Below the pieces are notes generated by a model that worked only from the letters and a program-made list of their open reading frames with translations, was not told where the DNA came from and made no database searches. A stretch of 64,000 nt of DNA from assembly GCF_037038585.1 (NCBI RefSeq), contig NC_092522.1:51833661-51897660 (forward strand), given 5' to 3'. How positions within the stretch are numbered: the stretch's first letter is position 1; every line of letters starts with the position of its first letter. The stretch is from Patagioenas fasciata (lineage: Eukaryota > Chordata > Aves > Columbiformes > Columbidae). The position numbers and the translations under genes are program-made. Shown here one piece after another: positions 1-64,000 of this stretch.

Positions 1-1690
1 GCAGTGGCACACATGAGGATTTCCCTCATTTCATCTCAACTTCTATTTAGTTTTATACATACTATATTGTTTCCAGAATTTCATTTTTGTGGTTTTACTG
101 CAAGAAGAATGCTACAGTGCAATTACTGAGCAGTGTCACTACATCTTGATGAGAAAACACTGCATAAATATCATGATCATTACTGATAATGACAGATCTG
201 ATAATGATCAGATCCTCTGATAATGATCAGATCCTCTGTGTGAGGCAGACGGCATAAAAGAAATTGGAGACAAATGTTCATCTCCAAGGTGAGTGCTGCC
301 CTTCAGAATAAACTACATGGCTAGTTAAGTTGCTGCATGTCACAAAGCTAACACTTGAAACTACTTCTCAGTTATCAGCCATAACAGGAGGATGAGGCAC
401 CATATGGTGTGACAGCATGATAGAAATCAATAACAATTTATGTGGAAAAAAATCCCCAAATTGTTAGGGCTTTTAAATAACAGTATCTTTCATGCTACTT
501 TACTATCTCTCTAAAATTTCTTGTTTCTGAGAACCTGAACTCCCCTCCAGACTTCCCCTGTGTTGCTTCATGGCTTTTAATACGGTAAGCTTATTTTCCA
601 GGTCTCCTACAACTAAGTAAAATTTATTATGTACTGCAGAAAAGAAGCCGACAGGTGGGCTCCCTCACAGATCCACCTTTTTCTTGTGGCTTTGCCCTGT
701 CAGCTCAAAAGCGTGCTGTTAATCTCTCTGTTGGAAATACAAATGGCAAAACTATTGTGGCTGCAGAATCCTGATGGCCTCGCAGCTATCCAGAGATTAC
801 AGATGGATTTGTTAGGCTGCTGCTGATTCTCACCTTGCTCTGCTTCCATCTCATATAGAAACTTGATTTCACCTCAATAACAGTGAAACAGAGATCTCTG
901 AATTCTCCTCTTTCCAAGCAACCTCTACACATGCTGAGGTCTTGCTTTCCGGAAATTGGCTGGACACCTGCCTGACAATGGGAAGTACTGGCTCAATTCC
1001 TTACTTTGCTTTACTTGCACATGCCATTTTGCTTCACCTATTAAACTGTCTTTATCTTGACTCATGAGTTTTCTCAGTTTTGTTCTTCTGATACTCTCCC
1101 CCGTCCTGTTGGTCAGGGGGGTGAATGAGCAATTAGGTGGGTGCTTTGTTGGTGGCCAGGATGAACCCAGCACACTTCCTTAAGTGTTTTGTACTCTGTG
1201 CACCGAGGATTTGTCTGCAGTACAATTCAGCAATGGCATCCCAGCCAATGACTCCTCACTCCATAGATTCCAGCTGAAAATGTGAGGAACCACCAAGGAG
1301 CCACCAAAGAGGTGTTCTGACCTTGGAGAGGAGCCCAGTGTCACCAATATAGAGTCAACATGGGAGACAGGACCTTGTGGCCTGCAGTTTGGGGAGCTGT
1401 TTCCGCTCTTTATTTTGTCATAGAACTTTACTGTAGTCATTTTTCCAATTGTAAAACAAGGGGAAAACCAACTTTTCCATTCCACAGGTAGCGTGAGGAA
1501 AAACTCCATTGCCTTGGTGATGAAAACCACAGCTATATGTGTTGATACAGAGAGCATGCTTACTCCTGGGACAGAGGGAGGATAAAGCTGCCCATCTGTC
1601 TTGGATATGATCTAAACAGAAACTGCCATATAGGATATCATTATGCATGGACAGCACACAGTTATAGAATTTATGTGGGTTTGTTTACTA
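1..1690. other. No gene recognised at the left edge
   Basis: AT-rich sequence with only short open frames on both strands and no splice-framed conserved exon. The only structure I see is a 19-bp tandem duplication at 197-234. It may be the distal part of a neighbouring locus or plain intergenic DNA upstream of the CpG island. Confidence 0.5.
197..234. repeat. 19-bp perfect tandem duplication
   Basis: The unit TCTGATAATGATCAGATCC occurs twice head to tail (197-215 and 216-234). The unit contains the short palindrome CTGATAATGATCAG, so each copy could fold as a small hairpin. A partial third copy precedes it (CTGATAATGACAG at 183-195). Likely a recent slippage product. Confidence 0.85.
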
Positions 1691-1779
1691 TTAAGGCAAT
1701 AAGGAGAAGAGAGCACCATAAGCAAGGGTAGCAGGTAACGACTGCGGTGGGAGAAGGGGGAGCCGCAACTGATGGGTTT

Positions 1780-2420
1780 TCATCCTTCTGGGCTCCCTAA
1801 GCGTGCGTCCTCCCAGGCTGGCTCGGGTAAAAAGGCTTCGTGCGGTTAAAACAACAGCCCCAGGCTCTGCACGGGAAGGCCCGGGGCAGCCGGGGTGAGC
1901 TGTGCCGCGCCCCGCCGCCCGCCCCCGCCCTTCCCCATCACCAGGCAACGGCCCGCGGCCGCCCGACGGCCCTTCCGCCGGCGCCGCCCGCCTTGGCTGG
2001 CTACTCCGGCCGGGGGTGGCCCGGAGCAGGCGGCGGGGCTGGCCGCGGTCCGGGCGGAAAGCGGGGAAGGCACCCTGGCCCCGGCGGGCACAGGTACGAT
2101 GTGCGGCCGGGGTAGGGGGGGAGCTCAGCCTGGCCCCCGCCACGGCATAACCAGCGGCCATGGCTTTAAATACTAACACTTTTGCTAAGCTGAGCGCGAT
2201 GTGCAGCAGTTCAGCCGCGCTTCTGCGCCTTCGGGAACGTGCGTTTGGTGCTGCTGGCGGTGTCGCAGCGCTGAGAGGCTGCGGGCGCTCGGAGAGTGTG
2301 TGCAGAGCTGCCCGGGTGGGTGCGCGGCTGCGAGTGGGTGAGCAGCCCCGGACCCTGCCTGCAACCCGGCGCCAGCCTACAAGAGTTTTGGGAGGAAGCT
2401 GTTCAGCCTGAGACAGACAG
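1780..2420 (+). promoter_or_regulatory. TTLL2: CpG island, likely TTLL2 promoter and first exon(s)
   Basis: About 640 bases are sharply GC- and CpG-rich in an otherwise AT-rich window, the usual sign of a vertebrate promoter. The open frames inside it on both strands are composition artefacts. Two good plus-strand splice donors are visible: CACAG|GTACGA at about 2092/2093 and TGG|GTGAGC near 2339, either of which could join to the TTLL2 exon at 5564. An X-box-like RFX site lies at 1937-1949. The island could also drive a divergent transcript to the left; I cannot see one. Confidence 0.65.
1937..1949 (+). promoter_or_regulatory. Candidate RFX X-box
   Basis: ATCACC-A-GGCAAC fits the X-box form GTNRCC-N(0-3)-RGYAAC with one mismatch in the left half. 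RFX factors drive ciliary genes, and TTLL2 belongs to a family that modifies axonemal tubulin. The identification is by motif only. Confidence 0.4.
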
Positions 2421-5400
2421 GGCGGACCTGGGTGGTGTGCCAGATAGAAGTCATCACTTCAAGAAATTATTAAAATGGGTATTGCTGAAATGAAATCTCA
2501 AGGCAGGCAGCTTCCAGACCTGCGCTGTAGTCTGTCACCCTGAGGAATTGAAGACTTGACAAGAAAAAGCACCAGTCAGTCTACTGAGTCTAATTACACA
2601 GAGACATTCCGTGTTAGCTTGGCAAACAAGCATGTTTGATACCTAACCATTAAGGATTGTATTTCCTCCCATCAGTGTAAAACTGAGTGACTGGAACACA
2701 TGAACTGCTGGCAGTAGCCATGGCCAGCACAAAGCCCCAGCTCACCTGAGCGCTTCCCCAGGGATGCTGGTGCAGGGTCTGCTGCTTGACATCAGCACAA
2801 CTGCATGGGCTCAGAACCATGAGATCACAGATGACAGTGTCCTGCTGTCCTCAGGGGGAAGGTCTCTGCTTCTGGGTGCCACTTGGCAGCAGCGTTAGGT
2901 ATGTGTTAAACTTGAATGATGTCAGAAACAGCTGTAGCATTTTTTGTATTATGGAAAAATGCCTGCAAACACACAAGTGGGTTTCCAAGTTATTAAGGAA
3001 TGGGCTGAACACAAAGCCGTTGGGAATGCAGGCTAATGGGGAGATGGGTGTTCATCTGGGCACATGTTTATACAGAGTAAAGGGAGGGAAATTTGTGTTC
3101 ATTCATTTAGACCAATGCTTTATCCTAGAGTTACTGTTTCATAATTGCACTTCAAGAGCTTCTGCTTATATGATATGACATCCTTAAAAGCAGATAGGTG
3201 CTCTTTGTTAGTTGAAATATTTTATTTTCTTAACACTTAATTACCAGGGAATTTGAGCCAATTACCTGTAAAGTACTCCCCAAATGCCAGAGGTATGAAA
3301 GATGTTCAATTAATACAAGCTGGCATGAACAAACTGCCAAAGAAGGCTTCATTGTTCGGACATTACTAACAGCTTAATTCATTATTACCTAGTGGAGAGT
3401 GTGATGGCACAGGATTCATGTACAACAGTGCTTTTCACTGAAACCTGCTAGTAGCAATGTTGAGCAGCACAGAAAAGACAAAGCTAACAGCAGTCTATAA
3501 GTTGACACATCCAAATGCTTAGCGTGGCTACTTTCAGTTACATCGTTTTTTTAATTTGTTATACTTGGCCAAGTTTTTAATCCAACTACTATAAAACTTG
3601 TTTAGTTTTCTCTATTTTTTTTTTTTTTCGTTTTGTAGTGTGACATAGTGCTGTTTAATAAGCAGACAGGAAAGAGAACTCCCTGGAAAGAAAGTGGAAG
3701 TGAAGATAACAAACATTTCCTGAGTCCACCACATTAGGTTTCTGTGCAAGCTATGCAGCAAGCCACCAGCTTTCTGAGGTCTGTAAAGAAGCAGTGACTG
3801 CGAGAGACACAGCAAGACTGCTTACCCCTTCGTGGTGTTTTATGTAAGTCCTGTTAGATCATGGCTGCACTTCAGTACCTACTTATCATCTCTCTCTCCT
3901 GTTCCTATAAACCACTCACCCAAGGAAAGCTCTCACTAAGGAGAATTCAACTGCTGCCTGTACAAGGAGGGAATCACTGATCTCTAAGGAGATTCAGAGA
4001 AATAATTCCAGTGCTGTCTAGATCTTGCTCCCTCCCAACACTAGCTTAAACCTGAGCTGGAATGGTACTGCAAATCTGACTGTAAAACATCATTACATAC
4101 ATTCATATTACTATTGTATTACTTTGGAATATAAAAAGTCATCTTATACAGAAATTCAGATTTTGGCCACACTCTCAGCCCATTAGTGAGGCCTGAGGTC
4201 CACTTCCAAAAGAAGCCTCATTCCTCACATCTTGGACCAAAGGCTGGCAAAAGATTACTCTTGTTCTCTGGCAAAAAGCTTTGCATTTCAACAAACCATA
4301 ATTTTTTCCACAGAAAAAGCACCCTGGCCAACTCAGCTGCACACTGCTTTGGGTACTTTCAGGTGTGACATATTCCCTTGGTTTCTGTAGTTGTTTGGAA
4401 GACAGAGAATACTCATTCTGGAGTCTAAAACTCAACCTGAAAAGAAAGCAAGGATATCACTTTGGTAGTAGGATGTAAAAGGAGTTGTATCTAGTGTATG
4501 TCTCACCCACTTTGTATCTTATGCTTGCTATTGTCTGAAAGGAGGTGAAGGTCAGTATGTTAATACTGTATCAGAATAGTCCTCAGCACAAATATTCTTT
4601 CATCCAAGACACTCTCCATTCCAAACACAGAGTTTAATCCTCACGGTTTACACAGTTTACAAGGTTTCGGGAAATTAAAACTGAGACAGCAACACTCTCA
4701 AATCTACCAGTTCAGAGGACTTTTTTTTGCCCCCTGTGCCACCACCCAGTAGGACATCTTGTTTTAGTTTGGACTAGCTGGGGAGGGAAAAGCACACTTC
4801 ATGAACTGTTTATATGAGAATTGCTATGCCCAAAATAACTCGAAATAGACAGGGACCGTAATCTACTTCCACTATAGCTAATGGGAAATGGTATTTCATT
4901 CAAAATCTATGTATGTTTCTATGGAACATAATTGTCTTGGGAGGAAAGCAATGAGAGAAGAATGTGCCCTGCTTTTCAGGATCTGAAGAGGAGCTCACTG
5001 GAGGAATAGCAGAACATTATCAGTGAGTTAAATCAGCTTGTGTCAAAGGAGGAAAAGAGCATTGATATCAATATGTGTTTTCCTGCTGTCTGCCATTAGT
5101 TTTGCATTGGCCTTTATAATCTTAATCAAGTTTACTCAGGGCAGGATAACACAATACATTAGCAGAATGTCTCAGCAGTGCAAAGTTGTGACCATTAAGC
5201 TGAAGGCAGTTGCAAAAGAAAAAAAAAAAGCAAATTCTAGGTATCTAAGAATAAGAAAAGCTTTGAGATAACTACTGCTCTAGTAAGCTGCCTCAAAAAA
5301 AAAAAGTAAATAAAGGGTGGAGACATAGCTCTGCAGCAATCAATGCTTTGTGCTGCCTTACAGCTATCTGGAATTGATGCCCTTTTGGAGAACTTTGAGC

Positions 5401-5563
5401 TGAAACACACCGTTTGACTTCTCAGTTGTGGATCATAAGAAACACACAGGGCGACATGCTTTGCTCATATTTTGGCAGTGATGGCATTAAGAGTACGGTA
5501 AGGGTGATGCCTGCCTGTGGCATTGGTTTCATTGTTTCTTTTGGCGATTCTGTTTCCTTTCAG
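2421..5563 (+). other. Probable TTLL2 5' intron(s)
   Basis: This is the stretch between the CpG island and the TTLL2 main exon. I see no conserved coding exon in it. A possible 5' UTR exon, TG ATG GCA TTA AGA GTA CG, ends at a good donor (GTAAGG, from about 5500) after an acceptor TTTTGGCAG. Spliced to 5564 its ATG would read straight into a stop, so it could only be untranslated. A 78-codon frame with one hydrophobic stretch at 5038-5271 has no ATG start and no support. Confidence 0.4.
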
Positions 5564-7236
5564 CTAGTAATGTGGAAATGATGGCAGATGACTATGATAC
5601 AAGAGAGATCTGGAGGCCTTTGGTGTTCCGTCTCCATGAGAATGCCCCTGCAGTAGTCCGTGAGGTTTTACTGGAACGCGGCTGGACTGAATTTGACAAA
5701 GAGGAGCAAGATGATGCCGACTGGAACCTGTACTGGCGGAACTCGCCTTTCCGTATGACAGACCACCACAGCATTAAACCCTGGCAGAGGCTCAACCACT
5801 ACCCAGAAGCTGTCCGGATCACCAGAAAAGACTATTTGGCAAGGCATCTGAAACGTATGAGGGGATCATATGGATCAGCTCTGTATGAATTTAGTCCAGT
5901 GGCGTTCATCATGCCCAATGACTACATCAAATTCTTATCAGAATACAGCAAGGAGGGGCAGTCAGTAGGCAGAAGATCTAGCTACTGGATTTGCAAGCCT
6001 GTGGGTCTTTCCCGGGGAAGGGGCATACTCATTTTCCAAGACATTAAAGACTTAGTATATGACTGTACAGTTATTGTGCAGAAGTACATTAGCAACCCTT
6101 TGCTCATTTCAGGGTATAAACTGGATCTGCGCCTCTATGTCTGTGTCACCAGTTTTTGCCCCCTCACCATTTACACTTACGAAGAAGGGCTGGTGAGGTT
6201 TGCTACTGAAAAGTTTGACCTTGGTTCTCTGGACAATGTCTATGCCCACCTAACGAACACCAGCATCAACAAATACGGGGCTTCATATGAAAAATATAAG
6301 GAAGGCATTGGCTGTGGCAGCAAATGGACATTCAGCAAATTTCGTTCTTACCTTCAAATATTTGGGGTTGATGACATGCTCCTCTGGCAGAAAATCAATA
6401 ACATAGTGATTCTCACCTTGCTTGCAGTAACCCCTTTACCAGTGGCTTCCAATTGCTTTGAGCTCTTTGGCTTTGACATCCTGATTGATGAGAAATTCAA
6501 GCCATGGCTTTTAGAAGTCAACTACAACCCAGCCTTGCGTTTAGACTGTTCCACTGATGACACTGTGAAGAGAAAACTTCTTCATGATATTGTTGAACTG
6601 CTGAACTACAGACAGATTGACGCTTTCAGGCAAAACCAAGTGGCCAGGACAAAGGCTGGTAGAAGACGGGTGCCCTGGAGCGCAGCGGGTGAGAGTGCCA
6701 CCAGGGAGGCTCCTGGCTTACTCACTTGCCAAAAAGTAGCTAAATGTATTTCTGCTTCTTCTGTACAACCTGCCCTGCAGGCTGCAAGAGGATCAACTGG
6801 TAAGGTGGCTACCCTGAGCAAGAAAACTGCCAAAGCATATCCAAGAAAAACACTGACTTCCCAGATGCGGGAAAGGATGAACATGCCAAAACCACCCTCC
6901 CCAGAAAAAGCTGAAGCTAAAAATAAGCAACTCCAAGGAGCTGGGTATTCTCCACACAAATCTGACCAACTCAACCACTGGTTACCTACACCTGACTTCT
7001 GCAAGTGCAAGTTGACCACACGCCCCTATTTCCTTTCTGATAAAGACCAGAGACCTATCCCCCGGGTAGGAGATTTTGTCCTTATTTTTCCTTTCAATGA
7101 AGCTGCATTTCAAGCTTCCAAGGATGGGACAGATGTGAAGAGCATCATAAAGGAAATAAACAAATTAGTGAGCAAACAGTTACCATCAAAAGAGCAGAAC
7201 ACGAAGAAAAGGGTAGGATGTTTAACTTCTGTGTAA
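5564..7236 (+). CDS. TTLL2: Tubulin tyrosine ligase-like 2, main coding exon
   Basis: Predicted tubulin polyglutamylase of the TTL family (PF03133), which uses ATP to add glutamate to tubulin C-terminal tails, mainly in axonemes; TTLL2 is testis-biased in mammals. The exon follows a strong acceptor (TTTCCTTTCAG at 5553-5563). Translation from the ATG at 5578 or 5581 gives about 552 aa to the TAA at 7234. The 5581 ATG has the better context (A at -3, G at +4). Seen motifs: YWICKPVGLSRGRGILIF (about residues 136-153, ATP grasp), VQKYISNPLL, DLRLYVCV, YAHLTNTSINK, FELFGFDILID and LLEVNYNPAL, the last with the metal-binding Glu and Asn. The tail FVLIFPFNEAAF (near residue 500) matches mammalian TTLL2. 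Human TTLL2 is 592 aa (from memory) with extra N-terminal residues. The frame is open back to the acceptor in phase 1, so a coding upstream exon is possible. No lesion is seen. Confidence 0.96.
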
Positions 7237-7444
7237 ATTCATGGTGGTAGGTTGTATAGCCATATCATAAATTACAACTTCAGCTTGAAGGAGGTAGATG
7301 TACACTGAAACTGAATTAAAAAGAGAGATATCTCAAACAATACACAATTTTAAAATTGTAATTTAGCAATTACCATTAAAGATTAATTTTTAAAATTAAA
7401 TTACTAATTTTTAAGTAATTCTTGCAATATTAAAGTAATCCTAG

Positions 7445-7450
7445 AATAAA
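7445..7450 (+). terminator. TTLL2: Candidate TTLL2 poly(A) signal
   Basis: AATAAA lies 209 bases after the TTLL2 stop codon, with a T-rich tract (TTTTTTTGTTTATTATTTTT) starting about 40 bases further on, as expected for cleavage and polyadenylation. A weaker ATTAAA occurs near 7375. Confidence 0.5.
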
Positions 7451-8782
7451 AATGGAGAATTTAATTTCTCAAAACATTCTCAGAAATGACTTTTTTTGTT
7501 TATTATTTTTCTCCATGATCTTTGCTTCTTTTCTTTTCTTTTCTTTTCTGAACTAACGGTGCTTTATGGCTTGGAAAACCAGTCACTTTACATGGGGAAC
7601 ATTCAACATTCACTCATTTTACAAAGGTGCAGGTAATATGAATGACACAAACCTATCATGTTTTCGAAGAATCCAGTGAGCTTCCCAGCATTCATTTTCA
7701 GAAATTAATTTTACATTGTATGAAACAACAGTATGAAATGACTTCCATTTTATTACCAGTAGGATTCTGTAGAAATTCTTAGAGAAAGTAATTGTTTAAA
7801 GATATATATGCTGTTCCAGTGTTTTGTTTCAGAAAACCTCTTAAGAAAGAAATCATTGGGCTTCCCAAGGTAACAGAGGCAGACTTCACATTCGGAAGAC
7901 TGGATCAAACCTGTCTCTCGCAGGCTCTGAATTAGCCACCTGGTGGGTACAGTGGTTAGGCAGCTTTGTTTTGCTTGCAATAAAACTTTTGCTATCAGCT
8001 GTGCTGGAAAAATACTGATGCTGAACTGAAGCATTTGAAATTATGGTCAAAATACTGCCCTGCCCTTGTGCATCTCTGTTGTCCTTAGCTGTTCAGAAGT
8101 TGGAGCATATTCTAAATTTGAATCAAAATTAAGGCCAAATAATGGCTGTAGCAGGCTTGCACTAATGCCAGAAAACCTGTGGAAAGGTGGAAAGATGAAA
8201 AGTGGGGTTTCCCAACTGTTCTATCTCCCTGAAGGATTCATAAATTATTTTCACTATAAACCCTCTAGGACAAAAACCATAGTAAAGTAGATACGTGCAT
8301 TGCTACAGTTTAAGTACATATGCAGTCACACTTAAATTGGATTGCTTTCCTACAACAATGAACTATAGCTGGTAGGGTCATTGCTGCTTCTGGTGCACTA
8401 ATGCAAGTGGGAGGTGGAGGAGATAGGTTGTGAGAATCAGCCTGAGAAAAATAATGTACACTGGTCTGTGCAGGACTCCCGCTTATACCTGACAGAGCTT
8501 GTTGTTTATGTAGGTGGTTTTCTGTCTCCTTTTCAAACCAAATCTGTGCCCCTTGTTTCAATAATCCCTTTGCTATTACACTATAAAATATTACCTGAAA
8601 AAGACACCTTGGTAAAAATGGTGGCCACACACTGGTTGACAAAAGTACGATGAAATCCCCAGTAGTCTCACCTTTTGATTTCACCAATGGAAGTTTTGCC
8701 ATTGATATGCCAGAAAGTAGAACCAGGCCCATACTTGGGTACCATCACAAGCTCCCTTTAAGCAGGCGCCAACCAGGGCAAT

Positions 8783-8832
8783 GCACACATCAGCAACGTG
8801 TTTGCACACATCAGCAAGGTGCCTGCACACAT
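8783..8832. repeat. 21-bp tandem repeat, 2.4 copies
   Basis: GCACACATCAGCAACGTGTTT is followed by GCACACATCAGCAAGGTGCCT and a partial third GCACACAT. The first 14 bases of the unit are identical between copies. Minisatellite-like. Confidence 0.75.
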
Positions 8833-9221
8833 GTGTGTCTACACCAACACAGTTTTACAGACTGCCTTGCAAATGTCCCTTGTGTGTTACACCTGTGCGG
8901 GATCGCAGGCCTCGTTATTCCAGAATCTGAGTGCTTCCTCCAAGTGCAGTAGAGAGTGCTTAATGAAGCAAGGAGTAAGCAGCATACAAATAAAATCATT
9001 CCTTATTTGATTTACAATTGGAAGGGATTATATACACAGGTTATTGAATGGCAAATGGTGATTTAAGGCTAAAAGCTGCAAATAAAGCCTGTTTTCTCTA
9101 TTACTATGGAAACAGAGAGAATGTCAGCATATTAACTGGAGAACAGGGACCTTTTGTTAAAAGGAATTCCTGGGAATAAAAACAGTGATCCTCTACAAAA
9201 CATTCGTATCACATCTAGTTT

Positions 9222-9338
9222 CCCAGCCAAACTGAAAACATTAATCACATTCACTCCATTCGTGATGCTTAATTGAGAAGAAAAAACCAAACAATGTAGA
9301 TTTGTTTTAGTGAGTAAAAGGCATCACTGAACTGAAAT
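9222..9338. repeat. Copy A of a diverged 120-bp duplicated segment
   Basis: It begins CCCAGCCAAACTGAAAACAT and ends CACTGAACTGAAAT, with AATGTAGATTT and AAAGGCA in the middle. The same landmarks occur in the same order at 10341-10525. It is either a local duplication or two copies of an unnamed interspersed repeat. Confidence 0.7.
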
Positions 9339-10204
9339 TCTTGGTGAAACATGTGGAAAAGAACAATCTCTTGGATTTCTTTTAATTAGAGATTCCTTTT
9401 ACAAAACACATAAAATATATTGAATATTTCAGTAGTGAAAAGAACAGGTTTAGAAACTGTTCCTTTGTTATACATGAGTAAAGGAAAAACAATGCAATTC
9501 TATTATCACAGCAGCTGACATCAAAACTGCATGGATATTCAGGGTATCATGATTAAATTAATAAACTGCAGCATATGTATGATCAATATTAGCAATGCTT
9601 CTTGTTGTATTCAGTCAATTTCTTCCAAAGATGCTCTGTGATTTGGTGATTTGTAGACAGTCTGACTCACTAGAAACTGAAGAGAAGAAAGAGAAATTCC
9701 ATAATATTACAATTATTTTGCACTTAGGTGTGAGAAAAAGCTAAAGCAGCATGCTGTGAAAGTGTGTTTGTTGCTAAGGAAATTGAAGGGCATGAGCAGA
9801 TAATTGGCCGCCTTAGTCAATGGGCAGGTAATGAATGAGTTGAAGTCTACAAGGGAAATGCTTCAGTGCTTTGGAAAAATTCGAGATAGATGATGGACAC
9901 GCAGTCCACGGGGAAGGCAGTTGAAAGCAGCATGTGATAAATGATTTGTTCTCCTAGGTATCAAGTGTAATCCAAGGAGCCTTGAGGCTGGAAAGATTCA
10001 CTGACCAGAAATATTTTTCGACTACTGGCAGAATAAAGGCAGTAGTGAGAGAAGTGAATTCAAAAACAAAGCATCACAGAGGAGGTCTGATGAAAGAGTG
10101 CTGAAGGAAAAAAAGTGGGCTGTTTCATCCAGAATAATGACTAGAATTGAATAAATATTACATTTTGTCTTCAAATGCATGAGACAGGGTTCTTAGATTA
10201 TGAT

Positions 10205-10275
10205 CATATAATTATTGAATCATTTACATTGGAAGAGACATCCAGAGGTGTGACTGTTCACTGAACTCCCACCCA
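10205..10275 (-). mobile_element. Possible old CR1 3'-end remnant
   Basis: ATTGAATCATTTACATTGGAAGAGAC resembles the reverse complement of CR1 3' tails (form AATCATTTAGGTTGGAAAAGAC). The similarity fades after about 30-70 bases, so this is a weak call. Confidence 0.3.
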
Positions 10276-10340
10276 GGTTTTGTCTAATGTACAGCTCATT
10301 TTAAGGTCTGATGCACGTTGGGATCTTCTGCTCCAAAGAA

Positions 10341-10525
10341 CCCAGCCAAACTGAAAACATCAGTCGCTTCCACCTTTTTAATGGTGGTTAAGAGAGGAAA
10401 AAAGAAAGAAAAAACAATAAAAACACAAAACAAACAAACCAACCCAAATCAAACCAAACCAACAACAAGCTCCCAAACAAGCAAATGTAGATTTTAGTCA
10501 GCAGAAGGCAGCACTGAACTGAAAT
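10341..10525. repeat. Copy B of the diverged duplicated segment
   Basis: It shares with 9222-9338 the start CCCAGCCAAACTGAAAACAT, the core AATGTAGATTTTAG and the end CACTGAACTGAAAT. It is about 70 bases longer because an A/C-rich simple repeat (about 10395-10480) has expanded inside it. Confidence 0.7.
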
Positions 10526-10655
10526 GCAAAAAACTTTGAGGTTCTTATGCCATGCTTCTTAACTTTAGCCACTTTTGTCACTAACTAGAAGAAAAACAGG
10601 GGAAAGTGTGATCAGTATCATGAAACAAACACTTTGATGAAAAGTACTATGGGCA

Positions 10656-10666
10656 TTTATTTTATT
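10656..10666 (-). terminator. TCP10: Candidate TCP10 poly(A) signal
   Basis: On the minus strand two overlapping AATAAA hexamers (AATAAAATAAA) lie about 220 bases after the TCP10 stop codon. This is a plausible 3' end for the gene. Confidence 0.5.
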
Positions 10667-10886
10667 GAGACATACATGACTGCATTTCCTTGAAGTCTCA
10701 CTTGGAAGACATTTCATTTGGGTAAAGTTATTCCACACTGAGCACCAGTCACTCAACCAAAGTAAATTTCAGCTCTACAGATCCATCCATTCATTTTCAC
10801 AAGGCTTAAATCTTCTTAACAGTTCTGATGTGATGGGAAAATAGGTTGAGCTACTTACGCAGAGTACCGCCCTTTGATGGGAGGAA

Positions 10887-11076
10887 TCACCTCTTGTCTA
10901 GGATGATATTACCCTCTTCATCTTTGATTCGAACTCGTCCAGTGGAGTACTTGGTTTCTTGTCTGCCATTGCAGTACACAGTTTTTACAGTGCCATCTGG
11001 GTACTCCCGTCTCTTGAACTGCGCAGTGTGAACCTCCTTTTGGCCATTACTGAATGTCACTATTTTATCTCCATTC
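10887..11076 (-). CDS. TCP10: TCP10 coding exon 20 (last), G-box end
   Basis: Acceptor TTTCTTTCAG at 11077. Encodes about residues 1306-1368, including [36 protein letters not shown] and [11 protein letters not shown], then TGA at 10889-10887. This is the most CPAP-like part of the gene; human CPAP ends in the closely similar GRIRVKDKEGNVLMDTEL. Enters in phase 2. Confidence 0.96.
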
Positions 11077-14000
11077 CTGAAAGAAACAGCAATGAATTAA
11101 GTGATGAGAAGGCACTATCTGTTATTAACCTGTCTCACTGAGCCATATAATGCGACACAATGGAAATGGAAAATAATGTCAAATGACAACTCCCTCACAT
11201 TGTAATTCACCTCAGAATTTATATGGGTTGGCATTAGAGATCTGATCTCACAATAAGATTTCAATACAAAAGTACTTCAGTACATAGTATAATACCTAAT
11301 GAATGGTGGCATCTGCCTTTTAAATGACTTCTTCATACAAGGCTCTCAAGGCACTTTGCAAGCAAGAAATCTATTTTACAACAGGATCCTCCCTAAGTCC
11401 AGAAGAGGCATGTCTAAGAAAGTGCTGTTGATATTTTTCCTCATTTTACATGGAGAAATTGAGAGATAATACATTAAATGCCTTGCCTGAGATCAGAAAG
11501 TGTGCCAAAAAGCTAGGAATAGAGCTCAGAAGTCATCATCTGAAGTCCCATTGTTAACATAGATGATTGGTCATCTCCCAGTAACCTTGACCAGTGTAAA
11601 GTTACATGGAACTAAATGAGGAATATTTCACAGTCCCTTTGCCAGTGACAAATGGTGATCTATCATCCAAGGTGGAAGTTAACAAATTTTCAGTGCTTCA
11701 TTGTAGCAAAACCTTTGTTATCTTACAAATAATTTCTCCTTACATCTGGAAATTTCCCAGCCATGCAGAATCCAACCACAGTTTGAAATGCCATTATCAC
11801 TGTACCTGTGCCCAATGCCTGGTTCCTGTAATTAACTCAAGACTTACTTTTCTACTTTTACTACTGTACCATCTGGGAAAAAAGTTTCCTTGAATCCATC
11901 ACTATAGAGGCATTTCACTGTGTGATCTGGGAACACAATTTCTTGTGTGCCATCAGGATAATGTTTTTCTGTGGAAAAGAAGGTGTTAAAAGTCTGTCTA
12001 TTATAATATCCTTTCATGTTGCTTTACACAGAGCTAGATCAGATTTTTTTTTTACATTTTAGTGAGGATGGAAATGATATCCAGCATACTGCTGAAGAAA
12101 TTAAAGGATCACATAATCAGATAATCAAAATTAGAAGAGATGCATTTACACCCCATTATAATCTTTGCTTTGTAGGAGGAAACTGAGTGGTAAAGTGATG
12201 GAAGAGACTGAAAGTCAAATGCAAAGACAATGCAAATTGAGAAAAAAAAAAACAGTCTGCTGGAGTCAGAAGCAAATGACACTTTCATAGCAGAAACCTT
12301 CTTGTGCATGTAGTTCACATTTATGAGCTCTTGCATACCTATCTGATTATTAGGGAACTGCAGCACCTCCAGGCCATCTGGGTAAGCAGTGTGGGTTGTC
12401 TGTGCATCTGCATAATAATAAATCTGGAAGGAGAGTAAAGTGTTTGCAGCATATTCATAATATTTGCATAAGCAGATTCAACCATAACAATATGCTTAAA
12501 AATAAGCCAGCTTAAAAAAAGTCATTTCAAGGTCTTTTTCTGTATCTGTCACCTATAAAAGTAGCTATGTTTGCTTTGCTGTTCCTTCCCCTCATTCACA
12601 TCTCTCCTCGTGGCTGTACAAGACAACAGTGCAGGCACGGAAGTCATCTTCCCATCTCTTTGCTTTGTCTCCCCATCCATGCACTATTGGTTTAAAATAG
12701 TCCCACTGCTGCCAAGGCCTCACTTATTTCCTCGTTAGCTCAAATTATTATTAACAATTTATAGTTACGTAATACCAAGAAGGAGGAAGCCCCTGTCCTG
12801 CCTACACTAGAAATGTATGAAACTCAGTCCTTGCTTCAGATGACTGCCCCTGCCCTTCACCTTCTCTCAGTCTCCTTTAATCTTCTTGGCCAACTACCCA
12901 TTTGTTCCTTTGACTGTGCCGCCTTCTCTTTCCACTTTTGTCCTTGCAGATGAAGCAGTCTCACCATTCATGGTTCTTAAACTAACACCCTTCCTCATAA
13001 ATTTCTTTCAGAACCAACAGATCAAGATAAATCATATGACCTTGTTGGAAAATCATTTAGTAATTTAATTTTCCTTAAAGAAAAAACAATGTTACACACC
13101 ACTCTCTGATCTGGCATGATCTTCTTTACATCTCCATTGAAAAAGCTGATCGTAGTCATCCTTTTATCAGCACTGATCTCTTTTTTAGTACCATTGTGAA
13201 AAGTGATGATTCGGCGTCCGTCAGTGAGCACCTCTTCTACCTTCAAACACATAGAGCATCTGATGTAAATGAAGTTAAAGGAGATGAGTAATATTGCACT
13301 GTCTTCCAATTAAATTGGAGCTTGAAGTAAGTCACACTTTCCTTTGTATTTCAAAAGCTAGCTCTGCAGCACAGGTACATTATTTTTGCTTCATTTGTGC
13401 GTAAAAGAGACCAAAAGTATTTTTCACAAAATTAACTCACTTCTAGCACTCGGTCCACATTTGCACCCTACCACCTTGCTTTTTTGTTAAGCAAGGTGAA
13501 GCACACAGCCCTGTGGCCATAGGGAAGCCATTCAGGGTTTTCCTTCACCAGCTTCAGTGAGTTGCTGGCTGTATCTACTTTCACATATGGTGGTACACCT
13601 TCCACACAGGTCATTCAAGAGACCCCTGTTCTAGATTGTGTGAACCAAAGTGATTGAACTTGATGTATCAAGACAGACTGCCAACGTATGTTAACAACTA
13701 TTTCATTTCAGGTAATGTAAGATTGTTCAGACATTCAGTACTACCAAATAAAATGTGGCTGTATGCAGAGATCTACAAAATTGCTGAAGTCTTCTTAACA
13801 ACAGGTGGCAATAATGTCATCAGTGTGCTCAATGTTCTGTTGTTCTATGAACAATGCATTGGTCAAAGAAGACTTCATACCTAACATAGCCACTGGTTAA
13901 TCAATTTCCTGGAGTTACTATGGCAGCTCGTTCTGTTCAGCATATATCAAATCCCATAACATGGTTATTTTGCTGAAGTTCAAGGAAGAAGACAATCAGA

Positions 14001-17000
14001 AGCTGCTCTATAGCTCTGCCATATGATTCCAATTTTATCAGACTCTCCACAAAAAGGGAATACCTCCCAACCAAAAACAAGGAATAAATATGCTTGAGAG
14101 AAATGTATGTGGTATTTCCCCAAACAGTCATTGTAATGGTTATTGATGGCAAGATTTTAGTTTTTTAGAAATTATTTTATTTAAAAATTACTAGTTTGTA
14201 ATGGAAAGATGTTCTTACACCTACTTATGACAAAAGGCATTGCTGCAAAAAGTTCCACATAGTTTAAACGAGAACTAATATTTTTATCTAAAGGTATCAA
14301 TCCCCCTTTTGACTTTTCTCTCTAATTGCACAGGAAAGTCCAGCCCAACGCTCAATTTTATAAATAAATTTTTCTTTTGAGGATGAAAACAACAGATACT
14401 GTATTTTCTACTTCTACAAGAGGGAAATGTGATTCTTAGAAGCTTTCACAGAGCTCATCTCAGCATTAGCAGTAAAAGAACTGTCATCTTAAACCAATAT
14501 TCCCTGAACAACTGCTATATTGCAAAAGCTATTTCTATGACTGCTCACTGGAAGTTATCCATTAATCAATGCCTGTATTGGTGGTGTGAGAAGCCCAGAA
14601 TGGAACTGACACAGAAACTGAATTACTTGACAACTGTAATTTGTCAGAGATTGCCCTCAGCCAGTATCACAGGAATGTTTTAATAGGATGAGCCTGCTTA
14701 GAGTAGTGCAATAGAAGAAATATCTGGGACTGAGTTCATATCTGGCCCAGATGAGAAGAGACAGTGTTGGAAAGAGTGCTTGCCTATCAGCAGGGAAACT
14801 AGTACCAGTTCACTTGGTCGCCTTGCTGACAACCTTTCCCAGCAGCAAGACACCAGATTTCCTGTGCATGGACTCATCTACAGAATCAGCCTTTCAAGAT
14901 CATTCCTGAGGTGCTGTGCAGGAAAGGTGTCATGGCCACTCAGGAATGAATTATCCAGTTTGGTGTCAATGAGGGTAGGGACACAACAGGAAGCCAGCAA
15001 GAATTGCTCGCTTGTCCCCTCCTGGAAGGCAGGAATTTCCAGAAAAGGGGCAAAAGCAGCTGCCATGCTGAGCTATGGGCTTCAGGACAAGGCACAGTTG
15101 GAAACAATCTCAAAACGCAGCTGGGGAGTTGCTGGGGATTTTGACAGGTGGCTTGAGCGAGCTGGAAAGGCTGCATTGAGCACAGCTCTGCTGATGCTAC
15201 TTCAGGTGTAGACAGCTGTCTATAAGAAAAGGCATTTCCCACATGTAGTGTCCAGCTGGCACAGCTCACTGCCATTAGACTCACTTCCAAGGAAATAAAA
15301 GTACAGCCTTTAATCTTGCTCTACAAAACACCATCACTACCCCACTAGCACATCTCTAATGGTAAGTATATTATTCCTCACAGCCTGCAAATGAGGTAGC
15401 TGAAACAAAGAGGACTTGGTGAAAGTCATAGAGCAAATCCATGTCAGAGACAAGAAAATAATTTGGTTACTTGATTTCCAGCCCATCAGCTATGTATATT
15501 GCCTACCATTCATGGTGGGAACTTTACACTTTATCTCTCCTTTAAGGAATAGACACTTAATTGGAGACATAATCATCTCTGGCTACTTGAAGTAGTGATT
15601 CCCATCTATACTACAGTCCTATTGGTGATTTCTGCAAGTAATTTTGCATCCTACGTTATCTCACCTTTCCATCACGATACTCTATTTTTTCCTGCACCTT
15701 TTCCTCACTTTTTCTTCTTTCTTGATGTAATACCGATTTTTGAGATAATATTGATTTTGGAGGCTATATAATGAAAACATCGCAGTTAGTGTTATATAAA
15801 CAGAACTCGGTTTAACATATTTTAATTAAATATGCAAACCCCATGTTTACTTTCACACACACAGAGGAAAGTTGCCCTTCTTTCTGGTATTGCCTTGCAT
15901 TTGTAATGAATTTTCATTTGTAGTGAATTTCAGTCGTAACTAGAAGTGTTGCACATTAACTCCAATTAACTTCAGTTTGCAGAGCAAAACATAGCATAGA
16001 GAAAGTCCAAAACTGAGGGGACAAGAGTACATTCTGGTGAAACTACACTACAGGAAACTGAGAGAATAAACACAAGAACAAATATCTCTGAACATTGGGT
16101 TACTGATTTGCAAAAAAGGGTACATGTATTAACTAGACACACTCTTCCAAAACAAACTGCACGGTTCTTAGCTGTAGGTAATGCTAACTATGTAACTATT
16201 CACGATGTTACACATCCAATTTACCGCTACAGTCAGTGCCCTTTGCACTGTTCAGCAGCTTTATAAAGGAGCCTTAAGTTAATTGACATCTGGCACTTAA
16301 CATATAGAACAGTTACTAACTAATGTTAATTACAGTTGGAAGAGGTGATGTGTTTTGAATTGTGTGATCCAAAGAACAGAGAGTACTACTCCCCAGAGGG
16401 CAATTATATGCTCCAGTATAAAGCTGTAAGTACAATGCTTTAAGTTGCCATATCCATCCCTAAAGCTCTGTGTCCATTGCATAGCACAGGAAATAGGAAT
16501 GGAAGATTTTCTTTTTCTTGGTGTGTTTTATTTCAGTTCAGAAATGGAAAGAAGATAGCTGCTGACCAGATAAAAGCCAGAACCATAAGTTTCTCAAACC
16601 TTTGCTTCAGCATCCAGAAAAGCAGAACTGTCCGAAGGTACTTTGTTGTCATAAGTAGTTATGCCACTTCTCCTGCGTGTGGTCACAAAAGCCACTTTAT
16701 TCTGAGGTTTTAGTGATTTTTCCAGTTTTTTAAGATTAAGAGTCTCTTCTTCCTGAGCCAAAATTAAAATGTTAACTAGCAACATAAATTTATTGATGTC
16801 CAATGGTTGTGCAGGAATATATTGATAAGGAAATCTACTATATTATTTGAATCCATTGCAATATTGCTTTAAAGAGTGTATTTATTATGAGGAGAGGCAA
16901 GAAAATAAAACTAGGAGAATATTGTTCCCAGCTAAATGGGAGTTAGCATACTATCTATGAAAACTTAAGATCACAGACACTGAATTATTTTATAGAGTTA

Positions 17001-20000
17001 CATAGTGAAATACCTCAGTTACTTCATCATTACTGCAGAGTGCAAAGCTGCAAGTGTTGTTGCTGTGGTTATGTGAGAGAGACATGTCTTCTGAGCTATC
17101 AGAAATGGGCAACGGCCTGCCTATGAAAAAAAGAAAAGTGAAAGGGATGGTCATTGAAAGCATATGAAAATGGCTGCATCACATGTTTCCATACCTATTT
17201 CAGAAGACTTTTTTAAAGATGCTAGCTCTCAGATTCTTGTAAGACATTGTTTCTTATATTGATAGTATTTGCTAACGGCTTGCTTATCCTCCTGAAGGTG
17301 CTTTATTCTGGACCAAAGACAATGCAGACCATGTCCATTCTCCGCCTTCTGGGCTTCCAGGACAGCAAACTACATGAGTAAATTGCAGCCAATGGCACAA
17401 TCTGTTCTCCCTCTCTTGTAAGATACAATTTTGTAATTCATCTAAGAATCATAGGAGAATTTTACTGACAACATATTGCCTGTGAGCCAAGAGCTGGGGA
17501 CCAGTGTCTCCAAGTCATTTGCAGACCACTCTAAGCAGGCAGAAAGTTCCCACAAATCTTACCTTTCACACAGGAAGATAAGTTAGGCTCCTTAAAATTA
17601 TGCTGATGTGAGACAGCTCCAGGTAACTTCCTATCATCTGTTCTTCTTCCAGTCAGAGAGAGTTGATGTACAACCTGCAGCAAAATGGAGAGGTCCTGAC
17701 ATACAGTCATGCTTCTCTACAACATGGGAGCTAACAGTGACATGGCCAGAGTGCACTTCCACTTCCTTGGACTTTAGCTGCTTGTGCACAGAACCTGCTG
17801 ATATGGTGCAGGTGCCTAATCTTGGTTCAGACTGTTGTGAAGAAAGAGATGTGGGTGAAAGCTGGAAGAAGCCTGAGACAGTCCCCACTCACCCCCTTCT
17901 TTTCTCGGGAACTGCATTTCAGCTGTGGCTCTCACACTTAGTCCTTGTTGGGTTGCATTGCAGCCATGCCTGAGCCTGGCCATGCGCTTTATTGATTGAA
18001 ACCCCAGCCCTGACTCATGGACTGACTTTCTGATGTAACCCCAGACCTGAATCATCACTATGGGCTTTGACACTTGGTATTCTGGCCTGACCCTGATTCC
18101 CATTGCCAGCCTGCCCTTCTCCCTGACTGGGACAATGGGACGGGCCCTTCCCTGCCAAACCCCCTGGGGAGCCCCTGATGCTCCCAGGCCCTGGTCCCAG
18201 GGAGCTCCTGGCTCATGCGATGTCCCAGTGCTTGGTGCTTGTGATGATCTCTGAACTTTTTCTGAGGGCAGGGGTGGCAGGTTTCAAAGCCTTCACACAT
18301 GCTTTAGCCTGCAGATACCTGAATACCTCAGTGTATGTACAGTCTCTGAGATAATTTCTGCCAAAAAAACCTGCAGTACCGGGGAAAGAAGACCAAGAAA
18401 CAGTTATGTATGGATCATGATCTTGATCCAGCTTCTGAACAATACTGTAAAAATAAAATAAAGGCAGCCTAAGTAGACCATGCTACTGGCTTACTTTTTC
18501 TGGTTCAAAAGGTGTCAGTCTTCCTTGGTGAGGCATTCTCCTGCCAATTGGTGTTGTGCTTCTGCCAAGGGAGCAGTTGGATGGCTTCTTTTCTTGATGT
18601 TCCTTTGTCACCAATCTCGAAGGATCAGTCTTTTGCACAGAACTTTTTATTGCCTAAAAGTTTGAATACATTTGTATTAAGCTGATATAAACATCTTCAA
18701 ATAGCATTAAAAATGCTTCTACAACAGGTGCATTATTAGGCATTTAAAATTTTAGGAAAATATTGATTTTTGTATCTGGACATACACACAGATGAACAAC
18801 ACACACACACGTTTTATACTTAAAACTTTATCTGGATGTTATTTTGCTTCCCACATTTTTCTCGACTTGGAGAATGATGCGGGTTGCGAGCAATTGTAGG
18901 CACATAGTGTGACACCAACAGCTGCTCTCAGGCTCTGATCACACTGTCCACCAACATGAAAAATATCCCTCCCTGGGACACCACAGCTGAGCTGACTCCA
19001 GTAAAATATATTGCATGACAGTTCATTTTTACTTGCCAGTTGTCCATCCTTTTTACATTTTGCCCTCAAACCTCTCCATCAGTTAAGACTGACACAAGCC
19101 TCGTAGGACCCTGAGACAGATATAAGCCACAGAAGGGAATTAGATATGAACAGCTTCAAGCAATCTGTATCAGATATTTAAACTGGAAAGATCACAGTTG
19201 CTCAAAAGCAAACCAATTTGCTTGGAGAAAATTCCCCGATTTTTCTTGGAGACCTTAGATCAGAGCACAGAGGAAACATACAATATTCCTGCATGATCAC
19301 CATGAGATTATGGGATTTATGCAATGACTGCCAGGGGTTGGCAGCTGCAAAGAAAACATTACATTGGTATGACAGTAAAACTGAGGCTGCACTCTTGCCT
19401 AGTCAAAATGTTGAAGGTACTGAACCAAATGCAGAAATATCTGGCAGTGTGAGACAAAGGCCCACATTGCTGAAGTCATCCCAGAAATGGCAAGGACAAT
19501 GTCCTTGTCTGATAGATCTGATAGCAGAAGAATCTCTAATGCATTGATCTGGTGGATGACTAGGAGTGAGCACATGATGATCAGAAACAGAGGAACATTC
19601 AAAAACCTGTGGAAATGGTACCAGGTACTCTGATTTTGAAATGTCTCACACACAGGAAAGTGGCTGATTGGGAAGGTGAGTGTAAGCAGTCCATGGAAAG
19701 AATATATTTGCCATTGGCTTCATTTGCCCAAGCCCGTGAACTCAAGGGACATGGAACTAACAAAGCACAAACACAGGATGATTGCACAATTACTTCACTG
19801 ACAACTGTCACTACGGCCATTTTTTGACATCTGTAAAGTTTTGTCCATTTGATCAATTAAATTTAGGTGATTTGTTGTGGATAGTAATCGCTTATTTATA
19901 TTAATAAATGACATTACAATTTAATGGGTGTGCTTACAAGGAAGAAGCCAAGAAAGAAACCCTATGGTAAAATTTTAAAGGGCTACATCTTTTCCTCCAA

Positions 20001-23000
20001 CCATAAAATGGTTCTGAGCAGGAGACAGGTAATTGATTAACTTCTTCAGACATAGACACTAAAAAGTACAGAAATTAATTGAATTAATGGAATACGATTT
20101 GTATTTTAAATTTAAAGATGTTTTCTGCAGACAGATTCTGTGAATATGCCTGAGTTCTCTAAATATGATCATTATTTCAAATATGAACCAGTGAACTGTC
20201 AAAATATACCTGGGACTTCAGATAAAGACAAATTATATAGTACTAAAGATCTTTAAAACTATTTTTGATAAAGAGATATTATCTCAGAAATTGCAGAAGG
20301 ATAGAAACAAAGAGATCATAAGCCATCATTTTATTGCTAAAGGTCTCAAGACTGAAACTCCAAAGTGATCTGAGAGAACTTGAAAAGCTAATGGTGCAGT
20401 TTTACAGCAATTCAAGCCAATCTCAGTCCAAACTGCTGGAGTCCCACTCCTCTTCCTCTGTCCCCAGATCTATGCTATCAGGCATGCAATAAAGAGCAGG
20501 AGAACGTGCTGGTACTCAGGGCCCACCTAGGCCAGAGATGATACTTTAAAAATGTTACATTCTCCTTGATTCTTACACTCAACAATAATTCTTTACATTT
20601 TCTAATGAGATTTTCCTCCCACAGGTTAACACCTATAGTTCTTTGTCATTCCGATATAAATCAAATTGTCCTGGAAATCTTTCATTTGCTAGTTCCCATA
20701 AATAGGTATCTCTTGTGGCCTTCAAGTATCACAGTTTGTATCACATAGAATTTGCATTCCCACTAACAGATCAAAAAATTGAGAAAAAGCAAGAAATACT
20801 CATGCATAAAGCAGTGAAAATTCTAATGCTACAAAAGTCCACCTACCTGTTCCCAGAACGCATAGTTCCCTGCTTCAGAATTAGTAAATGGTCAGGAAGA
20901 ATATTCATAGACAATGAAATAACATCTTTAAAGGTCATCAAAATCCCTTGCAAAATTGGATAGTAAAATTCCTCTAATAAGATTGGAAGTAAGTGCATGT
21001 GACCATGGTTGAAATGTTTCCAAGAAAAACCCTAATAAATGTTATCAGCCTACCTTCCAGTAGAACTGCCCACCTGTGCAAATTAACGTATCTTTTCTCA
21101 TAGAAATAACTGACATGTATCCATAGTTGCATGTCTGGCAGGAAACTGACAACTTGTTCTTGCCAAATGTATAACATGATACATTCAGAAACCAGCTTGT
21201 TTGGAGACAATTTCTATTAATAAATATTTGTAATTAATAAATATTAACCATTTTGGCCAATCCATACATATTTCAAGCCGTATTCTGAAAGAATCACTAA
21301 TGCAGTTAAAATTGACATTTTTCTTGTCTCACCCAAGCACAGCTTGAAGTGACCCCTTTCTCACCAGCTAGGTCGTGCTACGGTACAAACAGAAATCATC
21401 ATTGATAAAAGGAACAAGAATATATGTTTTTCAGAGATGCAGAACATCTCTCAGATATGTATTTTTTTTTCATAAAGTCTTCTTCTAAAAAAATCTGTCT
21501 TTAATCTGTACTGATCATTGTTCAGATTTGCTACCCAGTTGTTTTTGTACATATCCTCAAATTCTATTAGCTTTGTCAGATGTTAAATCTTGTTTTTTCT
21601 TCTTGATTACAGCTGATAAAAGTCACCAGTCCTAGCTAGCTTTAACTTAAATATCTCATAGAGATATAAACCTGTCCGTGTGGCATGCATTTCTACTTCT
21701 GTTACTCGAGGTTATCCCGTTCACTTTGAGGCACTCCCATGCAAAGTTTCTCAACTCTGGACAGAAACAGCATGAGAGTTTGTTTTATCTATGTCCAAAA
21801 TTTAGAATTGTCCAGATTCACAGAATCTTTGAGGGAAAGCATCCACCTGCTAGCAAGAGACCTGAAATACAAAGGAAACACAAGTGAGTCACCATGTTCT
21901 GATCTATGGTTACAACACAGATTTTGGGCTTCTGTTTAAGTTCCATGTACCTGAGCGATCAACTCTAGATTCCAATAATCAGCAGCCACTCTATTCACTG
22001 CAAGGCCTTCTTCTGAGATCAGATCCGATAAAAAATGTGTGTCTCTGTCAAACATTTCAAAGTTCGCTCAGGACACGTGGGCACTATGCCCACCAGTCTA
22101 GCTCCTGCTTGTACTGGATTCCAGTTGGATTAGATCCAATGCTGGATGGATGGTGAAAGCTCAGATAATGGCAAGCTCAAAAGTCTGCTGTCCTCAGCTC
22201 CCCCCTTCTCAGAACTGTTGCTGAAGCCACAAATGTTTTTGCATGTGGCTGTGTGCCACAGGAGGAAAATTAACTCAGTAGGTCTTAGGGAGTCTCTATG
22301 TAGAACAAATGTTTCTGTTTTTTCCTCATTTTGCAAGAGTGCTTAAGATGTTCAGATGAAACAAACTCTTTCATACCTTGAAAATTTCCAGGGTAAGCTA
22401 CCAAAGATAGATTTTTTTACTGGCCGCTTTAACTGCAGATATTATATACCGTATTACTTGTCTGGCTTGTAATTCTGTTCACCGCAACACAGAGGAATGG
22501 AGAGATCCCAGCTCTAGAAGGCACTGGGGAGATCTGACATCAGTATAGAACTAATAAACCAAACTCCTCCAGCTAAACCCTCAACCTCTGACTTATAAAA
22601 AACACATATTGCTTAGCCTTGAAGGCAGGCACATAATACCTGCATCCTCCTTGAAGCTACTATTTAACATGTGACTGATTCTGCTCTTTTAAGCATATTC
22701 AGTTTATAGTAATTCTTATAATTATCTCTTTTCATACAATGCAGGATTCACTAAAGCCACCATCTTGTGACTTTCAAGTCACACACTGTCATGATCACTA
22801 CATTGGAATAGTTGCCTCCTTTCTCATCTGACATATTTTACATTGATCTCAGTCCTTAAACAGGCAGAGACAACAGTGTGTTGGGTGACCTGAGCTAAGT
22901 TTTGCTTTAGCCAATGGAGGCAGAAGGTTAGTTTCCAGTAGGTAGGAAGAGTTTCAGAGATTGTTCACTTGAACAAAGCACAGATTTCAGCTAACTGTGC

Positions 23001-26000
23001 AGAAAAGGAAGAATGGGGACTTGTCATATTCAAGATGTTCATAATAAGAAGCAAGAAATTCAAAGCCAAGAGAAAGAAAAGGATTACAAGATATTTAGAT
23101 ATCTATATATTCCAAACAGTGAGATGTATAAGAAATGCAGTAAACTGGCTGTGGAGAAGCAGCCAGAAACAAGCATCTCACTTGACATACTGAGTTAACT
23201 TGTCACAGCTTGTAAAAAGCTAAGTGCTTTTCCCTCTGACTTTATCAGACAGGAAGGCCACTAGTGCTTATTGGCAAGTAAGGCCGCAAATAGCAAAATA
23301 CTGCATTTATGGTTTGCTGAGGCAAGGTATGCCAGTTCTCTGTAAAATCAATCCATGAAATATCAAGTCCAGTTAATTCAGAGCATATCTGGAAACAACA
23401 GACAATTCAGTTAGGTCTGGAAAAGGTAAAAAAGTGTTGTCACCTGCTACTGCAAAACCAGGAAAAAAACTACAAGCGAAGTTGTTCTGAATCACAGCAC
23501 AATCGCACTGCAAGAAAACATGACCATGCTTATACAGGGACTTTCATTTGCACAAATTTTGATTACAAATAATGTTCTCTTTGATAAATATTTGAAACTA
23601 TGGAAAAGTTATTACTGGCAATAAGAGTACATACCTTGCTATTCACATCTCTAAAGAGATGTTTCTGCAAAGATGTCTTTGGGCCCACATGAGAGATGCT
23701 GTAGTTCTTGTGATTATCTCTCCAGGATCTTTCTTCTTGTTTGGGAGAAGATGCTGTCTCTCGCAGAATAGCTTCTGCAACCTAATGGAGAATTTATTAT
23801 AAATACATAATTTTACGTTCAAGGCACAGCTGGTAGAATCAAACAACACTCAAAGCCATCTGAGCTTTGAGCTTTTCTTTTGTAATAAATACAGTTATAT
23901 TTAAACACAATGAATGAAATTCAGCATCTTGCACTCTATGGACTGAAACACCCTGATATCAGACACAAGAATCTTTGCATATAGCATCCTAGCATCTTTA
24001 CATACAGCATCCTAATATTACTCTCACACAACAAAAATCTTCTGTGTCTTGAGCAGTAGTTCTACATCACCAAATGTCCCAAAGCAGTAGAAATAATACA
24101 GAAATCTGACCTGCATCAAAAGTTAGCTAACTTTTTCTTATCCTTGCTTTTATTGTAATTTTTATATATTTTCATTCTGTACATGTGACTAAGAGTTTTT
24201 TCTGACCATCACAATCTGTAAAAGGATGAGTCATATGAACAGGTAGGTTTGGGAAAATTTAAGTGAAATGTAACTTGAAATGACATTCTCAATGAAACTT
24301 AATAGTGATAGGTGAAAAATTGCATTAACAAGTACATTAAAATCAAATAGAGACCAAAACTTCTTCACATCATAAAGCAAAAGACACTTTAATTAGTGGT
24401 TTCAATGTCTTTAAAGAGATATTACTAGAAATTAGAGTTGCAAATTAGGGAAATATCTAGGAGTAAATGATGCAATTTTATTTTCTCCTAGGTTCAGCCA
24501 TTCTGTGGAAGAGTGGGCTTCATCTCACTAGACTGCACCATCTAGAAGACGATTATCTGTTCTTGTCACCTTGATACACATAGGATGAAACTGATCTCTC
24601 TCTAAAGGAACTGATTTTTCTCCCTTGAATACATGGGAGATGAAATGACCCACTCAAACCAGAATTCTGCCTTTTGAATTCTAGTCTGTACATTTTGATT
24701 CCACTAAGACTTGCTGTCTCCTGTGTGTGAAGTGGGTAACAACTCTCTTCTACCTTTAACTCCCTTAAATGAAGTTAGCCAGTTTTATAGTAAGGTAGCA
24801 AGTAACTCTACAAGTATATTAAACAAATAGGATACTGAATGAGAAATACCAATGGGATCTGTTAACCTACGATTAAACCTCTTTGATTTCAGGAGATTGC
24901 TGGAGACATTTACACTAGGCACTATATTTTCCACTCCTTCAGGAGTCCAACTTTGCAAGGCAGGACACCAATAGGGTTTTCTTCCCAGAAAGATAATACC
25001 ACAAAATAAGAACTGAAATGAGGTTTTATAAAAGGTCCCACTATATCTATTGCCAGAAAGCAGCCTGCATCTGGCTGAAGAGCTCTTCTATTAAAAAAGG
25101 AAATTGCATTATATACATAAATACTGGCATTAATTCCAGGTAACTTCAATTGTCTAATTTAGGCACTGAATGTAAATGAGTTATCTAAACTCCCTTCTCA
25201 GTTAGTGGAGGGATACATATGCCCTGATATAAATGTCTAAGACAGGTTGGCTGAATTATCTTGTAGAGGTGCCCATATCATGGATAACTAAGGCCAAGTG
25301 GAAGAGGACCACAGTAAGAGTATTTTAACATGGCTTACTACAGAGCTGAATTTCCCCCCTTCAGGCTGATCGTGGCAGGAATGGAGGAACAGTATTCCCA
25401 CATGCCAGCTGCAAAGAGAAACTATGCCTGAATTTTTCAGACACTATTGAACAGATAAGATCTTCCAATACCGGGGTCTCTGATTTTCTGTCCATGAAAT
25501 CCGCAGCTTCTGTGTTTTTTTCTGCTTTCCATCTCTGATGTTCTGAAACTCTGAGCTCATCTCGAAGCTCGATGTTCTGCCTGGTCAGCATCTCAACCTG
25601 ATCTCTCAGCTTGCCATAGGCAGCATGCCAGCAGGACTCATTTCTCTTGAACTCCTCCTGCAGTCCCGCAATCTGTTGTTTTAATATCTACCAATAGAAA
25701 AAAGTGTGCCATGTCATTGCCTGCTCTGGACTAGGCATGCCCACCTTATATACCCAGAAGGAAGCATGGAGTATTTTGTTCTGCTTAAAGGTCTACAGCA
25801 TAAAGGTCTGCAATATAAATAGAATACATTTTAAATTATCTCTTAAAAAAAAATCACAATCAAAACACTGCCCTGCAAAATGCTGTAGCTGAAATTATAA
25901 AACAAACTGTTACAAAGCAAGCAGAGAAAAGTCCTTGCTGTGTGAAGGAAAAATCAGGAAATGCAAACTAATCAGGGGAAAAAAAAAAAAAAAAAAACAC

Positions 26001-29000
26001 AACAAAAAAACTATAAATGTGGATGTTTTCAAAAAAAGCAAAAGATACAAGGTATATTTTATGGCAAAAACATAAATTTGTTAGATCTTAATGTAGTTAC
26101 AAGGGCACATGATTAGTTAAATGATCCTTACAAACAGCAGGGGATCACAAAGACGTAACTTTCAATGGAGTTCAGGAAAATCAAAGTAGTGAAATTTGGT
26201 GTACTTTGAAGAGGACTTTTCCGTACACATGCATCTCCAGTCTTTTTTTCCCTCCTTCTTCTTCCCTCAGCTGAGCTGATGCCAGCACTGAGCTCTCTTC
26301 CTTTGAAGCATTCATGCTAGATGTTGCAAACGCAACATTGGTGGAGTTAAGCGAGAAATGTGCAGTTTGTTCTGTAGTCAACCAGTTGTCATATGCAACC
26401 CTTTCCTACTTTCCCTTCACTTGTGTATCTGCACATTTGTATCCTCATCATCATCCTTTCTTTACTGCAAGCTGCCTTATCACAATTTTGCATATCTATT
26501 GGGCATTTTCAAGAAAAAGTAGACTTCTGAACTTGGGAATCACATAGATAAGTGTCTCAGAAAGTGTTCTATAATTGTTTTATGGAAAACTAATCTTTTG
26601 AACCTGCACTCATTATGTTATCAGGTGCAAACAAAAGATTAAAACAATTCTGTCAAACATAATCTCTAGGGCTAGACCTAATCAGGAAACACAATTATTC
26701 CCCAGCAGAAATTCTAACAATTTTTTTAAATCCAAGATGAAAGGTGGAAATAAAGTTGATGTTTCAAAATATTGTGCAGACTATATTCAAAATAGTAAAA
26801 TAAACTCACTGAAAGAGTTAATCAACTCCTGTTGTAAATGTTACCTCTAGAGGAATACGGAACATGAACATAGAAAATATTCACCATGTGTAAGGTACAA
26901 AAACATGTATTTCAAAAATGTACAAATGAAAAACAACAAAAGTATAGAGAGTTTGAACAAGTACTATCTCACCAGTTTAATTTGTTCTGAAACTTTTCTG
27001 GTCAAGATAATAATTGAACTTGTCAGTTTGCTGTCAAATCTATTAGTTTGTTTTAGATATCTTTTTGCAGAAGAACATTGTTCCAGACATTTCTGAGCAT
27101 TACCATTGCCTAATCTTTAATCCTATAAAAATACAGTTTTAGCTGCTCCCATCTCCTTTATCACTGTCTCACATGGCTCACCATTTTTTATTCTCTTTAT
27201 CAGTGACTGTTCTAGACGATTACTTCAAGTTATATTGTGTATAGCTATTTTTAAGAGGGATAATAACCACAGATATTCAGAGATTGCTTTATCACTAAGG
27301 AGGCTGAAATAGAGGATTCAGAGAAATAGAATGCCCTAAAGGAATTTGGAAGAAACCACAATAAATGACTCAGGGATGTTATTAGGCAGGCCAGGTTGTT
27401 AGATATACAGATATCATCAAAATATAATACATCAAAGGCAAATGTCAGGATAGTTTAAGGAAAAAAAAAATCAACAAACTCCCAGCTCAGGGATGAGAAT
27501 AGAGAATGATGGCAAATAAATCTACGCCACTAACTAATGTAAAGTTAACTATGCCACTAACTAATGTAAAGTTAACTATGGTAAGAGTTTGATATTTTTC
27601 AAGAACCTGCTCACATCTGGTAAAACGATTACAAGGATGTATAAGGAACATGGGAACCTCTCAGTCTTCCTTACCACGTATTTTTTGTCTCATATAAAGA
27701 AAGCGGGATATACATTTAAAACACAAGCCAAAGCAATGTCTTCTTAACATGATATATCTTCACTGTACACACAACCATCTTCAAGAAGTAGCATGAATAA
27801 TTGGCCATCTGTGACAAATGGAAGGACTCAGGTACTGCCATAAGATGCCTGTATGGAAGGATATTAATTGTTGAGAACTGCGTATTTATTCTACAGAAGA
27901 CACCTTACTTGTAGTTCTTGTGGTTTCACATTCTCTCCAGTGACTCTAGCTGTTCCTTTAAACTTGCTATGGGCAATTTTTTCTTTCTGCGGTGTGTGAA
28001 TTTGGTCTCTGTTGTTTTCCAAAGGGTGAGTCAGCTCCTGGATCCTGAAAGTCTTGAACTGGTCCATTTGTGTTCTATTCAGAAGGTAAACAAAGAGTAT
28101 GGAGTTGGCATAAAGAATATTACAAAGGACTGTCTGTAGATGTACCTTATTTGGGAATTATTTTTGGAGGGCTTGGATGTGTTCCATATATGTTGATTCT
28201 GCTGGGAGTGGCAAAAAATTATCAGCACTTGTCAAAATTGAGGTCCTTTGTCACTGGGAACACTCACGTATGTATTCAGCTGCAAAATTTATTCTACCGA
28301 GCAGATGGAATAATTCTCATTGAAGTTTTCTAATCTCATAGTGACCATGAACTTAGAGTCTTTTAAGCACATTTTCTTTTCAGAGAAATAGCTAAATTAG
28401 AGCAGATCTGCAGAAGGCACGGCTTGTTCCCTGGCTTCGCACCTAAGAAGCACTTCATCATGCAAGGCTGCAAACTGAGCTGTATTTCCAGTAGCCTAGT
28501 CATTCCTACAAATGAGCGCAGCCATGGACTTGAATGAAAGAGGATAAAGTACTTTAGTTTATCATGGAATCATAAAATGGTTTGGGTTGGAAGGGACCTT
28601 AAAAACCATCTAGTCCAACCCCCCCCTGCCATGGGCAGGGACACCTGCCACTAGACCAGGTTGATCACAACCCTGTTCAACCCAGCCTTGAGGACTTCCA
28701 GAGATTCAGTATCCACAAGTTCTCTGGGCAAACTGTTCCAGTGCCTCACCACCCTTGTGTTGAAGAATTCCTTCCTTATATCTAATCTAAACCTACCCTC
28801 TTTCAGTTTAAAGCCATTGTCTCTTGTCCTATCAATATATGTCCTTGCAGAAGGTACCTCTACAGCTTTCTTGTAGGTCCCCTTTAGGTAGTGGGAGGCT
28901 CCAATAAGGTCTTCCCAGAGTCTTCTCCAGGCTGAACAACCTCAACTCTCTCAGCTCGTTTTCATAGGAGAGGTGCTCCAGCCCTCTGATCATCTCTCCT

Positions 29001-32000
29001 GGACTTGCTCCCATGGGTCCATGTGCTTCCTATGTTGGGGGCCCCAGAGCTGGATGCAGCACTCCAGGTGGGGTCTCACCAAGGGTGGAGTAGAGCTGGG
29101 GGAATCATCTCCTTCAACCTGCTAATCACACTTCTTTTGATGCAGCCCAGGATACAGTTGCCTTTCTGGGCCGCAAATGCACATTGCTAGGTCATGTTGA
29201 GCTTTCTGTAGGCAAATATACTTTAAGAGTTAAATGAGGGAGCTCAGCTCCCAGAAGAGGTTTTTGCTTTGGACTCAATGTCTCTAGGCATTAGTGACCT
29301 AGAAATACACTTAAAAACCCAGCAAGAGGGGAAGAGTATAAATCTTTACATATCCTCAAATGGAGTATATTCGTATTACTATGATCCAGCTGCTGAGTTT
29401 GTTTTTAATATGATAGTAAATTATTTGCTAGTTTCCTGCTGGCTATTACTGTTGGTCCAAGAAGAGTACAGATTTGATCCTACAAGGAAATTATGTATTA
29501 AAAATAGCAAACGAGTTGTCCTGATTGAAGGAACAAGGAAATGATCATCACTGAATCCTCTGGCTGATGTCAATGGTAACTACCTCAGTGCTGCAAGGGT
29601 GGAGGCACAGGCTGCTGCCTGGAGTGCTCTCTAGGCTCTCTTAGGTACCAGATACACACAACACACTACGTCCCAACTGTTTTCACCCCCTTGCCTGTGT
29701 TATTTGTGTCTGCAAAGGTCTAAAAACAAAGTTCCTTGAAACAAAAGAATGGATAGACAGGGCAGGTCCAGGCACGTCATGCCACCCTCAAAAGGATTTT
29801 CATTGCTTCTGGCAAGTTGTCAACATGGCACAAGTGAAATGTTATCAATGCAGTGACCGTCCTGTCTTCCCTGTAGGCTTATTGGTTTAAAAATACAAAG
29901 CAGATTCTCAGATTAAATAAATCAGCACAGGGCCAATGCAGTCAAGGAGGAGAAGCTGCGTTTTGTAATTAGTTTTAGCTCATCAAATACAAAAAGTGAG
30001 TGAAAAGATGTACCCAATGTAGTAGGCAGGAATTATCTGCTATGGCTAATGACAGATAAATTCACAGAAAGCTCTTTTGAAACCCTGCTCTATTACAAAA
30101 AAATCAAGGCCATGTGAGGCAGTACTGTCAGCAGATAGAGAACACAGGGCCAGCAGAGAGTGCACTGCGGTAATTCTGCACCAATATATCCCTACACAGC
30201 AATAATTTATGTCAGTAAAAGTAAAAACAGCACCTAATTTCATTAGTAGTTTTATGAATTGCCAAATCCCACAGATATTCACATCTGGAACACCTATCGT
30301 GATCAGCTGGTGATCATCTTCCAGTATGTTAGCAAGATCACAAACAAAAAGGATCCTGATTGAAATTATTTATTTTTAAGATAGTGAAAGTATTTTGCTA
30401 AAAGAGAGCTATAAGAGGAAATCATTCAAACTGATAACTGTCATTCAGAAATATTCTCTGTCACTAATTCCACAGTCTTTGAAATCAAAAGGAATGAACA
30501 AGCAGATGTGAAAAACAATTTTTTAGTTTGCATTATATATTAAAACCCCAAACCAACAAATTAGGATTATTTGCCGCTAGTTAAGAACTAGGCTTGAAAT
30601 GCAAAAAGGAAAATAATCTCTTCTGTGTTTAGAGTTGATGATACCTAGTCATTTCTAACAGATTTCATCACATTAAAAATTATATATTTTATTTGATTGT
30701 AAGCATACTAAATTTTGATGAGGCATTTGCATAACCTATAATTAGTTACAGCTGTAATTGCACATCTATTCCAAACCCCATAGTTTCAAAGCTTATTTCC
30801 TGCAGGGATTTTACAGTAAGGAATTATTTCACTTCTGTGAAGATGTACCAAAACAAAACCAAAAGTTTTCAGCATTTAATAATTACAGATTACAAAAGCA
30901 ACTCTCATGTGAATTTTCAAGTTCTTCATCTGTATGGTAACAAATCCATCCTCAGTCTAGTCTGAAGATAAATATTTCTGAAATAACAGTGCTGTTGGCA
31001 CTGACATATGCTATACACTTTTTGTTATCTTTGGAAATATGGGCTGCCTTGATGTGACTGTGATAAGAGAAGTTAATCCTTTATTCCATCAGAGGCCTGA
31101 TCCCATAAAATAGCTTATCCTGAGTTCTCACTGATTTCAGTGTAATCTGAAGACGTTCAGCAACTTATAAAAAACATTTGGCATTACTCAGCTTTGAGTC
31201 GCAAACTGTACCAGTGTCTTCACAGTTGGCATACTTCAGTTCGGTATTCACTTTTTATCCAGATGGCTAAATAAGTGTTTCAGTTCTGAAACAACATAGA
31301 CACAGCTGAGAAGAGGACAGCTAATAAGCATGAATTTAGCAGCCTGATTTTAAGGATAGTAAAGGAAATATTTGCCTTAACTGCACATGCAAATTGGTTT
31401 CTGTTGTATAAAGATTTACCTGCAAAAATTGATTGCTTTCTCTCGTTCTTCTTTCACCCTGGTCAGTGAAGGGGTTCGTCCATTACGTACACCAGTCTCT
31501 AATCCTCTGGTAAGGATGTTCTGGGTTTCTTCTATATAGATATCTGTGTTAGTACACAGAAATTTGTGAATATTTATGGACTCCCTCTTCATATTTAAAA
31601 CCACAGACTGCAAAAGTGCGGTAAGCTCTATTGCTTGATCAATCAAACAGAATTAATGTGTCTTTGCCTAATTATGCAAGTATTCCATTCCCAGCATAGT
31701 TCTTAGTAGTGCAATCCAACACCTACAAATTACAATAAGTGAAACAGATTTGGGGATGTATCAGAGTCAGTAGCTGAATTCCTTTTCAGGAATGTGAATG
31801 CCACGTCATAGTTCAACCTTATTTTGAATGCAACTTTCAAAGAGACCTCAGGAGCCTATTTTTAATAGCAATCTGACATGGAATAGAGTGTGCTTAACAA
31901 GTTGTGACAGAGCAATTAGGAGCCATCAGAAGTTAATATTTCTGCTCTGGCAATTACTTCAGGTAGGACAACTAATTTTCGAGTGATCCTACACAAAGAG

Positions 32001-34448
32001 ACAGCCAATAGGTTTGGGATGAAGAGTCAGTGTGGGGAAAGTCCTTCAGTAGAAACTAAGAAATAAGAAAAGTTGCAAACCAGTTTGATAAAAAGGATAC
32101 CATTTCATTGCCAGAACTAAGGTCACTGGACCAAAAGGCTGGAAAGATTCGTTGACCAAAGAACTTGGACCACATTCACAACAAACTGAGTAAAGATGTT
32201 CTTGGGAAATCATAATTTTCCACTGATGTGAGGCTCTCTGTGTCTTAGGAAAAAATATGCACATTTGAGAAATTATTTTGCCCATCTTTTTAGAGTCATG
32301 TTATTTCTCAGGAGGGTAAATAAAAAATGTGAACAACTCACTGTCAAGGGGTCAGTGGGAGGAACACACCTAAGCTATGGGAAACTTTAGCACTGACCCC
32401 GAGGACTCACTGAACCTCTCACCCATCTCATGGGGTCAAAAGTCTGCACCTGAAAGTGCATCTAAAGCAAAAGACTTAGGAAAAATGGCTAGCGATGATG
32501 GAGAGTCAAGCAAAAGAAGGGGCTTGCAGATATATATCTCCTCTCTTTTTTTTTTTCTAGTTTAGGACTGAGAAATACCGACAGAGTGGGCATATACTTA
32601 GGGAGCACACACAGAATGAGTCAGAAATCCAAGAGAAATCTTTTCCCCTATAGAAAATAAGTGTGAATCAAAACTTGAGTAGCTCTTACCTGATGTGTCT
32701 GTAAGCAGTTTTTTCTGTGGTTCCTCCACTGCAGGGGTTTCTTTAATGTTGAAAGCAGGAACCTCACCAGCCACTGTTGAGGATGGCAGATCCAGGCTTG
32801 TAACATCCCTGGCACTATACTCGTTCTTTGATTCAGGTTCATGCCCTCTCCTTTTTGATCTTGTGAGATGAAATAGGGACTGCTGAAGAGAAGAGCGAGC
32901 CTTGCTCTCTTTCAGCCTGACATCCCTAGTACTGGAATCACTGCTGCTTGTGCTGCAGGAGAGCCCTTGTTGTCTTGCAATCGCTTGGATATCTTGCTTC
33001 CTTGGGGGTGATTTGCTGTACTTTTTAACAAACATTTTTTCAGTTTCACTGAGCTCGTCACTGGCATAATCACCATCAGAGAGATCCAAATGTCTGTCAG
33101 TATGATCTACTCTTTGAGGCTCATGCTGGGATGGATACTGAATGTGGTGACATTTGGGGTCATCATCACTGTTGGAGGACAAGCAGCTTGACTCACAAGA
33201 CAAAGATGCAACATGCCACGTTGAGGCAGCTGTCCCCTTCCTTTGCCACTTCTGCTGCAAGACTGAGGATGAGCTTCCCTTCTCCACAGCCTCAGGTGAG
33301 CTATGTGTAATTTTTACTATCTTATCATTGACCATCTTAAACCCAGTACAGATTTTACTTTTGCTTTCTGCACTCTGGCTCCCCAAAACAAGTTCCTGTG
33401 GGCATACCTGAACCCACTTCTGTCCCTGCATGAACACAGGGCCTGCACTCCACTCTGTCTCCTTGGTGTAATCTCTTTCTAAATCCTGAAGTGGAGAATG
33501 CTTTTGCACGACTTCCAAGGGCATTTTTGCTCCTTCTGTGACATGACCCTTCAAGATGCCATCCACCTTACCTAGGCCCTTTTGCAGGGTACCCTCCACA
33601 GGTCTTCCATCAGTTCTTCCTGCTTGCCCTAGAGAATCCATATGATGAGTTTCCCTTTCCTCACCTACTTGTAGGTTCATTTCTGTGACTGTTTCAGGAC
33701 ATGGTTGTATTAACAGCAGTACAGGCCACTTTCTCTGTGGTGAGTCAACAGGATTTTCCTTTGCGTCTTCATCTCTCCCAGTCACTTCTTTTTCTTCTGT
33801 ACTTTGCTCAACTACTTTTGCTTCACACTCACCTTGAGCCTTTATCTCCCACTCAAGTAAAGCACAGTCTGCTTTTTTTTCATGTGTTTCCATCTGCATG
33901 GAGCTACTGACCTGCAGATTTAACTGAGAGCATTCCTCTGGCTGTAGTATTCCTACATCCACTTGGCCACGCTGGCAGAAATGATCCCAGCAGTCCAAAC
34001 AAACTCTCCTGGAATGCTTGCTGTCTTCTTTTGAAGACTTCTGTTTGGTTTTTTTGAGCCTTGCCATATCTTCTTTTCGTTTCAGAAAAGCCTTTCGAGG
34101 TGTTACTTTTGCCTTACTCTAAAAAACAACACACAAAAAATCTTGACAGTCACAGTCTGAGAATTATTCTCCAGAAAGGAAGATATTTATGATAATGAAA
34201 AAAGCTGAGACACCAGAAGTCTCGAAGACACTGGCTATGGATAACTGAGTGCATAAGTAACAGCCCTGAGACTACAGGGAAGGTACAAGAACTTTTAGAA
34301 GCAGTCACCATGTGACACCTCAATTCATTCTTTAGCAGAGTCAGATGGTTAAGATGATGCTAAGTGTTTATATAGAAGAAAATGAGACAAGTTCTGTCTG
34401 TCTTTGTTTTTAAAGTAAATTTGAATGGTTTTTTACAATGTGACACAG

Positions 34449-34497
<49 letters not shown>

Positions 34498-37400
34498 CAA
34501 CAGTCTGAGATGTTATTTTGCTGAGTAGACATTGAGAAAATTCCTGGATGGCAAAATGTGCATCCTCCAAGTCAACAAGCCTAACAAAATGCTGAGTCTG
34601 ACTCCCAGGGGTGTCAGACATAAACTCATCTCAAACTGCACATAAGGCAAAAAGCAGAACAGTAATACTGTACTTGGCCCTTGTACAAAAACTATATTTG
34701 GAAGTGCCCCCATTCTCACATTAGTTGTACATGAGAGACTGAATGGATCATTTATTATGAAATAAACTAACAGAACCAACCTTAGGTCTAATTTATCCAA
34801 GTATGTTGATACTCCGGCACAAACTCTCACCCGGAAAGTATGTGGAAAGAGAAGAAGAGAAGCATTGGGGAATACAACTGTGACTAAGTAATAGTTTTTT
34901 TGCTTTTGGGAAAAATCTTCCAACATCACTTGAATGAAGAGTGGAATGAGCCAATGAGCCAAAACAGATCCCAAACAATACCCAAGTTCATGAGAACTTG
35001 TCAAAAACAAAGTGAATGCACCAATGACACAGTACCTGCTGCTCCTTCTGCTCTTTTGCTATGAGATTATTATCTACTGTAAGCTGTTCTTCAACAAATT
35101 CTTCAGAAGGCTTCTGTCCAGTACCAATTTCTGGTATGATTGGCCTAGGCAAGGAACAGGAAGGTACTCATTGATAAGGTTCTCCAACTACAGGATGATT
35201 CAAAAAGATGGACCAAATTTGAATGGAATCTGCTTTGAAAGTGGGTCCATCATTTTGAAACACCCTATAATTTTCTTTCAATAATTCTCATGGAGCTGAT
35301 GTTGAATTTAGAACTGAAATGTTCTCTCCATTTTTTTTTTAATGTGAAGCATGTTACTAAAAAGCCCACTATCATGTGACACGTAAGTGTCACTTTAAAA
35401 CATCCTGTCTAGACTAAACATTAGTCATGCTTTTAGCAAGTAACAGTTTTTTGGCTGGGATCAGTCCTTAAAACCAGAAAACAGTCAAAAGGAAAAAAAT
35501 ATTTCAGGCATTTTCTCCAGACTAGAGCTCATTACACTGACAAAGAACTCCCTATCTCTCTGACAGAGTGGTTTGAATTAGCTGGTGAAGAGTGATAGAG
35601 GAGAAAAATAATGTCTATAGTGTTGTGGAAGGACAAATTGAACACTGATTCAAAATGAAGCATAATACAGCATACAAGGACATGTCTTATTTCATTAGAA
35701 ATATGCTTAGAGCCTTAATTACAGCACTTAGTAATAATTTCTACTGCATATTAAAAAATCCTGTGTTTAATAGAGTTACTAGTCACACAGCAAGTTACTC
35801 TTCTTTCTATACTCCACCTCCACCTATCACCGCTGTACCACAGATAATATCTTCTTGTCTGGCTCTGTTAGCAAGCAGCATGGCCTAACAAGATCAGATT
35901 TGTAGACCAAAACTGTTCTTGCTGAGGACTCAGCATTAGACAATAGGCATTTCAAGGAAGTTTACTTCAAGCCTGGTCCCATAGCGACAAGACCACAAAG
36001 AACTGGAGCACATTCTGTGCTTCAATTTCTTCCAGCTCATGCTAAGACCATGATGTGAACCAAAGCACAGCGAGTGGGGGTGGCTGGGAAACAGACTTCA
36101 GAAGCTCGCTGCTGATCCAAAAAGGCATATGAGGTCAGGTCTGCTAGCCAAGAGGTACTTATGGTCCTGCCACCTCTTCTTGGCTTTTTGCTCTGGAGGT
36201 CCTTGTCTTCCTTCTCTGCTCAGGTCCCACATGGTTAACACAGTAAAACACACTAATGATGATTACTCCCAGTCTTGTACTTGCTTAGAAGTTTGTTGCT
36301 TCTCTTTTATACTTGATGGAAGGCTCCATGTGTTGAAAAGCTGTTGCTTCTATCTGCATCAGCTGAGGAAAGGTAACAACTCTATGAGCATTTCTTCCAT
36401 CACTAATGCCGATCAAGGTACCTTTTTCCTCTCCATATAATTTTAACAAGGATTACTTCACTGACCTGTTCCCTATATAGGCACATAAAAATTGGTCTTG
36501 ACACAGCTAAAGAGGCTGAACAAAGACAAGAATGAAGGAGTTAATCAGATTGATGCTGCTATTACAAACTGATGGCCGCTGCAGAAGAAATGATGGTATA
36601 ACAAAAGATCTTACCTCTTTCCCTGCCAACTTTTGCCTTACTTCTAGCCTTTGAATATCATAGTTGCAAGACCAGTTCATTTAACTTGGCTAAACCAGCA
36701 TCCTATTATACAGAGGCAGATCAACTGCCAGTCCCTGGACTTGTCCAATCCCTGCCCATGTGTACCTGGCCACTCTCAAGCAAAGGTAAGAACTTTTGTG
36801 TTACAAATATAACACACACAGTGTATGTACAGTCAAGGAAAACATGCTTTTGTAGCTTGATTGACTGGTTAAGGTAATTTCTCACCTGTCTTCCATGCTT
36901 CCAGTCTTCATCCTCCCCTCTATGCTGAAGGGAGATAGAGGAATCTCCTCTTTTACTTGGTCTCTTTGTTCTTCTCTGACAGTAGAAGAAGTTTCAGGGA
37001 AACATATTTCTTTTACTTGACTGTTATCTAAGCAACAGGAAAAAGGGTAATGAAAACAAAGCCTTTATAGAATGAATACATGAAAAATAAACATAATGAA
37101 ATAAATTAGAAATGTTTATGTTTTCAACAACATATGCAAGATTTTGATTTTTGAAAATGCTCCACAAAATACAATTGAATTAAGTAGGTGGAAGGGTGCA
37201 ACCCATGAAAAAAAGAGGCTCCTTATCCTCAAGTCTAGTTGCTAGAAATAAGGAATGGGCAAATGGTATGATTTGTACTCTTTACCTCTAGAGATTTGTA
37301 ATGCTTGGTTAATGTGTTCACTGCTAAGCATTGCAATGAAGACTCTTTGTTAGACAGTACTTAACTACTCATATGTCTGTAATTATGTGACCTGCAAGCC

Positions 37401-40400
37401 AGTTCATTAAACTGTATTTGTACACATGAGACTTTCTAACTAGGCATTTTCTACCCTATTTCACAAAAGTGCAAATTTGTACATCTTTCTATTGAAGCTT
37501 ACTGGTTATGTTCACTACAAGAAGGCTCCCACTTCAGTTAATCTTTTTTTCTAAGTGTCAGCTAATGGAGACTTGCTCTTTTAGCTCAAGTTAGGCCTAT
37601 CAGCTGGAGCAAACAGCCTTTACCGGCTCATTTATAGAACACACTGTTGCAGCACCCAGGAACTATATAGATCACTTTATCACATTAATGCACCCTGAGC
37701 TCCTGAAGTCCTTCACAACATAATGAAAAGACTTTCTGGTCCTACAAGAAGAATACAAAAGCTTTACATCCTTCCCTCAGCATTTCCCAGCTACACACCC
37801 AAAATCTCCAGTCTGACAGCAGGCAAGCGGTGCTCTCTCTGTCACCTCCTTCTCACCTGCCTTGCACCAGAATACGTCTAAGGAATCAGAAGTGATCCAG
37901 CAGGTTGGCAGCTACAGGGGATGCAGAGCATGTGTCCCTTCTCAGAGTCTCACATGTGGGACTATGCTGTCTCCAACATGCTCTAATATGAGAGGTGTCC
38001 CAGAACTGTAATTTTCAACTAGTGCTCCCCAGTGCAAGGCAAGAACAACGTGTCCAAGCAGCTGTGTAATTCACCTTTGTTTTCTTTTCTGTTCTCTTCC
38101 TGAGCATCTTGTCTGGAAAGTTGTTTTGTGGGGCTCCCAGTACGCTGAAGCAATGGCTCGGTGCTTATCCCTTTAAATAAGAATGTAAAGTATTAGACAA
38201 GCCGTTGGTACACTCATGTTTATGTTTCCAGCAATAAAAACCTCACACTTGTCACAACAGTCAGGAAGGTCTCAGTTCAGCCCAGTCCTCAACTACACAT
38301 TCAGCTGAAGGGTATTTCATAGGTATCTGCACTGACCAGCTTCCAGTCAGGATTTAACCTGATATATTGAGGCCTCCGCGTCTTCAAGACAACATTTTAC
38401 ACACACAAAGCAAGTCTAAGTCAGCGCTGCTGTCAAAAAAGCAGTCGTACCTCCCCCTGTCCTAATGTGTTCTTACTCTCAGGTTCCTGATGTCCCCAAC
38501 CACTTTCCTCCCTACATTCGTGCTGGCAGAAGTATTTCTGAAGCTCTCTGGTAAAATTCACTGGGCAACTGAGCCAGGTTCAGGTTAACCCCGCAAGAAA
38601 ATAGTGATGCCGGGCACAAGGAGACAAGACTCTTTCCGTGAGAGTACTGGTCCTGAGCTAGCTTGAAGAATATGAAATCAAAGTTTCAATTGTACTATGG
38701 GACTGTCTCACAGCGTCACAGTCAGGTCTTGCTACTGAAGTTCGAAGGTATCCAGGATGCAGGTTTGATTTACATTGTCATCCCCTTTAAGCCATTTCAT
38801 TCCCACTTCTTTTTGTTCCTCTTCCCCCCCCATTTTGAAATAAACTTTCTATTTCTTGCAAATCACTCTCTCTTCTTTCTCACCATTTGGTATCTTCCCA
38901 CAGAAGAAAAGGCTGGAAAAGTGTAGGAAAAAGAAAACACCAAGTAGCAGCTCACATTGTATTTCCTCCAAACAGTGCAACTCCATATCAATGTGAGAAA
39001 TACCAAGATTGCTGATGAAGAGCAGGCCTTCTTAGATAAAGAAACATGTTCTCTCACCTTTGGAAGCTATATCCACTTCCTACTTTTTATGCTTCTCCCC
39101 CTAAATGTAGCATATTCCCTACTTCACATAACTCAGCTTTTCAAATTGAATGACTTCTGGCTACATTTCTATCTACAAGTTCCAGTTTCTCTGTCAGTAT
39201 GAAATGCAACATAACTGTGATTTAAAAAGTAGAAAAAAACTCAACAAGTTTAAAATACTTTAAAAAATTTTATAACAAGTCCACCATGAAAACAAAACAC
39301 CTTTCCCTGATCTGCAATAAAATCAATAACAACCACTGGCAAGGGCAAAAATTCACAGGATCTGCACAACAGCCTTAGCTCCAGATTTCCAGCACATTTT
39401 ACCCACCTGAGTCTGAAAGCTGCACATGGTCTCCCAAAACTTCTGAACTGCTCTCATTTGGCATGAACAGCAAGGATCTGCTTTGCCAAGCTGAGCACAT
39501 CGACAAGGGAGCGGTCTGTAAGCCTCCCAGGCTTTCAGCCTGGGAAGACTTTTCTGATGGGAACTGGTTAGGAATTAGAGTAGTGGATGAGCACGGAAAG
39601 AGTGGCATCATGTCTCCTAGTTGGGAAGGTATCCCAGGAGAAACAGAAAAGCCTAGAAACAATTATCAGAAAATAAAAATTAGAGGAGCTTAAGACAAAT
39701 ATTTTGCACTGAACTAGAAATCTCTTGCTAAACTGGTGTTGCACAAAACCAGTGTCGCTTTCGTGTTCCCTGGTGGTTTGCATGTTCAGAGTGAAAGAAT
39801 GAAATTCTGCTTTTGTTATTTTATTTAAATTGTCAAACATGCTTGCTGCAATCATCAGTCATAACCAAAATAGTAGTAGTTCTTCATATTTTGTCTCTTT
39901 AAAGCTTAATGGGTCTAGAATATGAAATGTCTTTTGCTACCCTCAACCTACATTGCCTCCACTAACAAATGAGAACTTTCAGTGCAGATTTGTGGCTTTA
40001 TATGTTAGCTAAATGTACCTGGATATGTAAATACACCCAAACAGCACCCTATAAATATATTTCTTACTTTATAAGGTTGGTCTCGAGTTCATGATACAAA
40101 CTGTACTTCCTTCCTTCAGAAATGTATCAAGTGACTTACAGCACTGAGGCGGGGTGAAGAGGAGTTTGCATGATGAAGCGTAACAACACCAAGGACACTT
40201 TCCTTCTCACACTGTTCATTCTTTTCTGAGAACCCAAAGAAAGTGGTGCAGCCTAACTGTTCTGCTCACAGAGAACTGGTGGAACTAACAAGTGTCCTGT
40301 GGATTGTGCTATTTGGGCAGGTATTAATGAGACACATAATTGCCCTGTGGTTGTTCTGCTTTCATTGGAAAACTTGGAAGCTTCAGACTGTGTATTTGTT

Positions 40401-43361
40401 CAACCTGCTCATCACAGGCGACTCACTAAGCATTTGCCTGCCAGTCCAACCCAACTTTTCTCTGAGGCAAAAAGCACATGATCATGAAGATTACATTTAC
40501 TCAGCCATAGTCTTCGTTCTGTCTTTTTCTCAGACTGTCTCCCTGGTATACAACGGTGGCTCCTGACAACTATCTTGCAGTGGTATTGCTCCATCAGGAA
40601 AATCCATACAATGACAGCCAGGCATGCTGGTGTCACTCTTCTAAAGTCTTTTATTTTGTTCACTAATAATTGCTATTGTGTACATTAGCAAGGTAGATTA
40701 AACTTGCTAAAGTTTCATTTTCTTTTGAGCAACAATAATATAAAGTCACATTTCTCTAAAGCCAGCTAACAAGCGCCAACTCCCAGAGTTTCCAAGAGGG
40801 GGAAAAAGCAAAAGACCATAAATTCTTGGTGGTTTTATTATTATTATCGTTAACTCTACCTGAAGTAATGCTTACTATTTTGCAAGGAACTTTGCAAACA
40901 GAAGTTCCTTTTATGGCAGCCAAAATTGATTTTTTATTATAAATTATTCTATCCAAACTGGTCAAACTAGGTGTGCTATGAAGTATTTTTGTACATGCAT
41001 GGAGGAACAGCAAAATACATGGCTGTCTTTAACTGAGAGCACTTCTCACACTTTGTATGGTTAGAACATAAGAAAGTTTTGAAAAAAACCTGCAGCTGTT
41101 CAGCTTTAAAAAGCTATTTGTAAGACCCCATCAGGCTACAGTGAGCTCTAGCATGCAAGGTGCCATCATCTTCTTTTCCTAACTGTCCTCTGGTATCTTA
41201 GAAGAATGAGACCTTGCAGCTCCTCAACTGGGTAAAGAAGCTTGAAATTAGACTGAGAAAACTGATGCCAGAACAATGCAGAGATGCAGACAGGGGATGC
41301 CTTAGGCTGCTCGGACTCCTACCACATGGGTGAGGTGAAGCTGCCTCTGCAGCAGGTTGTCTGAGGAGCAGCAGCAATCCAAGGATCCCCTGACCTTCCT
41401 GCCCTTACAGATACTCCCTGCCTAGTGTTGTGCACAAGCATCCCTGATAAAGCCCGGCCAATGCCATCACAAGTCTACATGATTTCCCAAAGTTCTTCTT
41501 CCATCATGGGGTCACATGCTAAGGAGAATGTGCTACTACTGTGGACAAGGTTGAAAGCGGAGGTCTCCTCTTTTTCTGCTTGCGGAGCAGATGGTGTTTT
41601 CTGGCAATATCACTGGTAAAATGAAGCTGTTCAATGGGTTGTATCTTGCTGTGAAAAACAGGCTGTACTATTAAAGGTAAGTCTGTTAACAGAAGCATGG
41701 CATGTTGCCTTTCTTCTGCTCCTTTTATCTAAGTTAAAGCTGTGCCTTTCATATATAGGTATATAAAAAGAAAAAAGGATATTTCCACTTTTCTGTAATG
41801 CTCACCATTATATTATAATTTTCTGCAGTACCATTCAAGCCCATACTTCAGTATAAGTCTATATGGGAGGACTATAATTAAACATAAATGACTCCTCCTC
41901 ATAGTTCTCCTGGAATTTTAGTGTGCGAAAGTGGAAATGAATGTTTTATGGGGTTTACAGCTTGTGTAAAATGTGTGTAAAGAAATGAATGTTTTAGCCC
42001 AGCTGCTAGAGAACAAGCTCCCAGCCATGGAAAACAACCATCAAACCTTCTCTTTCTTTAAGGAACTGCCACATTTCACTGCCTTAATGTGAGTGTCAGC
42101 AGACAAGGGTGCTGCAGCATGAGGAGGGAGCCCCCAAATACCTGGGTTGTAAAGCGCAATGATTTTCTGCTGTTCAGCCACCAGCCTTTGCAACTGCTCC
42201 ACATGCTGCCTCATCACCTGGTCCTGCTGCCCTGGAGTCTGAAAATATCATGAAGATACAATATCAAACCGTGTTTCTTGATGTTTCTGGTACCAACAGT
42301 AATAAGAAAAGATCTGAGGTGAGTTGGTCTTAAGGGAAGCGGCAGAAGATGCTGCCTTGTTAGCACAGGTACTTATGATTTTTACATTATCAAAAAAGGC
42401 TAAAGTTGTGATAGACTTCCAGTGAAGAAAGGATTGAAAACTGCCAGCACAGACACACCCTAAATAATACATTCAACTATATTGGAAACATGAGGTTTTT
42501 TTAATTGTGCATCACTGTATTGTGCATCACTGTGCATTGTAATTGTGAATCACTGTATTGCTTACTATCTTAAAAGAAGCACATGGAGCACTCATTGAAA
42601 GAGATACTGTGGAGTTACTCCTGTCCATTTCTTTGTCCAAACTAAGAAGAAGAGGAAAAGTCAGAAACGGAAAAAAGCCAAAAAAGAGGATCAAGGATGA
42701 GAAGAGGACGGATAGAAAGACGTACAGAAATAAGAACATGAAAATGCCACATGACCTTTACACACATGAGGATGTGGGGCCAGAACAAGCAATCTTTTTC
42801 ACCAGAGGGAAGGAGATAACAGTAACTATCCAACAAGAGAAGAAAATTATTGTCTCTTGGGAAAAGCACTTTATTTAATGGATTTATTAGAGCAATATAA
42901 TCAAACACAGTATTATGATGCACACATCCATGCTTGCCAATAAAGCTTCCTACCAATAGACAGACACAAAAGTTACTGATCCTTTCTTCCTGGAGAGGCT
43001 GTGCAACTACCAGAAATATGTAATGTGCAGTTATAAACTCAGTGATTATTTAAAGCAAACTAACCTGTTCCATGTTTTTGTAGGTGGGAGTATAATGGTT
43101 CATCCCAAGCTCTGAGTCAGGGAGCAGAGGAGGAGTGAACATTTCCAGGGTGTCACTTGCATCATGAATTCCAGCCTGGGTTACACTGGAAGCGAACTTT
43201 TGAGGAAAAAATGCAGAACTGGACAAATTACCTAATTGCCTTGCATGCTGAAAAGCTTGGTCGTAGTTCAGGTCTTCTGTTGAGTCATTACTGTTACCCA
43301 TTGTGCCACTGGCTTCTGAGCTGTATAAAATTGGACACTGCTTGCCAGAGGATTCATTCAT
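10887..43361 (-). CDS. TCP10: Full-length CPAP-like TCP10 gene, 20 coding exons (whole-gene entry)
   Basis: Paralogue of CPAP/CENPJ (SAS-4), a centriole-length and tubulin-binding protein. From the start: exons 43361-43065, 42238-42142, 39616-39407, 38170-38075, 37027-36886, 35144-35036, 34118-32690, 31531-31420, 28074-27909, 25687-25472, 23781-23635, 18653-18495, 17225-17195, 17120-17014, 16752-16600, 15763-15665, 13240-13100, 12423-12339, 11968-11848, 11076-10887. Total 4107 nt, 1368 aa plus stop. Every junction is GT-AG and keeps phase. Seen: the [10 protein letters not shown] helix (about 117-126), FVEEQ (297-301), FLKR (328-331), [12 protein letters not shown] in the large exon, the coiled-coil block (about 815-930) and the TCP10 C-terminal G-box (about 1190-1368), which in CPAP binds STIL. 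The position beside TTLL2 and CCR6 argues for TCP10 rather than CENPJ, which lies elsewhere. Human TCP10 proteins are short; this one is CPAP-sized. The start has an in-frame TGA four codons upstream in the same exon. The least certain exon is the 31-nt one. Confidence 0.9.
11848..11968 (-). CDS. TCP10: TCP10 coding exon 19, G-box repeats
   Basis: 121 nt, phase 1 to 2. Encodes [18 protein letters not shown] then [11 protein letters not shown], repeats of the xxPDGxxxxxFPD type that form the exposed beta-sheet of the TCP10/CPAP C-terminal domain. Acceptor CTTTTCCACAG, donor AA|GTAAGT. Confidence 0.96.
12339..12423 (-). CDS. TCP10: TCP10 coding exon 18, G-box
   Basis: 85 nt, phase 0 to 1. Encodes [20 protein letters not shown] and LQFPNNQI; human CPAP has the near-identical YYYAAAQTTHTTYPEGLEV. 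Acceptor CTCTCCTTCCAG, donor ATAG|GTATGC. Confidence 0.96.
13100..13240 (-). CDS. TCP10: TCP10 coding exon 17, G-box start
   Basis: 141 nt, phase 0 to 0. Encodes [20 protein letters not shown] then [17 protein letters not shown], matching CPAP FFNGDVKQVMPDQRV. Acceptor TGTGTTTGAAG, donor GTG|GTGTGT; both are acceptable rather than strong. Confidence 0.96.
15665..15763 (-). CDS. TCP10: TCP10 coding exon 16
   Basis: 99 nt, phase 0 to 0. Encodes [20 protein letters not shown] then [13 protein letters not shown], corresponding to the CPAP stretch that ends ISHPDGK just before the G-box. Acceptor TTTTCATTATATAG, donor AAAG|GTGAGA. Confidence 0.88.
16600..16752 (-). CDS. TCP10: TCP10 coding exon 15
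   Basis: 153 nt, phase 0 to 0. Encodes [19 protein letters not shown] and a basic patch TTRRRSG. I recognise no motif; it is a linker between the coiled-coil block and the G-box. Acceptor AATTTTGGCTCAG is good; donor AAAG|GTTTGA is weak. Confidence 0.8.
17014..17120 (-). CDS. TCP10: TCP10 coding exon 14
   Basis: 107 nt, phase 1 to 0. Encodes [20 protein letters not shown] and [10 protein letters not shown], an acidic serine-rich linker. Acceptor TTTTTTTCATAG, donor TGAG|GTATTT. It is open only if 1 nt is supplied from upstream, which is what makes the 31-nt exon necessary. Confidence 0.78.
17195..17225 (-). CDS. TCP10: TCP10 candidate 31-nt microexon (coding exon 13)
   Basis: Between a weak acceptor (AATCTGAGAG) and a good donor (AATAG|GTATGG) lie 31 nt encoding [10 protein letters not shown] plus one base. 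It is the only piece I found that joins exon 12 (phase 0) to exon 14 (phase 1) in an open frame. The call rests on phase and donor quality, not on recognised homology. Confidence 0.5.
17880..18260. other. GC-rich block inside a TCP10 intron
   Basis: An isolated stretch of roughly 55-60% GC, rich in CCCTG/CCCAG words and poor in CpG, between the microexon and exon 12. It has overlapping short open frames on both strands but no recognised product. It may be an unnamed repeat or a composition island. Confidence 0.4.
18495..18653 (-). CDS. TCP10: TCP10 coding exon 12
   Basis: 159 nt, phase 0 to 0. Encodes 53 aa including [20 protein letters not shown] then EPEK, a basic SP/TP-rich segment at the place of the CPAP RRSKSAPPRD region. 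Acceptor AAACTTTTAG, donor GAAAAA|GTAAGC. Confidence 0.85.
18654..23634 (-). other. Large TCP10 intron (5.0 kb)
   Basis: Between exons 12 and 11. A short (AC)n lies near 18797-18811. I see no conserved exon, full transposon or RNA gene in it. Confidence 0.6.
23635..23781 (-). CDS. TCP10: TCP10 coding exon 11
   Basis: 147 nt, phase 0 to 0. Encodes [20 protein letters not shown], then [15 protein letters not shown] and a basic tail. It matches the CPAP KRAEAIESS...KYKKNYLPMQG segment after the coiled coil. Acceptor TTCTCCATTAG, donor CAAG|GTATGT. Confidence 0.9.
23971..24013. repeat. Imperfect tandem duplication of about 22 bp
   Basis: ATCTTTGCATATAGCATCCTA is followed by GCATCTTTACATACAGCATCCTA in the intron between TCP10 exons 10 and 11. 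The two copies differ at two internal positions. Confidence 0.6.
25472..25687 (-). CDS. TCP10: TCP10 coding exon 10, coiled coil
   Basis: 216 nt, phase 0 to 0. Encodes [20 protein letters not shown] and [20 protein letters not shown], a clear heptad coiled coil that parallels CPAP [20 protein letters not shown] and QIQMLVRENTDLREE. Acceptor TTCTATTGGTAG, donor CCCCG|GTATTG. Confidence 0.95.
25980..26010. repeat. A-rich tract
   Basis: A run of about 19 A bases followed by further A-rich sequence in a TCP10 intron. I see no retroposon body upstream of it. Confidence 0.7.
27526..27579. repeat. 27-bp perfect tandem duplication
   Basis: Two head-to-tail copies (27526-27552 and 27553-27579), each beginning GCCACTAACTAATGTAAAG. 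They are identical, so the event is recent. Intronic, about 330 bp downstream of TCP10 exon 9. Confidence 0.9.
27909..28074 (-). CDS. TCP10: TCP10 coding exon 9, drifted coiled-coil block
   Basis: 166 nt, phase 2 to 0. With the flanking codons it encodes [20 protein letters not shown] and ends [10 protein letters not shown]. From the shared EREKA anchor to ELQ/EIQ the spacing equals human CPAP (57 residues), but the highly charged CPAP helix is replaced by a sequence with prolines. Acceptor TTTACCTTCTGAATAG, donor CAA|GTAAGG. Confidence 0.9.
28559..29207 (-). mobile_element. CR1 LINE, 5'-truncated 3' end
   Basis: On the minus strand the sequence carries the end of the CR1 reverse-transcriptase frame and its 3' UTR. 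The 3' end shows GGTCCCTTCCAACCCAAACC followed by a degenerate ATTCTATG-type repeat, which is diagnostic of avian CR1. The 5' end is cut off near 29207, as is usual for LINE copies. It lies in the TCP10 intron between exons 8 and 9, in the sense orientation of the gene. The body has drifted noticeably from the CR1 forms I remember, so it is not recent. Confidence 0.93.
31420..31531 (-). CDS. TCP10: TCP10 coding exon 8
   Basis: 112 nt, phase 1 to 2. Encodes [20 protein letters not shown] then [17 protein letters not shown], aligning with CPAP NASLAKLRIERESALEKLR at the start of the coiled coil. Donor TGCAG|GTAAAT is good; acceptor ATCTATATAG has a poor pyrimidine tract. Confidence 0.9.
32690..34118 (-). 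CDS. TCP10: TCP10 coding exon 7, large central exon
   Basis: 1429 nt, phase 0 to 1, about residues 318-793. It opens with [20 protein letters not shown], the counterpart of the CPAP PFLKRGEGLARF tubulin-capping LID motif. It continues as a long low-complexity, Ser/Glu-rich region with [13 protein letters not shown] (CPAP has VDLDLSDKDYSSDE) and a basic patch KSPPRK. One large exon here is also the CPAP arrangement. No internal stop. Acceptor TGTTTTTTAG, donor ATCAG|GTAAGA. Confidence 0.96.
34449..34497. repeat. Compound microsatellite (AT)n(GT)n
   Basis: About 15 AT units followed by about 8 GT units, in the intron between TCP10 exons 6 and 7. Likely polymorphic. Confidence 0.95.
35036..35144 (-). 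CDS. TCP10: TCP10 coding exon 6, tubulin-binding region
   Basis: 109 nt, phase 2 to 0, residues 281-317. Encodes [20 protein letters not shown] then [17 protein letters not shown], the counterpart of CPAP ERPIK..IGERKQTFEDYLEEQ in the PN2-3 segment; the EE pair before Q is conserved. Acceptor TTCCTTGCCTAG, donor CAG|GTACTG. Confidence 0.94.
35191..35267. mobile_element. 77-bp mariner-type MITE with TA target duplication
   Basis: The left end CAGGATGATTCAAAAAGATGGACC and the right end, read in reverse complement (TAGGGTGTTTCAAAATGATG then GACC), match at about 20 of 24 positions. A TA dinucleotide flanks each side (35189-35190 and 35268-35269), as for Tc1/mariner insertions, whose ends often read CAGGGTG. 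Only about 29 bp lie between the inverted repeats, so it codes for nothing. It sits 47 bases upstream of the TCP10 exon 6 acceptor boundary. Confidence 0.8.
36886..37027 (-). CDS. TCP10: TCP10 coding exon 5
   Basis: 142 nt, phase 1 to 2. Encodes [20 protein letters not shown] and on to [10 protein letters not shown]. No motif beyond an acidic and Ser-rich composition. Acceptor CCTGTTGCTTAG, donor GACAG|GTGAGA. Confidence 0.85.
38075..38170 (-). CDS. TCP10: TCP10 coding exon 4
   Basis: 96 nt, phase 1 to 1. Encodes [20 protein letters not shown] then [12 protein letters not shown]. Polar linker with no recognised motif. Acceptor CTTATTTAAAG is mediocre; donor AAAG|GTGAAT is acceptable. The frame fit with both neighbours supports it. 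Confidence 0.8.
39407..39616 (-). CDS. TCP10: TCP10 coding exon 3
   Basis: 210 nt, phase 1 to 1. Encodes [18 protein letters not shown] and ends [15 protein letters not shown]. Low-complexity N-terminal linker. Donor CTCAG|GTGGGT; acceptor TTCCCAACTAG chosen because it continues the frame of exon 2. Confidence 0.8.
42142..42238 (-). CDS. TCP10: TCP10 coding exon 2, N-terminal helix
   Basis: 97 nt, phase 0 to 1. Encodes [20 protein letters not shown] then [12 protein letters not shown]. This matches the CPAP EQLQRLMEEQEKLL segment and the leucine-zipper fragment kept in mammalian TCP10 proteins. Acceptor GATATTTTCAG, donor CCAG|GTATTT. Confidence 0.93.
42502..42560. repeat. Short degenerate tandem repeat
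   Basis: Words of the form ATTGTGCATCACTGT recur three to four times (AATTGTGCATCACTGT, ATTGTGCATCACTGTGC, AATTGTGAATCACTGT). Intronic, between TCP10 exons 1 and 2. Confidence 0.7.
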
Positions 43362-43375
43362 GCTGGAAACTCAAC
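43065..43375 (-). CDS. TCP10: TCP10 coding exon 1 with start codon
   Basis: The exon follows acceptor TTTATCCCTAG. The ATG is at 43361-43359 with A at -3, and an in-frame TGA four codons upstream in the same exon fixes the start. Encodes [18 protein letters not shown] through [11 protein letters not shown], 99 residues, ending in phase 0 at donor ACAG|GTTAGT. Low-complexity, with no motif. Confidence 0.85.
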
Positions 43376-45780
43376 CTAGGGATAAAGGAAGCATGATCTT
43401 GTCAATTATTATTTTGGAACATGGTACCGTGCTTACCAGATCACTGGCAGTCTGCTGTGACATATGATTTTCCTCCTTAAAAGCATCTGCTTCCATGCCC
43501 TGCTTTCCAAAAATCCATGTTAGGGATGTGCAGTAAAAACCACCATGAGCAAAGGTGTCATACTGACATAGTAAATATTGTGATTTGTATTTTTCTTTTT
43601 TTTTTTTTTTTTCATCCAGTAGATTATTTTTTTAGCCCAGGCTGAACTCCTGACTTCGGAAACTGTAAACCATACTTATACATATATTTCTCTATGTTTT
43701 TACATATATGTACACATATAGAAGTACATATAAATATACCCATATATAAAAAAAAAACACTGTTAGGATACACGCAATACAAAAAACCTATAAAATCACA
43801 AAATTTCTACCAGGTAAAATGGCTTAGATGTATTGCCTGCTCTTTCACTATTAAATCCTCAAGCCTTAGACAAACAGGAATAGATGCAAGACTTAGTTAC
43901 AATGAATACCAAAATCTATTCATCACTAGAAGCATTTGCCGAACTGTCCTAACCTTGTCTTTCAGCTAAATCTTCAGCCTTTAAATTCAGAGAAAGTGCT
44001 TAACATCCAAAGAAGACTGCAGAAAGCAGAAAATGAAGATAACAGGAGGAAACATGAGAAAACAAATGGCATGTGGGGAAAAAACAAACAAACAAACAAA
44101 TAAATAAGAAAAAAAAAGAAAGAAAGAAAAACACCACACAAACAAACCACAACGAAACCACCACTAGGAAACCACTCAATGTTTAAGTAGCTCAGAATAA
44201 TGTTTATTTCAAAAAGATGTTATAGGATTACACTGCTACACCTTGTATCCCTTCTATTTGAGACTGGTATGGCTGAGACAGCTGTGCAACACAAACATTC
44301 TGCTTCCCCTCTTCAAGCACTGGGCTTCAGTCCTTCCAAGACAGAGGCCAAGAATTTGCTACTTACCTTAAAAAAACATTGGGGTAGGACAGTATATTTC
44401 AGCAGCTGAAGCTAGTGAGGTTCCCCATCTTGTTCTGCTGTGGGAGGATTTAAAGGGGGTTTTTTTTGCATTCTTTGAGAAAAGTGGAGTCTCCAAGAAC
44501 TTCGTTTGCTCACAAGAAAATTATTTAATGCCTTCTTCCTACTTTAAGTGGTTTGCATAAGTTGTATACACACCCTACCAGGTTCAATACTTCATTTGAC
44601 AGATCCATCATGTGTAGCTAGGAAACGTTATGTTGTTTACAGGCTTAAACTCCCATCAGAGTTATCTACAGTACTACCGGAAACATTTTATTTTAAAAAA
44701 TCTATGAATTTAGAACAACAGAGGTCCAGGCTGTCTGGGTAGATGCTTGTGCACTAAAATACAGGAGTGGAAAAAAAACCTGGAAGCAGATGTAGTGAAG
44801 ACAGAGGACTGGACAGGAACAGATCAGAAAGAATGAGCTAAGAAATGATATTTAAAGAAAAGAGTAGAGCCCATGACCCTATATTGTAATTCCCTCCAAA
44901 ACCTAAGAAGGAACATGAAGTTCCTGAGTCAGCCTGTTCCTCTCTTACCTGCAGCAGTGTTGGCTGGATCCTGGTATTGCACAGGACACGAGAGTTTTCT
45001 ACACTGACAGGTCGCCACTTCAGGTTAAATGGAAATGGAACTAGAAGTTCCAACCTCCCAGTGATTTCCTGAGTATAGCACCATATGCAGGTTGGTTGGG
45101 TTTTTTTCATTTGTTTCTTTGTTACATCGCCTTAGGCACCACATCCACTGCACAGCAGGTAAAAACATGAAGAACGGGATTTTGTAAGGAAACCTCCCTG
45201 AAATCATCAGCATGGAAAAGATGTTCAAACCACAACACTGATAAGGAGGTCTGCGAGTGACTAACTCGACAGTGCCAAAATATATCCTATACATATCCCA
45301 TTAAAAGTAAAAAGAAAAATCCAATAACTGTTGATCATAGTTGATCTTCTTCATCAGCTTAATATCTTGCTACCTCAGAAAGGTTGGGGGGGAGGTATAT
45401 TCTTAACGTATGAGGTTTCAGAGGTAAGAAATCATTTGCTTATTAGAATTAACATTGCCTAGGCTGGTAGCTGCCTTTAGTTTGGATAAGAAACTGAACA
45501 CTAAAACTCACTCTATCATTAATCTTTTCAATGTTTGCTTTTTCATTGTTGAGGGTTGCCAGGGAATTAGTGAGTAAACAGCAGCTCTCAGCCACAGCCC
45601 CGGCCCCTGTGGTTCTTCCTCAGTCAAAACCCACAAAACCTCCCTTTCTCCAGGCAACGAAGTAGTTTCTCAGTAAATATGGCCAAAACGGTCAAAACTG
45701 CTCCCGGTGGGGTAGAAATACCCTTGCACAGAGCACCTGGGCAGCCGGCATGAGCAAACAAGGAAGCATGGTGCAGGCTG
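43376..45780 (-). other. TCP10: Likely TCP10 5' untranslated region and promoter area
   Basis: A strong minus-strand donor, CTGCTGCAG|GTAAGA, at 44949/44948 may end a non-coding first exon. A modestly GC-rich stretch near 45585-45760 could be the promoter. A poly-T tract lies near 43590-43612 and an A-rich (CAAA)n/(GAAA)n simple repeat at about 44080-44160. No coding sequence is seen. Confidence 0.4.
45585..45770 (-). promoter_or_regulatory. TCP10: Candidate TCP10 promoter with RFX half-site
   Basis: Local rise in GC content containing CCAGGCAACG at 45650-45659. The same 10-mer occurs in the TTLL2 CpG island at 1941-1950. GGCAAC is the conserved half of an RFX X-box; the other half is poor here. 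Confidence 0.3.
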
Positions 45781-48700
45781 ACAATTGTTAAGTGTTTGTG
45801 GGGATTCTCGGTTTCAGCAGATTTTTTAATTTAAAAACTATTATAAAGATGAATATGTTTTATCCCAGACAGTCTCTTAATAAATATAAGACAAAATAAA
45901 TATGCAAAATCCTTGCACTTTCACAGAGCCTTCCGACCACGTAATTTTAAAGCACTTGATGTGATACTGGCGTGCATAAAGTCAGTATGTGTGTGCACAG
46001 TCAGTACACCTATGCATACGTGACCTGATCTTTAAAACCGCTAAATTCTCAAAACTTCCAATGAAAAAAAGTAGAAATCTTACTGAAACCCCAGCAGTTC
46101 TAATAAGTTCCCCAGAAACAGCATTGGGAAGTTAACCATAGATGCTCAGGCCTGTGGACCTCAGCAGAAGCCTCAGAGCCAGACTCGCAGCTGTGCAAGA
46201 GCTGTCGGTGACAAAGACACCTCAAAGACCACTCTTCCCGGAGCACTGGCTAGAAGACTTTTTGGGAGAAGAATTTTCTTAAACCCTGAAGCAGTTCACC
46301 AAGCTTCTCCCTACCAGAGAGCAATGAGAAGTTCTTATTTGTAAATTCTCCTTTTGCTTTTTTAAATTGTATTAAGCGTGGAGCAACAGCCATAAACTTG
46401 ATGCCTATAGATAAACAAAACAAGGAGACATAAATAAATGGTGATAATTTTATTTTAAACAGCACATAATATAAAATATTCAACAAGCATTGAAGTGTTG
46501 GACTTACCCAACACTCACTGCAAACAGTCTCTGAAATCCGATTAATTTTTTCTTATTCTATATCAGCGGTGCTCTGATACCTAACAATCCCATGCACAGA
46601 TCTTGGTCCTTCTCTGCTGGGAAGGGTACAATCCCCTAACAAAATGACACTTTATTTTGAAATTTGCTTATACAAATAAGTATGCAGCTGCTTCATGGGT
46701 TATATTTGGCTTCTGTAAAGGTGAACATACAATACAAAAGACAAAAAACATAAAAAGGATGAAGTTTGTCCATTAATTCCCATTGACTTCTGTATGCTTT
46801 GAGAGGTCTAAACTAATACAATGAAAAATAACATACATCACCAGAAAAATCTATTTTTTTTCTTTCAAAAGTACTGAATAATTTCCAAAAATACTTAGCT
46901 AACCAAGGAATTTCATAGGGCAAAATAGAGCTATCAGTAATACCAGAGCAATTATCTAGCTTCACACCTTGAGCGATTCAAGAGAAAGGCAAGACTGGTC
47001 TCAAGATAAGCAAAATCGATTTTTCAGATAGTTCCTAGTGATATTTAGGATTTAATTATAACCTTCAAGTCGTTCATTGTAAGAGATGTGCTCACAAGTA
47101 CATTTAGAAGGTGTATTGGGTGATATTTTTTTTAAGTTATTAATGGGTTGTGTTATGTTTATATTTGCTTATTTTTCATTATACTTTGAGATTTATTTGT
47201 CTTATGTAATATGCAATTGTTTGATGGTGTAATAGGAAATCATGCATTTATTTAAGGTGAAGAACATAGCCATTTATTTGTATTAAGCTCTTACTTGTTC
47301 CCTGTGATCACAATGACTGGTCATTTAAAAGCCAATATTTGACGACTGCTAAAATTCATTACTGTAATCACCAACATTGAACAGTGACAAATTATTTCTT
47401 ATCTATGGTCAGTTCCACACCTATTGTCTCATTTTTTATTGCTGCAGCATCATTCATGTAACTATAGTCCAGTGGAGCAAGGCTGAAGCGCTTCCTTGGT
47501 GGTGGAGCAACACTGCTCCTCACCCTGAGCAGCTCGGCTGAACCCCAGTATGCCACCTCTGCCATGGAAATATTTTTCTGTCAAGTCTGTGTACCTTAAC
47601 ATCGGTGTTTCTAGAATTTTCCCTTGTTTCTCCAAGTGGATGCCAGGTCTTCTTCCAGCAAGATGCCCCACTAGCAAGATGGAGTTTGCTATTGTTGTCT
47701 GATTGTTTGGGGTTTTTTTTAAGTCTCTGTGACATCCAGCCTTTTGGTACTTGCTCCTGTTCTTTATTGGATAAGCAGTTTGAGACCAAGCTCATTACTT
47801 CCCCCAGGATGCAGCTGCAACAGCATAAAGGCTTGCTCTTCTTGAATTGGTTACTTGTTAGTGTGATTTGTTTACTAGTTTTGAGTGTACATTACCAGCA
47901 ACTTAGTAGCAGTATCCACAATTTAGTGTAATCTAGTTGACATGAGTTACTCTCATTTAAGCACAGCTCATTTATAATCTACCATTTAGGATACTCCAGC
48001 GTGCTTTAAGTGCATATGGTTTATCCTGGCCTCTGCAAAGAAGCCTCAGGAGAGATTTCTGTTGCCGTGCTTATTGTTCATTAAAGTTTCACTACAACAG
48101 AATTATTGTCCCAGTAGAAATCTTCCAAATCAGTTTGTTTAGGATTTTTCTTTCCCATTTGTACACCATGCCATATAGAAAAAGACCTCTATTAAATATA
48201 GGATGGCTTAGTTACCTATTAAAGTTAAATATGATCAACATTCTGAAAATGCAGCTCAAAGAAGTGCTGAAACAGCTGCCTTGTTTGGCTTGCTCAGGAG
48301 AGCTCCACACTGTTGGAGCAGAGGGAAAGTCACTGCAGAAAGAACATCCATTTAGCAGTCAGCTCCCTTTACATTACAGATCCCTCCGTTTCTTCTCCTG
48401 CCTACTGTGAGACCAACTCAGGTAGCTCTACCAAGATGCAAAATAAGAAACAAACAGCACTGTAGGAGGAGGGAAAGGATGAACAAATTAAAAAAAAAAA
48501 AAAAAAAAAGTCAAAATGTCAGAGAAGAGACCTGTGGCTGGGGAACAGATATTACTTAGACCCAGTTCTTTCCCTTAAATTTTGGCAGATAAGAGATTTG
48601 GAGGAAGGGATGAGGTTGTGTTTTTTGTTTCATACAAGTAAACTAGAATCCTATATGTTACAAAATAGATTAGCATAGTTCCAGAAAGAACTGTCTTTCC

Positions 48701-51700
48701 AATATGGAAATTGTATTGCTCAACTTCAGTCTTTTCCTCCAAGTTTCTTTCTGGGTACTTACATCTTCCCCTGCCTCCTCACACATATCTGCACTATACA
48801 GTTTATTGACCTTCCTGTTGATTTGTTCTCAGTCACACTGAAAGAAGCACTTGAAAAAAATACAGCTACAGGCAGCAGAAGCTGAACAAAAGAGAAATCC
48901 TGTTGCCTGTGAACACATCACATCACTTGTCTCTGTCAGTGATGTGAAAACCACCTGCACTTCCGTGCCTTTCACCAGCCCCAACAAAAATACTAGTCTG
49001 GAATTGAAAACAAACATGGAAGGAGGTAACAAATTGCATGAAGCTAAACAAAAGCCATCAGCATGTCGTAATAAAGATGTCTCTGGAGCTGCAAAAGTAT
49101 CCTACGGTTTTTCTTATGTTCTCATATTATAGGTATGTTACGTTTCTCTCACTGCCCATTTCCTATCCAAGCCTCCAACACCAATCCCACAGTGGGGCTG
49201 TGACTGAGCTGCCACATCCTCAGCATCCATGGCACTAACATGGTGAGATGTTGGCAGTCCTCTCGTATTCAAAACCAATCCTATTCAAGAAGAAAACATA
49301 ATGGGAGCAAATACGATGGGAGCAAAACTCAGTCTAAAACCAGCTGAAGTCTAGCCTGCTGTACATTTAGCTGGGGTTTCTAGCAGAGGAAGTGATCACA
49401 AAGCCTCAAGAAGCAGGCAAATATGAACAAGCAGGAACACTTAGGGCGCAGGGACCTCTGACAAGTGCTTTACGGAAGATAAAAGCTGGATGAAAATAAC
49501 ACCTGAAAGTTCTCAAACCAGGAAGCACTACCATAGTGTATAAATATGTACATAATATAAAAATACATAAGTAAATTATATATAAACACATGTGTACAAA
49601 TACATACATAAATGTTACATAGAGCTTATGAAGAAGCTATCAGAACCATGTACAACTAAATCTGGAGGAAAAGCTCTAGGTAAAAAGACATTTGCCTCTG
49701 CAAGGTCAGCCTAATCCTTTTCAATAGTTCTGCTTACTACCTGTCAATCAAGGATATGTGGAATTTTCAGGGTGGAACCGGGATCAAGTTATCATCTATT
49801 GACAATTGCAGCAAAACCAGTACTTCCCTTAGACAAAACAAGTGGGCATGGGCAACTCGCTATAATTGAATTCCAAAATAGAATAGTAATTAAAAGCAGC
49901 TTGACAATGGACTTCAAGCTTCCTCTCCTGTTGTTCATTTCTATAAATTAATCCCTAAACAGAAGAGGAATTAACCAAAGCAAGCGTGAAATTCTGGAAT
50001 GACCATGTGATGCTTTATCTGTTGTATGATCTGTTGTTGTTACTTAGAAGAAGAGGAGTTTGCAGACAGAGTGAAAAAGGGCCACAGTTGAAGTCTCTGA
50101 AGACACTGGTGTCTGCCACAAAAAAAAAAAAAAAAACCCACACAACAAAAACCACAAAGAAAACACATTAACTGAAGAATACCCCCCCCACCCCGCGAGA
50201 GAGGAAGAGGAAAGTTACATGTACTGATATAAATGGACACATATTCTCCATTACACAAGACAACTCAAGCCCACAACAATGAAAAAAAGACCTGGTTTTC
50301 AAAAAAAAAAAAACAAAAAACAACAACAAAAAAAACCCTGCATTACTGCACTCTGCTCTGTAATGTCTCTGTTTATTCAAGCTGCAGAGCAGCTTTGATT
50401 ACATCTACAAATAACATCTATTTAAAGTGACGTTCCTGTGCATATTTTGTGGTGTACAATTACAAAAAACTAGGTAATACAGATATTGCATTATGCTTTC
50501 GCAACATTTGTACGAGTTTTAACCACTAGAGGGAAATCTTGCACTATTCTGAGTGAGCAAACAGACACACAAATCTGAGCATGCAGATGTTTTTTTTTAA
50601 AAAAAAAAAAAAATGCAACAGCGAAAATAATGTTACACCTAAAAGAAACGCATGCTGTCTGAAAAAGTTCTCAGGACAGCATCAATGTCTCACAACATGT
50701 CATGATATTAAATGTGAAATTTCAAAAATTCATAATCAATAACCAGTGGCTTTTTTGCATGACTTACTGGCTACAGAACTCAGACTGATTAAAAGCTCAA
50801 AAAGTCCCCAAGCCTCCAAACTCAGGTCAAGAAGGCAGTAACAATAATTTGCAGGTGGTTTTTAAGTTGGAGCACTGCTATATTTCTGAACTAGGTGATA
50901 CTACATAATTCACTCAGTCTACTTTTGTTACATCTACTTTTCCAGCTGGAGTTATCAGACCACCTTAAGCAAAGTCCACAAGAGGGACACTCTGGCTATA
51001 ACAGACTATAACAACAATAATGTGGATACAGCTTACATCAACAAAATGGACTTTATGCCAGCTACCACTAACCCCTTCTTCCTTTGCAAGGCAGGCTTCC
51101 ATGGACAGTATTATCTTGAGAGCTGTGCCTTGGCTCTTCATTAGTTAAGGGTATTTTAAAATCACACTATATGTTCCTTTCATGCACAATTCTTCCAGGT
51201 AATATTCTCCACCCAAACGTGATGCATCCAGTAGTGACAGTCACTACCTGGGAATGTGGGAGCATAAACCTCTCTGCAGCCAGAACCCTGTAAATGTGAG
51301 TATGTCTCAGCTGATGTCAGATTCTATAACAGCTGAGGTTTCCTTCTAGAATTTTCCCCCAGAGATTTTTCTTACACCTGACTCTGTGGGATATGAAAGT
51401 CCATGGGAAGAGTCGTAAATGAACATATGCTGAAAACATTACTGAGAATGTTTCTGTAGCTGTCAGATCCCATAAACTCCACTGTCACATGTCAACTTTT
51501 GTTTATCTTTTCAGTCCACTGTTGTGCTTTGGTTCCTGTCTTGAGGCAAGAAGTATATGAACTAGTCTATGTCTAACAAGATTCCTGTATGCTCCAGTTA
51601 TTGGCTGGAGAAACTCAGGACTTTCTCAGGCCCTCTGGAGTATCCAAATTTGCCCATGTCTCAGGCATATTAGCTGCCTTTGTAGGAGGTAGCAGATTTT

Positions 51701-52970
51701 AAGGAATATTAATTTCTGATAACTGCATTCCCAGAAGTTCTCTTGTAGGGTAGAAGTCAGCAGACAAGCTGGAGTCAAGAAGGCTTCCTAAAAAACCTGG
51801 TTTTACAGCTCTAACAAAAAATACTAATTTTTATCAGGTGATCAAGGGCACTGACGGGAAGGTCACAGACTGTTTACAACCACAGCGTCCAGGCAAAACC
51901 CTTCAAAGAGCTGTTTGGTTTGTGGTTTGCTTGAGGGCCTTTACAAAGCTCTAAGAACGTCTGTAATTTTGATTTTGTGCTTCAGTCCAGATTTGGCCCT
52001 TGATTTGCCTTTATTTTACCTCTGTCTCCTTTTTTCCTTAAAACCAGTTGGTTTAGATTTTGTCTAAATGCATAAAATGTACACAAAAACTGTGAATATT
52101 TCTGCAATGAAACAGTATTTGGGAATAATTTTTACACAACAATATAGTTTTACTTAAAGGGCAAACAGATTTAAAAAAACACCAAAACACCTTAATTCAC
52201 TGCATACACCATCAAATAACCATTACTTTATCAGAGATCATGCAATGTATCATTGAGCAGCAAAATAACTTTTCTATATTCTCTGCCAATAATTTCATTC
52301 TACCAATGCTGTATCAAAACTTGGTCTTCACTTATATCTCTTGAGTGTTTTCAATCCTACTGACTATTACGAGTTGCTCAGGCTACCAGACTCCAAGATG
52401 CGTAAAATGAAATTGTCCTTCAATATTCTTCCATAATGCAATTAACTGCAAAACCAGAGAGAGAAGTTTCAGACAAGAGAAATCCAGTTTTTGTGGCACT
52501 ATACATGTTTAGTTTCCCTCCTTGTGGAACTATACTGTATAATTAAATCATATAACTTTGTGAATTGAAAATACACAGATAAAGACTAGAAATTAACTTT
52601 TACAGACTGAGCAGGGACTGAATTTAGGTGATAAAACCCCTTTGATTTCCATAATCTTCTAAGTGAGATAGTGAAAAAGTGCAAATATGTACCTATGACA
52701 ATCTGTTGATAGAGATTTTCAGAATTGCAACAGTATAAAACTAGTATAATGCAGAGAAGAATCATCTAAATGTATAGGTACGCAGAGTAGAACTAAGAGA
52801 CATTCAGATGCTAACACAACACCAGCCATTACAAATAAACACTGTCTTAAAAAGGACCTGACTTGCTAAGAAAAACTGGATGCCTGGTTGATATAAAAAC
52901 AGTTGGCATTCTCCATATCGCATAGTTTTCCAAAGCAAAGACAATGAAGCCACTTGCTTATTTCAGTCTA

Positions 52971-53048
52971 TAGAGTCATAGAACACATGGTTATGTTTGA
53001 TCATTGAAACCTCTGGAGACTGTCTAGTCCAGCCTCCTCCTTCCAGAA
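52971..53048 (-). mobile_element. CR1 3'-end remnant
   Basis: TAGAGTCATAGAACACATGG followed by CCTCTGGAGACTGTCTAGTCC and AGCCTCCTCC is the reverse complement of a CR1 3' tail (form: GTCATCTAGTCCAACCTCC). About 75 bases survive. Confidence 0.6.
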
Positions 53049-53817
53049 GGGTAAATGTGTGCCATAATGTATGTTGCATTATCTGTTGAAATGTCTGTGT
53101 CATACAGTTTTCATATGTAAACATATCAAATAGATACTTTTATAATAAATGATACAGTGCTATTTTTCAAAGATCTCTTTGCATGTGCAACTGGGGATTT
53201 CTTATTTTATTTCTATGCTGTTCTCCCTTTATTGCGTCAGCTCTAATAAAATAGCATTTTAAATGCTACCTTATAGAGTCTGAGCACCTTTCTTACTGCG
53301 ATCACAACGCACAAGCAGCTCTTGATGCAAAACAATAATGTACTACTACCACCAAGTTTTGAAAATCCAACAAAAATGATTCAACTGATTTTATATAGAA
53401 CTTAAAGACAAGGAGCAGAACTGTGAAGAAACTTCAGGATTTGTTCCAGTTGCTTACATTCTTATTTTTCCTGTGTTTTGCACCACTCTCTGGGATTATT
53501 TTGAAACACAGCTTCATATTTGCTAAAGTTTAAAAAGCTCCCTCCCTTTGGGAGGTCACTGGTGACTCTCACCTGAGTCACAATAACTTTCAATAACCTG
53601 AAAGCTCAGCTCATACATGTGAATAAAACACTGCAAAAAGGTTTGAGCAGAGCTCAGAACCAGGTACAAAGTCTTACCTGAGAATGTGAGACTTGTAGAA
53701 AGACATTGAGGGAAATAAGTTTCTCAAACATTTTTTTTGCTAGGAGATATTTGTCCATAAATATCCTTAGAGAATGTATCAGTGGTTAAATAACTTGATG
53801 CCTCTATCATGGGGAGG

Positions 53818-53880
53818 GAAAAAAACAAACACAAACCCAAACAAACAAACAAACAAACAAAAACACACACAAAAAAACCC
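53818..53880. repeat. (CAAA)n simple repeat
   Basis: An A/C-rich run with at least five consecutive CAAA units, followed by ACACAC and an A run. Confidence 0.9.
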
Positions 53881-56800
53881 CACTGATTTTTGAATGTTTT
53901 GTAAGCAAAATCAGCAAAAATACTTGTTGTTGGAATTGCACAATAAACACACAGCCTGGCCCTTCATAATTATTGAGACCTTAACAAGGCACAGCTGCAC
54001 CTGATTCTGCAGAAGAGCAGCTGTTGTACTTCCAAATGTCCCAGTTGCCAGTGAACATTTGGTGGTAAAGTAACAGCTTACCATTATCAAACCTATGAAG
54101 ATCAGATAAAAACACTTAAAGGTTGAAAGGAGGAAAACTATTTTCAGAGAAAATGAGGTTCTTTGGTTTTGTCCTCCTTCACTGACAAGAAGCAGTAATA
54201 ACTCTCTAGGAAGGGACGTATCGGCAGACAGAACAGGCAACAGTCTTATGCAATTTCAATTTATCCACAAACCCTAGGTTTGAAGAAAGAAACAAGGTAA
54301 AGCTTATAATGCACATATATTATTAATTATATATTTAAAATATACCAACATATTATTATATTAAAAGGCTAAACTAAGTTATTAACAACATCTCTTTGGG
54401 CCTTAAATCTATAGAGACTTAAGAGATAAAAAGAGCACGAATATTTTAAATGTGATTTCACAGATTCAAATAAGAAAACATTTTAGATAGTATTTCATAC
54501 AAAGATCAAGTAAGTAGAATTAGCTATCACTGAGGTTTTATGTCCAATATTTTGCAACTTTAGCAACAAATTCATGCAAGTTAATGTGTTTCTGCTGTTG
54601 TTTCATTACCACAAAACAATAACATGTACTTTTATGGAAATAAATACAAAGAACAGAAAAAGTGAAAAGAAATCTAGCCCTCTACTATGAGCAAAAAAAA
54701 ACATCTTAAAACCATGATTTCGATAGCTTCCTTCAATAACAGCTTTTAAAGTCAAATTACAAAACTATAGGTATTTGTAGAAAACTTGAGAGGAAGGATG
54801 TTGAGAGCAGCAGCAGTTAGAAATATTTTTAATGAATCCAGCTGCATGCAGCCTAAGACAAGAACAAGAGAGGTTAATGAACAGAGAGTAGAAAATGTTT
54901 CCTGCATTGATAAGCCTGTTAAAAAAAATCCTGTTTATATGAAAATCATAGAGTACGTAATGTTTTCATTAACAAACACTGTGTTGGTGCAAAATCAACT
55001 ACAATGTAACAGGTACACCAGGTGTTTCAATTCCTGTTTGGACAATTTGCATCCCTGCTGATATTGTCCTTTATTACTAGCAGTTGCTTCTGAAGTGTAA
55101 CACCAACAAATACATCCATCAGTGTGAAAAGGCCATAAACTGCAAAAAGCCTCTGAAAACAGTACTATTTTTAGCACTGTTGTTATGAGCTTAATCTTTT
55201 TTGAATCTGAATCAGAAAAATCAATACAAAGGTAATTACATTTTTCTATTAAAATTTTATGAGACAGATGATTACAACACATTATAATTCACGCAGGATA
55301 CGTTACAATTCACCTAGAATATGTTGCTAAGACTATTTTAACTTTCCCAAATGTGTGTCACTTAGAAATAAAACCATCTACCATAAATACACTTCATTCA
55401 TGCATTCTAACAAATATATATTTTCTGTATCTTAGTATTCCTTTTCTCTCTTCCATTCTGTATTTTTGTAATGAAATAAAGAACATAGAAATTGTTTTTC
55501 TGAAAACGTATTTGATACTAGCAAAAAATAATAACAAACTATGTGGATTAGAAGCAAAAATTGATGATAACAACCAGAAATTCAGAGGTTAACAACTGAA
55601 TGCTAGCAAAAGATGAACAAAGAAAATCAAGGATAGCAAGTAGAGTTCCAGTTGCAACTACTTTAATGGTTCCCTATGTCTGTAAAAGTTTTTCAGAAAT
55701 CGGACCAGAAATCATAACAAAGCTATAGCTGGACGATGCAATCCAGGATAAGAAGTAAAAAAATATCACCAATTTTTTGGTAATTAGATAGATTTTTTTT
55801 TCCTTTATGATTCCTAACCAATACATAGGATTAAGCACAAGTTCTTCACAAATAAAACTACCATGTTTTGTATTAAAACATCAGGGTTGTCTACAGGTGA
55901 CATAAATAAAGATCATGGATATTTTATATTTTGAAGAAAAGCTGTTACTCCAATGTTCAGCCATTGTTTCTTATGGAAGGAACTGAGTGTTCTCTACTTC
56001 CCCTAGTCCTCATTGAATCACAGCTTTATGAAGAAATTCTAGTTCCTACAGATTAAATACATATTATTACATAACTTGTATTAACTAAAATAAATGTCTA
56101 GGAATGACAAATCTGCACTAAAACTGAATAAGAGCTTTAAAAAGTTTTAATGAAAGCGTATTAATTTGACTCCCTTAGCTCAAATTGATAATGCAGTAAT
56201 TCAGCATGTATTTTTAGTTAAAAGGCAATGAAAATAAATGGGAGATGATGATTTCATTAAAAATATGAATGGTGCATCAGGATATACAGTTGGGTTACAT
56301 AATATCATCAATCCAAAGAAAACTGACTATGGGTATCAGCTACAAAATTGTACAAGCAACAGGTTTTCCAGTTTCTAGGGAAAGGGATCCTGACTTGGTA
56401 GATAAGTCACCATCAAACTATGTTTTTAATTAACAGGTTTTGTTTTCTTGACTAAGTAAAATCCAGACACTTTTCATCTCAGGTTAGATAAAGGAGTTCA
56501 TTCAACCAAAAACGAGGAATTTGTTTTGAGGAATTTGTTTGAAGGAACTTGTCATAAAAGGAACTTAACTATGCTCAAGGCTGCCCTGAGCACAACTCCT
56601 TGCTTAGTGGTCACATCGTTACCACCAGGTCTCATGTCATTCACCCACAGTAGAGGAGATGTCATTTAATTCCCTGTTCAGCCTGAAGGACACTACACTG
56701 CCCAGGAAACAATTAAGAGCTATTGGTGTAGCACAACTTAAGGGTGAAACATTTTCATTTTTTTCCTTTTTTGTCTTTTTGGAACTGTGCTTTGCATGGA

Positions 56801-58649
56801 CAAAGAGATTATGAGCTCTTAACTCAGAGGTGGTACCTCCTACCACAGGAGGTGGTAGAAGGGATTACCCTGATTGCTCCACAGCAGCATTAAAAAAACC
56901 CCAAACAAACAGATTATGAGCCTCTTTCAGTGGTTTAGTGAAATCATTTCCTTGGCTCTTATTATAGTATCTGCAAACTAACCAGAAATGTCAAAACATT
57001 TTAGATGTTTTATGAGACAAACTATTTTGACATTTTGAAAACGTTATCATCTTCATCTAATCTAAAACTATTTTTTCCAATTCAATCCAAATTCTGAAAT
57101 CTTCAAGTACCATCTTCTTGCTACTTTTGTAGCAAAAGCCCCCAAAATTTCCACAATTCTAGTCAACAAGATTGCCCTACAAAGATCCAAAACAGAGTTT
57201 GGTTGAAATAATAAAATCAGAGTAATGCACTTAATCATTATCAACAACCTTCTATCACAAGAATATTCCTCTGTACACTGTTTTTTCCTGTTTCTCTTTA
57301 GTTTTCACTCATCTCAAAGTGTTATCTATCTTTGCATATAGTTTTCATCTTGTTTTCTGTGCCTTTCCTTGCTAGTAACAAGGCCCAAATGACTTTGATC
57401 TCCTCTGTCCACTGTGACCCTCTTGAAGCTTCACCAACTTATGGGCATCACTCTTCAAAGAAAATGAATATATAGATAGAAAAGATAGCACATGAAATTT
57501 AAATATCATGGGAAGAAAGCTGATGCTTTTAATGGAAAGCCAATTAATAAATTAGGTCCATTTTAAAGATTATATGTGTCAGAAAACAGATTTAGCTTTA
57601 GGCACTGAGATATTATGCATTTATTTAACAATGCGCACTGATGATCTGCCTCCTTCTGAACTACTTGAATGCGAGGTGTCAAGCAGGGCTGTCATAAAGC
57701 CATCAAAAGCAGAATGGAACTTGCTAACAAGCAGAGACCTTGTACATGCAGCCAATACCACAACCCAGCCCCAGCCCCAGCTGAAGGAGGATATGAATTG
57801 TCTTCTCAAAGCTTATCAGCTGCATTTTATGGGTGTACAACGTGACGCAACACAGTCTCTTTAAATATGGTAGGAAATAAGTATCTATATAAAACCAAAT
57901 CTTTTTTCTTCAAAAATAACAGAATACATGCAACAAAAAAGAAAATTCCACCATGTGTTTGTTATGCAGTGTACTGCACAGCTACCACAAAATTTAAATA
58001 TTTAAATAAAAAGCAGCCTCCATAGCAAGCTCCAAAAAGTTACTCCATAAGCAAAGACAGTAACACCCAGGTTCCTATAAATCTGCTCTTTTCATATCCC
58101 AAAATCCCAACACCCACCCTAGCTCACCTCTCATTTCTGCTGACATAGCCAGGAAAAGAATATCTGAGGGTCCATGGGCAATATCAGTTGGACAGCCTGC
58201 TGTTATGACCGCCTCCTTCTGAACTTTAAGCAGTGGGGTTCTGCTCCCCCCACTGCTTCACTCTGAACTAGCCTTGTTCTTTTACTTTACAGTAGATTAC
58301 ACAAAGAATGGTAATAATGTGTTGTATGTAAACTGAATTTTTAAGTAGGTAAGTAAGTAAGAAAGCCAGTGGCCCACAGGGTGGAGCTGAAGTTCTACCT
58401 TGCTCAGCAGCCCCTTGGGAGCCCATCCTACCCTTCACCCCCATTTCTCCCAGACACAGGACAATCATTCATGGCAACTGAGATTTCAGCTGTAACTCAA
58501 GTGGAATTTTTTGCCAGACACTGACATCAGCACAATTCGTACCACAAGAACTTTTGTGTTCTCACACACACAATGTTCCTCTTCCCTTCAATACACTTCT
58601 CATTGACAAGAATCATAGGTATGTTGAATACTTTTCAACATCATTTCCA

Positions 58650-59200
58650 GTAAGCATTTTTCCCTCTCACCAGACAGCAGCAGGGAGTCTGTGTTGCCTC
58701 CCACTTGAGACAGATGTCCCACCACCACCCTTTCCAACATGTCAGGGTCCCTTGTGGTACCAGGGGTTGGTGATCTGCAAGGCAGTGTGGTGGGACCCTG
58801 TCCCACCGGGAACACCTTGGTGGCCAGTGGGACTGAGCTTTGCCATCCTTTTCCTCCTCCCTCAACACTGACGAAGGATATCCCTTCAGCCAGGAACCAC
58901 TTCTTGACACCTATGGAGCACTCACCCTGCCCAGGGGCCATCCCTCTCCACTTACGGTCTGTCAGTGATCCTACTCCAGTGGGACTGTGACAGTGACAGG
59001 GTCAGCAACTGTGCCTTGGCTGCCATCTCCTCCCACAACCCCATCCCAGCAGCTGCTGGGGTGGCATTTGGTTTGTTTGGTGGCTGAAGGCCAATGCAGA
59101 TGTGGCAGCAGGGCCAGCAGGAAGATGTGGATACACTTTTGAGCCTTGTAGGACTCTGCCCAGGAGCCACCATGGGACTTGCTGGGCTTCAGTCATGGAC
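58650..59200. other. GC-rich block of unknown role
   Basis: Roughly 55% GC in an otherwise AT-rich desert, about 2 kb beyond the CCR6 3' end. Open frames of 80-113 codons overlap on both strands, as GC-rich DNA gives by chance. I recognise no protein in any of them. Possibly a non-coding exon, a regulatory element or an old repeat. Confidence 0.35.
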
Positions 59201-60646
59201 TTCCTGCCCTGGGGTACATCGCCTCATGCAGGCTTTGAGAGAGAGAGGTTACATCGTTCAGATATGAGAGATTTTGCACCAAATAAGGGAATGTTTCAAG
59301 GCATCCCATGTAGCAAGAAATCCTTAGATCTGAAGAGATTTTTTACTTTTGAGTTACTTTTTTATTTGTTGAATTCTCTTCTGGAAAATCTTCAGTGCAA
59401 TATACAGCCAATGCATGCATCTACATTTACATAATTTTTTATTATATTCTTGCCTAAGTTGTTATTCAGTCATGATAAATATATGCAATCTTGATCACAC
59501 CTGGCCTTGACATTTAAAAACCTCACACTGCACTGTGAACAAGAATGGATTGCACCAGCCAAGGCAGTACTTATGTCATGCCATATCAATGCCCTTCCTC
59601 AAGAGATCTTCAGCTCCAGCACTATCCTTCTTGGACCTTCGCATTGCCACTGAATGGTGCGGTTAGTGATCCAAGCTCTGCTATCTCTTCAGCCATGAAC
59701 TTAAAAGAACCACAACCAAAGTAAACAGCAAGCTGCAAATTGCATTAATTTACACAGCTGTAGGAGTGTAATGTCCTACACTAGAACAAATCCACACACC
59801 ATCATAAATATTCCTATATTCATAGTGAGTCAAATATTGACTCAGCAAAAATTCTGGCTATATTAAGTCAGATTCTGGTTTTATTTTCAGATATAGTCCT
59901 TAACAATTTCTGAAGATAATAAAGTAAATTTCATATATGCATATTTGTCCTAGTAAATCCATTCCTAAGGAAACTTTGTTAATGGTTAGCTAAATACCAA
60001 GAAATGCATCATGTTTTGTCACCGATCAAGTTCCAATGAAAAGTGTTGGAATAACTGAAGTTCTGTACAGTTTGTTGCCTTCTATAAAGTAGAGTGTGAA
60101 TTTCAGCTAGAAAGAAAGAACTTTTTGCAGAGATGTTCGCCAACTGATCAGCTTTGATGGATTCCAGCAGCTGAATCCTGTGCCAAACATAGAGAAGAAT
60201 CTCTCAAGCAAAGCTCCATTCTCCGTTCAGAAGATAATTTCAGGAGATGTCAGGAAACCTTTGTGTGGATATTTCAGTGTTCTCCTTAGTATTTTTCTTT
60301 TTTTTTCTGGTATTCTTTTTTATAGACATGTCACTGTTGGCTTAGAACAGTATCAGCCTTGATATAAGCAAATTCCGATGAGCAGGCGGAGTATAGAATT
60401 GGGCAAAGATGTATGAGACTTAACAGCCCAGCTATGTCAGCAGCCTCGAGCCTTTTTCTTCCTTTCTCTGTTTGCTTTCCTTGCCATGCTTTGCTCAAAA
60501 TGCCATATCTTTAAGTTAGTATTGCCAGAGCGTGACCTGTCTGCAACAAAAGCACAGACCTACACTTAAATAAGATTTCCAGGTAGAAGTAATTAACAGA
60601 AACAACATAAATGTAGGTAGAATGAGCCTGAACATAACCTGATTCA

Positions 60647-60652
60647 TTTATT
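60647..60652 (-). terminator. CCR6: Candidate CCR6 poly(A) signal
   Basis: AATAAA on the minus strand, about 335 bases after the CCR6 stop codon, is the nearest well-formed hexamer. Confidence 0.45.
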
Positions 60653-60986
60653 TAGAATTTTTGGGATATTTCAGTGATGTAGGACAGATGAGATGCAGTT
60701 TTTCCTTGGAAAACAGGGCAGGTTCCTCTGTAAGCTTCACTTTTCTGATAATTATAAGAGAGTGTGCTTTAGAACAGCATGAATGTTGAGGTGAATAAGA
60801 TTTCAGTTTTCCACAGCACAGTGTTATTCTTCTATCTTAATTCTTTTTCTGAAAGGAGTTAGGGATCATGAGAGCTCCCTTAGAGGTGCAGAGAAGCCCA
60901 AATGACTTGCTGTCACAGGCACAGTGACACTCTTTCGGGTTGCTCAGTGAGAAGAGTCATTTGATAATAATGATGTTCAAATTGTA

Positions 60987-62069
60987 TCACATAGTGAAAG
61001 AAGATGCATTGTCAGTCAAAATTTCACTAGTCTGTCTTGAATGATAAATATCAGAGTTTGTCCTTGAACTACGTTTATTGTATTTCTTGTATCTCATGCA
61101 CCATAGGTCCTTCATTATCTTCACAAAATAACTTCTGAACTTCACTCCAATGAAAGCATAGAGCACAGGGTTCACACAACAATGTAAAAATGCTATGGCT
61201 TCAGTGATGTATTTTGCATAGGCCATTATCTTTTCATTGTCACAAGATCTACCTAGCTTGCCCATATTTATCGCTGTCACAAGAAGAACAATGTTATAAG
61301 GTACCTGGCAAACTAGGAAAACAGCTACAATTAATATGATCACACGTATTGCTTTGTTTCTTTTGGAATTTTGAGCTTGCTGTAAGGATTTGACAATGAA
61401 TGTATAGCAAAAAATCATGAATAAGAAAGGTATAAAGAATCCAAATCCCACTTGTAGGCACAGCAGCAATGATTTCAGCATCGTGCTTTCAGACATTCTG
61501 TCAAATCTGTGATCACAAATCTCTTTGGTTTCATTGGTGAGGTTATAACTTTCACTGTATAGAAAAGAGGAGCTAGAGATTAAAATTGATGATGCCCACA
61601 CAGCCAAACAAATGAGTTTGCTATATGCGAGTGTTCTTGCTCTGAGTTTAAATGATTTTGTTGCCTGTACTATAGCAATGTACCGGTCCACACTGATAAA
61701 GGCCAAAAGCAACATGCCACAGCTGAAGTTGATTGCATAGATACCTCTGGTTATTTTGCAAATAAAATCACCAAAAATCCATTTGTCAGCAGCATAATTC
61801 ACTGCCCACAGCGGGAGAGTGAGAACAAATAGTATGTCTGCTATGGCCATGTTGAAGAGGTACACATCCGTCATGGACTTGGTTCTTTCATATAAAGCAA
61901 AGGTCATCACTACAAAGATGTTACCAACTAGGCCGATGACACAAATCAATGAATACACAACTGGCAGAAATGACTTTGTGAAGTTCCTGACTTCCAGCTT
62001 AGAACAAGGTGGTGTGATTAAAGAAGCGTAGTCTGAATAATATGGATAATCTGCGGTACGAGGTTCTGT
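60987..62069 (-). CDS. CCR6: C-C chemokine receptor 6, main coding exon
   Basis: Seven-transmembrane, G-protein-coupled receptor for CCL20, acting at the surface of lymphocytes and dendritic cells in mammals. The exon follows acceptor TCTTTGTTACAG and encodes 360 aa; with the 3-aa first exon the protein is 363 aa (human 374, from memory). Seen: a Tyr/Asp-rich N-terminus (DYPYYSDY, possible tyrosine sulfation), SMTDVYLFNMAIADILFVLT in TM2, DRYIAIVQATKSF after TM3, KRNKAIRVI before TM6, and HCCVNPVLYAFIG (NPxxY) in TM7. The tail ends SRQTSEI then DNASSFTM, as in mammalian CCR6. Extracellular cysteines at PPCSK, ICKI, EICDH and RSCDN give the usual two disulfides. The apparent upstream frame Leu-Leu-Gln is intron sequence. 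Intact. Confidence 0.98.
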   Translation of the reverse strand, partial: TEPRTADYPYYSDYASLITPPCSKLEVRNFTKSFLPVVYSLICVIGLVGNIFVVMTFALYERTKSMTDVYLFNMAIADILFVLTLPLWAVNYAADKWIFGDFICKITRGIYAINFSCGMLLLAFISVDRYIAIVQATKSFKLRARTLAYSKLICLAVWASSILISSSSFLYSESYNLTNETKEICDHRFDRMSESTMLKSLLLCLQVGFGFFIPFLFMIFCYTFIVKSLQQAQNSKRNKAIRVIILIVAVFLVCQVPYNIVLLVTAINMGKLGRSCDNEKIMAYAKYITEAIAFLHCCVNPVLYAFIGVKFRSYFVKIMKDLWCMRYKKYNKRSSRTNSDIYHSRQTSEILTDNASSFTM

Positions 62070-62693
62070 CTGTAACAAAGAAGATCACCAGTTAACACGT
62101 AGTTGTTAATCTCTAATTTCTATATAGTAGGAAGATGATAGATAACAAAGTCATACAAATACAAGGTACACTGGAAATTTTTTTAAAATAGTATAGAAGT
62201 GTTATATGGCTTGCTGATTTGAAATGGAAGTGACATTTCACTTTTGGTAACTGTAATACTTCTGTCCAGTTCTACCCATGCCTCAGCTTCGGGTCTATAT
62301 GAAAATAGTACACAGTTGTTTCTTCCAACACTACATGTTTTGCACTGATTACAAGTGTATTTAACACTGTAGAGGAGACTTGAAACAACTTGCCAGTGCT
62401 AGATTAACAGTTGGACTTCATGATTTCTTCTCCCCACTCAGCTAGGCAGGCAATCCAGGATGACTATCCTGAGACACAGTTGCCTGCACAATGGGCACCA
62501 AACCTGGACTTACATTAGGAGAGTGCAAACCCAATAAACACTGTGCTTTTGCAGTAAACTCTGCTGTCAAAGCAAGTCTTCAGCTGATTACTCCTGAGAT
62601 TAAGACACTTGGACCACCAGCCTCAAAGAGCTGGGACTTCCAGATTCATTGCTTTATGGATGTATTAATATAGTTTACCAGTTAGGTACTTAC

Positions 62694-62717
62694 AAAATTC
62701 ATTTTGGCAGTACACTT
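62694..62717 (-). CDS. CCR6: CCR6 first coding exon (Met-Asn-Phe)
   Basis: A 24-nt exon between acceptor TTTTCTTCCTCAG and a perfect donor TTT|GTAAGT. The ATG is at 62702-62700 with A at -3; it encodes MNF in phase 0, joining to TEPRTADY. Human CCR6 reads MSGESMNFSDVF, so MNF is in the expected place. The join creates an N-glycosylation sequon Asn-Phe-Thr at residue 2. Only 9 nt are coding, too short for gene finders. Confidence 0.85.
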
Positions 62718-64000
62718 CTGAGGAAGAAAAACTGAGGAGAAAACTTGAGGAGAACTTCAAAATGCTTTCCCAAGGATTTCTGACTAGAAAATAAAGTAGA
62801 TTGGATAGGGGAACAGCACAAGGAAAGCCAACAAGTAAAAAATAAACATAATTGTAAATGAAGCATTTATTCAAAGAAAAACCGCATCACTTCAGGTATA
62901 TCAACAACACACAGGAGCACCTCAACAAATCATACACCTCTGCAGCACAATGTGCACTTGTGGGAAGTAGATGGTTTGTATCAGTATCATTAAGAGCACA
63001 GTCTTACATATGGCATGTTTAGTCATAGAGCTGATAATATATGAAAAAGACTCTTATTTCACATTGACTTTACACCACAATAAAATAAATTAAATTTTAC
63101 TTTCAGAAATTCTGAAATGACAATCAGTGTACTGAGGGAACTATGGACAAGGAACTACCTTAGCGTACTCCATAAAAGTAATATGGCACTTTAACTTTTA
63201 TCTTTTTTTGCTCTGGCATTATATCAGTGTGTCTCAGCACTTTTAACATCACATTACTTGCCCTTTTTTATTAAACTAGTGGGGTAAATAAGAGTTCCAG
63301 GATAATTGCTTCTTACAGTGCAAAGGAGATTGCATAATGCATGAACAGACTGGGCACTAGTGTTGTTTTGGTTTTGTTCAGTGCACAGATCTTCGTGTTA
63401 TAGACTGCACTTTATTAAAATAATTTATTTTATTTATCACTGTAATACTTAAGTATTTTACAAATAGTAATTAAGTAATTTGCACAACACTCTGTGGTGA
63501 GGAGGCATGATTTCCTTTCTTTTACAGGGAAGGAACCTGAGTACTGAGTCATTACAGTAAGTATGCACTCGAGATGTCCAGTTTGAGACACTTGTCCCCC
63601 CCTAGCATCACTTTTAAGATTGCTTAGCATTATGAAGGACTTCAGTTATGTAAAGTATTAAATCCATTGACACTGGTTGCAGCAAGGCTCAGATTCCTGC
63701 AAATCAGACCACAGAGTCTAAAGTCACAGATGGACAGATGAAATAAGGAACATGCCATTGGTAGTCACATGTGTGAAACTGGGCTTAAATTACTCATTTA
63801 ACCTCACACAGGAACTCATGGGCAGGAGATTTAGTTCCTCAACATTTTTTTGCATGAGTTCAGTCCTCCTTTCCATTAGCTGCTCTGGGAGAACAGCATA
63901 TGCCAGGAAAGCAGGAATTGCAGGGACTGGACAACATGAGGTCCCATATTTGCTAAGGCTGTGCACGGCAATTTCATCTAGAGTTTCTCTGCTTCTTGTT
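62718..64000. other. Upstream of CCR6 start exon; nothing identified
   Basis: Because the 62694-62717 exon begins with an acceptor, a non-coding first exon and the CCR6 promoter must lie further upstream, here or beyond the window. I cannot place them. Confidence 0.5.

Follow-up and report, generated by a model that had tools for sequence, protein, structure and literature searches.

A CPAP-sized TCP10 gene in Patagioenas fasciata, predicted to be an old paralog of CENPJ

SAS-4/CPAP is usually regarded as a single core centriole-assembly gene, and the TCP10 proteins of mammals are short and keep only a fragment. The bird TCP10 gene studied here resembles CENPJ/CPAP in its exon phases and in running from a helix through a tubulin-binding region and a central block to a G-box, and it has tubulin-binding and central parts, whereas mammalian TCP10/TCP10L is short. 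Drosophila Sas-4 is far diverged, and its likeness to TCP10 was compared for the G-box alone (4mpz, E 1.6e-48). In CPAP, exchange of F375 to Ala was described to cause a 109-fold loss of affinity and exchange of E343-E344 to Arg an 8-fold loss (PMC4912634, available excerpt), and F978, Y994, Y996, H1003, T1005, F1015, Q1019 and E1021 are named as STIL contacts (PMC3776556, available excerpt). Mammalian TCP10/TCP10L shares with bird TCP10 its locus beside TTLL2 and CCR6, and the Tcp10_C domain is named after TCP10; in human 6q27 the order is CCR6, GPR31, TCP10L2, UNC93A, TTLL2, TCP10 (PMC5723635, available excerpt). In the accessible part of PMC6609395, mouse Tcp10a/b/c stand among the genes without zebrafish ortholog and are absent from the list of genes without chicken ortholog, which implies in print that TCP10 is present in birds. 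The word TCP10 is absent from the accessible text of PMC4015606, a paper on microcephaly gene evolution. A description of a long bird TCP10 was not found in the literature searched, which took in few subscription journals and lay outside animal gene-annotation databases; such databases may already hold a gene model of it.

Here, we propose from sequence comparisons, with a probability of about 70%, that bird TCP10 is an old, intact paralog of CENPJ that has kept most of its architecture and would act as a second SAS-4-type protein. A second bird gene equipped with both tubulin- and STIL-binding parts would provide a natural example of an animal with two SAS-4-type proteins, and a long bird TCP10 would suggest the former nature of 'TCP10', the namesake of the domain.

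The TCP10 locus and its neighbours

The window, i.e., the whole stretch of 64,000 nucleotides that was analysed (C3:51833661-51897660 of a 1.45 Gb genome), carries on its minus strand, from 43361 to 10887, a multi-exon CPAP/SAS-4-family gene flanked by a TTL-family gene and CCR6. As would be expected of a bird, all 150 candidates scored out of 342 matched the feather/corneous keratin family, whose clusters, a mark of birds, are spread over four contigs of this genome. The convergent neighbour is an open frame on the plus strand (5491-7236) with a tubulin-tyrosine ligase domain (PF03133, 261 bits), which by position is TTLL2. The upstream neighbour, CCR6, lies on the minus strand at 60987-62084 and has human CCR6 as its top PDB match (E 1.5e-137). 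TTLL2 and CCR6 as neighbours are the mark of the TCP10 ortholog group, and they agree with the human 6q27 order in the accessible part of PMC5723635. Thus, the gene occupies the place expected of TCP10, and its naming as TCP10 in the original prediction is upheld. GPR31, TCP10L2 and UNC93A sit between CCR6 and TTLL2 in that human order; the corresponding gap in the window, between TCP10 and CCR6 (43.4-60.9 kb), contains no open frame of at least 150 aa. At the other end of the window, a CpG island at 1501-2600, the sole one that the scan gave in the window, was matched to no gene and may serve as promoter for one that leaves the window at its left edge.

Exon chain and coding signal

The gene had been predicted to comprise 20 exons with 4107 nt and 1368 aa. 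Such a chain can be written with a single terminal stop; it opens with the proposed ATG (43361, minus strand) and closes with the proposed stop (10889-10887), both of which the sequence contains. The chain analysed here was set by hand and may differ from the earlier one. Two details did not hold up. In the exon at 35144-35039 the donor is non-GT (CAG/caggta), with a GT three bases on, at 35036, whose use brings the total to 4110 nt and 1369 aa. In addition, the 21-nt candidate exon at 37857-37877 has a good donor and is probably not real, as its in-frame codon score is -0.1 bits and the other two frames score higher, i.e., it carries no coding signal; when it is left out, the chain has 19 exons, 4089 nt and 1362 aa. 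The realistic coding total would therefore be 4089-4110 nt, or 1362-1369 aa, in 19-20 exons, with an exact count that is not robust. An in-frame TGA begins 12 nt before the ATG at 43361 and is itself preceded by a splice acceptor, and thus a 5' non-coding exon is expected.

Several minus-strand exons of the chain were predicted from splice sites or codon score. The 297-nt exon with the predicted ATG (43065-43361; codon score +16 bits) shows no likeness to CENPJ exon 1 (256 of 1000 shuffles equal, z 0.7). A 246-nt exon at 39407-39652, for which no CENPJ counterpart was shown, was predicted from splice sites and codon score only, a 96-nt exon at 38075-38170 is weak (+2.0 bits), and a 142-nt exon at 36886-37027 has good splice sites and a codon score of +7.4. 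Unlike CENPJ, TCP10 has predicted extra exons before the G-box. These are located at 18495-18653 (weak acceptor, codon score +5.6, no CENPJ counterpart shown), 17563-17674 (good splice sites, weak codon signal), 17014-17120 (good acceptor, weak donor) and 16600-16752 (weak donor, codon score +17). A pairing of the first of these with a CENPJ stretch was rejected, since 984 of 1000 shuffles were equally good.

It had also been stated that all junctions are in phase and that no internal stop occurs. This is true of the hand-set chain and is by itself little proof: the gene finder, which used untrained splice-site weights and codon bias, under lax settings and with help from homology yielded 38 exons and 5106 nt on the same strand, again open and in phase, so that these properties do not prove a gene. 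Trained without TCP10 and run without homology at three penalties, the finder returned 32, 22 and 16 exons on the sense strand (4248, 4275 and 3915 nt) with scores of 249, 172 and 119. The controls gave 1668, 1179 and 315 nt on the opposite strand (scores 77, 27 and 3), 1551, 1065 and 699 nt on the reversed strand (81, 41 and 21), 291-1215 nt in the intergenic 44-60 kb (scores of at most 44) and 1962, 1557 and 1323 nt on the minus strand beside CENPJ (116, 78 and 58). The plus strand beside CENPJ, by contrast, did not serve as a clean control (scores 368, 304 and 261; 4140-3021 nt), presumably on account of a neighbouring gene. The codon score was positive in frame and the best of three frames for 19 of the 20 exons, a test that is biased because the exons were picked as open in that frame. 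The 1429-nt exon at 32690-34118 is free of stops in its own frame, against 18 and 38 in the other two, and none of 5000 base shuffles was stop-free. Taken together, the finder scores, the codon scores, this open frame and the exon-by-exon likeness to CENPJ, PDB CPAP and Pfam suggest that the gene signal is more than chance.

It is conceivable, if unlikely, that the exons are real and that the bird gene yields only short products, either an N-terminal or a G-box part, by alternative promoters or ends. Weak splice sites in the chain (donor 25472, acceptor 18653, donor 16600) and the shortness of mammalian TCP10 proteins are in line with this; however, exons resembling CENPJ and a 1429-nt exon that are open and in phase would be unexpected if they were never translated.

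Conserved domains, contact residues and missing blocks

The original prediction listed an N-terminal helix, a tubulin-binding region, a central block and a G-box like those of CPAP, and exon likeness, PDB and Pfam between them support these four elements. The N-terminal helix exon (42142-42238, minus strand as all exons below) corresponds to the CENPJ helix exon, runs from phase 0 to 1 in both genes and reaches 46% over 26 aa (z 11.6, 0 of 1000 shuffles). The 109-nt tubulin-binding helix exon at 35036-35144, the PN2-3N counterpart (phase 2 to 0, GT donor 35036), gave z 5.3 against CENPJ (0 of 1000 shuffles), a PF25779 match and a PDB match to human CPAP with E 1.6e-4. The large exon at 32690-34118 has an open frame and starts with the loop-helix motif, as indicated by PDB CPAP and Pfam, and its remainder is diverged; as a whole it is not significantly similar to CENPJ (61 of 1000 shuffles equal, z 1.8). 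A candidate second genomic copy of this exon was dismissed, as the sole match among 5 candidates scored was the exon itself. The central, putatively coiled-coil block is represented by the exons at 31420-31543 (phase 1 to 2 in both genes; z 4.7, 0 of 1000 shuffles), 27909-28074 (166 nt, with a CENPJ counterpart equal in length and phase; z 4.2, 1 of 1000 shuffles) and 25472-25687, which has a weak donor and corresponds to the CENPJ LKQQIAELQEDLKR exon (48% over 61 aa, z 21.3). Towards the C-terminus, a 99-nt exon at 15665-15763 agrees with CENPJ in length, phase and DGK end (z 4.1, 1 of 1000 shuffles). It is followed by G-box exons 1 (13100-13240, 141 nt), 2 (12339-12423, 85 nt) and 3 (11848-11968, 121 nt), all as long as in CENPJ; all three show CENPJ and PDB likeness, and exon 2 holds most of the STIL-contact residues. 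The last exon, with the stop (10887-11076), shows 71% identity with CENPJ across 63 aa, and two overlapping AATAAA signals lie about 220 nt past the stop (10656-10666, minus strand).

On the predicted product, the PN2-3 tubulin-binding region was recognised by PF25779 (Tubulin-bind_CPAP) with 69.3 bits (cut-off 22) and the G-box by PF07202 (Tcp10_C) with 150.8 bits (cut-off 36) in 4 stretches. In the whole genome (20 and 5 candidates scored), both domains matched only at TCP10 and CENPJ. In this genome's CENPJ the G-box and both tubulin-binding halves scored above the cut-off, and the loop-helix half of the TCP10 region gave no match by itself in the genome search. The TCP10 G-box aligns with zebrafish CPAP (4bxp) over 177 residues without gaps (E 1.2e-78). 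The tubulin-binding region is diverged compared with CENPJ: against human CPAP in PDB it scores 25 bits, versus 75 bits for bird CENPJ. TCP10 shares F375 and E343-E344 with CPAP, but has Ser for F338, the residue with which the helix begins, and KED in place of the loop-helix GEG. In the G-box it agrees with CPAP at seven of the eight STIL contacts, with Ala for T1005, and at the Glu that is altered in microcephaly (human E1235), whose codon straddles the junction preceding the exon at 11848-11968. For the putative partner, eight of nine STIL_N candidates in the genome matched, all within 7 kb of C6 and thus at one locus. The most economical reading is that the TCP10 protein would be able to bind both STIL and, though perhaps less tightly, tubulin.

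The gene had further been called complete and CPAP-sized; its completeness as a CPAP is not supported. CENPJ has an N-terminal block, and three more in its large exon, that could not be convincingly matched in TCP10: within 10000-46000, the best matches had E 0.22 for the N-terminal block, 1.1 for the ELDEFLFLEQAADEISF (ELDEF) block, 0.038 for the DDERTW block and 1.4 for the KRK...LMMKLFPSL block, the last being the tubulin-binding motif itself. The DERTW match, near 23.7 kb, follows the central block and is therefore out of order. Further upstream, at 43-64 kb, a CENPJ-like N-terminal block or exon was not found either (best E 0.67). Because these four blocks, which characterise CENPJ proper, have no convincing counterpart, TCP10 as predicted is CPAP-sized and CPAP-ordered, not a complete CPAP. 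The weakly DERTW-like stretch (23635-23774, minus strand; E 0.038) is open and was taken as an exon in some finder runs.

The strong divergence beyond the domains could also be explained by early decay of a gene that is intact in this species and no longer under selection. We consider this improbable, even more so than the production of short proteins only, as the model exons are free of stops and frameshifts and the contact residues are mostly kept.

Relation to CENPJ and predicted role

As anticipated, this genome has its own CENPJ on another chromosome (C1 near 20.1 Mb). Eleven TCP10 exons pair with CENPJ exons in the same order and with the same entry phase, and five are of equal length (166, 99, 141, 85 and 121 nt). 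The other paired lengths in TCP10 and CENPJ are 97 and 124 nt for the helix, 109 and 106 nt for the tubulin-binding helix, 1429 and 1597 nt for the large exon (paired by its first codons and place only), and 190 and 193 nt for the last exon; in the central block, besides the exon of 166 nt in both genes, they are 124 and 133 nt and 216 and 237 nt. The CENPJ model is incomplete, as the finder joined two G-box exons over a short intron and started in a GC-rich upstream stretch. The equalities at 85 and 121 nt are partly dependent because the CENPJ boundaries were set by hand with TCP10 in view, and the pairing is not fully independent because some TCP10 exons were chosen for their CENPJ likeness. 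The introns common to both genes point to a duplication at the DNA level.

In the G-box, TCP10 and CENPJ share 117 of 177 residues, zebrafish CPAP and CENPJ 116, and zebrafish CPAP and TCP10 111. Bird CENPJ is thus about as far from TCP10 as from zebrafish CPAP, which argues for an old paralog, and the view that TCP10 is no recent copy of bird CENPJ is confirmed. Provided that rates were alike, the duplication may be roughly as old as the fish-tetrapod split. Between TCP10 and CENPJ, dN in the G-box is 0.23 (NG86) and dS was not computable; of the 177 codons, 48 differ at the first position, 30 at the second and 95 at the third. Dating by a four-sequence G-box tree was dropped, as AU p values of 0.21, 0.56 and 0.57 did not discriminate between the three topologies. 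A recent bird duplicate or retrocopy of CENPJ, for which the resemblance to CENPJ alone would speak, was rejected as scarcely credible in view of this identity level, the introns and the TCP10-type neighbours.

We therefore return to an old paralog retained intact. Most likely, as far as sequence allows, TCP10 is a genuine second gene of the SAS-4 type, whose expression may be confined to certain tissues. An ancient DNA-level duplication of CENPJ would have given rise to TCP10, whose PN2-3-like region would hold tubulin, whose central block may mediate dimerisation and whose C-terminal G-box would bind the STIL protein, as the kept contacts suggest. As a second SAS-4, probably restricted to certain tissues or the germline, it might set the microtubule length of centrioles or basal bodies, while CENPJ would cover the general role. 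It is tempting to speculate, though we would sooner doubt than accept it, that two SAS-4 proteins are functional in birds, CENPJ and a long TCP10 that serves germ-line or sperm centrioles and makes identical contacts to STIL and tubulin, and that mammals have only a worn-down, short remnant of this TCP10. If so, a separate and tissue-specific SAS-4 would control how long the centrioles of bird sperm become.

Hints on expression come from CpG islands. Unlike CENPJ, which has an island upstream, TCP10 is preceded by none in the scan of 43.0-62.5 kb, which hints at restricted versus general expression. A division into general CENPJ and testis TCP10 is, however, weakened by the relative testis expression of 85.6% given for chicken Cenpj in the accessible part of PMC6609395.

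One TCP10 intron (28654-29186, minus strand) harbours retroposon fragments, which we take to be CR1-like, and similar ones lie near CENPJ.
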